Shown here: positions 1 to 64,000 of the stretch, piece by piece
Numbering within the stretch: the first letter of the stretch is position 1
Layout of the letters: each line of letters begins with the position of its first letter
Made by a program: the position numbers and the translations under genes
The notes under the pieces: model-generated
The model's input: the letters and a program-made list of their open reading frames with translations, nothing else
Told to the model about the DNA's origin: nothing
Databases searched by the model: none
From: Semisulcospira habei
Lineage: Eukaryota > Mollusca > Gastropoda > Semisulcospiridae
Length of the DNA: 64,000 nt
Direction of reading: 5' to 3'
Assembly: GCA_036245525.1 (NCBI GenBank)
Contig: BTPG01000005.1
Coordinates: forward strand, 130,145,820 to 130,209,819

Positions 1-115
1 GTGGTCTCAGCAAGAGGCATAGATCCTCATGAGCCCCCGCAGTCGCGGGGGCTCATGAGGATCTATGCCTCTTGCAGTTAGGTCACGTTCACTTTTTCTC
101 AGTGAAGAGGTTAGT
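1..115. mobile_element. PAL-A palindromic MITE, right part (left end outside window)
   Basis: A perfect hairpin fills 10-75: two 31-base arms (10-40 and 45-75) around the loop AGTC. The left arm reads GCAAGAGGCATAGATCCTCA then TGAGCCCCCGC. The right flank ends near 115 in a decayed form (GTGAAGAGGTTAG) of the usual terminus AAGGGGTTAA. This arm recurs about 40 times in the window and defines the family. There is no coding potential; the 97-residue frame across it is incidental. Confidence 0.85.
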
Positions 116-257
116 ACCACACGGCAGAGACCAACACACTTCAGTTTTTACTACGGGCTTCGTCTATACTGAACAATCTTCGCGCAAAGATCCCGACCCC
201 CTGGCACTTTCTTTTATCAGAAGTTTCATGAAAATCAGTGGGAACAGATCTCTGCCA

Positions 258-323
258 ACAAGAGGCATAGATTCTCATGAGCCCCTGCAGTCGCAGGGTC
301 CCATGAGAATCTATACGTCTTGC
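258..323. repeat. PAL-A hairpin
   Basis: A 66-base palindrome with the PAL-A arm but GATTCTCATG on the left and CATGAGAATC on the right, where the family norm is GATCCTCATG/CATGAGGATC. The change is paired across the stem. The right arm has one extra mismatch (TACGTCTT). Confidence 0.8.
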
Positions 324-432
324 AGTTATAAGGTGTTTGGAGAAACCCAGATAAGTACAACATAAACGTCTGTATATTGCAGGCGGATTAGAGACATTCA
401 GAACTGAGATGTGAATGGTGCCGAGGTATGAC

Positions 433-499
433 AGCCAGATGCATAGATCCTCGCATGTCCCTAGTTTGCAAGGGGCTCATGAGAATCTTGCAGATGGAA
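433..499. repeat. Degraded PAL-A hairpin
   Basis: Recognisable arm pieces (GCATAGATCCTC, GGGGCTCATGAG, TCTTGCAGATGG) remain, but pairing is interrupted. An old copy. Confidence 0.55.
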
Positions 500-1283
500 A
501 GATCTTGCAGAGGGACCGAGTGCGTATTAATAACAGATGTAAACAAAACCACGAAAATGCCTGTGCGGAACTGAAGTGCATGCAACAACAAAAGACGGTA
601 GACCGTCTGCATTGGCGACATTTTATCGTGTGGGTGTATAATGTGTGTGATAGGTTTATTCACGGCGCAGATTTACAGACATTACTTGTCAGTGCAGTGC
701 AATATAACATATTTCTCAGCGCGTGTTTTTCATATGATATCATCTTATTTTTCGACAAAAGTACGCGATTTAATTGAGATAACACATAGGATTTGGTAGC
801 CCTAAAATAGGTGTCCTAAAATGCGTGATTGGCGCTTTGTCGCTTCTCGTGATTGAATTTTTTTTATCCTCGTGATCCGTGAAAAGTTCCTCGTGAAACG
901 TGAAAGCCCAAGTACGCAAAATCTTCGTGATCTGTGAACACATCCTGGTTATTTCGTGAAACGTAAAAAGTCTGTTTCTACGCTGTAAATTTCACTCAGA
1001 AATTACCGCCCCCCCCCCCCCCCACACACACACACACACTACCTCCCCCGTCGTTTGATTTCCCTGGCAGTTGGAGAATGTTGTGAAAGTTGTCTCCATT
1101 CACCGGCCATCAGCATATACGGAAATATTGCGATCTATTAACCCTTTACTGCCTGGTATAGGTCGCTTAAATGATGAAAAACTGCTGCTTTTATAATCAT
1201 AAACTGGGGCCATCCCTGACAGTAAAAACCGCAATTAATATGACACGCCGGCTGGGTGAGCAACCGTGCAACCCAATGATAGG
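500..1283. other. Intergenic stretch, no gene seen
   Basis: Reading frames are short and interrupted. 835-970 holds loosely repeated phrases of the form TCGTGAAACGTGAAA. 1008-1040 is a C run followed by (CA)n. At 1139 the phrase TTAACCCTTTACTGCC resembles the left tip of a PAL-type element without a matching right tip. Confidence 0.5.
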
Positions 1284-1347
1284 TCAAGGGTGGTGCCGGA
1301 ATAGCTTGGCGCCTCTTGGCGCCAAGCTATTCTGGCACTACCCTTGA
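1284..1347. repeat. PAL-B hairpin
   Basis: Arms TCAAGGGTGGTGCCGGAATA-GCTTGGCGCC and the matching right arm flank the loop TCTT. Two mismatches interrupt the stem. First clear member of the PAL-B family, defined by the core AGCTTGGCGCC...GGCGCCAAGCT. Confidence 0.85.
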
Positions 1348-1376
1348 TTTAGCCGCCCACCCTCCCCCACTCTCCA

Positions 1377-1424
1377 TCTCTCTCTCTCCCCCCCCCACCC
1401 CCCCCCCACCCCCTCCCTCCTCCC
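1377..1424. repeat. CT/C-rich low-complexity tract
   Basis: TCTCTCTC grading into C runs broken by A. The 72-residue frame over it (proline and serine rich) is a composition artefact. Confidence 0.8.
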
Positions 1425-1661
1425 CCCACGTATGTTCATCAAGTAACAGTTTGTTCCAGACGGTATTCAGAAACAAACCAAAGCCTACAAAGTTACAGCC
1501 TAGCACGTGTGCGGCCGTCACGGCTGACTGGTAATGAGGTCAGCACGCGCGAGGGGCTGTCTGCACGTGCAACAGGTCATCGCTCTCTTTCGTCTGCACC
1601 AACAATTACAGGCTGGGCCTGAATAATCTCCCCCGAGATGCAAATAAACCTTGTTCATGCG

Positions 1662-1693
1662 AACAAGAGGCATAGACTATATACCTCTTGCAG
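1662..1693. repeat. PAL-A hairpin with centre deleted
   Basis: CAAGAGGCATAGA meets TATACCTCTTGC directly, so only the outer 12-13 bases of each arm remain. This looks like a central deletion of a PAL-A palindrome. Confidence 0.65.
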
Positions 1694-2119
1694 ACAATCA
1701 GTGGTTTGCTAAAGATCTGCCGGACAGGTAAAGCGAAACGTCTAGAACTGCAGCCTGAACTTTCGAACAAATTTTATAGATGAGTAGATGAGAAAACGCC
1801 ATTTGCATTCGTTGTATTTTTTCAGCCTTCGTGATTCAACGTTTTCAGCTGCGTAAAAAAGGGGATGGGGGAAGGAAGGGGTGGCGGGGGGGCAGGGAGG
1901 GGATGGGCGGATGAGCGCAGGTATATATTCTAGTCTGGACATGGTATGACCAGAGTATCCTTCGATCATTATTGCCTCCTTTTGGACTTTGGCCGTACCT
2001 CAGCTTGTCCCTGCCGATACAAAGTATGCTTGGGACACATCTCACCCTCTGGCCGGGCCAAGCAACGGGCTTGTTCAGATAGCATATCCGTTATAAGGCC
2101 CTCCGGAGTGCTGTGGACG

Positions 2120-2335
2120 CCAACTCATTCAACTCCGACACGCCACGACAAGACATGGATTGAGCGTGATAGTTCAAGGGTTGTGCCAGAATAGCTTGGC
2201 GCCCATAGGCGCCAAGCTATTCTGGCACAACCCTTAAACTATTACGCTCGATCTGTTTCCAAAAGTGTAATACCAGTCTTTAGGGGGCAACTTCAAAATT
2301 AGCGGATTTCGGTCCTGGAGCAGAATGTGCTAAAC
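2120..2335. mobile_element. PAL-B MITE
   Basis: A long hairpin at 2160-2251 has arms of about 43 bases extending beyond the PAL-B core to GAGCGTGATAGTTCAAGGG, with loop CATA. The left flank CAACTCATTCAACTCCGACA and right flank GGAGCAGAATGTGCTAA are decayed versions of the TTAACTCATTCTACCCC ends of the 47.9 and 52.0 kb copies. TTAA is no longer intact at either end. Confidence 0.75.
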
Positions 2336-2908
2336 CCCAAACTAACAACATAACATCTCTTCAGATCCAACCGTCATATAGGTCAACAGAGCAAAGCTCT
2401 CGTTACACAAACAGTAGGCACCCCCTCCCCACCCCCGTCAAATGAGTTTTCTAAAAAAAACTGGGATCCCCCCCCCCCACCTCTACATCCCTAAACTGAC
2501 AATCTTCCAACGCTCTGAATTTTATAATTGTCTGGCATCAAGTTAACAAACGCTAAGTAGTTCTGAGAATTCTACAAATGAAAAGTTAAAAACAAATAAA
2601 TAAATTTGAGAAACACTACCCGATCATTTGCACCAAGTGATTGTTTACGTTTGGAGTACACAGTTTATTTGATACGCGTAATTGAACGGGGCGAGTTCAA
2701 GTAGGCCATCAGAAATGACATAAAAACTGCGCATTACCACAGCTTGAAATATTCATTATTATTTTATTTGGACTTTGTTTGTTTTCTCTATCTAAAACTC
2801 CGCCAATACAACCAGAGAAAAATGCAGCTCTGGTATCAAATAACACCCCCAGTCACCCAGTAGCATCCCGGTCATATTTTCACTCATTCATCGAAACCTC
2901 ATTAACCT
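2336..2908. other. AT-rich intergenic stretch, no gene seen
   Basis: No reading frame of note. 2424-2480 holds short C and A runs. 2580-2610 is AAATAAATAAAT-like. Nothing else recognised. Confidence 0.5.
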
Positions 2909-2975
2909 GCAAAAGGCTTAGATCCTCATAAGCCCTCGCATTCTGCAGGGGCTCATAAGGATCTATGCCTTTTGA
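2909..2975. repeat. PAL-A hairpin
   Basis: Arms carry GATCCTCATAAG on the left and CTTATGAGGATC-type pairing on the right (CTCATAAGGATC), and the outer ends read GCAAAAGG/CCTTTTG, so both changes are matched across the stem. ATTAACCTG lies just upstream at 2901. Confidence 0.8.
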
Positions 2976-3168
2976 ATGACCCATCTACGTCTGTGTCCCT
3001 CGGTGAGGGATATTCCATGGGAGTTCAATCTGCGATAGTTTATGAAGGGCCGTGAGCATTTCAAGACACCTGAAAAATAAACCAAGACACAATTTATTGC
3101 AAGCAGACCTGATTTCACTTTGTCAAAGTTTGCGTTACTCCGGCGGCGTTCCAGACCTCCAATGCTTA

Positions 3169-3170
3169 AG

Positions 3171-3203
<33 letters not shown>

Positions 3204-3250
3204 ACAGGAAAAAAAAAAAAAAAAGAAAAAAAAAAAGAAAAAGAAAAGGC
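3169..3250. repeat. Poly-A tracts
   Basis: Two adenine runs separated by GGACAGG and scattered G. Not linked to a recognisable element 3' end on this strand. Confidence 0.85.
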
Positions 3251-3310
3251 TCATGGTTAAAGTTCCTTATAAACTCGTGACAAGAACCTTCATCTTCATG
3301 GTTTGTACGT

Positions 3311-5549
<2,239 letters not shown>

Positions 5550-5748
5550 CCTTTATAAACCGTAAAGCTAATAAAATGCAAAGAAGAAACATGTAAAAAA
5601 TAAAAAAGAAGGTGAACACGCTCTGAAAGAATGACCACACAGCCTACAGTTTACTAGATTTTCGGTTTTCATCGTTTTTCACATAGACAAACAGACAATA
5701 GGGACAGTTCAATACTTATCTTTTCGAGGGAAATGGTAAGGAAGGTGT

Positions 5749-5790
5749 TAATTCATTCGAGACGTGCCGCATCTGGATACGCGGCTTTAT
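5749..5790. repeat. PAL-C left arm remnant
   Basis: TTCATTCGAGACGTGCCGCA then TCTGGATACGCGGC matches the left arm of PAL-C. No right arm follows. Confidence 0.6.
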
Positions 5791-5943
5791 TAAGGTACTT
5801 CCATACCACGTAAGAATGTGGCCGTAGTTTTGGAGACATTTCAAATGTTATTTGATTTATTAACTCATTTACACTTAATGATTTCTGCAACTTTGGGAAG
5901 CGAATATAAAGACCGTGTACCAGATATGGGGGATGCATCGTAA

Positions 5944-5990
5944 AGCTTGGCGCCAAGCTAATCTGGCACAACACGAACTATTGTGTCCGA
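5944..5990. repeat. PAL-B fragment
   Basis: AGCTTGGCGCCAAGCTAATC retains the palindrome centre with no loop, followed by right-arm-like TCTGGCACAAC. The left arm is missing. Confidence 0.65.
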
Positions 5991-6115
5991 TCTTTCTACC
6001 GCTGCCGCGTCTAAAGAACGAATAGGCCACACAGATCTTTCGTTTGGAGCTAGTCGTAAAAGCCTCAACAGTCGTCGCTAATTCATGTCCGATTCAGCAA
6101 CCCCAGAATTACTTT

Positions 6116-6194
6116 TTAACAGTTCGAGACGAGCTGCATTCCGACACGCGGCTTATGCTGCGTGGCCGAATGCTGCACGTCTCTAATGAGTTAA
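6116..6194. mobile_element. PAL-C palindromic MITE
   Basis: A 79-base element bounded by TTAA (6116-6119 and 6191-6194). Nearly the whole length is one stem: TTCGAGACGAGCTGCATTCC pairs with the right arm GAATGCTGCACGTCTCTAA. GCGGCTTATGC forms the turn. Confidence 0.8.
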
Positions 6195-6485
6195 TCTGAA
6201 ACACTAACTCAGTCAAGTATGGGATGTCTGGTATTCTGGTAGCCTGAAAATGGACAGGCGAACCAAGATCTGTCGTTTGACCAGTGATTTTGGTAAAGCT
6301 GTGTCAAGATTTGTTAAGATTCCTTCAATATATGTCTCACTATTAACAGTTGTTTACAGATTTAGTATATCAGCATTTTGAGATGTTCACAGATATTAGA
6401 ATGTAAAATGTCTTGTATTAATTAATAGTTATCGAATAATTTTGCTCTTAAGCTGTTCCCTAGTCCACGAAATTGCAATTGCCCC
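6195..6485. other. AT-rich stretch, nothing recognised
   Basis: No gene, palindrome or simple repeat seen. Confidence 0.4.
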
Positions 6486-6699
6486 TTAACTCATTTTCCC
6501 CCACGGCCGCGTTTCCCAAATTTTGGAGGTGTCAACTAATGACTATGTACCAGATGCAGGAGATGGATCGACCATGATAAGTCAAGGGTAGTGCCAGATA
6601 AGCGTGGCGCCATCATGGCGCCAAGCTAATCTGGCACTACCCTTGAATTATCATGGTCGATAAATCTCCGACTTGAGTGCGTTGGCGCTAAATGAGCTA
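6486..6699. mobile_element. PAL-B MITE, TTAACTCATT type
   Basis: Starts with TTAACTCATTTTCCCC; the right end AAATGAGCTAA has lost one TTAA base. The hairpin at 6568-6660 has arms beginning TCGACCATGATAAGTCAAGG. Outer flanks contain GGAGATGGA and ATCTCC, extending the pairing. Length about 214, matching other PAL-B copies. Confidence 0.85.
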
Positions 6700-7013
6700 A
6701 GGGATAAGTAAATTGTACGGAATTAAATTGAATGAATGGAATATCTTTAAACGTGAAATTCAACTTCAGGCTCGCCGTGATTAAGCGGGCCACGCCGAGG
6801 AGGAATCTGTTTCAACGGTTCTGGTGTTACTTTAAGTGGCATTCCAGACTACGAATGCTTAAAAAATGCACGCAGTTGGAACTGAAAAAAAAGACACCCA
6901 AACATCCGCAGAAAAGCGCAAAACAACACAAGCCATACACGCCTGAACCTCTTCATTTGTAAATGTTGGATCTTGTGTTCTCTTTGGCTTTTTGCCGCTG
7001 GGAAAGTGGAAAC

Positions 7014-7014
<1 letters not shown>
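6700..7014. other. Stretch without recognised gene
   Basis: A 76-codon frame at 6732-6962 has no recognised domain and no neighbour to support it. I do not call it as a gene. Confidence 0.4.

Positions 7015-7101
<87 letters not shown>
7015..7101. repeat. (GA)n microsatellite
   Basis: About 86 bases of uninterrupted GA. Confidence 0.95.
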
Positions 7102-7104
<3 letters not shown>

Positions 7105-7287
7105 AATGAAATTTATTTTTCAAGGATAAATGATTAGGTGCCTTCAATGACCTTTTCTTCAATCATGTCCTTGCTAAGATAAGGCACGCTCGTAAACACG
7201 CACACACATAATTTTATATATAAAAAGTATATATAATAGTGAAAAGTACGGCCAATAATAATTCTATTTCAAATAAGCAATGCTCAC

Positions 7288-7583
<296 letters not shown>

Positions 7584-7797
7584 ACACCAAGCAAAACATC
7601 GATGTTATGCTGCACTTACAAATATGCTAGAACATATTAGAAGACATAAAGAAGGTATGCCTTCTTTTCCGCTGAGGTTTCAAAACAAAAGAAATGACAA
7701 ACAACACCTCAACAAGTCTAAAGTATTAAGATACATGAATATGAATAAGGAAATGCTTCTGCAGTCGAATGACGGTATGTGAAAGAAAAATATGAAC

Positions 7798-8362
7798 AAT
7801 ATGTTTTCACATGTTCTTAATAAATTTATGTAGTTGGGTTTTGAAAGTTCGTAAAGACGGTGCTGCTTTAATGTCTGTAGGAACTGTGTTCCATAATTTT
7901 GCACCAGAGTAGAAGAGGGGCGTCTTGTAAATATCTAAGCGGGGCCTTGGTACTACCAGATTGTTCCCTGGTGTTCGACTAGATCTGTGGGCACGTGCGA
8001 ACAAATTATAGAGATAGGCTGGTGAGTCTGAGAGGGTGATTTTGCGCATGAGTGCCAACTTATTATATAAACTGCTTGTCAAGTGGCAGGATATCCAGCA
8101 GTTTGAACTTGTGATCAGTACTATGACTTGCATGGGTCTGTGAACGATTAATTTGATAGCCCGCCTGTGAAGCTAATTCATCCTTTTGAGATTAGCATCA
8201 CTGCTCCCATCCCAGACGGAGGAGGCATAATCCAAATGTGGCTGAATATGGGCACAGTAAAAACGTTTCCTTGTTGGTTCGTTAGTAAAATATCTTAATT
8301 TTGACAGTAAGAATAAGTTTGTTTTTTTTAAATATCGTTTTAACACTTTGGTAATATGGCTG
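7798..8362 (-). pseudogene. CR1/jockey-like retrotransposon, 3' fragment of RT ORF
   Basis: The minus strand encodes the C-terminal end of a non-LTR RT polyprotein in two frames: LDYASSVWDGSSDANLKRMN (about 8175-8240), then VVPRPRLDIYKTPLFYSGAK (about 7895-7955) ending at KFIKNM-stop at 7807. The 34-36 kb element encodes the same blocks (IDYASTIWDGS, TPRPRIDLFKTSVSFSGVSF), so the two belong to related families. The frame changes between 8133 and 8173. Polymerase motifs are absent, so this is a 5'-truncated insertion. The 3' untranslated part may run down to about 7640. Confidence 0.85.
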
Positions 8363-8376
8363 AGAGAGATGACATG

Positions 8377-8384
8377 AAATGAAA
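8377..8384. repeat. Candidate SINE target-site duplication (left)
   Basis: AAATGAAA here and again at 8817-8824 bracket the SINE. Eight bases is short, so chance agreement is possible. Confidence 0.4.
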
Positions 8385-8388
8385 GGAA

Positions 8389-8816
8389 GGCGGTCCGTGG
8401 CGCAGTGGTTAAGGCGCCTGCCACCAATGCTAAAGGTGCGAGGTTCGATTCCGGGTTCCGGCGTCGGATTTTTCTCCTCTAGTAAGTGTCACCGTTAATT
8501 CGGGCGGACCGTCGGGGGTTCTTTCTCCGGGTACTCCGGCTCTTCCTCCCCCTCCACTTTGGTATCAGTTTCAGCCAACTTAATAAAATTTCAAATACAA
8601 AACGATTTCCAAATACCGTCAGTAGCTCGCTTGAGCTTGCCCTTAGCACCACGTGAATGTTCTGTGTTTACGTACAGTGTGTGAGTGAATGCGTGTGATT
8701 CACGTGAGCGTGCTTGTTGGGTTCAGTTCGCGGCTACATTCTGCGCATTGAGTTATATTATAAATATGAGAAATGCGCCATATAAATGCTATGCATTATT
8801 ATAAATGCTATGCATT
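8389..8816 (+). mobile_element. tRNA-derived SINE
   Basis: The head has the two internal RNA polymerase III promoter boxes: A box TGGCGCAGTGG at 8398-8408 and B box GGTTCGATTCC at 8442-8452, spaced as in a tRNA. The body continues with TTCTCCGGGTACTCCGGCTC near 8523. The tail has GCGCCATATAAATGC followed by ATTATTATAAATGC repeats, typical of SINEs mobilised by LINE machinery. The cloverleaf is degenerate, so it is not a functional tRNA gene. It sits beside the CR1-like fragment and may have inserted next to it. Confidence 0.85.
8398..8452 (+). promoter_or_regulatory. Pol III internal promoter of the SINE (A and B boxes)
   Basis: A box TGGCGCAGTGG and B box GGTTCGATTCC match the consensus TRGCNNAGYGG and GGTTCGANTCC. 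Confidence 0.8.
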
Positions 8817-8900
8817 AAATGAAACTTTATTACTCAATGGTAGCAGTAGTTAGGACGTGTGTCTTTCTTCATGCTTGCTTCACTACCCACTAAAAATATA

Positions 8901-10486
8901 CTAATGGTCAAAACTTAAGGGCCAAACCACTTTTTTGTGTCATTGTTTATCGTCGCAAGTACGCTAATAAAATACAATGTTCTTTCGATCAAAATTGGTT
9001 AAAAGTTGACCTTAGACAGTCTACTGTACAGGGAACAATAGACAACAATTCATCAATTTCCACGAACGTGTCAAATGCACGTGAAACATCGTCAGTTTAT
9101 GTGAAAAGCTGTGCTATATTGGCAAGCGTACCAAAGGCAGGGAGGTGGAAAAACTCGGTAAAGACGTGATGCACGTGCTAAAGGGGTCAGTCGTAAACAC
9201 TGAGCACCTCTATTTCGCTAAATATACCGGTACGGTAGGGGCATAATCGTCACTTTCCTAACCATGCCACCACGACGAAGTCTAACGCCAGTAGATCAAA
9301 GCCGGGCGCTAGCATGGCTGCAGGATGGAATTTCCGGACGACAAGTTGGGAGACGTCTTGGGGTGTCCCATTCAATGATCCAGAGGCTGCTGGCACGATT
9401 CCAAGAAACTGGAAGGGCAGAACAACAACCCTGCTCAGGACGCCCGCGCTGGACCAGCAGAAGGGAGGACAGATATCTCTGTGTGGCGGCTCTGCGCGAC
9501 CGAACTGTCACGTCGACCACTCTGCGGCGTTAACTGACTCGGATGCAAGCTGCAAACGTTAACGTCAGCAGAAGCACAGTCTGCCGACGTCTGCGCGAAA
9601 TTGGCCTGACTTCAAGCAGAGCAGCAGTGAGAATACCCCTCTCCCCAGCTCATCGCAGAGCCCGGGTTGCCTGGTGTCGTCAACATGTGAGGTGGAACAG
9701 ACTCCAGTGGACTCAGGTTCTGTTTACTGATGAGTCACGGTTTACTGTGTCCTTCAACGCCGGCAGGGTGAGGGTCTGGAGACGCCAGGGCGAGCGATTT
9801 ACGGATGGATGCGTCCAAGACGTGGATCGCTACGGAGGAAGCTCAGTCATGGTCTGGGCAGGCTTCAGCAAGGAAGGCAGGACCCCCCTCCACGTCATCC
9901 GAGGCACCCTGACTGGACTGCGCTATCGGGACGAGATTGTGCAGCCCCTCACCCATAGGCGACAATGCTGTTCTGTAGGACGACAACGCTCGACCTCATC
10001 GCGCCCGTGTGGTTGATGAGTACCTTGATCAACGGAGCATCATGAGGATGGAGTGGCCAGCTCGTTCACCTGATCTGGCTCCCATCGAGCACCTCTGGGA
10101 CGTGCTGGGGCAACGTGTTGTCAGCAACCACCCCCCACCTCAAGGCGTCCCACAGCTGACTCAGTTCCTGCATCAAGAATGGAAAGCGATCCCACATGTT
10201 CTCCGAAACCTGGTGAACTCCATGCGTCAACGCTGCATTGAATGCTTGGCTGCAAACGGTGGGTACACACGCTACTGACTGGACCAGTCTTGTGTGACTT
10301 CAAATGAGGGGTGGGTGAACATTCTAACGTACTGCTGTTATTACAATTGCCTGATTTACTCAAAACTTAAATGAAATTGTTACTGAATACATTAGCAAAG
10401 TACTGACTCCAAGTATTGTTACTTTATTTGTGTGGTGTTGTCGGTGCGTCTGCGATAAAAAGTGGCCCATAAGTTTTGACCATTAG
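8901..10486 (+). mobile_element. Tc1-like DNA transposon, full length
   Basis: Terminal inverted repeats CTAATGGTCAAAACTTAAGG (8901-8920) and, at the right, a matching TAAGTTTTGACCATTAG ending at 10486. TA dinucleotides flank both ends (8899-8900 and 10487-10488), the target duplication expected for Tc1/mariner. The inner TIR continues as GGGCCAAACCACTTTTT against AAAAAGTGGCCC. Total length 1586, usual for Tc1. It contains one broken transposase gene. Confidence 0.92.
9264..10278 (+). pseudogene. Tc1-family transposase (DDE), broken
   Basis: A cut-and-paste transposase that would bind its element's inverted repeats. The N-terminus has a helix-turn-helix region around QVGRRLGVSHSMIQRLLARF (residues about 27-46). 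A frameshift near 9530 moves reading to the frame of MQAANVNVSRSTVCRRLREI. The first catalytic aspartate lies in LFTDESRF (about 9720). A second frameshift occurs near 9950, and a stop TAG at 9976 immediately precedes the DDNARPHRARV block holding the second aspartate, probably a mutated CAG. The glutamate lies in SPDLAPIEHLWD (10066-10101). All catalytic residues are recognisable, but no continuous protein can be made. Confidence 0.92.
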
Positions 10487-10541
10487 TATATACTAAGCTA
10501 TGAACATATACAAACAAAATGTGCACTGCACAACAAATAAT

Positions 10542-10542
<1 letters not shown>

Positions 10543-10631
<89 letters not shown>
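10543..10631. repeat. (GA)n microsatellite
   Basis: About 88 bases of AG. With the (CT)n run at 10771 it forms an inverted pair 140 bases apart. Confidence 0.95.
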
Positions 10632-10634
<3 letters not shown>

Positions 10635-10767
10635 TATGGTCATTTTGTGAATTTACTGCATTGTTGTATTTTATTTGTTAGTGATTTAATGATTTAATGT
10701 CATGATTGTAAAAAAGGACTTTGTACGAATAAAATTATTTATCCTTGGAAAATAAAGTGTTGTTATC

Positions 10768-10770
<3 letters not shown>

Positions 10771-10847
<77 letters not shown>
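10771..10847. repeat. (CT)n microsatellite
   Basis: About 77 bases of uninterrupted TC, complementary to the preceding GA run. Confidence 0.95.
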
Positions 10848-10849
<2 letters not shown>

Positions 10850-11437
10850 GTGTTTTTGGCGAAATTATCTCTCGAACAATTCCTGTATGTACTAACCTTT
10901 CAAAAATCAAAGTATTTTTGTCAAGCGTTGTTCAGAATTTTAATTTAATTTATGTTATGTTAAAGTCCTCTTTGATACAAAATAAATTTATTATATAACA
11001 ACAACAAAAAATCAATCACGCATTGTCCTAATTGTTAAAATTCTAACCACTATAATGAGTTACTTAGTTATTTGGGTTTAGAGTACCATTACGCATAAAT
11101 CTGAAGACACATTTCAGCACCATCTGTGCTTGTTATACTTTGTCGACACACCTAATGAACTTTAACAGCAGTTTGGACACGCAGCGAAAGCACACACGTA
11201 ATCGCACTTATTTATTCTGCGCAGCCGTGTCAATCTATTTTTAGCTGTTTCTCATACTGAAAGCGGTGTATTTCTAGAACGGAGTGGAGTCATTGTCAGG
11301 TTACTTGATATAAAAACGACGTGTGCTGAACTGGATTGTCCTGTGTCTAAATGAACCATACCTAGACCTGTGTGTAGCGTTTCGTAACCATCTGTTACAG
11401 AAGTGTATCTTTGTACAGTTATGACGGTAGGCGACTA
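10848..11437. other. AT-rich stretch, no gene seen
   Basis: No coding signal. The last part (11421-11437) holds GACGGTAGGCGACTAAGGCC, the apparent founder sequence of the minisatellite that follows. Confidence 0.45.
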
Positions 11438-11840
11438 AGGCCATCTCACAGCAGACCAATATAATGAGGCACACAAACACTAAGGCCATCTCACAGCAGA
11501 CCAATATAATGAGGCACACAAACACTAAGGCCATCTCACAGCAGACCAATATAATGAGGCACACAAACACTAAGGCCATCTCACAGCAGACCAATATAAT
11601 GAGGCACACAAACACTAAGGCCATCTCACAGCAGACCAATATAATGAGGCACACAAACACTAAGGCCATCTCACAGAAGACCAATATAATGAGGCACACA
11701 AACACTAAGGCCATCTCACAGCAGACCAATATAATGAGGCACACAAACACTAAGGCCATCTCACAGCAGACCAATATAATGAGGCACACAAACACTAAGG
11801 CCATCTCACAGCAGACCAATATAATGAGGCACACAAACAG
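11438..11840. repeat. 45-bp minisatellite, about nine copies
   Basis: Unit AAGGCCATCTCACAGCAGAC then CAATATAATGAGGCACACAAACACT. Copies are almost identical; one has CAGAAGACC for CAGCAGACC (about 11677). Because 45 is divisible by 3 and the unit lacks stops in one frame per strand, long repetitive open frames appear on both strands. There is no evidence of expression. Near identity implies recent expansion. The phrase GACTAAGGCCATCTCAC also occurs once at 62600-62616. Confidence 0.95.
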
Positions 11841-11915
11841 AAACGTCGCTGCGACCTAAAGCGCGGCGTAGTAAATGTGACAAGAGTTGGTTTGACTGAA
11901 AAGATGGCGGTCATT

Positions 11916-12030
11916 TTAACCCCTTGACTGCTGCTGACGATACCGGTCGGCGGAAAATACGCGTAACTACGACACTATCTAACTACGTAACTACGCGTCT
12001 TTTACGCCGAACGGTATCGTCAGTAGCTAG
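11916..12030. mobile_element. PAL-E palindromic MITE
   Basis: Starts TTAACCCCTTGACTGCTGC. Left arm GACGATACCG pairs with CGGTATCGTC near 12010; inner arms TACGCGTAACTACG and CGTAACTACGCGTC pair next. The right outer end is decayed (CAAGCGGTCGG) and lacks TTAA. Confidence 0.7.
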
Positions 12031-12267
12031 CAACCAAGCGGTCGGTCAAAGTTTTTGAGAAAACTGATCACTCCAAAAACATTCCAAAAATTGTCTTCTT
12101 AAAGCTCCCCTCACTCTTTTACTCTCTGCATTACGTGACAGGAAGAACGGTTTCCCTTTTATGTGGAGTTTTAGTGGGCAGACAATGGATACAAACTGCA
12201 TCTTTGAAAGATTGAAGCCGCGCATAACTGTCCTTCAGCGACCAGACGAACACTTTTATCCCCGTCT

Positions 12268-12329
12268 GCAAGAGGCATAGATCCTCATGAGCCCTGCAAT
12301 GCAGGGGCACATGAGGATCTATGCCTCTA
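12268..12329. repeat. PAL-A hairpin
   Basis: GCAAGAGGCATAGATCCTCA arm pairs with TGAGGATCTATGCCTCTAG. The centre is GAGCCCTGCAATGCAGGGGCAC, shortened relative to the usual CCCCCGC centre. Confidence 0.8.
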
Positions 12330-12670
12330 GTATGAAATAGTTCACCTTGCTTCCTGCGTTGGAAGACAAAAGGGCGGTTTAAAGCGATCTGTAACGGCTT
12401 AGTTTGGCGATGAAGATAATCGGTTTGTGACCAGACCAGAAACGGAGCCAATCTTACACGGATACACGTACACTGAGCATGTCAGCCAGGAATTTGTGTA
12501 AAGAACACAGACCTAAACGGACGTAACCAGCGAGAGGAACCTATTACCTTTATAGACATAGTGTAGACCTGTTTACTACGACTGTAGTAACAGATCTTCA
12601 GACGACTAGATGTAGGGCCTCACTCTTCCAAACATGTGCCAAGCCACACTGAATGTGTTGTGTCGTTGTT

Positions 12671-12671
12671 T

Positions 12672-12738
<67 letters not shown>

Positions 12739-12980
12739 GCAACAACAGCAACAACAACTACTCAGTACTACTACAAATAAACTATGTAGTGTCGTTGTAA
12801 CAAAGAAAAGAAAACCAAATAGTTATGAGCATCGTACAAAAACCAAAAACTATGCAGTGTCGTAAAAAAGGAAAATTCTGCAGTGTCGTAAAAATGGAAA
12901 ATTCTGTAGTGTCGTAAAAAAAAAATTCTGCAGTGTCCTATAAAAAAGAGAAATTTCTGCAGTGTCGTAAAAAAGAAAAG
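12671..12980. repeat. (AAC)n microsatellite and degenerate TGTCGTAAAAA repeats
   Basis: 12671-12760 is (AAC)n with a few AGC variants. 12785-12980 holds about six irregular copies of a unit of about 28-40 bases containing GCAGTGTCGTAAAAA and AAATTCT. Confidence 0.85.
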
Positions 12981-13233
12981 AAAATATACGCAGAGACAAA
13001 TTACGGCCGTCAACTATTTTTAAACAAAAGGACTGGCAACATTATCGATGGTAGTCAATTTTCAAGGCTTTAACTTTAACTCTGACTTGGCAAGCGAGGC
13101 GTGCTATTCTGGAACAATTGTGTGAAAACCGGCCTTCCCAATCTCGTTTACCAACAGGCGATATAAGGAAAATCCGTTTTTAGCTGACTGCCGACTTTCA
13201 GTCAACGGAGGCATCGTCAAACCATGTGGTTAA

Positions 13234-13436
13234 TTAACCCTTTTTGGGTCGGTAGCGGTTAAGTGGCGATGCATAGGGGCCTGACGATGTTTGACTAAAT
13301 GCAAATCCGCTGCGCCACCGCGTGCGCGCCACCGCGTCACTTGCTCAAATCAGAATACATCGTCAGGCGCCTATGTCGCGATGATTCCGACATAAATCAT
13401 CGCGAGTAATACCGCTACCAACAGACAAAGGGTTAA
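13234..13436. mobile_element. PAL-D MITE containing a nested palindrome
   Basis: TTAA ends at 13234-13237 and 13433-13436 with TTAACCCTTTTTGGGTCGGT at the left and CAGACAAAGGGTTAA at the right. The PAL-D centre (TCGCGATGATTCC then AATCATCGCGA) survives at about 13377-13404. Inside the left arm lies a second inverted pair, CATAGGGGCCTGACGATGT and ACATCGTCAGGCGCCTATG, apparently a later insertion. Confidence 0.75.
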
Positions 13437-13523
13437 AAATATTCATCGCATCTATTCAATGCCAAATCGCCTGACAGCATGCACAAGCGACCCAACGGTG
13501 GGACACATTCAAAATTGACTCTG

Positions 13524-13587
13524 CAAGAGGCATAGATCCTCATGAGCCCCCGCAATTGCGGGGGCTCATGAGGATCTATGCCTCTTG
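13524..13587. repeat. PAL-A hairpin, perfect
   Basis: Perfect palindrome CAAGAGG...CCTCTTG with centre CCCCCGCAATTGCGGGGG and no unpaired loop. No TTAA termini recognised nearby. Confidence 0.9.
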
Positions 13588-14364
13588 AAGCTGCGTGACA
13601 CGTGCATCAGAAAGCCTATTATCCCAGCGTTAGATAAGGAACACCGGCGATGTTTATTTCTTAGACACCCAGTTTTTTAAGCTGCACATTCTTATGCTGC
13701 ACACAACAGGTGTCTCCGATTCACGCCCAGACTAAAGAATCACAGCGCTGAACGGGCCCGACTCCACGGCGACAAAACCGTTCCAGTCTATTTTGGTTTG
13801 TAAACTACACACATTTTTACAGGTAATTGGCTAATCACTTTATTGGAGGGGGTGGGGGAGGGGGTGGGGGTGGGGGCAGGGGGGGGGAGGGGAGGGAATC
13901 ATGTCTATTTCGATGCTCTGAGTTGTTTGAATGTTTTTATTAAAATAGATACGGTCTACTCATCTTATTACAAGGTCAGATATAACAAAAGTCGGACATA
14001 GCAACACTTTTTCAAAGGACCCAACAGCAGTTTAACAACGTCAATTACTTCGCTTATAACAAACATCGGATATAACAACAAGAAAAAATTGGGTCTCCTG
14101 GTAATTTGTTATAGCCAGAGTTTACTGTACTGATTATTATTTTTATTTGTTAATGGACCACTTCATTCAGTCGTGCTAAGGAACACGCTCTAAGCTGGAC
14201 CCGCTTACACAAAGATTTATGTTGCAGCGAAGGAACAGCTTGCTGGCCGCAACCGAATCGACCGGAACAGCTCGGACACTGAGAAATGAAAGGAAAAGTC
14301 CCCCAGCACCCCGCCTACAGGAGACTGGGTACTAACAACAGATCCTGCAGCGAATTCACACATC
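13588..14364. other. Intergenic stretch, no gene seen
   Basis: 13847-13900 is a G-rich tract (GGGGGTGGGGG type). 13970-14110 has phrases such as GATATAACAAAAGTCGGA and TATAACAAACATCGGATATAAC, suggesting a weak old repeat. Nothing coding. Confidence 0.45.
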
Positions 14365-14436
14365 TTCATGAGACATAGATTTTCAAGTGCCCGCGCAATT
14401 TCGAGGTCTCACGAAAACACTATATGCCCTTGCTTG
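14365..14436. repeat. Degraded PAL-A hairpin
   Basis: GACATAGATTTTCA and TCACGAAAAC keep partial pairing. Both arms are diverged. Confidence 0.5.
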
Positions 14437-14518
14437 CAACACTGCCGTTTTAGTTCTTTAGACAGGGTAGGTGATCAGCGTTCATTCCGCGATTTCTCAG
14501 TTTAGTGACTTACCAACT

Positions 14519-14584
14519 GCAAGAGGTATAGATTTTCATGATCCCCCGCAATTGCGCAGGCTCATGAAAATCTATGCCTCTTGC
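14519..14584. repeat. PAL-A hairpin with A/T-shifted stem
   Basis: The left arm reads GATTTTCATG and the right arm CATGAAAATC, two adjacent positions changed in complementary fashion from GATCCTCATG/CATGAGGATC. The outer stem GCAAGAGG/CCTCTTGC is kept. Confidence 0.85.
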
Positions 14585-15917
14585 CAGCTACATTTTCTTC
14601 TGTGTATTTCGGGAGTAGGGGACAGGTGTTCAGCAATGTTGCTGGGGCAACTTACATTTTTCGACAGCTTCTGCGACAGGAATGTACAGGTGTAAACAGC
14701 GTCGCGATGCTATCGACCTGAAACTGGAGTCTGAAAATACTTCCACAGTGCCGCCGGTTCAAGGTACGCCAAACCTATACCCGCACCAATCGTCGCGGGC
14801 ATTTCTTGCGGACGAGACCCCTTACAGTGGCACGAGCACAGGGACAAGGAACATACCCGTACATACCGCCAGAAGCACCCCTGAACTGGCATCACGTACA
14901 GAAGAAACGTTCCTACGTCTACAGAAGCACCTCTCGATCGGCATCATGCAGACACGAAACATTCAACTAACAGGTGAGAATCTTGCAAGTATCGCGTAGG
15001 CATATAAGCTTTCAAAGACTGAATGCATCACGGTGCCAGGAAATAAGCTAACTTTTACGTTGCCGATGCAAAGCTAACTTACAACTCGAGTTTAGTTACC
15101 TGACTGTACTCTGAGCGCTGTGCTACCTTCCTTGAAAAACACTGACGTAAACAAAGCCAGGAAATGGCACAGATCGCCATGAAACCCCACAACGTGCGAG
15201 GATTAATGAGGATCTTTGTCATTTTCAGACTGGTGGCTTTTACTGCAGTTTTGTACCAAACGCGATATTTTCTTACTGTAAAACTATTCAGTCAAACTCC
15301 CTACACGTTTGGTGTCGCCTTAAAAATGAAGAATTAAAAAAGTCCAGCACGAAGCAAGAGCAAGTTCTTCTTGAAACCTCTCAGATTGCAGCGTTTCTCA
15401 ATGATCTATTCCCTTAGTTGGCTTCATTTAGATTGCGGGGTTCATGAAGATCTCTGCCATATGTAGACTGGTGGGCTTTTGCCTGTATCAGCTGTGCACT
15501 ACTGGGTAAAAAGGAAGTTGAAATGAAAAGTAAAGGTAATATTCCAGCTTGTTGAAACAATTTAGCAACTCTACAATACAAACTACGATTAAACTCCTGA
15601 AAAACAAAATTGTCTAAAGATGTAACTTGTGAATGTTCCGAACCTCTCTATATTCATCATATAATACTCGAATGTCCAATTAAAACACATTTGTCCAGAC
15701 AAAATGCTATAAACGTTGATGATCTAGCAGGAAACATCAACGATATTTCACATACCAATATAGCAACAAGAATAGTTAAATTAATGTGAGACTCCTACAG
15801 GTGAACTCAGTTTGTAATGCATGACATTTGTATATGGTTTAGATTATAAAGTTTAAGTTTAAAGAGTGTTTTGTTGTTGTTGATGTTGTTGTCTAACATC
15901 ACCAAGATGTGAAGACA
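14585..15917. other. Intergenic stretch with two PAL-A relics, no gene supported
   Basis: A 105-codon frame at 14682-14999 has no recognised domain; part of it repeats GTACAGAAGAAACGTTCCTA-like phrases. Relics of the PAL-A right half appear near 15200-15222 (GAGGATCTTTGTCATTTTCA) and 15440-15470. 15860-15895 has a TTGTTG run. Confidence 0.4.
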
Positions 15918-16134
15918 TTAACCCGTTCAGTGCTAGCTGACGAAGACTGTGTTTCTGCAGTCTTCGTTAATTCAACACAAACAAAACCATAGCTGTCCCA
16001 GGGACATGGATTCAAAGTGGTGCCAGCAAGAGGCATAGATCCTCATGAGCCCCCGCAACTGCGCAGGGCTCATGAGGATTTATACCTCGTACAGTTGGGT
16101 GGTGTGCAAATTTTCTCGGCACTGAACGGGTTAA
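15918..16134. mobile_element. PAL-A MITE, complete, TTAACCCGTT type
   Basis: TTAA at both ends (15918 and 16131). Termini TTAACCCGTTCAGTGC and GCACTGAACGGGTTAA form inverted repeats of about 16 bases. The unpaired left segment contains CTGTGTTTCTGCAGTCTTCG. The hairpin at 16026-16092 has lost perfect pairing at its right base (ACCTCGTAC). This copy is read in the opposite sense to the one at 40.3 kb. Confidence 0.92.
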
Positions 16135-16273
16135 ATACAATTCATTCATTCATAGTGCCCTACTGAGAAGAGGGGTTGGTTTCGCCACTGCGACAGGCAA
16201 GCATTGTGGGTGGAGAGCTCCTTTGACCTTAGAGAGATTGTCAATTTCCCCAAGACGCGGACAGAACAGAATT

Positions 16274-16380
16274 CAAATGGAACATTCTAACAAACCGGTT
16301 TTATTATTATTATTATTAAAAACGTCATCGCCAGCTGATTTTGCAATTGGCGATGACGTCACCTAGAATGTCCAATGGAA
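16274..16380. repeat. Palindrome type P
   Basis: AACGTCATCGCCAGCTGA pairs with CAATTGGCGATGACGTC (16320-16360). Outside these, AAATGGAACATTCT (16276) and AGAATGTCCAATGG (16364) continue the inversion. A (TTA)n run has expanded in the left arm. Confidence 0.7.
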
Positions 16381-16443
16381 GTGTTTGTTGACCTTGAGGC
16401 TGTCCAGTTTTATTGGTGGGTGAAAGTGTGTCAGTCCCAATTT

Positions 16444-16642
16444 TTAAACGATTTAGCCCTGACACACTGAAGCAAAAGATGGATCGACCTTGATAATTCA
16501 ATGGTAGTGCCAGATTAGCTTGGCGCCATCAGGCGCCAAGCTAATCTGGCACTACCCTTGAATTATCATGGTCGATTTATCTCCTGCAACTGGTAGGCCT
16601 ACGTAGTCGTTAGGTGACGCCTCCACTGTGTCCGTGGGTTAA
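16444..16642. mobile_element. PAL-B MITE
   Basis: TTAA ends at 16444 and 16639. The hairpin at 16484-16575 starts TCGACCTTGATAATTCAATG; the stem has two mismatches against CCTTGAATTATCATGGTCGA. Core GATTAGCTTGGCGCC, loop ATCA. Confidence 0.85.
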
Positions 16643-17842
16643 ACTGGCTTTTACGAGGAAGAGATAATATTGCGGACGCATGGGATAAAAAAAAAAAAAA
16701 ACAACAAAAAACCCCAAACCAAACCAAATTTTACCAAAAATGCGTATGAATGAATTTTCTAGACTTCCAATCAGTTACAATAAAAACACTTTTTTTTTCT
16801 CGCTTTTGCAATCTTTTCCTCAGTACTACAACTCACTGTTCAGCGAGACCTACTACAGCTTCTGTCGCAGAGAAGTTACACAACTGAAGTTGCGGGAGTT
16901 TCAAGACTAGCGGTGTCAGTGAACGTCTGTCTAAAGACTTAGTTATCGCAACCTAAGAACACAATTTAGGCAAAGAAGCACATTAGTGTGTTTCTTAGGT
17001 TGAGAAAGTCTTTTACTACTGACACCCTTCCCGGCCACTTCCAACTCAGTGATGCGGCAGGTCTCATGTGTATCTACGCGCCCTGTAGATGGCTCAGTTT
17101 TATGGAGCGGATCCTCGGGATGCCATGCATGGCCACGTGCCGACCCCATCAGATGCGCATGTCTGTCTGCTCACTTCCCGGCGCGGCAGCAGACGACTTG
17201 TTGCTGACGTCACAACAGCAACAAGTTGCAGCAGATGTCGGCCGGAAGGATACCGGCACAGGCACTTGAAAATCATCACGGTTGGTCCAAGTATACATAA
17301 AATTGTCGGCAGAACTCATAACTTAGAGAAGTTTGTCACGAACACATGGACACAAAATAATTCACGTCGGCACTTTAGAAACTGACATGACTTCACTTGA
17401 AAAAGTCGCCGGTAACGCTATACGACACTTTCGCAGCTAGTGATGGGTGGCGCCTTTCACTCGGAATTCAGTAACTTCGAGCCCAGCTGATGTGCGCTTT
17501 ACTTACTCGTGAGAAATGCCCCATTGTTTTGGCGCATGCCTGACTTTCAAATAGCAGAAAAAAATATTTATTATCAGTTCAGAAGCCTATGGGTGCAGGC
17601 AGAAAAAAGAAAATCAAGCCCGCTCTCAGCCTCTTTACCCCTCTTGATCCCGCCGTATGTGGGTGAAAACTCATCAGCATTCTTTCACCCCATGCCGCCT
17701 CGTCTCCCTGTGGGACCTTACAGCACAGTGCACCCGCCCTCTGCACCGTCAGCCCATTAAGCACAAGCAACTCGGTCCGGTGTGGGCCCAGGCAACTATA
17801 ACTCAGTGGAAAATGGGTCGACGCTCATCCAGCCATACACAT
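16643..17842. other. Intergenic stretch, no gene supported
   Basis: Short frames around 16988-17385 and 17509-17760 show no recognisable domain. A-run near 16686. 17005-17090 has an old PAL-A-like phrase (GCAGGTCTCATGTGTATCTA). Confidence 0.4.
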
Positions 17843-17895
17843 CTGCAAGAGGCATAGATTCTCATGTGCCCGTGCAGACAGCAAGGGATCCCGAG
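17843..17895. repeat. Degraded PAL-A hairpin
   Basis: Left arm GCAAGAGGCATAGATTCTCA is intact; the right arm is largely replaced (GGGATCCCGAGAACTTGG). Confidence 0.55.
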
Positions 17896-17988
17896 AACTT
17901 GGTTTACATCAGTATCCGGCTGAGCCCATAGTTCAGTGACTGATATCGGCTCCATTTACCAGCGCCTTCAGATCGTAGAGCCTTTTCA

Positions 17989-18108
17989 CAGTTGCATGGG
18001 CGAGCTTAGTCCCGGCTGCGCCAGCCACGAAGCAAAGGTGCTCCGCGATAGCGGAGCACCTTTGCTTAGTGACTGGCGCAGGACTGAGCTCACTCATGCA
18101 ACTGGCTC
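17989..18108. repeat. PAL-F palindrome
   Basis: Left arm CAGTTGCATGGGCGAGCTTA pairs with GAGCTCACTCATGCAACTG. Inner stem GCAAAGGTGCTCCGC pairs exactly with GCGGAGCACCTTTGC around GATA. About 120 bases, the longest PAL-F copy here. Confidence 0.8.
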
Positions 18109-18231
18109 AGTGACGGTCTGCGGGGAAAACACTTCTGATCGTCAGTTGTGGGGAACATATCCAGACTCAGTCGAAGCAGTATCCAGACACACCCATAATC
18201 AAATGAATGAAGACTTTAAAGTCGCTGTCAA

Positions 18232-18343
18232 AGTTTCACCCCTTGACTGCTACTGACGATACCGTCCATCCGGCTTTCAAGATGACGCGTTGTTACGCGT
18301 CTTTTCCGACGTACGGTATCGTCAGCAGCAGCTAAAGGGGTAC
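18232..18343. repeat. PAL-E palindrome
   Basis: ACCCCTTGACTGCTACTGAC and CAGCAGCAGCTAAAGGGGT bracket inner arms CTGACGATACCGTC and ACGGTATCGTCAG. The TTAA ends are not preserved (TTTCACCCC at the left). Confidence 0.7.
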
Positions 18344-18385
18344 GCACTCATCAAGATGTTGTAGCGTATGAGGGCTGACTGGGTT

Positions 18386-18488
18386 GTAACCGTTAGGCCG
18401 CTGTCGGTAGCGGTTCTTGTCGCGATGATTCCTGCAGGGGGAATGATCGCGACAAAAATCAGTCGCTACCGGCAGCCAAAGGCGGGCC
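18386..18488. repeat. PAL-D palindrome
   Basis: CTGTCGGTAGCGGTTCTTGT and CGCTACCGGCAG pair, with inner TCGCGATGATTCC against GAATGATCGCGA and CTGCAG at the turn. Outer tips are decayed. Confidence 0.75.
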
Positions 18489-18747
18489 GGATAACTCGTC
18501 ATGTAACAAAGCGATGCCGGCAAGATTCAAATATGGCACCAGTTGCCTACACAGTCGCAATCCAGGCCACAAATGTGCCTGCCAAGCCTGAACATATGCA
18601 AAGCAAATCCCAACAAAGCTTTAACCCATTCAACCCTGACGCACTATAGCAGGAGATCCATCTCCTGCAACAGGTGCATAGTCGTTAGATGACGCCTCCA
18701 AAATTTGGCAAATACGTGCTTCGGGCTGAATGAGTTAAAAGGGCCGA

Positions 18748-18903
18748 TCAACACAGTTTATTACATTTTCAAAATGGGCATACAAAGAAGAAAACAATTC
18801 GCTACATATATTTTATTAGCCAGAAGAGAGGCAACTGAATTGTTTTCTGGTCTGAGTGTCCATTTTGAATAGGATTAAACCCCAAAATGTAATAAACTGT
18901 TTT
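18748..18903. repeat. Foldback repeat, type Q
   Basis: ACAGTTTATTACATTTT at 18758 is inverted as AAAATGTAATAAACTGT at 18885. Further in, GAAAACAATTC pairs with GAATTGTTTTC and CAAAATGG with CCATTTTG. About 20 bases are missing from the left arm. The flank after 18905 (TAAGCGCATTTCTTTCTTTG) recurs near 25600, 45760 and 56085. Confidence 0.7.
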
Positions 18904-19356
18904 GCGATTAGGCTTTTTAAGCGCATTTCTTTCTTTGAACGGATTTTCTGTACACGGTCGCAGTCTATCCACCACACTGTTCTAGCATTGGGACCATATT
19001 CTGCATGACGGTTTTACATTGTGCCGCTGTACTCCCGTGCCTGATGCTGAATACAACATGATTACGCACGTCAACAGCAACACCTCATCGCTTCTCCCCT
19101 CATCTTCGTTATTCCCCTTTGATCAGTCGTTTCCCCTGTGCGAGGGTGGGACCAGAGGGCGCTTTGTCTTACATAACGGTGATGATTGGCTGACCTGATT
19201 AACCCTTTTGCGGCCTTTGGGATATTTCGTGTCAGCGTCGTGAAAACAAAATTTAGTAATCATAGATTACATTTTCCACTTCGACTCTGAGAAGGTATCA
19301 CGCTGACGAAAAATTAATACTAAAACAGCTACATTATCTGATGCCCATGCGGTAGT

Positions 19357-19383
19357 GAATCGAGGGAGACAACCACTGTGCGA
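19357..19383. repeat. PAL-H arm fragment
   Basis: GAATCGAGGGAGACAACCAC matches the right arm of the PAL-H palindromes at 55.6-55.8 kb. No second arm here. Confidence 0.6.
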
Positions 19384-19527
19384 TGATGGTCAAGCACCTT
19401 CTCTGACCCTTGCCGTTGGGGGGTCGGTTGCTGACTGGACTGACGTCAGTAGAAGGGAAACACACCACCGCCCCCTCTACCATATTTCTCAGCTGAAAAC
19501 CGTACGCATGGACGTAAATGGGGTCAG

Positions 19528-19585
19528 CTGGAGGCATTGATCCTCACGAGTCCCTGCATGCTCGAGGATCTATGCTTACAGCTGA
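19528..19585. repeat. Degraded PAL-A hairpin
   Basis: GGCATTGATCCTCACGAGTC and GAGGATCTATGC remain, bracketed by CAGCTG at both sides. Confidence 0.6.
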
Positions 19586-19604
19586 AGTTTAGCGTGAGCT
19601 CTCT

Positions 19605-19730
19605 AGGGGCCAGTTGCACGAGCCGGCTTAAATCCTGCGAAAGCCACTAAGCAAGGTGCTCCGCTATTTAACGAAGCATCTTCCTATGTGTCTTGCACGG
19701 GACAAAGCTCACGCATGTAAATGGCCCCTG
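19605..19730. repeat. PAL-F palindrome, diverged
   Basis: Outer arms AGGGGCCAGTTGCACGAG and the right-hand CATGTAAATGGCCCCT pair imperfectly; inner stem AAGGTGCTCCGC against AAGCATCTT is partly lost. Confidence 0.65.
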
Positions 19731-19739
19731 GCGTCTCCA

Positions 19740-19954
19740 TTAACCCTTTTCATCCTGAAACACTACTGCTTGAAATAAGTTTGCCTGTGATAGTTCAAGG
19801 GTGGTGCCAGAATAGCTTGGCGCCTGAGGCGCCAAGCTATTCTGGCGCCACACTTGAATTGAAATGGTTGATCTGTCTCCTAACTTGTAATGTAGCCTCC
19901 ACAAGACAATAAGCAAATTTTAAAAAAAATCAGCTTCAGGATGTAATGGGTTAA
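19740..19954. mobile_element. PAL-B MITE, TTAACCCTTT type
   Basis: TTAA at 19740 and 19951, with CCCTTTTCATCCTGAA at the left and TTCAGGATGTAATGGG at the right. Hairpin 19793-19860: GTGGTGCCAGAATAGCTTGG with loop TGA. Length 215. Confidence 0.88.
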
Positions 19955-20710
19955 ACTAACCACCCTAAACTAAACACTCAAACTCCACTAAGAGAAAATG
20001 TTGTGAAAACAGTGTAAGCGACAACAACAACAACATTAACAACAACAACAACAACCACCACCAAATCTAGAGTTGATCTTCAACAGTCCTCGCATTCTGC
20101 ATGCGCTTATGTAAATCAATGCAGGAGTTTAGTGGAGGAATATTAGGCCTTCCTGACCTTGTGACGGAGGGGAATATGGTTTTTGCTGTCGTCCGTCATC
20201 CACTGTCCTGAAAATTAAGCCCCCTTGAGGGACCGTTGGCACAACTGAATAAGATAATGGTAAAACTAGACCGTCAGTGGCATTGATCACTCTTTGGTCT
20301 GTTATGGGCAGAGTCAAAGCCGTACAAATGCATGTGTCTGGTAGAGCTCACTTCTCAATTGACACGCCTGCCAACAGTGAATTTACAGTTGGTTCAAACA
20401 GTATTGTATAGTACTGGCGAGTGTTAAACCCCAGCCATTTCCACGCCTTAAAGCTTCGGTACAAAATAGTTCCGGTCTTTAAAATCTGCATATTATTAGG
20501 ATCTTCACTGCTAGTCGTTTTCTGCACGTGTTCAAAACTCAGTTCGACAATCATTTCATTTTCACAAAGAGGAATACTTCGAGCTGTCTAAGCATTCACA
20601 CAATCAGACAGCTCACACTGAGCTGCGGCCATTCGCAAGCGTAAACGAGACTTCCGGTTTCTTGACTAAGCTTGAGTCGTGGACATGGTTGGGGTGTAAC
20701 AATAAGCAAA
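19955..20710. other. Intergenic stretch, no gene seen
   Basis: 20020-20062 is an (AAC)n-like run. The frames at 20129-20317 and 20348-20554 have no recognised domain. Confidence 0.4.
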
Positions 20711-20796
20711 GAGCAAAAGTAATGCGACATTATTGGAATCATCGGAAACACTAAAGTGTTTCCGATGATTTCAATGATGTCGCATTTCTTTTGCTC
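20711..20796. repeat. PAL-I palindrome
   Basis: GAGCAAAAGTAATGCGACAT pairs with the right arm ATGTCGCATTTCTTTTGCTC; inner ATCATCGGAAACACT pairs with AGTGTTTCCGATGAT around AA. CTCGTCAGTATAT at its right edge recurs at the 55.0-55.1 kb copy. Confidence 0.85.
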
Positions 20797-21033
20797 GTCA
20801 GTATATCTAAGGTTGCATAGCGATATTACGAGTTTATGACACGTGACTCCAAACTGTACTGAAGCTATCTGGCTAAAATTAAAAAAAGAAGGGTAAAAAT
20901 TCACTTGCTGAACCACTGCAAAGACCTAATAATCAGCGAAGTTCTCTTACTGAAGAGAAGACAGCAACAACAAAACTGTGCACGGAACTCGAACTGCAGG
21001 AATCACCGCGACCCAAAGCCTTATCGACAACCA

Positions 21034-21131
21034 AAGGGTCCCAGTTGCAAGAGCGAGCTTAGTCCTGCATTAGCGGCGCACCTTGCTTAGTGGCTGTGCA
21101 GGACTAAGCTCGCTCATGCAACTGGTCCCTT
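21034..21131. repeat. PAL-F palindrome
   Basis: AAGGGTCCCAGTTGCAAGAG and CATGCAACTGGTCCCTT pair at the outside, GCGAGCTTAGTCCTGCA with TGCAGGACTAAGCTCGC inside, GGCGCACCTTGC at the turn. Confidence 0.85.
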
Positions 21132-21280
21132 GACGTTAGGGGTCACTTGAGAACCGCTAATACACTTAGCTCGGAGATCAGATGCGATTAGAGCACGCTA
21201 CATGAGGCACGAATAGGCACGGCTGACAGCTAATCCAAAATAGATCCTTAGATCTGATGATGTAAACTGCTGACCGATGC

Positions 21281-21340
21281 CTGAAGGTGGCATGAATTCT
21301 CACGGATCCAGGGGTCCATAAGAATCTATGCCTATTGCAG
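21281..21340. repeat. Degraded PAL-A hairpin
   Basis: GGTGGCATGAATTCTCACGG and AAGAATCTATGCCTATTGC remain; the GC-rich centre is lost. Confidence 0.55.
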
Positions 21341-21371
21341 ACAGATATGGGCTGGACGAGAGCATGTCCTA

Positions 21372-21470
21372 GTAAGCAAAGAATCCCCGGGCCGATGTAG
21401 GCCGCAGTTGGCCCGCGAACAGCCGTGCGCGGGTCAACTGCGGCCGACATCGGGCCGAGGATCCCTACTG
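21372..21470. repeat. PAL-L palindrome
   Basis: AGTAAGCAAAGAATCC / GGATCCCTACT at the outside; GGGCCGATGTAGGCCGCAGT against ACTGCGGCCGACATCGGGCC inside; GGCCCGCG against CGCGGGTC near the turn. Very GC-rich compared with its surroundings. A shortened relative lies at 25.84 kb. Confidence 0.8.
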
Positions 21471-21774
21471 ACTGGGTCTGTAAGTGTGTATCTTGTTCAT
21501 GTCTAGCTCAGGATCACAGCACATTGAATGTACCATGATTACCTCGGAGAAAGGAAACCCCGATGTAAATAGGGCCGGTAGGTAAGTAAGGATATCCAGC
21601 CTTCGGGTGGTTTTCATTGCATGGTATATGAACAAGAAAACGCATTTTCGACAACTTCTTTGGGTTAGACCAGGTTAGATCATTAATACCTTAAAACCAG
21701 AAGACAATGCTCGGTTTTAGAAAACGCGCTTAAACAAATGAAGTACAAATAAGTTTTTGGTACCAACTACATAA
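21471..21774. other. Stretch with nothing recognised
   Basis: No gene or repeat structure seen. Confidence 0.4.
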
Positions 21775-21840
21775 GCAAGAGGCATGGATCCTCATGAGCC
21801 CCCGCAACTGCGGGGGCTCATGAGGATCTATGGCTCCTGC
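21775..21840. repeat. PAL-A hairpin
   Basis: Full-length stem with centre CCCCCGCAACTGCGGGGG. Mismatch only near the base (GGCATGG/TGGCTCC). Confidence 0.88.
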
Positions 21841-22099
21841 TCATGCCATAAGGTGTTCTAGGTGTTCTCGACAAGTGGACACAGTCACAACCAATTCAGA
21901 ATCGGCCATGTAGGTGCCCTTTGAACCGAATCTTGATACGCATGGAAGGTTTTTTGAAGGGTTTGGTCGCTCTGGAACAAAGAAGGTGCAACTGGGGAGA
22001 TTTGGTTCGATAGGTTGAGATGATCCGGCAAACATAATAATGTTTTGGTTTATCAGCTTGCGGTGTAGAGTTGCGGTTTTTCCGAGCGTGGACGTGGCG

Positions 22100-22191
22100 T
22101 TAACCCTTTGGCTGTCGGTAGAGCTCTTTCTCCAGGTGATTCCTGTAGAAATCACCTCCGACCAAAAGCGCTACCGACAGCCACAGGGTAA
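22100..22191. mobile_element. PAL-D palindromic MITE
   Basis: Begins TTAACCCTTTGGCTGTCGGT and ends CCGACAGCCACAGGGTAA, about 92 bases, palindromic almost throughout. GGTGATTCC pairs with the right side near TGTAGAAATCACC. The right TTAA is reduced to GTAA. Confidence 0.85.
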
Positions 22192-22328
22192 AAAAAAATT
22201 AAATTGCGGTGTATCTTTGTTGCCGATGGCTTAATGGCTTGTGGGGAAGTATATAATTAGCACACTGTTTCAATTCTGAGTGGCTGGGGACCGCCGTACC
22301 ATTTGTAATCGCCAAATTATTTATTATA

Positions 22329-22540
22329 TTAACCCTTTCGGTTAAATCTGAACACAATCCACTGCAAGAGGTATAGATCCTCGTGAGCACCCGCAACTGC
22401 AGGAACACATGAGGATCTATGCCTATTGCTCACACCACTTTGAATCCATGTTCCTGGGACATGAGAGTCTTATTTGGTGTCGAATTAACGACGACTGCAA
22501 AAACTTACACAGTCTGCGTCAGCATGCACTGAATGCCCGT
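22329..22540. mobile_element. PAL-A MITE, right end decayed
   Basis: Left TTAACCC at 22329; hairpin 22364-22429 with several unpaired positions (GAGCACCCGC / GCAGGAACAC). The right part has ACGACTGCAAAAACTTACAC and CAGCATGCACTGAATG, a diverged form of the usual end. Confidence 0.75.
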
Positions 22541-22581
22541 GTGTTACAGTTTAACTTTTTACACCTAAAACTTGACAAGGA

Positions 22582-22662
22582 TTAACACTTTCGAGACGTG
22601 TCGCATCCGGATTCGCGGCTTTACGCCGCGAATCCGTTTGCGACACGTCTCGAAAGTGTTAA
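22582..22662. mobile_element. PAL-C palindromic MITE, nearly perfect
   Basis: 81 bases, TTAA to TTAA, one continuous hairpin. TTAACACTTTCGAGACGTGT is answered by ACACGTCTCGAAAGTGTTAA. The tip differs from other PAL-C copies (CACTTTCG for CTCATTCG) and the difference is present in both arms. TTAACACTT is also close to known piggyBac-type termini. Confidence 0.92.
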
Positions 22663-22846
22663 AGAAACAAAATGTGGTATGGTTTATTTAAGTTGCTCTT
22701 TACTATTCAACTAGCACACTGTATGAATACCGAGGGGTTGGGGGACCCCTTACTATTTGTAAACCGTGAAAAGTTTATCTCCTTACTGTGACTTGCAATT
22801 TCCGACAGTGTCTGTAAAGACTTCGTACATGATCTGTTAGAGATCG

Positions 22847-22953
22847 ATTGGCCATGACAGTTGTAAGGTAGTGTGAGATTAGCTTGGTGCCTGGGTGGGC
22901 ACTAATCTAATCCGGCACTACCCTTGACTGAACTATCATGGTCCACCGGTCTC
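22847..22953. repeat. Degraded PAL-B hairpin
   Basis: GATTAGCTTGGTGCCTGGGT and ACTAATCTAATCCGGCACTA keep partial pairing; outer arms GGCCATGACAG and ATCATGGTCC recognisable. Confidence 0.65.
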
Positions 22954-23038
22954 CCGCCTTGCCCTAAAGACGCAAGTGTGAAGAATAAACGGTGTTGATT
23001 ACTAAAGCAACACAAGGCGACAAGTAAATCTGCTACCC

Positions 23039-23253
23039 TTAACCCTTTTAGCCCCGGATCCCTACATCAGGAGACGGATTGATCATGATAATTCAAGGGT
23101 AGTGCCAGATGAGCTTGGCGCCTGAATTCGCCAAGCTCATCTGGCACTACCCTTGAATTATCATGATCAATCCATCTCCTACAACTGGTACATAGTCGTT
23201 AGGCAACACCTCCAACAATTGGAGAAATGGGACCTTGGGGCTAAAAGGGTTAA
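23039..23253. mobile_element. PAL-B MITE, complete, with covarying stem
   Basis: TTAACCCTTTTAGCCCC at 23039 and GGGGCTAAAAGGGTTAA ending 23253 are perfect inverted ends. The hairpin spans 23069-23180, arms of about 54 bases. Relative to other copies it has GATGAGC/GCTCATC for GATTAGC/GCTAATC and TTGATCATG/CATGATCAA for TCGACCATG/CATGGTCGA: differences that stay paired. The loop has one asymmetric deletion (CTGAATTC). Confidence 0.93.
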
Positions 23254-23676
23254 ACTGTCCATGCATAATGCCTTGTGAAGGCAAAACTAGACAGTAAGTT
23301 CATTTTTATGAAAGCGAGATTTAAATTGTGCGGCAAAAGACATTCATGTCCATTTTATTGTTGTTGCGAAAGCGAGCACTGTACAGCAATGAAATTCTCG
23401 CTTTTTAACAAAAATGGATTTGCATTTTGCCCTCACAGAGCACGTTTCCCGCTAGAGTGCGTGTAAATTATTTAATTTAGCTGTCACACGTACGAACTGG
23501 CTAGCGAATGAAATCCTCTGATTTCTGCCAGTATGATGACAAGGTTCTTGCGCTGAGGTCTGACCTGCAATGACACCTCTAGAACATGACCTGTCGGCTT
23601 AACTGTGCGGCTAAAATGATTAGGTGTGCACGCACATGCACACAATAGCTACTGATCCGAAAACACGCAACAGGGC
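23254..23676. other. Stretch without recognised gene
   Basis: A 63-codon frame at 23275 has no recognised domain. Nothing else seen. Confidence 0.4.
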
Positions 23677-23740
23677 TCAGTTGCAGGAGCTAGCTTAAAT
23701 CCTGCACAAGCCACTAAGCAAGGTGCTCCGCAACAGAGCC
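23677..23740. repeat. PAL-F left half
   Basis: GGGCTCAGTTGCAGGAGCTA, then AAGCAAGGTGCTCCGCAAC; the right half is missing. Confidence 0.6.
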
Positions 23741-23872
23741 CAGAATCTTAAACAAAGTACTTCTAAATTTACAGGCGGCCAAGCCCCCAACTAACCCAAG
23801 CCTTTCGTAATCGACTGCTGGATCCCGACTCAGTGCAACCATCAAAATGGTTGTCTCAAAAACAGAAGAAAA

Positions 23873-24090
23873 TTAACCCCTTTCGTGCCACTGGACGCAT
23901 ATTTCAGTCGTGTCTGAAAACTTTGTTTATTCAAAGAGCATAAGCCATAACCGTTCGAGAAATATGGATAAAAAATTGGTTTCTGCAAAAGACTTAGATC
24001 CTCATGAGCCCGACAGCGGGGGCTCATGAGGATCTATGTCTCTTGCAGCTGGAATTGCATTCTGTTTTCCTCGGCAGGCTAAAGCCTTAG
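23873..24090. mobile_element. PAL-A MITE, TTAACCCCTT subtype
   Basis: Left TTAACCCCTTTCGTGCC; hairpin 23984-24046 (GCAAAAGACTTAGATCCTCA against TGAGGATCTATGTCTCTTGC). The left unpaired segment TCAAAGAGCATAAGCCATAA corresponds to that of the copies at 49.6 and 62.8 kb, defining a subtype with different outer arms around the same hairpin. The right tip is decayed (CGGCAGGCTAAAGCC). Confidence 0.8.
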
Positions 24091-24211
24091 GCAGAGAAAA
24101 CAGTGTATAGATCTATGACTGATTGTCCTAAGATCGATATAGCATTTTATATATATATTATTGGCATCTCATAACGATGATAATGAACTACATATACTAA
24201 TGAAACGACGA

Positions 24212-24296
24212 TGCATTCACTTACTCGAGATAAGCAGCATACGTATACGCGGCATAAAGCTGCATATCCGTATGAGACTCGTCTCGAATGAGTTAA
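24212..24296. repeat. PAL-C palindrome, diverged
   Basis: ATTCACTTACTCGAGATAAG left and CGTCTCGAATGAGTTAA right; inner ACGCGGCATAAAGC centre kept. The right TTAA is intact. Confidence 0.7.
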
Positions 24297-24655
24297 CACA
24301 AGCTCACGGTGCAACCGCTTGTATTCCTTTGGAATGCACTCCCATTTGCAATAGGACTGAAAAAAACATCACTTGCAGGCCTGTCAGCCTGGGGACTATT
24401 ATAAAATTACTATTATAAAATTATTCCACTTGTTGATCTACTTTTCTCCCATGTTCCTAAAGCAGAACATCAACGGTCGAATCTGCAATGCATCTAGGCT
24501 CTAAAACCTATATTAAAACAATTCATACTCACACAAATGAAATTCTACAGCCAGTATCCTGGAAACAGTAAGCTGACTCCGTGCAGACTGTAGCTCGTGT
24601 GTCCGCGGACTTCTGGGAGTTTCCGCAAGAGGGGCATTGATACAAAGAAAGGCCA

Positions 24656-24721
24656 GCAAGAGGCATAGATGCCCATGAGCCCCGGCGTTAGCCGGGGCTC
24701 ATGGGCATCTATGCCTCTTGC
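24656..24721. repeat. PAL-A hairpin with covarying stem
   Basis: A perfect stem with GATGCCCATGAG on the left and CTCATGGGCATC on the right, against GATCCTCATGAG/CTCATGAGGATC in most copies. The centre CCCCGGCGTTAGCCGGGG is changed but still self-complementary. Confidence 0.92.
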
Positions 24722-24935
24722 AGATGGGTGTACTTCACGTGACCGTTAACCCTTGTATACATGGGGAACGAAAGCTGACTCGTTTGCCTGCCGGTATATA
24801 TTGCAGTGTTTCCCTTCATCAGAGCCTTCAAACGAGGGTATTAGCGGTGATACCAGGCGTATGGTCAATCTTACGCCTCCCGTCTTCTTCGACGTCCGGA
24901 AGCAGCTCTTCAGTCGCCCAGCACAAGCTCAGCTA

Positions 24936-24998
24936 CAAGAGGCATAGGTTCTCATGTGCCCTTGCAATGCAGGGGCACATGATAATCTATGCCTCTTG
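24936..24998. repeat. PAL-A hairpin
   Basis: CAAGAGGCATAGGTTCTCAT and ATGATAATCTATGCCTCTTG pair with two mismatches; centre GTGCCCTTGCAATGCAGGGGCAC. Confidence 0.8.
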
Positions 24999-24999
24999 C

Positions 25000-25839
25000 C
25001 ACCTCAGTAATATTAGCCCACACTTACATCGTCAGAGAAACGTATTGGGCCTTGAGATCTAAAAATACTGCAGGGGCGTGCAACAAGAAGTAACTCATAT
25101 ACTGGTATGTCAGCCATGCTAAGGTCTTCAGACGAGCTCATCTCCTACGCAGACACACAATCGGGTCTGCGAACCTTGAAAATCACGTGACCACTGACTC
25201 AAGGATTGGCCAGATTACTGCCAGGGTTTCTCCGTGTTTTTGTTTTTTCTTCTCCAAACTATACAAACAAAATATACCTCAAAGGTCGCGCGCAGGTCTC
25301 TAGGTCATAGGCAGTGCAGGAAAAAAAGAATGTCACACGCAGACAATGTGTTGCTACTTTCTCAAAACAATATTCTGCTGAAACAAACTAAACACACAGT
25401 GAAACACATTTAGTCTGTAGGCCTAAAACTCTATTCATGAGTAATGTTTGAAAAAAAGAAAGAATTTCTTGTATTGTTAATTTTAAATTTGTATATCAAT
25501 TTTGAAAAAAGGAGGTTTTTGTCAATTTATTTTAGTTTGGGTGTCTACTTTGATAAAGGGTTTCAACCCCAAATATTAATAAATTGTTGTAACTGTCATT
25601 TCTAAGCGTGTTTCTTTCTTCGCTGGGTTCTTCTATGTATTTTACACGCTTGGCAGTCATATTAAAAAAAAAAAAATTCTTGTCTGCCAGCATTGAGAAA
25701 AAAAAAAAAAAAAAAAGAAGCTTCGCTTTGACTTCCTGGCATAAGTCAATTTGCACTACAATCATTCTGTGCAGCGGGCTAAACGTACATACGGATATGT
25801 GCCGCGCGGGTACTAGGCTACATAAAAGCTGGACCGCCA
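25000..25839. other. Intergenic stretch, including a type Q repeat
   Basis: 25555-25660 holds AATAAATTGTTGTAACTGTC then TTTCTAAGCGTGTTTCTTTC and GGGTTCTTCTATG, the inverted counterpart of 45.73-45.80 kb. Poly-A runs at 25663-25675 and 25698-25716. No gene seen. Confidence 0.55.
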
Positions 25840-25915
25840 AGTAAGCAAAAGGTGATCGGCCTGTGCGCGAGCCGGCTGCGGCCGATGTCGGTCTGATCAC
25901 CTGTTGCTCACCGGG
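25840..25915. repeat. PAL-L palindrome, shortened
   Basis: AGTAAGCAAAAGGTGATCGG and GGTCTGATCACCTGTTGCTC pair; GGCTGCGGCCGATGTCGG retains one inner arm of the 21.4 kb copy. Confidence 0.65.
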
Positions 25916-25977
25916 CGAGGTTGGTCTTGGAGGGCCGGCAGTGGAAACTGCTTAGCTGATGGCATTACACCCGGCTT

Positions 25978-26050
25978 TAGTTCAAGGGTAGTGCCTGAAT
26001 AGCTTGGCGCCTAGAGGCGCCAAGCTATTCTGGCACTACCCTTGAACTAT
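25978..26050. repeat. PAL-B hairpin
   Basis: TAGTTCAAGGGTAGTGCC and GGCACTACCCTTGAACTA pair, core AGCTTGGCGCC, loop TAGA. One mismatch (CTGAATAGC/GCTATTCTG). TTAA tips not seen. Confidence 0.85.
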
Positions 26051-26106
26051 TGGGGCATAGCCCTCAAAGTTTATCCGCATGTTTCACAATAAGAGCCCCG
26101 TCAGAG

Positions 26107-26122
26107 GCAGTGTGGCGAATGT
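26107..26122. repeat. Target-site duplication, left copy
   Basis: GCAGTGTGGCGAATGT occurs here and identically at 29485-29500, bracketing both halves of the L1x insertion. Confidence 0.88.
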
Positions 26123-26133
26123 GGCTGGCTTGG

Positions 26134-27733
26134 CTAGACTTCGCGAACGAAGATTTTATAGGAGTTGCCCACGACGTCTGCAGGCTTGTTCGTGGCTGCG
26201 GAGGCCAATCCGAGACAGACAGGTTCGACCGCAGTGGCTGCAGGGGAAGGTATGGCCAGGGTTCTGAGCTGCGGCATCTCTGTTTTTTCTCCTGAGCCGC
26301 TTGTCCTTAAGGCTAGCTCTGTGAGAGTCCTCAAAGGAGACAGCTGCCTTGTAAATGGTGGAGCGCCAGGTGTCACGGTCCGCAGCAAGCGAAGACCACT
26401 GGTGGTGGTCGATTTGGCAGGCACTAAGTGACTTCTTGAGACAGTCTTTGTATCTCTTTTTTGGTGCCCCTCTGTCACGGTGTCCAGTAGCAAGCTCGCC
26501 GAACAGGGTGATCTTTGGTAGGCGATGATCCTCCATCCTGGAGACATGCCCCCGCCCAGCGGAGCTGTGTCCGCAGCAGCAAAGCCTCGATGCTCACAGT
26601 TTCAGCCTGTTCAAGGACCTCGACGTTGGTGACATAGTCACTCCAGTGAATGCCCAGGATGGTACGCAGGCAGCGCTGGTGGAAGCGTTCGAGGAGTCGT
26701 AGTTGGCTTCGGTAGAGGGCCCAGGACTCGGAACCATACAGCAGGGTGGTGAGGACCACAGCTCTGTACACGCTGATCTTGGTGCCTGTTTTCAGCTGTT
26801 GATTGTGCCACACCCGCTTGAAAAGTCGCCCGAAAGCGCTGTTCGCTTTTGCCAGCCTGCTGTCAAGCTCCTTGTCCAGCTTGGCGTCCGACGTGATAAC
26901 GCAGCCAAGGTAAGTAAACTGGTGCACTGACTTTAGTTCAGACTCGCCAATGGTGATGTGAGGAGGGCGATACACTGTCTTGGGTGCCGGCTGATGGAGG
27001 ACCTCTGTCTTTTTCAGACTGACCTCGAGTCCAAAGAGCTGGGCAGCATCTGCGAAGCAAGTCGTGATGCGCTGCAGGGCTCTCTCTGTGTGTGCAACGA
27101 GGGCAGCATCATCAGCAAAAAGCAGCTCACGAATCAGTTGGTCTAGGGTTTTCGTGTGGGCCTGCAGTCGTCTGAGGTTGAACAGGCTGCCATCGAGACG
27201 ATACCTGATGTACACTGCATCGTCATCATCGAGGTCCACTGTGGCCTGCTTCAACATCATGCTAAAAAAGATGGTGAAGAGGGTCGGTGCCAGCACGCAG
27301 CCCTGCTTTACGCCGTTGAGAATAGGGAATGGTTCTGAGAGGTCATTGTTGAGTCTGACCTGGCCTTGCTGGTCCTCGTGTAGCTGGACAATCATGTTGA
27401 GGAACTTTGGGGGACAGCCAAGTCGCTCCAGGATCTGCCACATGCCTTGCCTGCTCACAGTGTCAAACGCTTTTGTTAGGTCGACAAATGTTACGTACAG
27501 CCCTTTGTTCTGCTCGCGGCACTTCTCCTGTAGCTGTCTCAGCACAAAGACCATATCGGTGGTGCTCCTGTTTGCTCTGAAGCCACACTGGCCCTCTGGG
27601 AGTTGGTCTTCAGCGATGGCAGGTACCAGCCGATTCAGGAGCAGCCTTGCAAGGATTTTCCCAGCAATGGACAGCAGGGTAATTCCACGATAGTTGGAAC
27701 AGTCAGACTTCTCGCCTTTGTTCTTGTACAGGG
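26134..27733 (-). pseudogene. L1x copy 2, 3' half: reverse transcriptase and zinc-finger tail
   Basis: Minus-strand coding with RT blocks FVDLTKAFDTVS (about 27480), NGVKQGCVLAPTLFTIFFS (about 27300) and ELLFADDAAL (about 27120). The thumb-like part has YLGCVITSDAKLDKELDSRL, absent from copy 1. A frameshift near 26500 moves reading from the 359-residue frame to the 126-residue frame. The C-terminus has a C-x2-C-x12-H-x3-C finger (CSHCGRT...HEQAC), probably nucleic-acid binding. The start of RT is on the other strand because of the inversion. Confidence 0.9.
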
Positions 27734-29484
27734 AAAAGGTGGCCTAACCAAAGCTCGTCCCCTCGCAACCCCAGTTGGCTAGCCGCGGTCAACGGGCATC
27801 TTCTCCTGCGGTCAAAAAACAAGAAAGAATAACGGATCCACTCTCATGACGACCACGACCGGACTCAACGTAGCATGCTGGAACGTCCGTACCATGCTCG
27901 ACAAAGCAGACAGCGGACGCCCTGAACGTCGCTCCGCCCTCATTGCCCATGAATTGCGGAGGTTAAACATCGACATCGCCGCGCTCAGCGAAGTACGCCT
28001 TCCGGACGAAGGCAGCCTCCAAGAACTTGGTGCTGGGTACACCCTCTACTGGTCAGGCAGGCCTGCATCAGAAAGACGGCTTTCAGGCGTGGGTTTCATG
28101 GTCAAGACATCCATTGCGACTAAGCTGGAAAACCTACCAACGGGCCACTCAGACCGCATCATGTCCATGCGCCTCCCACTGAGACACCAGCAGCACGTCA
28201 CCCTTCTCAGTGTGTACTCCCCAACCCTCCTGGCAGAGCCTGCTGAAAAGGACAAGTTTTACACTGACCTGCGCAGCCTCCTACAGAGTACCCCTGCAGA
28301 CGACAAAGTCATCATCCTTGGCGACTTCAACGCCAGAGTGGGCCAGAACTCTGAAGCCTGGAAAGGAGTCCTCGGCAAGCATGGCGTGGGGAACTGCAAT
28401 GACAATGGCCGCCTACTGTTGGAGTTCTGTGCGGAGCAGCAACTGGTCATCACCAACACTACTTTTCAGCAAAAGGACAGTCGAAAGACCACCTGGATGC
28501 ATCCTCGCTCCAAACACTGGCACCTTATCGACTATGTCCTAGTGCGTCAGAGGGACCGCAGTGACGTCCTCCTCACCAGAGTGATGCCCAGCGCAGAGTG
28601 CCACACTGACCACCGCCTTGTCCGCTGCAAACTCAGGCTCCACTTCAAGCCAAAACCCAAGAAATGGGGGCCCCCCAAGAAAAAGCTTGATGTTGCCAGC
28701 CTTCAGCGTGACGATGTGAAAGCTGCCTTTCAGACAGATTTACAGCGCAGACTCAAAGACACAGCGGACCCAGTAGACTCCTCCCCTGAAACACTTTGGG
28801 AACAACTGAAAACTGCTATTGCAAAATCCTCTGCAGAAGTCTTGGGTTTCGCCAGAAAGAAGAACAAAGACTGGTTTGACGAAAACGATGTAGAGATCCA
28901 GGAACACCTAGCAAAAAAAAAGAGCCGCCCATCAGGCCCACCTAGCCCAGCCTTCCTGCCCTGTGAAGAAGTCTGTCTTCCGCCTCGTCTGCAGCAGTCT
29001 CCAGCGCAAGCTCAGAGATCTCCAGAATGAGTGGTGGACCAGACTTGCACAGAGGACCCAGCTTTGTGCTGACAATGGTGACTACAGGGGCTTCTACGAA
29101 GCACTGAAAGCAGTGTATGGCCCCAGGCACCTGGTACAAAGTCCCCTGCGAAGCGCGAATGGCCAGGCACTCCTCACAGATAATACCTCCATCTTAAACC
29201 GCTGGTCGGAATACTTTCAGAGCCTCTTCAGCGCTGAGCGCACTGTTCAAGAAGCAGTCATCCTACAAATCCCACACCTCCCAGTAAAGGTTGAATTGGA
29301 CGAACCGCCCACCGCTGAAGAGACCCTCACAGCCATCCACCAGCTCAAGAGTGGCAAAGCAGCAGGCATTGATGGAATACCGCCAGAGATCTGGAAACAT
29401 GGAGGCACAGCACTGCACAACAAGCTCCATGACCTCTTTCTCTGCTGCTGGGAGGAAGGAACACTACCAAAAGATCTCCGTGAT
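27734..29484 (+). pseudogene. L1x copy 2, inverted 5' half: endonuclease and RT start
   Basis: From ATG 27846 an apurinic-type endonuclease domain: NVACWNVRTMLD (residues about 7-18), ALSEVR, ILGDFNARVG (about 153-162), a TWMHPRSKHWHLIDYVL block (about 216-232) and HTDHRLV. A run of ten adenines near 28911-28922 carries a frameshift; reading continues in the frame holding VFRLVCSSLQRKLRDLQNEW. It then covers [36 protein letters not shown] and stops at LPKDLRDAV, where the target duplication begins. 27734-27845 is likely the element 5' untranslated region. Confidence 0.9.
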
Positions 29485-29500
29485 GCAGTGTGGCGAATGT
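29485..29500. repeat. Target-site duplication, right copy
   Basis: GCAGTGTGGCGAATGT, identical to 26107-26122. Confidence 0.88.
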
Positions 29501-29591
29501 ACGCCGGCGGAATTATGTGTGGGGAATGCACCACTTATGACGAGGAGAATTCTAGCTTGTGTAGTGCGCGTTTGTACGCGTGTGCCCGAGT

Positions 29592-29597
29592 GTGTGT

Positions 29598-29635
<38 letters not shown>

Positions 29636-29700
29636 TGTGTGTGTGCCGCATGCGTGCGTGCGTGTGTGTGTGTGCGCGCGCGTGTGCGGCAGTGTATGTG
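29592..29700. repeat. (TG)n microsatellite, interrupted
   Basis: TG runs broken by TATG, CCGCATGCG and GCGCGCG. Confidence 0.9.
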
Positions 29701-29785
29701 GGTATGTGTTTGTTTCTTTAGTTGGGGGTTTGTATATTATATTGGAATGTTCCATTCTTTTACGCCGCACTTTAGCCCATTTTAT

Positions 29786-29877
29786 TTAACCCTTTGCGTG
29801 TCGGTAGCGGTTTTTGTCGAGATGAAGTTGTGGCAGGGACCATCGTGACTAAAACCGCTATCGACACGCACAGGGTT
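29786..29877. mobile_element. PAL-D palindromic MITE
   Basis: TTAACCCTTTGCGTGTCGGT at the left and ATCGACACGCACAGGGTTTGA at the right. Compared with the 22.1 kb copy (GGCTGTCGG/CCGACAGCC), here GCGTGTCGG pairs with TCGACACGC: the variation is paired. Centre GAGATGAAG...CATCGTGAC is decayed. Confidence 0.82.
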
Positions 29878-30302
29878 TGATGGTTAATTTGAAACAGAGC
29901 AGGAGAAAGACAGTCGGTATTTTAGGGTAATTGGTACTCTGCCGTTCGCTGGATTCGTATCTCGCAACCTCAATGTCCCCGATAATTTCTGGCACGGTCT
30001 GTAAAACTGAAATGACTGTCTCAGATATGTAACATTACACATTACAGAAAGCTACAGAATCAATCGTGGTTTAAGGGGAAAGGATCCACAACAGGAAAGC
30101 GTCATCATCCGCCAGACATCAAGACATTTAGGTGCAGCAGAACTTTAAGCGATCACCCTTATTAGAGATCAACTGTCTACAAAAACATCTTAGAATGTTG
30201 AGATGACAACTGCACAGCCGGTCGCACGGTGTGAAGACAATCATTTCTAAGCCGTGTCATTCTTGCCAACGCACCACCGTTCTGCAACTGACCCGTGCTC
30301 TG
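29878..30302. other. Stretch with nothing recognised
   Basis: No gene, palindrome or simple repeat seen. Confidence 0.4.
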
Positions 30303-30526
30303 TTAACCCTTATCATTCGGAATACACCAGTGTGTGAAATAAGTTTGACTAAAATAATTCAAGGGTAGTGCCAGAATAGCTTGGCGCCTCTAGGCGTCAA
30401 GCTATTCTGGCACCACCCTTGAACTAAAGCCATTGGTCTCTATCCTTACCTGTAAGTACTATAATGTAGCTTGCATATGGCAGTGTACAAATGTGAAGCT
30501 TTTAGCCTCAGTATGATATGGGTTAA
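30303..30526. mobile_element. PAL-B MITE, subtype with TTAACCCTTATCATTCGG end
   Basis: TTAA at 30303 and 30523. Left ACCAGTGTGTGAAATAAGTT and right AGCTTTTAGCCTCAGTATGA segments are shared with copies at 47.5, 59.5 and 61.9 kb, defining a subtype. Hairpin 30357-30425, loop TCTA, one stem mismatch (GGCGTCAAGC). Confidence 0.88.
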
Positions 30527-30682
30527 TCATTCTTGTTTGTTGCGATGACACCGCGGCTCGGCGAAAAATATTTCCGCCGCAGTCAGAGGTAGCGTCAAGG
30601 GGTGAAAAATTATATCTATATATAACATCCAGTTCCAGACAGGTATTAACCAACCTCATGCTACAGCAAACCACATTTCATC

Positions 30683-30750
30683 TGCACGAGGCATATATCA
30701 TAATGTGTCCCTGCTTGTATGAACTGCTGAAAGTCTTTGCATCTTGTCGG
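30683..30750. repeat. Degraded PAL-A hairpin
   Basis: GCACGAGGCATATATCATAA and TTTGCATCTTGTC are traces of the two arms. Confidence 0.45.
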
Positions 30751-31197
30751 TAATTCAGTAAAGATCAGTGTTTATTTATACACATTACTCACAATGAAGA
30801 ATGATCACAATCCGCGTGTACAAACTGAGTATCGGGCTTCTCTGAAATGGCTTCCATTTGCCATATAGGCATAGAAGACAGATCTTTATGAAAACTGACG
30901 TCACGAGTCTGCCCCATAGCCAGCTCTTGATGATTTCACGGTAGCTGCAATCAATGGATATATAAGCCGCAAGCAAGAACAGGTCGGGACTTAGACGCCT
31001 ATGACCCTCACACGGGGTGAGTATTGAACGAGGCTTCAGAAAGTGCCGAGTACCTGGCGGTAACCACCTGCTTTGTGTGTGTCTGCAGGCGATCATTTCG
31101 GCAACTTTTTACGGAAGCCGCCGTCTGCACCGCTCAATTTTTCCATCACCCCCACCCCAGTCGCGCTGCACACTCCACCGGCGAACTCCGTCCGTCT

Positions 31198-31263
31198 GCA
31201 AGAGGCGCAGATCTTCAAGAACCCCCGCAATTGCGGAGGCTCATGAAGATCTACGCCTCTTGC
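31198..31263. repeat. PAL-A hairpin
   Basis: GCAAGAGGCGCAGATCTTCA pairs with TGAAGATCTACGCCTCTTGC: GATCTTCA/TGAAGATC and the outer GGCG/CGCC are paired departures from the family norm. Centre CCCCCGCAATTGCGGAGG. Confidence 0.88.
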
Positions 31264-31993
31264 TGGTGTCAATTATTTTCGTGTTTTCTAATACCGGAGA
31301 CGGCCGTCAGAAGGTTTATGATTTTTGTTAGTTCACTTTCCCGTTAACTGCTCCAGTCGACGGAAAAAAAGCCCACTTGTGACTAGCAGTAGGCCTACTC
31401 TGCACTAGTGAAAATCGTGTACTATGATCTACTATGCGACAAGAAGCTGTACCCTATACAATTTACATATGCTTTCCTCTGCATGGACAGGAAAAAAACA
31501 GGTCATCCATCCTCGTCCCCACTCGCACAGAACTAAGGGCGACTAGCAAAGAACATTCTGATAAAAAGAAAAAAACTTGAGCCCTCCATTCCTGCCGTCT
31601 GTAGTGTTTTTCTATTGTATTTGAGACGGGAAAACCCAGACGCGAATTATGGCCCTTTATTTTGGGATGCGGGGGAGGAAGAAAGTATTCAGAATGGCCG
31701 ACCACCCAGACACATAAATAGGAATGGTATTTCCACCCAACGACATTCCTTCTCACAAACAGGCCTTGACCACATCATAGTCTTATCGATGACGTTCCCC
31801 AAAAGAAGGCAAAGGAGACATGACATATATGTAAGGTACATTCTTAATGGAAGGTAAACCCTGCCATCCACAGTGAATAATAATATATTTTCAGCTGTAC
31901 ACGAACTTATTACTGCAGCAAAAAGATTTCATTGATTTATAATTGGGACTGCAGGAAAAAAAAAAAAGAAGAAAAAAAGAGACCCGTTTAGGC

Positions 31994-31996
<3 letters not shown>
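31264..31996. other. Stretch without recognised gene
   Basis: Frames at 31463-31871 have no recognised domain. A-rich tract 31953-31981 precedes the CT repeat. Confidence 0.4.

Positions 31997-32046
<50 letters not shown>
31997..32046. repeat. (CT)n microsatellite
   Basis: About 50 bases of TC. Confidence 0.95.
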
Positions 32047-32049
<3 letters not shown>

Positions 32050-32849
32050 TGTATTCAGTGCCAAGTACCGTTCACATATATATGAATATATAAAACTGTC
32101 GTTTGAAACAGTGTTCGTGACTGTTCGGGTGGACAGAGTTTCTGCGTCATTTGAAATTTTCTTTTCTTTTAGGTTGTGTGCTATTTTTTCTCATTTGAAT
32201 TCTTTATCAGGAAATACTGAATAAGGTTATGTGTCATTTTCTTTCGTAACACAAAGACGTCAGTGACTTGACCTTCATTGTTGATGAGAAAAAAACAACA
32301 ACCAAACATTACAGGCCTAGCATTGTGTGTTTAGAGCGAGTGCTTACGACGTCCAGTGTAGTTCTTCACGATACAGATTAATTACCCTGTACACGGAGTC
32401 GCTTGAAGGACTTTCTCTAGCGAGCTCTGCAGTCTCATTGACGGTATTTCCGTCAAAGTGTGGACTATAGTTTTCAATGCTAATGTATGTCTGTGTTGAT
32501 ATTCATTAGTTGCACGAATCGCAGCCACACAGACTATCACTGTTACTTGTGACAATTGCTGGAAACTAATTTTCTCCCGATCTTAATCTTTTGTTGATTC
32601 GGGGTGTGAGACATTGAAGAGTATTTTAGTCCCAACGGATGTGTGTAAGCCTTCTGAAGGCCTATTCCCCTGCGTCCAGTGATTACGCCTCTAGTCTTTG
32701 TTTATTGTGTTTATTGCATTTACTTAGTGATTTTATACTTTTTATTTCTATTATTATTATTATTATTATTATTTTCTATTTTGGCACGTGTTACGAATAC
32801 ATTCTGTAGATTTTTTTCTTTTCCCACAAACACATTGACTTTGCGTGAA
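32047..32849. other. Probable 5' untranslated region of the CR1-like element and flank
   Basis: No coding signal of its own. A (TTA)n run lies at 32749-32773. Part of this stretch probably belongs to the element that follows, but its 5' edge cannot be placed from one copy. Confidence 0.4.
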
Positions 32850-35790
32850 ATGAGTGGCGTAAAACTCAAGACGAAAGATCTCCGCATTGGTCATCTCAAT
32901 ATTTACCATCTTTGCAATAAGTTGCCTGACATATGTGTTTATCTAAATGGAGCAGACCCGTTTCATATTTTTGGACTGTCCGAAACACGTCTCAATTCAA
33001 ATATATCAGATATATCCATCCAAGTTCCTGGATTTACTGTCATGAGACGTGATCCTACGGCCCATGGACAGACAGGATTAGCAGCTTATGTTCACTCGTC
33101 TATTCAAGATTTTATACGTAGACGACATGATTTAGAAACCAAAGATGTTGAGTGTATGTGGCTTGAGCTGAAGGCCCCCCAATCTCCATCATTTCTTATC
33201 GGCTTTCTGTACCGCAACCCTGCTGCGAACTTTGAATGGTATGATGATTTCCTTAGAGTATGTGTGATAAAGCTTGTAATCCCAACTCCAATGTCATCCT
33301 CATGGGAGACTTTAACATAGACATGCTAAAGCCTCACCATGCGTGGGACTCTACGTTAACGTTGTTGGGTCTGCAACAGTTAATCACTTCACCCACACGG
33401 ATCACACAAACAACATCCACACTCATAGATCATATATACACAACCAAGCCAGAGTCTGTTCATAATGTGTCTGTCGGTAACCTTAGTATCAGCGACCACT
33501 TTCCCATCCGCTGTACGTGGTCTACTAAACTCCCTAAAGCAAAGAAAGAATGTCATACGTATATCACCTAAGTTTTAATGATAGCGAGTTTCTGTTTGAT
33601 CTTAACAGCGCACCTTTTGATGAAGTATTTAGTAAATCTGACCCTGACAGCGCTCTGTCTGTTTGGTATACCTATCTATCTATCTTCTTCCTTTTTTACG
33701 TCCCGCTGGCACGAATGTGATCGGGGACCAATGGTATACCATCTTTCTTAAGATCTTAAATAAACATGCGCCCCTGCGGAGGAGACGCGTCAAACACGCA
33801 TCACTCCCGCCGTGGCTTACTCAAGACATCATTCAAGCCATGAGGGTGAGAGATGATCTGAGACAGCAGAAGCGCTTCACTGAATTTAAGCGTGAGCGTA
33901 ATCGCGTAAAATCTCTTGTGCGACAGGCTAAAAAATCTTTCATTGATCGCTTGATTAAACAAGACAAAGACATGTCCACGCTCTGGCGCGCTATGGCCGT
34001 AGTGACTGGAGGCAAGTGTAACAAATCTCCTTTAATCCCTTCTGATCTGACTGCAGACATGTTTAACGACCATTTCCTCTCAGTTGCCGAGTCTCTTGTC
34101 CCTTCAGAAGCAAGTTCTCAGCCCTACTCTTGCTCAGACAGACTAGTTGATTTTTTGTAGAACGCGAACTGCAGGATCTGATCCTTTCGTGATTCCACCA
34201 CTGGCAGTGCACGAAGTCGGTAGGGCAATTAGTTCAATGAAGAATAAGAAATCGTCAGGGCCAGATGAAATCAGCCCCAAAATACTTAAATTAGCTATTC
34301 CTTATGTTATTGAAACAATAACCTATATTTATAACTTGTGCATTCAAACGAATATTTTCCCAAAGGAACTTAAAAAGGCCAAGGTTATACCCCTCCCGAA
34401 AACAAGAGATATGACTGATGTTAATAACTATCGCCCCATCTCACTATTGTCCATCCTTAGTAAACCACTGGAACGGCATATCCATAAACATCTCTTGGAA
34501 TATTTAGAAAATCATACATTAATCCATCCCCTTCAGTCGGGATTCAGACCAAAGCACAGCTGTCACACGGCCCTAGCGCGTCTAACTGATGTGTGGCTAC
34601 GCTCAATAAATCAGGGCGAAATTACTGGCGCTGTATTTATTGACTTACGAAAAGCCTTTGATCTTGTGGACCATAAGCTTCTACTTTCCAAGCTAAATGT
34701 GTATTTCGGTAGTTCGTTTGGCAATAAATGCATTTCTTCCTCAAATAACTACAGCCAGAAATCTCTTTACCACCATGGCACAACTCCACTTTTTGCCTCA
34801 TATCTTAGCGACAGACAGCAGCGCGTCATGGTCAATGGATCATACTCTTCAAGCGGATTAGTAACACGGGGAGTTCCCCAGGGTTCAGTCCTAGGGCCTC
34901 TTCTGTTTTGCCTTTTTATAAATGACCTGCCGCTACATTTGACTAGCAACAAAATTTCATGTGATCTATTCGCTGATGACGCCACAATTCACACCCCGGA
35001 CAAGAGTATTGATTCTTTAAATGGCCGTTTACAGCAGGGTTTGAGCGAAATTTCCACTTGGTGTTCAAACAATGAAATGATTTTAAATCCTTCCAAAACG
35101 GAATGCATGACGATAGCAACCCGTCAGAAGCACCAGCTCAAGCCACTTACACTCAGCCTGAATATCCATAACGACATCGTTACACAGGTCACGGAACACC
35201 GATTACTTGGTGTAGTTGTTGATGACCAGATGAAGTGGCAATCGCACATAAATGCTGTATGTAAAACTGTTGCTAGAAATGTTTTTATGCTTTCAAAGTT
35301 GAAGTACTTTATCAATGTTGATGCCCGCAAGTTATTTTACAATGCACATGTCAAATCCCACATCGATTATGCGTCCACGATATGGGATGGCAGCGGTGAC
35401 ATACACTTGAAGAGGCTTAACTCCCTGCATCGGAGAGCAGCGAAACATATCCTGCCTGATTCAGCCCTGACAACTGACGAAAGACTTAAAAAACTGAAAA
35501 TGCTACCTCTTAGCAAGCATCACCTCTTAAACAAGGGTGTGTTTATGTATAAAATCTGGAATGAGATTCACCCAGAATATCTTTGTAAGCTCTTTACCAA
35601 GGCAAGTTCAGGTTATTCTACTTCAAGACGAAACTTTATTACACCTCGCCCCAGGATAGATCTATTTAAAACCAGTGTATCTTTCTCAGGCGTATCTTTC
35701 TGGAACAAGCTGCCTACATGTATAACACACGCTACCTCCCTCTTCTCTTTCAAGGAATGCCTCCTCAAGTACTTGTCTGCTGATACATAA
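32850..35790 (+). pseudogene. CR1/jockey-like EN-RT polyprotein, broken by frameshifts
   Basis: From the ATG at 32850: endonuclease blocks LRIGHLNIYHLCNKLPDI, FGLSETRLN, VILMGDFNID (33292-33321) and ISDHFPI (33490). Frames change near 33255, 33550, 33705 and 34150, so at least four lesions. RT from 34147 is open to the stop at 35788: KKSSGPDEISPKILKLAI, NNYRPISLLSILSK, FIDLRKAFDLVDH (about 34640), RGVPQGSVLGPLLFCLFIND (about 34867) and LFADDATIH (34969). A stretch of about 25 residues rich in Ser/Asn (NKCISSSNNYSQKSLYHHGT) lies between VYFG and SYLSDRQQ, longer than I expect for the family. The long open RT suggests a moderately young copy. The upstream 57 residues from 32679 are probably untranslated. 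Confidence 0.9.
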
Positions 35791-36272
35791 TCTACCACAA
35801 GTATCCGTATCAAACATGTACTTATCGTATACTCAGTGCATGCTGCCGTATGGTTTGTCCATACTAATAATAATCGCCTAATTACATAATTCAAGTCTCT
35901 ATTATAATCCAAATAATTTTTGCTGCCTGAAGTGAATTTTCACTATTGATCCAAATGATTTGCTTCGTATATAGGTCAAGTTATCATTAGCGCGTGTCTG
36001 TGTGTGCGCGCGAGCGTGTATGTGTGTGCGCGCGTTTGATGTACTTTATGTTTTCGTTTGTTTTTGTATGACCGAATGAATGAATGAATTTTGTTTAATG
36101 TCTTTTCATGTGTAATGTCTCCTAATTTTTCTTTGTGTAATTTGGTACTATTAGTATTACAATTATTATCCTGTGTTTGTAGAGTAGCAACGGCAAGTAT
36201 GAAAAATGGCACACGTGCTAATTACTTCATCCGTTGAGAAATAAAGTTTCGTTTCGTTTCGTTTCGTTTCTC
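32850..36272 (+). mobile_element. CR1/jockey-like non-LTR retrotransposon, nearly full length
   Basis: Contains an endonuclease and reverse transcriptase in element order, then a 3' untranslated region from 35791 to a short tandem tail of GTTTC units at 36246-36271. The tail type fits CR1-related elements. An older fragment of a related family lies at 7.8-8.4 kb. Confidence 0.85.
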
Positions 36273-36328
36273 TCCACTATAATATTTGAAAATTTTCCCT
36301 ATATTTGCATTAATGTTATTTATTATCT

Positions 36329-36330
<2 letters not shown>

Positions 36331-36376
<46 letters not shown>
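36331..36376. repeat. (GT)n microsatellite
   Basis: About 46 bases of GT. Confidence 0.95.
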
Positions 36377-36379
<3 letters not shown>

Positions 36380-36564
36380 CATTGAATTACTGACCTCTAT
36401 TGTATTTAAAATCTGCTAACCACCGCCATGCAAATGCAAATGTAATTGATTCAGTGTCCAGATCATCCAATAAGCCTGTGGCTTGTTTTGATCTGATGGA
36501 ATTACTATATCCTTTTATGCATTTTGCAAAGCAATAAACTATTTAAGCCATATATGTAAGGTAC

Positions 36565-36916
36565 GCCGTTTCACTTATAACTGATTAATTCATCCTAGGA
36601 CAAAACATTTACTGCTAGGACTAAATAATTTATCCTGGGACAACTCGATTTAATCCTAGCAATAAATAAATATTCCTAGGACCAATTCTAAACCAATCGC
36701 ACAGCAGGAATCATCCCACGCAACATGACGTGAGGTGACTGGTGGAAAATATGCTCATTCTTTGGACGATTTCGACCGAGGCATCACGACTGACTGGCTG
36801 GAATTAGTCATTTGTCCTAGGATTAATTCGAATGAGTGTGTTCTAAAAGTCATCGAATTTGTCCTAACATTAAATATTTTGTCCTAGGATGATTAATCAG
36901 TCACAAGTGGAACGGC
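36565..36916. mobile_element. MITE type K with about 45-bp imperfect inverted ends
   Basis: Left end GCCGTTTCACTTATAACTGA and right end CACAAGTGGAACGGC are inverted; the next 25 bases (TTAATTCATCCTAGGAC against GTCCTAGGATGATTAATC) continue it. Inside are several more CCTAGGAC-type motifs in both orientations (36637, 36675, 36820, 36885). Length 352. No TTAA or TA duplication is clear at its edges, so the superfamily is undetermined. Confidence 0.75.
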
Positions 36917-36964
36917 CTGCCATATGCAACCATACCAGTCAGTGTGTCCTAATGAGAAATTATA

Positions 36965-37112
36965 TGTCATTAACGACCATCATTCCGACGGCTACGGCCA
37001 CCTAAATGATGGTCTTAAATGATAGGCGTCCCTGTGAGAGATCGTCTGTTTTAAACGACCATCTAGGGGCTGTAGCCACCTAAATGATGGTCTTTAATGA
37101 CATGTGACACCT
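36965..37112. repeat. Foldback type J, double
   Basis: TGTCATTAACGACCATCATT (36968) is inverted by ATGATGGTCTTTAATGACA near 37105. Internally GACCATCATT...AAATGATGGTC (36981-37014) and GACCATCTAGG...AAATGATGGTC (37059-37093) each fold back with GCTACGGCCACC or GCTGTAGCCACC. It looks like one element inserted in or duplicated within another. A single copy lies at 58.95-59.02 kb. Confidence 0.75.
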
Positions 37113-37190
37113 TTTCCTCTTCACGACTTCCCGAGACAGCACGCGCCTTTTCTCTTCACTGCTGAGAAAAAGTGAACGCGATCTAGCTGA

Positions 37191-37253
37191 AAGAGGCATA
37201 GATCCTCATGCGCCCCCGCGACTGCGGGGGCTCATGAGGATCTATGCCTCTTG
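37191..37253. repeat. PAL-A hairpin, nearly perfect
   Basis: AAGAGGCATAGATCCTCATG and CTCATGAGGATCTATGCCTC with centre CCCCCGCGACTGCGGGGG. One mismatch (GCGCCC/GGGCTC). Confidence 0.88.
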
Positions 37254-37723
37254 CTGAGACGACTTTTTGTCCACCGCTGTGAGACGGCCTCGGGTCGCCT
37301 CCTCGGCGTTAAACCCTAATAACCAGCACAATGCCAGTCAAATCATCAAAGGATGTTCCATTCGTCTGGTACTTACATCCACAGGAAGAGGGAATCGAAT
37401 ATTTTGTGCCAAGAGTTGTATGCCCCTGATCGACTCCGAGCGTCACTAGGGAAGCGGAATTTTGTGTCACTTGACTTTCAAAATCCTGTGTTCTGTGAAG
37501 AAATGTCTTCACCTGGTGACGGGGATCCTGTACCTGGGCATGACCCCGTGGCCTAACGACCACATGCCCGGGCGACTCTTTAGAAGTGTAATCGGGTAGA
37601 CACTCAAGCTACAACAGATGTACACGGTAATCTATGCCACAGGGCTCAAAGGATCAAGCTCGCACAACTTCATCCTTCACAGACGCTAACACATGCAGCC
37701 CTCACACACAACAACAGTAAATG
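37254..37723. other. Stretch without recognised gene
   Basis: Frames at 37267-37563 overlap on both strands and show no recognised domain. Confidence 0.4.
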
Positions 37724-37818
37724 GATCGACCATGATAAATCAAGGGTGGTGCAGGAATAGCTTGGCGCCTAGAGGCGCCAAGCTATTCCTGCACCACCCT
37801 CAAACTGTCATGGTCAAT
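37724..37818. repeat. PAL-B hairpin with covarying stem
   Basis: TCGACCATGATAAATCAAGG left, with GCAGGAATAGC paired to GCTATTCCTGC where other copies have GCCAGAATAGC/GCTATTCTGGC. Loop TAGA. TTAA ends not preserved. Confidence 0.85.
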
Positions 37819-37949
37819 CGGTCTAATCATAACCGATATGCCAGTCTTCAGAGGAAAAGTCCCAATCTGTTTTTGGGCGAATTGCAATCTTACCACTCCA
37901 TGTGTTCCTGTGGCTGATTTTAGAGGTAAACAGTATTTTGTCACAATAA

Positions 37950-38029
37950 TTAACTCATTCGAGACGTGCCGCCTCCGAATACGCGGCATAAGCCGCGTAT
38001 CCGGAAACGGCACGTCTCGAATGAGTTAA
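37950..38029. mobile_element. PAL-C palindromic MITE
   Basis: TTAACTCATTCGAGACGTGC at the left, GCACGTCTCGAATGAGTTAA at the right, 80 bases, stem throughout except CTCCGAAT against ATCCGGAAA. Turn GCGGCATAAGCCGC. Confidence 0.93.
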
Positions 38030-38152
38030 TATAAGCACCATATTGTAGGGGGCAGGACGAGAGGAACTCAAGGCAATCTTTACAAATATTTCTTCTTGCC
38101 AATGGAAAGTTTGTGGCTGTAAAGTGTTATAGTCTACGACCTCAAAATTCTG

Positions 38153-38200
38153 TTAACCCTTTGGCTGTCGGTGGAGTTTTTGTCAAGACGATTCATGCAC
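38153..38200. repeat. PAL-D left half
   Basis: TTAACCCTTTGGCTGTCGGT, GGAGTTTTTGTCAAGACGAT; the right arm is absent, replaced by unrelated sequence. Confidence 0.65.
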
Positions 38201-38908
38201 GCTATTCCAACAAGCAACAATACTTTCTCAGGATGTGCCTGTGCTGCTTGTGAAAAAACAACAACAACAACCCACAAACAATACAACCTGGAGAGAATAT
38301 TGAAAGTAAATCAGCAGCCGATTCCTGCAGCATTTCCAGACAATGGCCACTAAAATAAACACTGGACTTTGATATTTTCACGTGATATATATTCATAAAG
38401 TGTCGAGTCCGGAAGGTGTACCTTCGTTTTAGCCGCAGAGCAGGCGGCGCTATGCTTTCACGCTGATGGCTAGGATTGAAAGGACTCGTCGGGACTGCGC
38501 GCGTTTATGTAGACCAGACAACGGTTTAAAAAGGGCAACAGAAACCAAGAGGCCTCTCTAGGGCGTCGGGCTGTCTGCAGTCACTCTTGCAACATGGACG
38601 TTAAACCCTAACTAACCAACCAACCGCAGAAGTCTCATTTGAATCACAACCCCCATGACTCCACACGATCCATTCCCCCCCCCCCACCCCCCCCTCGCAA
38701 AAAAAAAAAAAAAAAAAAATCCAAGTCTACAACCAGAGAGTGTCATCTTGAGTCCCACTGCTACAGCACAACGAGCAAAATGCACTAGCCTCCGCAAATG
38801 CACCAGACCAAGGCGAACTTGCTCGCTCGGCCAAGTTTACGTCCGCTGAGCAACTACAACTAATGAACAGCCTCTCTGCAAGGAGAACACCGATGCAAAA
38901 TATGGCCA
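38201..38908. other. Stretch without recognised gene
   Basis: 38678-38720 is a C run followed by a poly-A run. Short frames only. Confidence 0.4.
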
Positions 38909-38974
38909 GCAAGAGACATTAATCTTCATGAGCCTCCGCAACTGAAGGGGCGCATGAATATCTATGTCTCTTGC
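38909..38974. repeat. PAL-A hairpin, imperfect
   Basis: GCAAGAGACATTAATCTTCA and TGAATATCTATGTCTCTTGC; outer stem AAGAGACAT/ATGTCTCTT paired, centre mismatched (CCTCCGCAACTGAAGGGG). Confidence 0.75.
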
Positions 38975-39216
38975 AGACGGACAGAGGCGTGATCGGATGG
39001 TGGGCTGGCCCGGATGGGGTCTAGGTGGTGATGGATGCTGGCACGGAGTCTCGGTATGCCACATCACAGGACTCGGTCTCTCAGCCACCCCCCCCCCCCC
39101 CCCCACTGAACCATCCGTCATGTGCCGCTGCGCTGTCGACACACTCGCCCTGCCCTAGCCGAGTAGCCTCTTCTATAGATCTTAGTATAGGGCGGCCTCT
39201 TCTACAAATCTTAGTT

Positions 39217-39284
39217 TGGACTGCAGGGGATTAGAATCTGTGCCACCGGAAGTGGCACAGATTCTAATAAGCCCCTGCAGTCCA
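39217..39284. repeat. Palindrome type N
   Basis: GGACTGCAGGGGATTAGAAT-CTGTGCCAC pairs with GTGGCACAG-ATTCTAATAAGCCCCTGCAGTCC around CGGAA; the right arm has three extra bases. The outer GACTGCAGGGG/CCCCTGCAGTC recalls PAL-A centres, but the inner stem is different. Confidence 0.8.
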
Positions 39285-39351
39285 TACTTGTCAGAGGTAT
39301 GCATTCTAATAAACCCTTGCATTTTGCAAGCTGAAAGGGCTCATATTTTAA

Positions 39352-39402
39352 CTCACTGACTGCTACTGACTATACCGCCACTCGGCGGGAAAGACTCGTG
39401 GT
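39352..39402. repeat. PAL-E left half
   Basis: TTAACTCACTGACTGCTACT, GACTATACCGCC; no right arm. Confidence 0.55.
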
Positions 39403-39857
39403 TACATATTCATGCCTCTTGTAAATATGCAAATACGTATCGATCACTTTCACTTCAACACTCTGACAGTTGCCCAACCACCCCCCACAAAAAAAAAAAA
39501 AAAAATAAAAATAACCACACACACAAAAAATCTCTCCCAAATAATACGCCTATGACTTAATTTGGGTGGCTCGAATTAAAACAAAAAAGTTCAACGTACG
39601 CGGTTTAACGTCCTTCGTCCACCACGAAAGTGATTTCAACGACGGGGCACCGAGAGAAAAAAAAAAGGTCTGAGCAAATTTTGACCCCAGCTCTGTTCGA
39701 ACACACGACCTTTTGGACTAGAGTTGAACGCTGTACCACCTGAGGTACTCAGCTTCCCGCGGCCGGGTCGCTCGACCAGCCCCTTGAGTCTGCAACAGGC
39801 GAAGACTGTGAAGATACCAAGTAGGTTCATTAGGATTCATGCCTCTTGCCTGTTATT
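39403..39857. other. Stretch with nothing recognised
   Basis: C and A runs near 39479-39505. Short frames only. Confidence 0.4.
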
Positions 39858-39920
39858 AACATGTTCGAGACGCGCCGCATGCGGATACGCGGCAAACTGC
39901 GGCTCGTCTCGAATAAGCTG
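39858..39920. repeat. PAL-C palindrome, shortened
   Basis: ATGTTCGAGACGCGCCGCAT and GCGGCTCGTCTCGAATAAGC pair; part of the right arm is missing. Confidence 0.65.
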
Positions 39921-40019
39921 ATACTGGTAACAATAAGTTTGCTACTCTCAAATCTCACCGGCATCTATAATTCTCTGGCGGAGAATACCGTCACCATTTA
40001 AGTGTGTGCGACTGTAAAG

Positions 40020-40332
40020 CTTCTTTAGCACAATGTCCATCACCACAACCACCACCACCCCACCTCGTCCTTACCCCTCCCCCTTCACCTTAGTGCCCCC
40101 CCCCCCACCCCCCCCAACCAGGTGTGTACCATCGGAGAGGTTGTTCGTCCTTTGATTAGCCTTCTCTCGAACAGTACAGTGGTTCCTTCATCACGGCAGA
40201 AGAGGAGGCCCAGTGTTTAGGTACCTCAGGTCAACATATAATAGACCGACGTACCTGTACATAGAAGTGCAGCTGCACTCCGCACGCCAAAAAGTTGATT
40301 GTCAAGCGTGTAAAATGCAAAGAAAATTCCAA
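40020..40332. other. Low-complexity C-rich stretch, no gene
   Basis: CCACCACC-type and C runs at 40034-40122; remainder unremarkable. Confidence 0.45.
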
Positions 40333-40541
40333 TTAACCCGTTCAGTGCCGAGAAAATCTGTACACCACCCAACTGCAAGAGGTATAGATCCTCATGAGCC
40401 CCCGCAGTTGCGGGGGCTCATGAGGATCTATACCTCTTGCTCACGCCACTTTCAATCTGTGTTGCTGAGACATCCAGGGATTTTTTGTGTCGACTTAATG
40501 AAGATTGCAGAAACAGTCTGCGTCATGTACAGAATGGGTAC
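40333..40541. mobile_element. PAL-A MITE, TTAACCCGTT type, perfect hairpin
   Basis: Left end TTAACCCGTTCAGTGCCGAG. Hairpin 40375-40440 is perfect, including GGTATAG/CTATACC where most copies have GGCATAG/CTATGCC. The right segment has GATTGCAGAAACAGTCTGCG, but the final CACTGAACGGGTTAA has decayed to CAGAATGGGTAC. Confidence 0.9.
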
Positions 40542-40596
40542 AACGTATCCCCTGAACCGTAAGGTAGTGTTAGGAGGACAACTTTCAACTGCGATC

Positions 40597-40704
40597 CTGG
40601 GGCCAGTTGCATGAGCGAGCTTAGTCCTGCACCAGCCATAGCGGCGCACCTTACTTAGTGCCTGGTGCAGGACTAAGCTCGCTCATGCAACTGGCCCCTG
40701 GGGC
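40597..40704. repeat. PAL-F palindrome, nearly perfect
   Basis: CTGGGGCCAGTTGCATGAGC answered by GCTCATGCAACTGGCCCCTG, then GAGCTTAGTCCTGCACCAG with CTGGTGCAGGACTAAGCTC; centre GGCGCACC. Best PAL-F copy here. Confidence 0.9.
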
Positions 40705-40984
40705 TCAATGTGCCAGAGACAACATTTTGTTGTGTGGTGGTGGTACGCACACGCTCATTTTTGACAAGGCTCCAAAGTCGTTCAGACGGGAACTTCTCCA
40801 AGCTTTCATTTCCGGGAGCGTGAAAGCGAGGTTTTCTCACTTACACCGTCGTTTTCGGTCCGTAAACCAGTGCTTCTCTTTTTACCGTCTGTGTAACTAC
40901 ATGCGTTCATTACACGTGGATTAACTTAGGAATTAATTCTTAAATAAGTCTTAACGTCATGTTTAAAAAACCCGCAGTTAAACA

Positions 40985-42384
40985 ACCCTCGCGCTGGGAC
41001 CATATGGCGTTGAGGCGCGTCCCCTGGGTGGTGGATAGGGGGTCCCTCGTGAGAGGGGTGCACCGAATGAAATAAGGTGCCGTGAACCAACATGGTCTAA
41101 GGGAAGCTGACCCCGACAGAAAACCCTTGGTCCTCCTAGTAAGGGGGTTGGGCGTGGGGGTAGCTTCCCCACCCTGCAAAAAAGGAAATCGCTACAAAAA
41201 CGCCGACGAAAAGACAGACCAGATCGCCACTCTCCGCATCATCGTGGAACAGTCTCTGGAGTGGAGCTCCCCGCTGTACGTCAACTTTGTGGATTATGAG
41301 AAAGCATTTGACAGTGTGGACCGAGAGACTCTGTGGAAACTCCTACGACACTATGGTGTACCCACAAAGCTCGTCCGCCTGATCAAGAGCAGCTACGATG
41401 GCATGACATGTCGCGTGATCCACGAAGGGCAGTTCACCAGGGAGCTCCAGGTCAGAACTGGTGTCAGGCAGGGGTGTCTGCTGTCTCCGTTCCTCTTCCT
41501 ACTGGCCATAGACTGGGTCATGAAGATGACCACAGAGCACAGACGAAGTGGAATACAGTGGACACTGTGGACACAGCTTGACGACCTCGATTTTGCAGAC
41601 GACTTGGCATTACTGTCCCACACTCATCAACAAATGCAAGACAAGACCACGAGGCTTGCTGACATCTCGTCCCAAGTGGGCCTCTCCATTCACAAACAGA
41701 AAACAAAGACAATGAGGCTGAACGCAACCAGGGAAGAACCAGTCTTGCTTGCTGTCACCCCGTTGGAGGAGGTGGAGTCCTTCACCTATCTCGGGAGCAT
41801 CATAGACAAAAAAGGCGGCACTGATGCAGATGTCAGAGCACGAATCGGTAAAGCCAGAGCAGCCTTTCTCCAGTTGAAAAAAGTGTGGAGCTCCAGAGAG
41901 CTGTCACAACACACCAAAGTCCGGATTTTCAACTCCAATGTAAAAGCAGTTCTCTTATATGGAGCAGAGACTTGGAGATTGACAAAAACCACAGTCAACA
42001 GAGTACAGACCTTCATGAACAGTTGCCTTAGAAGAATTTTGAAAATCCACTGGCCAGAGAAGATCAGCAACGTCAGACTCTGGGAGAGAACAGAGCAGAT
42101 AACAGCAGAGAATGAAATTGGGCGAAGAAGATGGGGATGGATCGGTCACAGTCTGAGAAAGCCAGCTTCCAGTATCACTAGGCAGGCATTGTCATGGAAC
42201 CCCCAGGGAAAGAGGAAAAGAGGTAGGCCGAGAAACTCCTGGCGTCGAGACCTCCAAGCAGACATCAAGAGACTGGGAACCACCTGGAGTAGAATCGAAG
42301 GAGAAGCACAGGACAGGAGTTGCTGGAGGTCTCTCGTCGACGGCCTATACCCGGGTAGGGGTGACAGGCGTAAGTAAGTAAGTA
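40985..42384 (+). mobile_element. RTE-like non-LTR retrotransposon with internal deletion
   Basis: An untranslated-looking 5' segment (GTCCCTCGTGAGAGGGGTGC, about 41041) runs into an RT frame without any endonuclease. The 3' end is TAAGTAAGTAAGTAAG (42373-42388), a short tandem tail. This arrangement indicates that endonuclease and RT fingers were deleted between about 41180 and 41215. Confidence 0.75.
41082..42377 (+). pseudogene. RTE-like reverse transcriptase, lacking endonuclease
   Basis: One open frame of 431 codons. The first about 40 residues read through non-coding 5' sequence. RT begins abruptly at KTDQIATLRIIVEQSLEW. Blocks: VNFVDYEKAFDSV (about residues 67-79), TGVRQGCLLSPFLFLLAID (about 126-144), LDDLDFADDLALLSH (about 167-181, catalytic FADD), FTYLGSIIDKKGGTDADV, LLYGAETWRLTKT and a basic GKRKRGRPRNSWRRD near the C-terminus. 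The finger and palm N-terminal part and endonuclease are missing, so it cannot retrotranspose on its own. The clade call is by motif resemblance only. Confidence 0.88.
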
Positions 42385-42636
42385 AGTTAAACAACATTTA
42401 AACATAAATTATGGCAGACATATCAATGTACACGTCTAATTAACTTCTGCCGAGGTGAAAGTTGACGTAAGTTCTGACACTACATAACGATAGTCCGGGG
42501 CCCAGTAGTGTACATGCATCTGGTGTCAAAAACTTATATTTCATTTTGCAAGGTTTTATATTTTATTTTGTAATTTCTCCCGCAGTTTCGACATGAAATG
42601 TTAATTTTTACTTTATGAAACCTATTAAAAAGTGTT

Positions 42637-42794
42637 TTAACTCCACGGCCGAATTTAGGAGGCGTCACCTAACTACTGTGTACCAGTTGCAGGTGATGAA
42701 TCGACCATGACTAATAATTCAAGGGTGGCGCCAAGCGAACCTGGTCATGGTCGGTCGATCTCCTGCTGTAGAGCGCTGGGGCAAAATGGGTTAA
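42637..42794. mobile_element. PAL-B MITE with hairpin centre deleted
   Basis: TTAA at 42637 and 42791, flanks ACTCCACGGCCGAATTTAGG and GGGGCAAAATGGGTTAA. The left arm TCGACCATGACTAATAATTC and core GGCGCCAAGC remain, but the right arm is cut to GGTCATGGTCGG. 158 bases against about 215 in complete copies. Confidence 0.8.
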
Positions 42795-43016
42795 CTTGGC
42801 GCAAGGCGGCAACCTATTCAAGCACAGCTCTTGAACTATCCTTTGTGGTCGGTCCACCCATCTTGGATAAGGATTGGAAGTGCCAGGACAGGACACAAAC
42901 CAACCCACTTTCCACTTGAGGGCACCGTTCGAGTTCACGTGCTCTTCGTGCCTTTGATTGGATGGCTTGTTTAGAGCCGTAAACAAATCAGATTCCGCTC
43001 CTCCTACAGGGGATTC

Positions 43017-43229
43017 TTAGCCCATTACACCCTGAGGATGATTTTCTTTATTTTTCTTACTGTCCTACGAAGGTTACATGACAGATTAGGAGATAGATCA
43101 ACCGTTTTAGTTCAAGGATGGTGCCAGAATAGCTTGGCGCCCCAGGCGCCAAGCTATTCTGGCACCACCCTTGAACTATCATAGTCAATTTTCTTTCAGG
43201 CAGTAGTGTATCAGGATGAAAAGGGTTAA
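43017..43229. mobile_element. PAL-B MITE
   Basis: Left TTAGCCCATTACACCCTGAG (TTAA reduced to TTAG), right CAGGATGAAAAGGGTTAA. Hairpin 43109-43179, loop CCA, one mismatch (AAGGATG/CACCCTT). Confidence 0.82.
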
Positions 43230-43499
43230 TGCAGATTCAAGCACGGACCAACTGCTTAAAAAAACCCGTCAGTCTCTTTACCACTCTTGAAAAAGAAAAT
43301 TGAAAAAAAAACAAAACAACAACCAAAAACTCCTGAAAATTAATCGTCTCCGGCCTCTGTGTCAAATACTTACCCTTGAAACAGCATTACACCCAGACAC
43401 ATAAAATTGTGCTGGTCTGCGATTTTGCATCTTAAGGCGTAAAAAATTCAAAGGAAACACTGAACCGCATCAAAACATGATTTCGCGCCAAAATTTAAC

Positions 43500-43718
43500 T
43501 TAACCCATTTAACCCCACGGACTCGTTTCCCAAATGTTCGAGGCGTCGCCTCACGACGATGTGCCAGCCGCACTGAGGAGATGGCTCGATCGTGATAATT
43601 CAAGGGTAGTGCCAGATTAGCTTGGCGCGGTCAGGCGCCAAGCTAATCTGGCACTACCCTTGAATTATCATGGTCGAGCCATCTCCTGCTGCAGTGCGTC
43701 GGGGCTGTTTGGGGTTAA
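43500..43718. mobile_element. PAL-B MITE, complete
   Basis: TTAA at 43500 and 43715; TTAACCCATTTAACCCC against GGGGCTGTTTGGGGTTAA. The hairpin region is 43576-43688: GGAGATGGCTCGATCGTGAT pairs with ATCATGGTCGAGCCATCTCC. GGCTCGA/TCGAGCC is a paired departure from GGATCGA/TCGATCC. The core has one asymmetry (GGCGCGG). Confidence 0.9.
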
Positions 43719-43768
43719 AGAGGTTGCATGCGAATACCGTCGACTTTATTTCGTTTTCCTTTCTCCCC
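43719..43768. other. Short spacer before retrotransposon
   Basis: Fifty bases between the PAL-B right TTAA and the 5' truncation of the next element; nothing recognised. Confidence 0.4.
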
Positions 43769-45445
<1,677 letters not shown>

Positions 45446-45469
45446 TCTCGCCGACTTCTATTACTTTTG

Positions 45470-45554
45470 TTCAACTCATTTGAGACGTGCCGCCTCCGTC
45501 CGGATACGCAGCTAATGCCGCGTATCCGGAGGCGGCACGTCTCGAATGAGTTAA
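45470..45554. mobile_element. PAL-C palindromic MITE
   Basis: TCAACTCATTTGAGACGTGC left and GCACGTCTCGAATGAGTTAA right; inner CCGCCTCCGTCCGGATACGC against GCGTATCCGGAGGCGG. The left arm has a four-base insertion. Left TTAA mutated to TCAA. Confidence 0.88.
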
Positions 45555-45714
45555 TCCTCAGTTGGAAGAATGAGAACGCTCTTCCTGGCCTGCAACGTTT
45601 CCAGTCTAGGTTTTAACAAACCTACAGTTTCATTGTATAACAATGCAAATCTCGTTTTTCTCAAAAATGGACATGGTGGCTTTGCCACATAACGTATGGA
45701 AATCCAGACCAAAA

Positions 45715-45915
45715 AGGTGGCTGCCAAGCGTGTAGAGAAGAACCCAACGGAGAAAGAAACACGCTTAGAAAGACAGTTACAACACAATTTATTAATTCTT
45801 CAAAATAGACAAACAGACAAGTTTACAGTTCAGTCGCTACTTATCTTGCCAGCGAAGAAACAGAAATATTGATAATTGTGTTGTAACTGTTTCTAAGCGT
45901 GTTTCTTTTCCTATA
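45715..45915. repeat. Foldback repeat, type Q
   Basis: AAGAAACACGCTTAGAAA then GACAGTTACAACACAATT (45750-45790) is inverted as AATTGTGTTGTAACTG and TTTCTAAGCGTGTTTCTTT (45875-45910). Inside: TCTTCAAAATAGACAAACAG, matching the sequence near 5680. Related arms at 18.9, 25.6 and 56.1 kb. Confidence 0.75.
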
Positions 45916-46143
45916 CAACGAATAGTAGTAACGCCCCATTCAAAACCTCAAGAACGAGACAGGCAACACAAACAGCGGCCGCTAAATCAGTGTATTAGCG
46001 AAAAATCCATCCCGTGAAAAGTCTGATGGCTGCGAGCAGATACCTGCTTATCTCGCCCTGCCCCCTCTCCCTGGGCCAGACGTGAGGTGATACGGCAGTC
46101 CGCAGGCCCTTCATCCGGCCCCGCTCTTGCCCTCCCTCCATCT

Positions 46144-46209
46144 ACAAGAGGCATAGATTATCATGATCCCCTGCAGCCGCAACGACTCATAAAAATCTAA
46201 ACCTCTTGC
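46144..46209. repeat. PAL-A hairpin, imperfect
   Basis: CAAGAGGCATAGATTATCAT and CATAAAAATCTAAACCTCTTG pair with several mismatches. Confidence 0.65.
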
Positions 46210-46274
46210 TACCAATGATCGGTTTCATTTTACATCTGTTGGCTTCTCCGAGTTTCAACCTGGCCCTTTAGTCT

Positions 46275-46333
46275 GCAAGAGTAATAGATTCTCATGAGCC
46301 CCTGCGGGGCTCATGAGAATCTATACCTCTTGC
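46275..46333. repeat. PAL-A hairpin with short centre
   Basis: AGATTCTCATGAGCCCC-TGC-GGGGCTCATGAGAATCT is a perfect inner stem; the outer GCAAGAGTAA/ATACCTCTTGC has one mismatch. The AATTC-type paired change GATTCTC/GAGAATC is present again. Confidence 0.85.
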
Positions 46334-46530
46334 TGCGATGGGCATGTCCCATTTACCTCTATGTTGGCTGCTCGGAGTTTCACAGCACATGATACAAGGT
46401 GGGACACAACAAACAGACGAAGCAGGTAGAGATTTGATCAAAAACAATCACCCCCGCTGACACAGGTATGGTAAACCTGCACCCAGACAAGAGAAAATAC
46501 GGCTAGTGCCGATGGTGTCTAATGGTGCCA

Positions 46531-46606
46531 TCGTAACACATTCGAGACGTGCTGCATCCGCTTTTGCCGCGCATACGGATGCGGCGCGTCAGTCGAACGA
46601 GTTCAT
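46531..46606. repeat. PAL-C palindrome, diverged
   Basis: ACACATTCGAGACGTGCTGC and GCGGCGCGTCAGTCGAACGA pair with interruptions; centre GCCGCGC. Confidence 0.65.
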
Positions 46607-46672
46607 CCTTCGGGTGTCGGTAGCGGTTTTAATCGCGATGATTCCAAGATGGTCTTTAATGACAGGTGACAT
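46607..46672. repeat. PAL-D and type J arm fragments
   Basis: GGTGTCGGTAGCGGTTTTAA (PAL-D left arm) runs straight into GATGGTCTTTAATGACAGGT (type J right arm). A junction between two element remnants. Confidence 0.55.
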
Positions 46673-46942
46673 ATTTTGCCCTTCAAGACTTCTCTTGAGA
46701 GAGCACATCTTAAAAAGACCACTTTCCTTCGTCCAGAAGATGGCTGAAATTTCTTTTTTTCAAAATATGTGCTACAATATGAAAGACACGACAAAACATC
46801 AGTGTGTGCTGGTCTAACTGTGATGTACACACGCGGCTCCAAGCCCAGCGTAAAGTACAAAATCACATGCTTCATAGTTTGGAGTGTGTTAAAAATTAGT
46901 GTACCTTGGAAATAGCATTATTTTCAGGCCCTCAAAACTTAA

Positions 46943-46990
46943 ATGAAGGAGAGACTAGGCCCTAAAAAGAGCGGCTAGTCTCTCCTTCAT
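46943..46990. repeat. Palindrome type M
   Basis: ATGAAGGAGAGACTAG pairs exactly with CTAGTCTCTCCTTCAT; outside, CCTCAAAACTTAA against GTAAGTGCTGAGG extends the stem loosely. Confidence 0.8.
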
Positions 46991-47135
46991 GTAAGTGCTG
47001 AGGTAAACTAGTTTCAACACACACACCAAGTAAGCTGGGTCTGCATCGAAAAAAATGCACACACCAGCAAACTGAGTGTTAATTGCAACCTCTAGAATCG
47101 CTAACTGTGACACAGCTCACCTGGCGCTGAACATG

Positions 47136-47203
47136 GGAGCTGGTCTGTGATTTCGGACCTTCGGCCTCGAGCCGCAGGGTCCAAAACCACAGACCAGCGC
47201 TCC
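47136..47203. repeat. PAL-G palindrome
   Basis: GGAGCTGGTCTGTGATTTCG and AACCACAGACCAGCGCTCC pair; GGACCTTCGGC against GCAGGGTCC inside. Fragments of the same arm occur at 43413, 47347-47400, 51883 and 62270. Confidence 0.75.
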
Positions 47204-47479
47204 GCCTTCGCCGTCAAGATGCATTTCATTCCTCAGGTGTGCACTTTATTGGCTGATGTATACACCCATGATGGATAGCAGGTTGTTAGGTACCGTTACG
47301 TGCCGCCTAGCATCCTTCCAAAGCTATTTGCGCTCCGCAGCTCTGTGAGTTTGGATCTTGATCCTTCAGGTCGTAAGGTCCAAAATCACAAAACCTGCGC
47401 GCATTTTGATAAACGAAACTTACGAAGCAAAACTGACGACAAGCAATACCAAAATTTCAAGGGAGCATGAAAAGAAAAC

Positions 47480-47705
47480 TTAAACCCATATCATACTGAG
47501 GCTAAAAGCTTCACATTTTAACACTGCCATTATGCAAGCTACATTATAGTACTTACAGAAAAGGATATAGACCAATGGCTTTAGTTCAAGGGTGGTGCCA
47601 GAATAGCTTGGCGCCTCTAGGCGCCAAGCTATTCTGGCACCACCCTTGAACTATTTCAGTCAAACCTTTTTCACACACTGGTGAATTCCGAATGATCAGG
47701 GTTAA
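47480..47705. mobile_element. PAL-B MITE, 30.3-kb subtype, reverse orientation
   Basis: TTAAACCCATATCATACTGA left, TCAGGGTTAA right. Hairpin 47583-47652 is almost perfect, loop TCTA. Shares flanks AGGCTAAAAGCTTCACATTT with the 30.3, 59.5 and 61.9 kb copies, here in opposite direction to 30.3 and 61.9. Confidence 0.9.
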
Positions 47706-47863
47706 GCCGATCTGCTCTATCGCAGACTTTGATTGCTAAATTTCGCCGATGCAATGAATCATCAATGTTGTCTTGCCTCAACTAGGACTTCTGTACCCTT
47801 CCTTTTACAACCCACATGCCAGAGTAGGCACGCGTACCAGATGTTTTCCACTGACTTTTGAGC

Positions 47864-48078
47864 TTAACTCATTCTACCCCAGACACACCAGAGGAAGATA
47901 AGGTTCGACCATGATAGTTCAAGGGTGATGCCAGAATAGCTTGGCGCCTATGGGCGCCAAGCTATTCTGGCATCACCCTTGAACTATCATGGTCGATCTG
48001 TGTCCTGCACTGCAATGCAGTCTTCAGAGGACAACGGCACAATTTAAGGATTTCGGTGTTGGGGTAGAATGAGTTTTA
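47864..48078. mobile_element. PAL-B MITE, TTAACTCATTC type
   Basis: TTAACTCATTCTACCCC left, GGGGTAGAATGAGTTTTAA right. The hairpin 47905-47996 is nearly perfect (GGTTCGACCATGATAGTTCA start), with GTGATGCC/GGCATCAC replacing GGTAGTGCC/GGCACTACC in both arms. Loop TATG. Confidence 0.92.
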
Positions 48079-48200
48079 ACTGAAGTAGCCTCTCTCCTGT
48101 GTACGAAGGAGAAAAAGAGTATACTAAAAGTCCTTCAATTTACGATATTCAAACTTCGTAACTTGGTGGCCTTTTTGTCCAGCAAAATTGTAAGACATCA

Positions 48201-48402
48201 TTAACCCGTTCAGTGCCAGCTGACGCAGACTGTGTTTCCTGCAATCTTTGTTAGTTCAGCACCCAAAAATCCCTACATGATGTGGCCGGAACATGGATTT
48301 AAAGTGGTGTCAGCAAGAAGCATAGATTTTTATGAGTCCCCGCAATTGCATACGTCTTGCAGTTTGGTGGTGTTCCGATTTTCTCGGCACTGAACGGGTT
48401 AA
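48201..48402. mobile_element. PAL-A MITE with right hairpin arm deleted
   Basis: TTAACCCGTTCAGTGCC and GGCACTGAACGGGTTAA are perfect 17-base inverted ends. The hairpin (48312-48360) keeps the left arm GCAAGAAGCATAGATTTTTA and jumps from CCCCGCAATTG to CATACGTCTTGC. Confidence 0.9.
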
Positions 48403-48556
48403 AACATTTATAAAGAAGATATTGCGAACTATTAACCCTTTACTGAGTACGCCTCTATTAAAACATAGACACTGGAAGCTCACCGTACCCAGCGCGCAAG
48501 CGTCATCGGGCCGTGTAACTTCTAAGCTTATCTTACAGACCGCTTCACTGCCGGAA

Positions 48557-48637
48557 AACAAACAAACAAACAAACAAACAAACAAACAAACAAACAAACA
48601 ACAACAAACAAACAAACAAACAAACAAACAAACAACA
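48557..48637. repeat. (AAAC)n microsatellite
   Basis: AAAC units in two blocks separated by AACAAC. Confidence 0.95.
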
Positions 48638-48657
48638 AACAGCAGCACCATCCAACT

Positions 48658-48723
48658 GCAAAAGTCGAAGAATCTCATGAGCCCCCGCAGGTGCGGGGGC
48701 TCATGAGGTTCTTCGACTCTTGC
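48658..48723. repeat. PAL-A hairpin, strongly altered but paired stem
   Basis: GCAAAAGTCGAAGAATCTCA left and TGAGGTTCTTCGACTCTTGC right: seven or more positions differ from the family norm (GGCATAGATCC), nearly all matched by the opposite arm. Centre CCCCCGCAGGTGCGGGGG. Confidence 0.93.
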
Positions 48724-49495
48724 TGGCCTCATTTACAGCCCTGTTCCTTTGATGGAGGAGGTTATTTGTCGTTGAGTTGGACATCAGGGCAGGATTTGTG
48801 TCCACTAGCATTGAAAAGGTAACGATCCATAAACCACATAGAAACCGGAAGTGAAACAAAAACTGAAGCTGACAAACAATATATGCGATGACATCAGACT
48901 GTACGAAACGTAGCCGAAAGTAAACCGTAAACAAAACTAACGCCCGTAGACAAGAAACGCAAAGCAAAATAAATGCATAAACAACAAAAGAGATACGGCA
49001 AACAAGTTAAATAGTATGTAATTGTATACCTTTACGGTATAAAATCGTTTAAAACACACGGGATACGCTGCAGGAGTAACGCTAGTGGCCTCTGGACTAT
49101 CAGCTGACCCTGCCTAACTTGTTTTCCTCACAGTTTCCAAGCACTCATTAAAATAGCATTACGTAAGGGTTTATTGGACGTGTACGGCCTACACAGCTGA
49201 TTCCCCGCCGCAAGTGTGTGTGCCTTATCGGCAATTTACTAAACGTTCCGGTCCCTGCGGCTGCAGGAATATTTTGTATCAACATAAGAAAAGGTTTTGC
49301 ACGGAGGCTGTCGAAAGTTGTTCTAGTCGACACAGCTTTTACAGACTTGGTTGCTTGTTGGTTGGTTGTTTTGTGTGTGTGTGTGTTTTTGTTTGTATGG
49401 CTTTGTTTATTTCTTTCTCTCTTTTTTGTTTGTTTGTTTGGTTAGTTGGTTGGTTTGTTGGTTGGTAGTTTTTTTCGGGTGGGGGGCGGGGGAGA
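48724..49495. other. Stretch without recognised gene
   Basis: Frames at 49214-49468 are composition artefacts from TTTG/GTTG-rich sequence (49340-49480). Nothing coding supported. Confidence 0.4.
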
Positions 49496-49572
49496 GGGGG
49501 GGAGGGGGGAAGGGGGGGGGGTTAGGGTGGGTGGGGTGGGGGTGGGGGGGGTGTGGGGTGTTTGTTTGTTTG
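49496..49572. repeat. G-rich low-complexity tract
   Basis: GGGG runs separated by A or T, followed by (GTTT)n. Confidence 0.9.
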
Positions 49573-49605
49573 TTTTCATAGGGGTGGGGACCGAAGACGT
49601 TCCTG

Positions 49606-49796
49606 TTAACCCCTTCCCTGCCACTGTACGTACATTTATGTTTCTGGAATCTGTGTTCATTCAACGACCGAAAGCCGCAACCGTCCAAGAAACATGGATA
49701 CAAACTGGTCTCAGCAAGAGGCATAGATCCTCGTGAGCCCCCGCAGTCTCGTGCAGTTGGATCGTGTTCACTTTTTCTCGGTAGAGAAGGGGTTAA
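49606..49796. mobile_element. PAL-A MITE, TTAACCCCTT subtype, right arm deleted
   Basis: TTAACCCCTTCCCTGCC left, GTAGAGAAGGGGTTAA right. The hairpin retains only the left arm (49714-49745) before TCGTGCAGTTGG. Its right TTAA (49793-49796) is also the left TTAA of the next element. Confidence 0.88.
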
Positions 49797-49858
49797 CACA
49801 TTCCAGACGAGCTGCATGTTGCCGCATGTCCAGATCCGGCACGTCTGGAATGTGTGAA
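49793..49858. mobile_element. PAL-C MITE abutting the preceding PAL-A
   Basis: TTAACACATTCCAGACGAGC left, GGCACGTCTGGAATGTGTGA right: CACATTCCAGACG pairs with CGTCTGGAATGTG, where other copies have CTCATTCGAGACG. Shares its TTAA with the PAL-A element on its left, so one inserted at the edge of the other. Confidence 0.82.
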
Positions 49859-50027
49859 ATCCTGATGACTAAAAATGCTCCCTTCAGCAGCCCCAGCCCA
49901 GTCTCTACCCTCGCAAGTAAAAAGTATTCGCGACAACGTCGGCCTTAGTAGGCTACGAGCAAAGCTGCACCCGAGGTTGGTCCCATTACCTTTTGCTTAC
50001 TGCTTTCACAAATCCAAGAAACGTTGG

Positions 50028-50202
50028 TTAACTCATTCTGCCCGCGACACACCACAGCAAGATATGGCTCGACCATGATAGTTCAAAGGTGGTGGCAGAA
50101 TAGCTTGGCGCCTATAGGCGATCTGTCTCCTGAATTGCAATGCAGTCCTCAGAGGATAACTCCAAAATGTGGGTATTCCGTACCTCGGGCACAATGAGTT
50201 AA
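50028..50202. mobile_element. PAL-B MITE with right arm deleted
   Basis: TTAACTCATTCTGCCCG left, CGGGCACAATGAGTTAA right, nearly paired. Left arm GCTCGACCATGATAGTTCAA and centre GGCGCCTATAGGCG present; the rest of the right arm is missing, jumping to ATCTGTCTCC. Confidence 0.85.
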
Positions 50203-50329
50203 AAGGTTTCGATCCCTATGCCAGCAAAAGACAAATTCTTCTGAACCCCTGCAACAGACTTCTTACCACGTGCAAAAAGCACAGATCGTCATCAGCCGCT
50301 GCAGGAAGCATACATTCTGATGACGCTCT

Positions 50330-50394
50330 GCAAGAGGCGTAGATTCTCATGAGCCCCTGCATCGCAGGGGCCCATGAGAATCTATGCCTCTTGC
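50330..50394. repeat. PAL-A hairpin
   Basis: GCAAGAGGCGTAGATTCTCA / TGAGAATCTATGCCTCTTGC with centre GAGCCCCTGCATCGCAGGGGCCC. Short PAL-A-like relics precede it at 50220-50325. Confidence 0.88.
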
Positions 50395-50942
50395 ATAAGG
50401 ATCTGTTTCGTTCATACCGTGACTACGATATGACCTATGCGATCTCCGCACCACCACCCCCTAAAAACGCCAGTCGACGTCGGCCTCAGCTCCGTAATCG
50501 GCAGGAACTTACACAATCTTATCCGGACACGTCCAGAGTTTCACAAATCCAGTTTTCTCTCAAAATGCACATCCGGCTAATGTGTCTCAACCAATCGCAA
50601 CAAGTGTCTGTCGGTCATTTATTCCTTGGAATAATTTGTACGAATCAGAATTTTGTCTAGTGCCTTCTTGGATGGTTAGATCGCGGAACAAACGAAAAAG
50701 ATAAACGAGTGAGCGAAAAAGAACGAGCGAAAAACTGGATGAATGATTATAGAGATCTCATCAAAAGATTAATTCATCGTGATTTTAATTATGCTACAGC
50801 ATGGAATAAATCAAATTGCGCGTAGATTGAAATTCTGCACTTTAAAAAAAAAAGAGAAGCAAACTGCATTTCATCTGTAGGTGGTCAGTTTGGATGCATA
50901 CTTTACCAGAGAAGCTGTCTCTCGTATTTCTGTTATTAAATT
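50395..50942. other. AT-rich stretch, no gene seen
   Basis: Nothing recognised. Confidence 0.4.
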
Positions 50943-51074
50943 GACCAAATAGCTAGGCTTAAAGAACATGGGACTAAAAAGGGACATACATCCTCATGAG
51001 CCCCCGCGATCGCGGGGGCTCATGAGAATTTATGTCTCTTGCTGCTGGATGGCGTTCGCCTTGCTCCGGCAGGT
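50943..51074. mobile_element. PAL-A MITE, TTAACCCCTT subtype, left end lost
   Basis: CTCATGAGCCCCCGCG-ATCGCGGGGGCTCATGAG is a perfect core. Right end CTCCGGCAGGTTAGGGGTTAA at 51054-51074 matches the subtype terminus. The left TTAA is not found. Confidence 0.78.
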
Positions 51075-51417
51075 TAGGGGTTAATATTTCATACACGTCC
51101 TTAGTCCGTCTTTCGTGTCTGCTGCATGGCAAAGACTAACTCATATTTAGTCAGTTTAATCGTGAAGTTTGAATGCCACGTCTTAACATGTGAAGACTTT
51201 TCCAACTCTCTTCTTCTCCTTTCGCTAGGCACGGGAGTTCCCTGCAAGAAAAGCAGTGATGACACCTCTCCTACGCGTGCCTACTCACATGACACGTGAA
51301 ATGATGGGCAGTAAGGTCTTAAATAACGCAGGACAAACATTGAGCGCCCTTTTTAAGAGGATAAAACATCAACACTCGAGGCCTGCCGTGGAGAAGGCAA
51401 CTTTAATAAATCAGAAA
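51075..51417. other. Stretch with nothing recognised
   Basis: A 78-codon frame at 51256 has no recognised domain and runs into the next PAL-B element. Confidence 0.4.
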
Positions 51418-51665
51418 TTAACCCATTTAGCCCCGACGCACTGCAGCAGGAGATGGATCGACCATGATAATTCAAGGTTAGTGCCAGATTAGCTTGGCGC
51501 CATCAGGCGCCAAGCTAATCTAGCACTAACCTTGAATTATCGTACTCGATCTATCTCCTGCAACTGGTACATCGTCGTTATTATTATTGTAAAGTATTGT
51601 ATTTTATTGTTAAGTGACCCCTCCAAACGTTGGGAAATGCACGGCCTTGAGGTCAGATGAGTTAA
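51418..51665. mobile_element. PAL-B MITE
   Basis: TTAACCCATTTAGCCCCGAC left, GGTCAGATGAGTTAA right. Hairpin region 51448-51559; AAGGTTAGTGCC pairs with AGCACTAACCTT, both arms differing from the usual AAGGGTAGTGCC/GGCACTACCCTT. A TTATTATTATTG insertion in the right flank makes it 248 bases. Confidence 0.88.
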
Positions 51666-51882
51666 GAATGCAACCAGAGTGGTAGACAGCAACATGCTCC
51701 CGATTGTACCGTACCGCAATAATATCTCTGCGCCGATACTCACTGTATACCTTCAGAATCTTTGAGACGACACGATGGAATTTCATCGAACGTAAAGATC
51801 TGACGGTCGGCAGAGCCGAGTGTGTGCACGGGCGTAGTCGAAACGCAAGAGGTGATAGAAGAACGGTGAACGAACTCATGTG

Positions 51883-52200
51883 TGCCGGTCTGTGATTTTG
51901 GACCTTGCGGCTTAGCATCTGTAAGGTCCAAAACCGCAGACCAACACACATTTTGCTTAACTCATTCTACCCCAACACCGAAATCCCCAAAGTTTGCCGT
52001 TGTCCTCTGAAGACTGCTTTGCATTGCAGGACACAGATCGACCATGATAGTTCAAGGTGATGCCAGAATAGCTTGGCGCCCATAGGCGCCAAGCTATTCT
52101 GGCATCACCCTTGAACTATCATGGTCGATCCTTATCTTGCTGTGGTGTGTCTGGGGTAGAATGAGTTAAAAGTCGTAAGGTCCAAAATCCCAGATCAGCA
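51883..52200. repeat. PAL-G palindrome interrupted by a PAL-B element
   Basis: GTGCCGGTCTGTGATTTTGG and AAAACCGCAGACCAACAC form the PAL-G stem (51880-51950). A further GTAAGGTCCAAAATCCCAGA lies at 52171-52190, on the far side of the TTAA-bounded PAL-B at 51957-52169. Confidence 0.7.
51957..52169. mobile_element. PAL-B MITE, TTAACTCATTC type, nested
   Basis: TTAACTCATTCTACCCC left, GGGGTAGAATGAGTTAA right, a perfect 17-base inversion. Hairpin 52038-52128 lacks one G in the left arm (AAGGTGATGCC against GGCATCACCCTT). Loop CATA. Same subtype as the 47.9 kb copy but opposite orientation. Confidence 0.93.
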
Positions 52201-52310
52201 GACATATACACCCTCAAAAACGACAGCAACCCAAAGACTGACGATAGATACATGCCAAAGACGTAGTCGTGCTGACCTACTCGCGGCGGTGACACGGACG
52301 TAGACGGTAA

Positions 52311-52533
52311 TTAACCCGTTCAGTGATAAGAAATTTTTAACACCACCCAACTGCAAGAGGTACTGATTCTCATGAGCCCCCGCAGTTGTGGGGCTCATGA
52401 GGATCTATGCCTCTTGTTGACACCACTTTGAATCCACGTTCCTGGGATGTCTATTGTTTTGTGTGTGCGTGTTGAAGTTAACCAAAATTGCAGAAACACA
52501 CACTGCGTCATGAGCTGGTAGGGAACGGGTTAA
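52311..52533. mobile_element. PAL-A MITE, TTAACCCGTT type
   Basis: TTAACCCGTTCAGTG left, AGGGAACGGGTTAA right. Hairpin 52353-52416 with GATTCTCATG left but CATGAGGATC right, a half-changed pair. Right segment has AAATTGCAGAAACACACACT. Confidence 0.88.
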
Positions 52534-52712
52534 ATTTTGCCGGAAATGAACCAGTACACGTCTTCATGAGCGGGTGCATGTAAGAGGGAAGATTTAGACG
52601 CCTCCTGCTAACATTTAAGGTGTTAACAGACTTCAGCTGACGCTTGAAAGGCCGGTGGACTGAAAGTTTATCACTGACGTGCTTTAAAAATGATAACACC
52701 TTCAATGAAGCT

Positions 52713-53237
<525 letters not shown>

Positions 53238-53303
53238 GCAAGAGACATAGATTCTCATGAGCCCCTGCGAATGCAGGGGCTCATGAGAATCTATGTCTCT
53301 TGC
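53238..53303. repeat. PAL-A hairpin, perfect
   Basis: GCAAGAGACATAGATTCTCA exactly answered by TGAGAATCTATGTCTCTTGC; centre CCCCTGCGAATGCAGGGG. Three paired departures from the family norm (GACAT/ATGTC, GATTC/GAATC, CCTGC/GCAGG). Confidence 0.93.
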
Positions 53304-53416
53304 AGCTGTGTTCAGTAAACTCTCTGGATGGACTAAACAGAAGACCAAATTTGAACCACGAGGACGACTTACAAATTATGAGTCTGAGGCTGTAAAATGC
53401 GGCCGTCCTCTGATGG

Positions 53417-53480
53417 CAAGAGACATACATTCGCATGAGCCCCTGTGGCCGCATGGACTCATGAGAATCCACGTCTCTTG
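53417..53480. repeat. PAL-A hairpin, imperfect
   Basis: CAAGAGACATACATTCGCAT and ATGAGAATCCACGTCTCTTG; outer stem paired, centre CCCTGTGGCCGCATGG altered. Confidence 0.75.
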
Positions 53481-53521
53481 AAGATGTGACGGGATATCCG
53501 GCTGAGAGGAGGGGGGAGGGT

Positions 53522-53561
<40 letters not shown>

Positions 53562-53594
53562 AGTGTGTGTGTGTGGGGTGGGGGGGGGGGGGTG
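53522..53594. repeat. (GT)n then G-rich tract
   Basis: GT run 53522-53575, then G run to 53592. Confidence 0.92.
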
Positions 53595-53714
53595 TATAGC
53601 GATGGTTCTGATCGACATCGGCATACGGAGCTTCCTTGGTTGCAAAAAAGACAAACTTTACTCCAGTCTGAGTCGCAGGCTTTAATACCAAAAATGACTC
53701 GGTGTAGGGAACAT

Positions 53715-54108
53715 TCTGGCATTGATGTAAGTTGCCTTTTTTGGGGAGAGTTATTATAAGTGATTGGGTCCATGGTGTGGGCCAATCCCCTGACTGCCAG
53801 ATCTTATTGCAGATTGTTAGTAAGGCGCTTATCATGTTTTCTCCCCCTTTTTGGATTAGTTATGCAGGGATGTTGTCTGCTCCTGCTGCCTTCCCTTTTT
53901 TTCAGCGACTTCACTGCAGCCTCTACTTCTTCTCGGAGGATGGGATAGTTGCCATTGTTGGTCACGGGTGGGTTGACCAGTATGCCTGGGTCTCCTGTAG
54001 CTCGGTGGTTGTACAAATCTGAGCAGTACTCTGTCCATCTCTTTAGCGCCTTCCGTAAGACAGTTCCCTTCACTATCTTGAATGATCGATAGTGGATTGA
54101 AGATTGAA
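53715..54108 (-). pseudogene. GATA-tailed RTE-like RT, inverted 5' part of copy 2
   Basis: Minus-strand blocks: KALKRWTEYCSDLYNHRATG, LVNPPVTNNGNYPILREEVE, then a frame change to ALLTICNKIWQSGDWPTPWT and LHQCQN. It contains coding sequence further 5' than copy 1 retains. Broken by frameshifts near 53865. Confidence 0.82.
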
Positions 54109-54111
54109 CGT

Positions 54112-54547
54112 CTGCTGTGAGTCATGGACCCTCACAGCAGACCTTGAAAGGAGGATACAAGCCACTGCAATGAGATGTTTTCGAAGGCTGCTTGGCATTT
54201 CATACAGAGATCACATCACGAACGAGGAAGTGAGAAGCAGAATCAGGCAAGCCATCGGGCCCCATGAAGACCTATTAGCCATTATGAAAAAACGCAAACT
54301 GAAGTGGTATGGGCATGCCACGCGTTCAGCAGGGCTTGCCAAAACAATCCTGCAAGGCACTGTGCAAGGAGGACGAAGGAGAGGAAGACAGAAGAAAAGA
54401 TGGGAGGACAATATCTCAGAGTGGACAGGACTGAGGCTGGGCGATACGCTAAGAATGGCAGAGAACAGAGAGGAATGGAGGGAGCTGGTTGCCAAGTCAT
54501 CAGTGGTGCCCCAACTGTCGGCAAGACTACGGGAGATAGATAGATAG
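54112..54547 (+). pseudogene. GATA-tailed RTE-like RT, C-terminal part of copy 2
   Basis: CESWTLTADLERRIQATAMR through LGISYRDHITNEEVRSRIRQ and the basic [19 protein letters not shown] to SARLREIDR, closely matching residues about 285-422 of copy 1. No catalytic residues are in this part. Confidence 0.88.
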
Positions 54548-54640
54548 ATAGATAGATGGATGGATGGATGGATGGATGGATGGATGGATGGATGGATGGA
54601 TGGATGGATGGATGGATGGATAAATAGATAGATAGATAGA
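54534..54640. repeat. (GATA)n/(GATG)n microsatellite
   Basis: GATA units flank a block of about 16 GATG units. Confidence 0.95.
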
Positions 54641-54863
54641 TTGTGGGGAACATGGGCGTAATAGTGCTGTGTGTGACAAAAACAGATTCTAACAACCTCC
54701 TGCAGGTGCTCATGCAAGTCTATAGCCCTTCCAGACGGAATGAACTGAAAAACTGCGTCCAGTGTGCCAGCCTTTCAATAGTACACTTTTTCCGGACAGT
54801 GTAAACGTCCCCCATCCCTACAAGCAAGCTGATAAATCTTAGCCCGTCCAGAGGCAACCGTAG

Positions 54864-54924
54864 GTTTAAAAGTCGGCCTTTCTAAGTTTTTTTCCTGCTA
54901 CATCAGAAAGGCCGACTTTTAAAC
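54864..54924. repeat. Palindrome type O
   Basis: GTTTAAAAGTCGGCCTTTCT pairs exactly with AGAAAGGCCGACTTTTAAAC around a T-rich 21-base loop. It directly adjoins the left inverted end of the larger element. Confidence 0.88.
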
Positions 54925-54979
54925 GTTCTAGGCACGACAAAAAAAAAAAAAAGAACAAAATTGTGTATCATGTTCTAGC

Positions 54980-55128
54980 ATACTGACGAGCAAAGGAAAT
55001 GCGACATTTTCGGAACCATCGGAAACAATAAAGTGTTTCCGATGGTTCCGAAAATGGCGCTTTTTTTTTGAGGGGAGGGGGGGGGGGCGGGGGGGGGGGG
55101 GGGGGGGGGGGGGGCTCGCCAGTATATA
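54980..55128. repeat. PAL-I palindrome with poly-G tract in right arm
   Basis: ATACTGACGAGC pairs with GCTCGCCAGTAT; inner AATGCGACATTTTCGGAACC pairs with GGTTCCGAAAATGGCGC; turn TAAAG. The right arm contains TTTTTTTTGAGGGG followed by about 45 G (55071-55114) where the 20.7 kb copy has TTTCTTTTGCTC. Confidence 0.82.
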
Positions 55129-55388
55129 TTATTTCGTACCTTACCGCGCTAGGCCGTAACCAAAAATCAAGTACCAGCAAACATGTTAAAACCGCGCGTG
55201 TCACAATCTGGCCGGCCGGAAACTGAGGTGCCAGACCATAATCGCCAGACTACCATTGAGCTTACTACACACAGACTCAAGTGTTTAATACCGTTCCTAC
55301 GGTTGCCTCCGTCTGGACGGGCTAAGATTTATCAGCTTGCTTGTAGGGATGGGGGAACGTTTACACTGTCCGGAAAAAAGTGTACTAT

Positions 55389-55593
55389 GTCTGAGCAAAA
55401 CTTCAGGTGAGCCTCCATCCGATAACTACACGAAAAACAACAAAGAGAGGGCTCTCTTCTCCCACAAACCGGCTCAGAGAATGCGGATATGTTTGGTTAA
55501 AAAGGTGGCTTGTTTGGTTTAGCGATACAAAATATCTTTCGTCAGGAATTTTTCCGTGAAAAGATTTGTTCGCTTGCAAAGCCGAAAATCCAC
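55389..55593. other. Stretch with nothing recognised
   Basis: No gene seen. Confidence 0.4.
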
Positions 55594-55660
55594 ACTGGTT
55601 GTCTCCCCCCGATTCGCTGCGCTGATCAGCGCAGCGCGGAATCGAGGGAAGACAACCAGT
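55594..55660. repeat. PAL-H palindrome
   Basis: ACTGGTTGTCTCCCCCCGAT and ATCGAGGGAAGACAACCAGT pair with a bulge; centre GCTGCGCTGATCAGCGCAGC is perfectly self-complementary. Confidence 0.88.
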
Positions 55661-55777
55661 TTGTCAAAAATCTCATCCCTGGGCGCATATTTTAGAATCG
55701 GTCACAGTACAACGTAGCGTTGTCTTAGCATTGCAAATCAGGAATATGTACTATCCTTTATGTATATTGGTATATCC

Positions 55778-55833
55778 CACACTGGTTGTCTCCCTCGATT
55801 CGCTACAGCGAATCGAGGGAGACAACCAGTGTG
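55778..55833. repeat. PAL-H palindrome, perfect
   Basis: CACACTGGTTGTCTCCCTCG then ATTCGCT, and the exact reverse complement through 55833, with a three-base turn. No mismatch in about 26 base pairs. Only 118 bases from the previous PAL-H. Confidence 0.93.
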
Positions 55834-56613
55834 AGTATATATATCACTATTAGTATAGTTGGAGCAGGAAATACAGACGAGCAAAGCTACCGACTGTCCG
55901 CTCTCTGACGCACAAGACTGAAATGGATACATTATGATAAAAGGTCGTCACAATTGCGCAGCAGGATCAGAACCACAACGGTGAAAGCCAAGTGAGTGGA
56001 CTGCAAAGGAATACCCAATAAAAAAAAAGAAACACGATAAGAAAGGTCAATTCAACCAAATGTACTGTGTTGTACTTGTCCTTTCTAAGCATATTTCTTT
56101 CTTTGTTCGAGCTTGGTTTTGAACCCAGAACTTGACCTGAGCATCATCAGAAGACTAAGAAATTTGTGACTCGATAGGTCAAAGAACAAACTTTGCGAAG
56201 ATGAACGAAGAAACATTCGTGTGCCAAAACGACGGTAAACTCCCATGAAAAAGTAGGTAATTAACCCTTCACAAGTACCAGCTTTACTGCCACTGTTTGT
56301 CAAAAACTTGGGGCAACAAGTGCAGACTTAAAACCCAAACTTATGTTCTGCGTACGAAGTACTTCTTCCACCTGCAGACAAAAACTGTTCAATCGTTTCT
56401 ATGGTATAATTATTTAGTGCTATGTGCGGGAGGCGGGTGATAGATCGACTGCAACAGCTCTCTGAGTGTTTAAAGATAACGCATGGGTAGACTAGCGCCT
56501 GCGTGTGAACCCTTGACTGAGCTATCCCCAACACTGACAAACGGTACATTTTTAACACCGCTGCTTTATGTAAATACCTTCTTCCACAATTGTAAACACA
56601 CGAGTACCAACAG
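55834..56613. other. Intergenic stretch with a type Q arm
   Basis: 56080-56130 (CTTTCTAAGCATATTTCTTT and CGAGCTTGGTTTT) matches the type Q arm of 25.6 and 45.76 kb. No gene seen. Confidence 0.5.
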
Positions 56614-56880
56614 AATTTCGATGGTCTTCGGTTTGACCATGAGAAATATCAACATAGTGAACCCAACAAGAGGCATAGATCTTCATGAGCCCCTGCAATT
56701 GCGGCGGCTCATGAAGATCTATGTCTCTTGCAGAGACCAAAATGGAACAGAATTTTGACGGTGTTTGGTTTTCGCATGAGAAACATCAACGTAATGAAAG
56801 CAGCAAGAGTCATAGATCTGAATGAGCCCCCGCAGTTGCGGGAGCTCATGAAGATCTATGCCTCTTGCAGAGGTAAAATG
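56614..56880. repeat. 137-bp tandem duplication, each unit with a PAL-A hairpin
   Basis: Unit 1 from 56614 (AATTTCGATGGTCTTCGGTT) and unit 2 from 56751 (AATTTTGACGGTGTTTGGTT) both continue with CATGAGAAATATCAAC or CATGAGAAACATCAAC, a PAL-A hairpin and CAGAG-AAAATGG. Hairpin 1 (56667-56730) has GATCTTCATG/CATGAAGATC paired; hairpin 2 (56803-56868) has GATCTGAATG against CATGAAGATC, unpaired there. The units have diverged since duplication. Confidence 0.82.
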
Positions 56881-57065
56881 GCGTCCGCGCTCGCAAACGG
56901 CAAAAATATAAACAGAACGTTTCGTGCCTTCATCTCATGAGAGGCTAACTCCGGATTCGCTCCATCAGCAAGTTCATCCATCCGGAACAAAGGAGCCACT
57001 TATTTCCGCTCCATTAAGCAGGTGGTAAGCAATGGCTACGTTTCTGCTGATCACGTGGCTTCCAA

Positions 57066-57295
57066 CTCCCCCCCCCCCCACCCCACCTTTCCACACACAA
57101 AAATAATCATGACTGGGAGATGCTATCAGCGATGTCCCTGCTTTACAAGCGGGGGGGGGGGGGGGGGGGTGGGTAGGGCGGGGGGGGGGGGAGGGGGATG
57201 GGGGGAGAAGGGTGCGAAGGAGGGTGGAGGGGGTGGGGGGGTAGGGGAGGTAGGGGTGTTGGTGGGGGGTTAGTTGTTGGTGGTGGTGGGGTCTG
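57066..57295. repeat. C-run and G-rich low-complexity tracts
   Basis: C run near 57068-57078; 57150-57290 consists of long G runs broken by T, A and AAGG. Confidence 0.92.
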
Positions 57296-57426
57296 GTGTC
57301 TGGATGAAGATGTGGAGTACAAAATGAAATAGAATCATACAAATACATAAAAACAAACAAAAGGCTTGACAGAAGAAGTAAAAATCTAGAGCGTAACGAA
57401 CAGATGAAACGCAGAAGGAAATGTTT

Positions 57427-57655
57427 CACCCCTTGACTGCCAGTGGACGCGCATTTTGCGTCTGAAACCACTGCACATTGACAGAGATTCGCGTGAAAAA
57501 CACACATGAAATGGGACCGAAATGGGCATAAAAAACACAGAACTAACAAGAGACATAAATCCTCATGAGCCCCCGCGACTGCGGGGGCTCATGAGGATTT
57601 ATGTCTCTTGCAGATGTGTAGGGTTGGCCTTGTCCCCGGCAGTTGAGGGGTTGAC
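57427..57655. mobile_element. PAL-A MITE, CCCCTTGACTGCC subtype
   Basis: ACCCCTTGACTGCCAGTGGA left and GGCAGTTGAGGGGTTGA right. TTAA decayed at both ends (TTCA, TTGA). Hairpin 57547-57610 perfect: CAAGAGACATAAATCCTCAT with ATGAGGATTTATGTCTCTTG, another paired change (AAATCC/GGATTT). Confidence 0.87.
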
Positions 57656-57978
57656 AAGAAACCCTAGTATTAACTGAAGAGGAGCAGGACTATGTGGGTA
57701 TGAAAATCATTTCGAATAACACGTGCTGGCAAAAGACCTAACGACTTCGGCGTAGGGCGTCCAAAGTTCAATCATATCGTTCTTATACTATAGCCTTACA
57801 ACGCACGGCATGTTTGTCCCTCGACATTTGAGCCGGTACTCTGCTCAAAAACGGACTCCCTCACGCTCAAACTGAAAGACAGACAGAAAGACACAAGCTG
57901 AAGGAATTAATGATTTACGTGCAGAACTGAGAAGAAGGCAGGCAGACAGATGATAAAGCGCAAAACCACAGACCCGCA
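57656..57978. other. Stretch with nothing recognised
   Basis: GACAGACAGAAAGACA-like phrase near 57880. No gene seen. Confidence 0.4.
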
Positions 57979-58049
57979 CTAACTCATTTAAAACCAAGGC
58001 CGCACTTCCCAAGGTGTCATGACATGCATCACAAACAAGAAAGGGTTAA
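57979..58049. repeat. PAL-B deletion derivative lacking the hairpin
   Basis: CTAACTCATTTAAAACCAAG, GGCCGCACTTCCCAAGGTGT left flank joins directly to AAGAAAGGGTTAA right tip. Only about 70 bases remain. Confidence 0.6.
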
Positions 58050-58063
58050 CGGGTGAGTTTTCT

Positions 58064-58238
58064 TTAATCCTTTTATCCCCAAGGCCGCATTTCCCAAATT
58101 TTAGGTGTCACCTAAGGACTATGTACCAGTTGCAGGAGATGGATCGACCAACATAATTCAAGGGTAGTGCCAGATTTGCTTGAATTATCATGGTCGATCC
58201 GTCTCTTGCTGTAGTGCGTCAGGTCTTAAATGAGTCAA
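58064..58238. mobile_element. PAL-B MITE with hairpin centre deleted
   Basis: TTAATCCTTTTATCCCCAAG left, AGGTCTTAAATGAGTCAA right. GGATCGACCAACATAATTCA and TTGAATTATCATGGTCGATCC still pair outside, but the core AGCTTGGCGCC is missing (GCCAGATTTGCTTGAATT). Confidence 0.78.
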
Positions 58239-58273
58239 CGTCCTGTCAAACTTGATTTTCGAAAAATGATTCC

Positions 58274-58328
58274 CCCCCCCCCCCTTCCCCCCCAAAAAAA
58301 AAAAAAAAAAAAATCAAAAAAAAAATCA
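58274..58328. repeat. C run and poly-A tract
   Basis: C-rich 58274-58293, A-rich 58294-58327. Confidence 0.9.
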
Positions 58329-58682
58329 AACAGTTCGCTTAAGAACTAAGCTAGATAAATACAACAAACCTCTAATCAACATTCGGGAAAACCCACATCT
58401 CAACACCGTGATAATGCAAACAGCACCTCAGGTAACGATCACGAATACCGCGAGACTGACACACAAGACACGCCACACGACAAAGGAAAGATCGGTGTGT
58501 GGCTGTCACCCTGTCCATTGATTATGACAGCTCATAATGAGCAGGGTTCGAAGTGCCGATTATTATCGCAGAGTCAGTGTAGTGTCTCCTTCCACAGATC
58601 GCTCAGATTAAGCCTTGCACAGGTCAATGGAAATGTACCGTTGTTCCAGACACCTGGGGCTCCCGTTGAACCCAGTCTGCTT

Positions 58683-58896
58683 GAAACCGTTCAGTGCCGA
58701 GAAAATTCGAACACCAACCCAAATGCAAGAGGTATAGATCCTCATGAGCCCCCGCGACAGCGGGGGCTCATGAGGATCTATGCCTCTTGCTGACACCATT
58801 TTGAAGCCATGTTCCTGGGCGTCTAGATTTTGTGTGTGTTGAATGAACAAAGATTTCAGAAACGCAGTCTGCTTCAGCTGCAACTGAACGGGTTAA
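58683..58896. mobile_element. PAL-A MITE, TTAACCCGTT type
   Basis: Left GAAACCGTTCAGTGCCGAGA (TTAA decayed), right CAACTGAACGGGTTAA. Hairpin 58725-58790 nearly perfect with centre CCCCCGCGACAGCGGGGG. Right segment AGATTTCAGAAACGCAGTCT as in other copies. Confidence 0.9.
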
Positions 58897-58949
58897 AAAC
58901 ACTGTTAAAAGACGAGTGCAGCAGAACCTGTCTGAGCGACAACCTTTAT

Positions 58950-59022
58950 AACTGAAAGATCACCTGTTATTAAAGACCGTCATTTAGGTGGTTGCAGCCA
59001 CTGAATGATGGTCTTTAAGGAC
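58950..59022. repeat. Foldback type J, single
   Basis: TCACCTGTTATTAAAGACCG and ATGATGGTCTTTAAGGACAG fold back, with CATTTAGGTGGTTGCAGCCA at the turn. Confidence 0.75.
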
Positions 59023-59182
59023 AGATGTCACTTTTTGCACTTCATGACTTTTTCAGAGCGCCCGTCTTTTAATACCTCTTTCTTTTGTTCTGGCAAAAAG
59101 GTAATTGCTCAACACAAGTTGAACTGCACAACTTAAGGTAAATTTGCGTGATGATGGTCTGATATTCTGGACACGACGGTTT

Positions 59183-59270
59183 TTAACCCTTTGACTGTGG
59201 GTAGCGCTGTTTAGTGTCCTGTAGGAATCACCTCGACAAAGAGCGGCGCTACCGACAGCCGGCAAAAAGG
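59183..59270. mobile_element. PAL-D palindromic MITE
   Basis: TTAACCCTTTGACTGTGGGT left, CGCTACCGACAGCCGGCAAA right; GTAGCGC pairs with GGCGCTAC. The right tip is decayed (AAAAAGGTTTA). Confidence 0.78.
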
Positions 59271-59355
59271 TTTATTATGACAAGAGTTCCAGACACGCAC
59301 AACCTTAACGTACACCGTAATGTCATACGCCATGCGTGTGTTGGACTGATTCGGA

Positions 59356-59457
59356 TTAACCCCAAGACTGCTACAATTATGACGATACCGCTCGGCGGAA
59401 AAAGACGCGTAGTTACGCCGGGTGGTGGTATCCTCAGCAGCAATTAACCCATATCAT
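59356..59457. mobile_element. PAL-E MITE abutting a PAL-B
   Basis: TTAACCCCAAGACTGCTAC left, CAGCAGCAATTAA right; inner GACGATACCGCTCGGCGG. Its right TTAA (59454-59457) is the left TTAA of the following PAL-B. Confidence 0.78.
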
Positions 59458-59666
59458 ACTGAGACTAAAAGCTTCAAATTTGTACACTGCCGTATGCAGC
59501 TACATTATAGTACTTACATATAAGGATACAGACCAATGGCTTTAGTTCAAGGGTAGTGCCAGAATAGCTTGGCGCCTACAGGCGCCAAGCTATTCTGGCA
59601 CTATCCTTGAACTATTTTAGTCACACTTATTTCACACACTGGTGTAATCCGATTGATAAGGGTTAG
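59454..59666. mobile_element. PAL-B MITE, 30.3-kb subtype
   Basis: TTAACCCATATCATACTGAG left, GATAAGGGTTAG right (TTAA to TTAG). Hairpin 59544-59614, loop TACA, two mismatches. Same orientation as the 47.5 kb copy. Confidence 0.88.
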
Positions 59667-60454
59667 GGGATCAACCCCTTCCCCGCTGCGGCCACTTTTT
59701 TTTTTTTTTTTTTTAATAATCCCACCCTTTCAACGTGAGACTCAAAGCATCCGTCTGAATAGACACTAGACGCTGAAAGCAAGTTCCGGTCAAACCTGCA
59801 CATAACGGACAGGACAACTGTGACAATAATAATCGCCCATGTGTTTAGTGTGAAGTGTACTATAGTCAGTATACAGGCCGCTGAAGAGGAACCTACCGAA
59901 AGTTGAGCGTACTAGGCCTACCAACTCGGCGCACCACTAAGCGCACAGAAAACTATCATGACGAGCAACTGCTTTAAACTGACCATGCTCGCTATCTCGG
60001 ACCGCCCTATAGACCTGTGACCCTTCTGTACAGTATCTTTACACAGGGGTTCTGCACTTTTGGGGCGGCTCCTATAGACAGCTGACCACTATATAACAAA
60101 GACCGCTAGAGCAGCCTGGTTTTTACTTTATTTTATTTATTTCTGAGCTTTGAACTGGCTTCTAAAGGACACCTCCTAAGGGGCGCTAAAAGTCAAGGTG
60201 TCGAAATTAAATACAATGTTTAATCAGAGTACATTTCTATAAACAATACTCGCGATAACCGGCCGACCGGCTGACCGACGTATCAATCCACGTAGACGAC
60301 GCTTACACTCGATTGCAATCAATCACGCATCGGATCAATCAAACACCCCACCCTTACCCTGCTCTACCGGCCCCCCCCTCACCTTAACCTGCTCCGCACC
60401 CATATCTCGTTCACGACCAAACCAACCGCGTGAGAAGGATCAGCCGTGATAGTT
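59667..60454. other. Intergenic stretch, no gene seen
   Basis: T run at 59696-59714. C-rich 60350-60385. No domain-bearing frame. Confidence 0.45.
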
Positions 60455-60670
60455 TATACCCCGTTCAGTGTCAGCTGACGCAAGCTGTGTTTCTGCAGTC
60501 TTCGTCAATTGAACACCAGAAAACCCTAGCCGTCCCAGGGACATGGATTCAAAGCGATGCCAGCAAGAGGCATAGATCCTCATGAGCCCCCGCAACTGCG
60601 GGGGCTCATGAGGATCTATACCTCTTGCAGTTGGGTGGCATTCACATTTTCTCGGCTCTGAACGGGTTAA
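60455..60670. mobile_element. PAL-A MITE, TTAACCCGTT type, perfect hairpin
   Basis: Left TATACCCCGTTCAGTGTCAG (TTAA decayed), right CTCTGAACGGGTTAA. Hairpin 60563-60628, centre CCCCCGCAACTGCGGGGG, one mismatch (GGCAT/ATACC). Left segment CTGTGTTTCTGCAGTCTTCG is shared with the 15.9 kb copy. Confidence 0.92.
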
Positions 60671-60988
60671 AAGAAGTGTCCAATCAATATGTCCGTTGAA
60701 AGGCTAATCAGTGTGGCACAGCTGAAGTGCGCCTGAATTGATCAGTGGTCCGGTCGAACTCTACACGCAATAAATAACCCTGTCCCCCACAATAACCCTG
60801 TCCCCTATACCCCCCCCCCCCCCCGTATGGGCCGCCCCCCTCTCTCCCCCCCCCCTTCCGTCCGTAAGGTGCCTACGTCCCCACTACGGCATCGTGCGGT
60901 TGACGTATATATGGCCGTTATGGTGCCGTGAACGTTAAACCACTAAATAACCAAACAACCAGCTTGGCGCCTCCTGTAACGACAGGAC
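60671..60988. other. C-rich stretch, no gene
   Basis: C runs at 60808-60857. GCTTGGCGCCTCC at 60962 is a detached piece of PAL-B. Confidence 0.5.
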
Positions 60989-61086
60989 AGTTTAAGGGTA
61001 GCGTCTGATTAGCTTGGCGCCTCCAGGCGCCAAGCTAATCAGACGCTACCCTTAAACCCTACCCTTAAACCCTACCCTTAAACTAT
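60989..61086. repeat. PAL-B hairpin with covarying stem and triplicated right arm tip
   Basis: GGTAGCGTCTGATTAGCTTG pairs with CAAGCTAATCAGACGCTACC; GCGTCTG/CAGACGC replaces GTGCCAG/CTGGCAC in both arms. The right tip repeats ACCCTTAAACCCT about three times (61049-61081), as by slippage. Confidence 0.9.
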
Positions 61087-61879
61087 CAAGGTCAACGTAT
61101 TCTACACAGCGCTTAGCAAACAAACTCTAAAGTGTGATATGAATTTATTTTTTCAGTGCTTAGCAAACAAACTCTAAACTGAGATGTGGAAATTAGTTTT
61201 TGGCTGTTGTAGTGAAAGAGTTATCACCAAACCGCACCCCAGTGTACCCGGGGACCACAGAGCCCAAACAGGATGTAGGGCTGTTGGTAGTGCGGAGTGT
61301 AGCCATTTCAAGTAGCTATGTGCCAGGCCACATCATGTTCGGCGATTAGGGATAAACGGCACTTGAGACTAATCCCACGAATTGGCGATGTGTACAGCTC
61401 AACTTGTAGGCAGGCTTGCCCAAGTCTGTCGTAGATAGCTTCTGAGGACACGTTCAGCTTTGAGACTGATGCATTTCTGGGCATTGTCACCCAATATGAA
61501 CAATTTCGAAATCTACAACAGTATATTAATTTGTCATACTGTTTCAGCCAGTGGAAAAAATAGAAGAAAATACTTAAAAGTACACGTAAAACTAACTAAC
61601 AAGAAATGCAGGGTATTGTTCAATGACGGATTTACAACAACAACAACAAAAGCATAGACAGAAACACATAAGCGTGAGCGCAAACACTCTACCAAACTTA
61701 ATATCGGGAGGGAGGGGGAAGGGGCAGATATTCATTTTGATAGTGTTCGTCCCCTGATACCATTTTCAAATTTGTAAGCCTTGCAATGTGCTGCCACAAA
61801 GCAGCAGCTCACGCTTGATATAACCTGTACACATCATTCACTGTCAATCCAGTGGTAGAGAAAAGTCAGTGTGCCACGT
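61087..61879. other. Intergenic stretch, no gene seen
   Basis: 61103-61180 contains a near-duplicate of about 62 bases (GCTTAGCAAACAAACTCTAA at 61111 and 61161). G-rich 61708-61722. (CAA)n at 61637-61648. Nothing coding. Confidence 0.5.
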
Positions 61880-62107
61880 TTAAACCTTATCAGTCGGAAT
61901 ACACCAGTGTGTGAAATAAGTTTGACTAAAATAGTTCAAGGGTAGTGCCAGAATAGCTTGGCGCCTCTAGGCGCCAAGCTATTCTGGCACCAATCTTGAA
62001 CTAAAGCCATTGGTCTATATCTTTATCTGTAAGTGCTATAATGTTACTTGCATATGGCAGTGTACAAAATTAATTTGAAGCTTTTAGCCTCAGTATGATA
62101 TGGGTTA
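61880..62107. mobile_element. PAL-B MITE, 30.3-kb subtype
   Basis: TTAAACCTTATCAGTCGGAA left, TATGATATGGGTTAA right. Hairpin 61932-62003, loop TCTA; outer right arm CACCAATCTTGAAC mismatched. Same orientation as the 30.3 kb copy. Confidence 0.9.
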
Positions 62108-62818
62108 AGGCGCGCAATCGGGTCAGATAATCTCAGACAATTAAACACGCAGAAGGTTTAATCTGCATCGCCGACAAAGCGATATACACACCGGCATAGA
62201 TGCGCCACTGGTTCTGAGAGCTGCGGCTTACGGTTATTACGCACACGTCTGATCAGTCATAAAACATGTGCTGGTCTTTAATTTTAGAGCTTACGGCAAG
62301 CACACACCAATGTTTATAACGTTGAAGAAAATAAAACAAATGGCGTGAAGTGGCTAGTGATTTGCTTTTGAGTACAGCTGTATATCTACAGATCTGACGC
62401 TCACTAGACTTTTAAATATAAAATGTTTGCTATGAATACTAATAATAATGATAATAATAATAACATCATCATCATCAGATGATGATGATGATGATTATCA
62501 TCTACGGGTTATCATCATCATCGTCATCAATATTTATTTACTTCTTCATGGGCAGCGCCCAAAAGACAACTTGCTATTAGAGTTTAACGCCGGGCAGGTG
62601 ACTAAGGCCATCTCACGGAGATAGCGCCAAACAGCTCGAGGGTACCTCGAGAACAGCACTGCTTCTGCTTATTAGCAGACTAGATCACCCATAAAAAAAA
62701 TAACCTGGCTCGTCTTCCAGGCGTGAGGCACATCTGGCACTACCAAAGAGCTCCTATTTCAATCACTACCACTTGCCTACATATGGTCGACCCATCTCAT
62801 CGAACCCATATACAGAGT
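62108..62818. other. Intergenic stretch with triplet repeats
   Basis: 62262-62300 holds a PAL-G arm fragment. 62437-62530 is (AAT)n/(ATC)n/(GAT)n, locally self-complementary (CATCATCATCATCAGATGAT). 62600-62616 repeats the minisatellite founder phrase from 11.43 kb. No gene seen. Confidence 0.5.
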
Positions 62819-63039
62819 TTAACCCCTTCCTCCTGACACTTGACGCTAGTACCTTCGTTTTGGAAATCTCTCTTCATTCAACGATCAAAAGCCACAAACG
62901 TCCACGTTAACATGGATAAAACAATTGTTTAAGCAAGAGACATAGATCCTCATGAGCCCCCGCGACAGCGGGGGCTCATGAGGATCTATGTCTCTTGCAG
63001 CTGGATCGTATGCACGTTTTCTCGCAGTGAAGGGGTTAA
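62819..63039. mobile_element. PAL-A MITE, TTAACCCCTT subtype, complete
   Basis: TTAACCCCTTCCTCC left, GCAGTGAAGGGGTTAA right. Hairpin 62933-62998 is perfect: GCAAGAGACATAGATCCTCA with TGAGGATCTATGTCTCTTGC, centre CCCCCGCGACAGCGGGGG. Left unpaired part TCATTCAACGATCAAAAGCC matches the 49.6 kb copy. Confidence 0.94.
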
Positions 63040-63179
63040 GTTAAAACGAGCGATTTCAGTCAGACACCTACCAGGCCAAAGACAGACACCAGACCAAAGA
63101 CAGACACAGACAAGACTGACAAAGAGGAACGCAAGTCACTTCTGGTAATCCTTCACTACTGAACCTCCCAGTTTTACCT

Positions 63180-63246
63180 GCAAGAGGCGTAGTGTATGAT
63201 AAGCCACTCCGACAGCAAGGGGCTCATGAGAATCTAAGCCTCTTGC
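63180..63246. repeat. PAL-A hairpin, diverged
   Basis: GCAAGAGGCGTAGTGTATGA and CATGAGAATCTAAGCCTCTTGC; centre CACTCCGACAGCAAGGGG. Confidence 0.7.
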
Positions 63247-63403
63247 TGTGAGAGAGTTCGGCTCCACTACTTTTAACCCTCAAGACTGAGGAGGTACGTC
63301 GAGTTTTGACAGAGGCCTGGATAAACAGGGGGAGAAGAATTCCTGTTGTAATTCCCTTACGTAAAGCGTGATGAGGAAAGTAAGACTTGCGAGTAATGTA
63401 ATT

Positions 63404-63464
63404 TGGGGGGGGGGGGGGGGGGGGGGGAGGGGGAGAGAGGGGGGTGGAGGGGGGGGGGGGGGGA
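63404..63464. repeat. G-rich low-complexity tract
   Basis: G runs broken by A and T over about 60 bases. Confidence 0.92.
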
Positions 63465-63504
63465 AAGGAGGGCCGGGTGCGTGTTTTCTGCAACGGGCGC
63501 CTCG

Positions 63505-63640
63505 TTAACCCTTTCAAGCCTAACAGTCCCTAAAACAAGGTATGCGGCATCGAGCGTGCAAGTTCAAGGGTGGTGCCAGATTAGCTTGGCGCCTGTAGGC
63601 GCCAAGCTATTCTGGCACCACCCTTGAACTTGCATGCTCG
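63505..63640. mobile_element. PAL-B MITE, left end and hairpin
   Basis: TTAACCCTTTCAAGCC left. The hairpin 63551-63640 has arms of about 42 bases ending CGAGCGTGCAAGTTCAAGG / CCTTGAACTTGCATGCTCG. One arm carries GATTAGC and the other GCTATTC, so the two subtypes of the core are mixed in one stem. The right end is unclear and may have been cut by the next element. Confidence 0.82.
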
Positions 63641-63703
63641 GTCTTGTCTGTCGTCTGAACTTGTAGTGCAGCCTTTAGGCGCAAAACTATTTTGGCACAA
63701 CCT

Positions 63704-63908
63704 TTAACCCGTTCAGTGCCGAGAAAATTTGAACACTACCCAACTGCATGAGGTATAGATCCTCATGAGGGGTTCACGAGGATCTAAGCCTCTTACCGAG
63801 ACCACTTTGAATCCATGTTTCTGGGACATCTAAGTTTTTTTGGGTCTTGAATTAACGAAGATTGCAGAAACACAACTCATCTGCGTCAGCTGGCTCTGAA
63901 CGGGTTAA
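63704..63908. mobile_element. PAL-A MITE, TTAACCCGTT type, hairpin centre deleted
   Basis: TTAACCCGTTCAGTGCCGAG left, GGCTCTGAACGGGTTAA right. The stem GGTATAGATCCTCATGAGG meets GTTCACGAGGATCTAAGCC, so the CCCCCGC centre is missing. Right segment GATTGCAGAAACACAACTCA as in related copies. Confidence 0.9.
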
Positions 63909-64000
63909 ATACCATAAAAATCATGGTTCATCAGTTTCAGTCCTGGACTGCAAGTGGACTTCATTGAACCAGTCAACATTTGGGAAATACGCCCAAGCTA
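63909..64000. other. Window end, nothing recognised
   Basis: No feature seen in the last 92 bases. Confidence 0.4.

Follow-up and report, generated by a model that had tools for sequence, protein, structure and literature searches.

Why many MITEs are palindromic, and how their long stems outlast mutation, are open questions, and both are raised by a 64,000-nucleotide stretch of the Semisulcospira habei genome (here called the window). The best-ranked named protein relatives, Littorina saxatilis, Mercenaria mercenaria, and Nucella lapillus among them, suggest a gastropod-like animal. An initial annotation had described roughly 70 TTAA-bounded palindromic copies there, in at least five families (A to E). 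All eight examples that it quotes are bounded by TTAA on both sides at the coordinates given; tip pairing requires a shift in 43500-43718 and is imperfect in 62819-63039. Profile searching of the window (threshold, E ≤ 1e-3) bore out the estimate, with 74 copies covering 10,465 bp (16.4%), only 33 of which run end to end (TTAA at both ends in 19, at one end in 11, and at neither in 3). The five families, however, reduce to three large ones, namely H1 (40 copies), H2 (25 copies), and an 80-bp palindrome family (9 copies), together with two further palindrome kinds (20711-20796 with 54997-55064; 55594-55833) whose edges, in the stretches examined, lacked TTAA. Individual elements and hairpins are listed in Table 1.

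Table 1. Elements and hairpins of the H1, H2, and 80-bp families in the window
Feature	Position	Strand
H1 element, TTAA to TTAA, tips CCCGTTCAGTGC, hairpin 16026-16092	15918..16134	+
H1 element, TTAA-bounded, hairpin deletion next to centre	48201..48402	+
H1 element, TTAA-bounded, hairpin deletion spanning centre	63704..63908	-
H1-type element, CCCCTTC tips, TTAA-bounded, hairpin 62933-62998 with identical arms	62819..63039	+
H1-type element, CCCCTTCCCTGCCA tips, TTAA-bounded, hairpin centre deleted	49606..49796	+
H1 element, TTAA at both ends, hairpin 52353-52417	52311..52533	-
H1 hairpin, matching 31-nt arms, three changes	24656..24721	.
H1 hairpin of T16/T29 class, identical arms, without recognisable H1 body	53238..53303	.
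H1 hairpin, four paired and two one-arm changes vs consensus	48658..48723	-
H2 element, TTAA-bounded, tips CCCTTTTAGCCCC, 52-nt hairpin arms with one mismatch	23039..23253	-
H2 element, TTAA-bounded, 53-nt hairpin arms	43500..43718	+
H2 element, TTAA-bounded, tips CTCATTCTACCCCA identical at either end	51957..52169	+
H2 element, TTAA-bounded, tips CCCATTACATCCTG / CCCTTTTCATCCTG	19740..19954	-
H2 element, TTAA-bounded, tips CCCATATCATACTG / CCCTTATCATTCGG	30303..30526	-
H2 element, TTAA-bounded, most of one hairpin arm deleted	50028..50202	-
H2 element, near full length, 44-nt hairpin arms without mismatch	47864..48075	-
H2 hairpin, identical arms, five changes vs consensus; TTAA inside arm, not target site	60991..61056	.
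80-bp palindromic element, CACTTT tips, TTAA-bounded	22582..22662	+
80-bp palindromic element, CTCATT tips, TTAA-bounded	37950..38029	+

A mechanical scan for TTAA-bounded inverted repeats (14-base tips, at most 3 mismatches, span of 50 to 2000 bp) returned 19 pairs in the window, whereas 19 of 20 dinucleotide shuffles gave none and the other gave one. Eleven of the 19 are single H1, H2, or 80-bp elements, which are 80 to 224 bp long, non-coding, and too short for a transposase. Four are long pairings between the tips of different elements (11916-13436, 18621-19954, 22582-24296, and 49606-51084), one joins two 80-bp copies (5748-6194), and two lie outside all three families (36970-37097 and 54866-54922). 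The remaining pair, the H2 hairpin at 60992-61055, was rejected as an element, its TTAA being part of a changed hairpin arm. Tips of 14 bases with 0 to 3 mismatches agree with the terminal inverted repeats expected of piggyBac/TTAA MITEs (12 to 19 bp). In the 1.98-Gb genome, one exact 17-base tip occurs at both ends in 57 places (control, 0). Near-consensus hairpins are about five times denser in the window than in the genome (5 matches, 0.97 expected), and the window is therefore a rich spot for them.

The genome also contains many piggyBac transposases: of 1058 first-look candidates, 116 gave scored matches (best E = 9.7e-93), and open frames are common among them. Around 17 of 30 fetched transposases we found TTAA-bounded tips of the MITE class with 0 to 3 mismatches (e.g., CCCATATAAGCCTG, CTCTTACCAGTTC, and CCCAYTAWTGCCCA); none of these 30 loci, of the 1058 candidates, carried exactly the H1, H2, or 80-bp tips. 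Nine autonomous elements (within L025 to L053) share TTAA and such tips with the MITEs and carry PF13843 but, unlike the MITEs, lack an inner hairpin with an arm score of at least 14, and their comparison with the 74 MITE copies, filtered for simple repeats, gave no match at E ≤ 0.01. Among the window tips, CCCTTT fits the terminal motif CC[C/T]T given in the available text of PMC2872659, and CCCGTT, CCCATT, CCCCTT, CTCATT, and CACTTT do not fit it strictly; transposase-bearing copies in the same genome likewise begin CCCAT or CTCTT. Tips of interest for matching to piggyBac elements are CCCGTTCAGTGCC, CTCATTCTACCCC, and CTCATTCGAGACG.

Evidence of insertion at TTAA comes from two loci. At L017 (2622-2700), an insertion lies inside an H2 copy, and other H2 copies show the unfilled TTAA site at 77 to 79% identity, a paralogous rather than orthologous comparison. 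At L011, one element begins at the TTAA that bounds another. The unfilled-site search gave spanning matches from three more elements: that of the window element at 48201 was at 69%, and L056 and L016 were set aside, their spanning matches being their own locus. Together, the TTAA ends, the C(C/T)C-type tips, the transposases, the unfilled site, and the nested element support the piggyBac assignment first proposed from the window, and we consider these most likely to be non-autonomous piggyBac-type elements (TTAA MITEs), presumably moved by the genome's own piggyBac transposases.

The nearest described counterparts are the coral CMITEs (Acropora; Wang et al. 2010, PMC2872659), which the available text presents as short non-autonomous elements with TTAA flanks, associated with piggyBac-like transposons and present also as tandem copies, whose internal region varies less between families than their terminal repeats do. 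Likewise, among 17 H2 copies identity is highest in the core hairpin arms (0.86 to 0.91), compared to 0.66 to 0.68 in the tips and 0.54 to 0.56 in the body. In contrast to the present elements, the words "hairpin" and "palindrome" have 0 occurrences in the main text on CMITEs, and the 60-bp CMITE internal consensus had no significant match in the window and loci searched (best, 12 bases; E = 0.65). The initial annotation inferred that unrelated hairpins had been captured by, or had grown inside, one class of transposon end. H1 and H2 hairpins do differ in sequence between tips of the same class, but the hairpin is homologous within each family and, in the case of H2, has kept its sequence better than the body and the tips have. 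It is hairpin retention, not capture, that needs explaining.

The two arms of a hairpin resemble each other more than they resemble those of other copies. In H1, the distance between a hairpin's own left and right arms was 3.66, compared to 5.20 between copies (50 of 61 hairpins; 0 of 10,000 permutations); in H2, the corresponding values were 2.30 and 4.23 (27 of 36 hairpins; 0 of 10,000 permutations), the 11 H1 and 9 H2 hairpins left out being those without a 4-base gap. Within H2, both sides had changed in 9 of 34 pairs, amounting to 29 cells compared to 8.2 in shuffles and 0 to 1 when slid. Genome-wide, where the arm rate of the A-to-T change at site 20 is 179/30,172 (0.6%), the partner had changed too in 11 of the 96 hairpins listed (10 of the 79 without gaps); controls at other bases and sites averaged 1.05 of 79 (maximum, 4), with polymorphic sites 8 and 9 left out. 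For G to C at site 22 (arm rate, 1.1%), the partner had also changed in 39 of 94 (37 of 79 ungapped, plus two gapped hairpins judged by eye; control mean, 1.35; maximum, 5). The listed hairpins exclude four second-strand duplicates of 100 at site 20 and four such duplicates plus two near-identical ones at site 22, and the per-site controls exclude those with indels (17 of 96 and 15 of 94, respectively). Because co-change is nearly four times as frequent at site 22 as at site 20, that at site 22 may partly reflect a subfamily.

The reading we favor, at a probability of roughly 0.65 for the whole, is that these are piggyBac TTAA MITEs moved in trans whose hairpin arms are copied by template switching. 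The transposases would insert them precisely at TTAA, and at replication one arm of the central DNA hairpin would sometimes serve as template for the other, so that a mutation in one arm would be either erased or copied to its partner. Such switching could also invert the loop, would leave the hairpin centre prone to deletion, and would help old copies to stay palindromic while their bodies decay. Template switching, rather than another form of arm-to-arm copying, is the probable means, and copying would occur in place as well as in source copies.

Loops and centres are variable. Between copies, loops read in the same body orientation differ at 0.42 of their sites (0.50 to 0.54 without orientation; 18 of 100 listed rows dropped), compared to 0.063 in the unselected arm. 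Among 91 listed loops, transcribed by hand after 9 of 100 rows were dropped, AACT occurred 30 times and GACT 9 times, and their reverse complements AGTT and AGTC occurred 13 and 3 times, so that 39 loops lie in one direction and 16 in the other relative to one body. Counting against arm copying, GAAT, another double-mutant loop, likewise has a count of 5, and CpG decay makes up part of the variation among loops. Of 20 aligned copies, 11 have a hairpin deletion of at least 4 nt, which in 8 of them spans the centre.

The alternative that survives best, which we regard as possible although clearly less probable, confines the pairing to source copies: a few active elements with perfect hairpins would undergo slow compensatory change under selection for transposition, and their insertions would decay neutrally with the pairing inherited. 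It would account for the H2 subfamilies with their own tips and paired states, for the T16/T29 hairpins as a separate class, and for the conservation of arms above bodies. Three variants were tested genome-wide. That of the hairpin at 24656 was private, its exact 26-base sequence matching the 1.98-Gb genome once forward and once in reverse, at the arms of that single hairpin (exact matching would miss mutated relatives), which counts against inheritance from a source. The variants at 60991 (four further single-arm matches) and 48658 (one more locus) were rejected as proof of copying in place; because both recur elsewhere, part of the arm pairing is inherited, by way of subfamilies. Derived states private to one hairpin were found in both arms 3 times and in one arm 24 times in H1, and 3 and 25 times, respectively, in H2; that most sit in one arm only counts against arm copying.

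Other results are harder to reconcile with source copies only. The 11 co-changed site-20 hairpins lie in diverged bodies and carry ten loop types, and in 55 comparisons of their bodies only L064 with L066 (0.87) rose above background (95th percentile, 0.82), although the background is high (mean, 0.71) and the comparison is therefore weak evidence. Both L064 and L066, and perhaps L067, have the A8 state and loops that are alike, and they may belong to a single lineage. Both loop directions occur within one body orientation, which also speaks against simple inheritance. Arm homogenisation of the kind described for template-switched inverted repeats is present in the H1 and H2 hairpins, and inheritance accounts for it to some extent.

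Rather less likely is that ectopic conversion between copies, or a hairpin moving alone, has placed whole hairpins into diverged bodies. Near-consensus hairpins, including L065, have flanks that resemble the H1 body no more, or barely more, than background does, and the 30,172 matches to the exact consensus arm are possible donors. Such exchange would account for arms being conserved over bodies, which unbiased arm copying fails to explain; a constraint on source elements or exchange between hairpins is needed in addition to template switching. However, loops are diverse, although they would be expected to travel with the arms. Many hairpin-only copies form a separate sequence class: of 35 such copies, 13 carry T16 in both arms, compared to 0 of 26 body copies (6 of 67 hairpins, neither clearly body-bearing nor hairpin-only, were left out). 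Direct repeats of at least 8 bases flank 4 of the 35, about as often as random places (9%), which weakens the case for solo insertions with target duplications. A bolder extension of arm copying, which we rate as doubtful, makes the hairpin and not the transposon the lasting unit: it would correct itself through arm-to-arm copying at the fork and exchange between copies, outlive the dead transposon, and pass between unrelated bodies.

Selection on a microRNA-like or double-stranded RNA is improbable. Long, stable stems with compensatory changes are what a selected RNA stem should show, but G.T mismatches are not in excess of A.C (25 and 29, in 26 body-oriented H1 copies), and no Rfam family reached the cut-off within the window. 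Paired stem changes, usually taken as proof of RNA function, can arise from replication alone. Palindromes are hard to sequence and the evidence here is at assembly level, but an assembly or sequencing artefact is very improbable given that other copies have many arm mismatches and the paired changes occur across different chromosomes.

Homogenisation of short inverted repeats by template switching has precedents in yeast (PMC8604942) and in RNA hairpins (PMC8794818), where, in the available text, arms are made alike, multiple changes are paired, and the spacer is inverted, as in the present hairpins. Those reports concern genes and RNA genes, and "transpos" is absent from both main texts; here, in contrast to the cases in their available text, template switching would act on a very abundant mobile element. 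Among the literature matches listed (titles and starts of abstracts), no case joined template switching with MITE hairpins; PMC7584159 contains both terms. Because one exact consensus arm has about 30,000 matches, a single assembly makes it possible to measure how often arms are copied, loops inverted, and centres deleted. Palindromic MITEs also include MADE1 / hsa-mir-548 (PMC1784062). Like the 80-bp family, MADE1 is very short and nearly fully palindromic; it is mariner-related and, in humans, linked to microRNAs, a link checked here through Rfam.

Example stretches with hairpin-only copies are 46085-46420 and 53160-53530, and at L065 an 18-base direct repeat adjoining the hairpin was seen by eye only.

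The window (C5:130145820-130209819 of a 1.98-Gb genome assembly in 507 contigs) contains 329 TTAA sites. Inverted 14-base tips were bounded by 19 TTAA pairs (versus 0 or 1 in each of 20 shuffles), and 11 of these 19 pairs were single elements of the H1 or H2 family, which carry a body and an inner hairpin between the tips, or of the 80-bp palindrome family. Every element quoted as an example in the initial annotation proved on inspection of the sequence to have TTAA at both edges. Profile searches, with profiles made from intact copies, identified 40 copies of H1, 25 of H2, and 9 of the 80-bp palindrome, together covering 16.4% of the window, and near-consensus hairpins are denser in the window than genome-wide. 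The same searches found 33 end-to-end copies, 19 of which had TTAA at both ends. Across the genome, an exact 17-base tip occurred at both ends at 57 places (reversed control, 0).

Genome-wide, 116 of 1,058 first-look candidates were scored as piggyBac transposase matches, many with open frames, whereas none of 14 control genomes was positive in the same search; named relatives of one of these transposases include Littorina saxatilis and Nucella lapillus, which, together with reverse-transcriptase-like frames noted by eye in the window, suggests a gastropod source. TTAA-bounded tips (0 to 3 mismatches in 14) flanked 17 of 30 fetched transposase loci, the main types being CCCATATAAGCCTG, CTCTTACCAGTTC, CTCTTTGACACCGTAG, and CCCAYTAWTGCCCA. 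The comparison of transposase and MITE tips called for earlier revealed tips of the same kind but not of the same sequence, and no sequence match was found between the 74 window MITE copies and nine autonomous piggyBac elements. By eye, a short inverted repeat around GTCCCATTTTTGGGAC adjoins one tip in the autonomous elements at L025, L026, L027, L031, L043, L050, and L053. Elsewhere in the genome, a 79-bp element (L017:2622-2700) splits an H2 copy at TTAA where other H2 copies are uninterrupted, and at L011 the terminal TTAA of an H2 element is the start of an H1 element; both are outcomes expected from cut-and-paste at TTAA. Given the TTAA edges, transposases with the same kind of tips, and the L017 insertion, the elements are likely piggyBac-type MITEs, as originally proposed. 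In addition, L036 and L037 apparently share one H2 hairpin insertion close to two piggyBac transposase copies, which would let one hairpin be compared across two copies.

H1 hairpins have 31-nt arms and mostly 4-nt loops; in H2 the arms can be 50 nt or longer. Arms within a copy were more alike than arms of different copies, and in H2 both sides were changed at 9 of 34 paired positions. In two genome-wide tests, one changed H1 arm was fixed and its partner left free except for the last five bases. With A to T at site 20, 11 of 96 hairpins among the matches listed (the first 100 of 179) showed the corresponding change in the partner arm (mean for other bases at other sites, 1.05 of 79); with G to C at site 22, 39 of 94 did (the first 100 of 337; control mean, 1.35 of 79). 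Relative to the count of consensus arms, variant arms occur at rates of 0.6% (site 20) and 1.1% (site 22). We fetched the 11 paired site-20 hairpins and seven one-arm cases. Identity of long-side bodies to the H1 consensus was 0.55 to 0.79, with L065 scoring at background and L069 and L072 weakly above it; by eye, several of them (L064, L066, and L068) share the CCCCTTC-type body seen at 49606-49796. Only one pair among the 11, L064-L066, had similar bodies by a measure with a high background. The arms of the hairpin at 24656-24721 match each other perfectly and share three changes; the exact 26-base form of this variant is absent elsewhere in the genome. On the other side, two other tested variants were also found elsewhere and so are not private, and private changes are mostly confined to one arm. 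Taken together, arm-to-arm copying of the hairpin is likely, and we infer that it proceeds by template switching and acts in place. The tandem units at 61046-61083 might be a leftover of slippage or template switching.

Among 17 H2 copies, between-copy identity was 0.86 to 0.91 in the core arms, 0.66 to 0.68 in the tips, 0.54 to 0.56 in the body, and 0.42 in the loop, figures that may be somewhat biased because the selection model includes the hairpin. A study of coral TTAA MITEs (CMITEs; PMC2872659) likewise describes unexplained internal conservation. Unbiased arm copying would not by itself make the whole hairpin evolve more slowly; an additional factor is needed, either constraint acting on the source copies or hairpin-to-hairpin exchange.

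With the body held in one orientation, loops differed between copies at 0.42 of sites, compared with 0.063 for the free arm of another sample. CpG decay is the source of part of this variation (AGTC to AGTT, GACT to AACT). AACT and GACT together accounted for 39 of the 91 loops listed, and the reverse-complement forms AGTT and AGTC for 16. AGTT occurred 13 times versus 3 and 7 for the one-step intermediates AGCT and AATT; other double transitions occurred 0 or 1 time, and after AGTT the most frequent double mutant was GAAT, with 5 occurrences. PMC8604942 names inversion of the spacer among the products of template switching. Hairpin deletions of at least 4 nt were present in 11 of 20 aligned H1 copies, 8 of them spanning the center.

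Many H1 hairpins lacking a recognizable H1 body form a separate class, with T16 in both arms in 13 of 35 and T29 in both arms in 12 of 35, although T29 lies within a CpG and its share may therefore be decay. Such copies were also seen paired or in short tandem arrays (46085-46420, 50271-50361, 53160-53530, and 56609-56872), with periods of 137 bp and 29 bp; several of these carry T16/T29 arms.

Further repeats and coding-like frames in the window and at one fetched locus
Feature	Position	Remark
Long palindrome family GAGCAAAAG...GGAAACACT	window 20711-20796, 54997-55064; L017 2502-2578	edges without TTAA
Palindrome CACACTGGTTGTCTCCCTCGATTCGCT, two copies ~120 bp apart	window 55594-55660, 55778-55833	edges without TTAA
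13-base unit, about three tandem copies	window 61046-61083	repeats edge of adjoining H2 hairpin
Tc1/IS630-type transposase-like frame	window 9534-10016	by eye
Non-LTR reverse-transcriptase or endonuclease-like frames	window 3439-5558, 26475-29030, 32658-35790, 41076-42377, 43838-45283	by eye
45-bp tandem units, nine, near-identical	window 11434-11839
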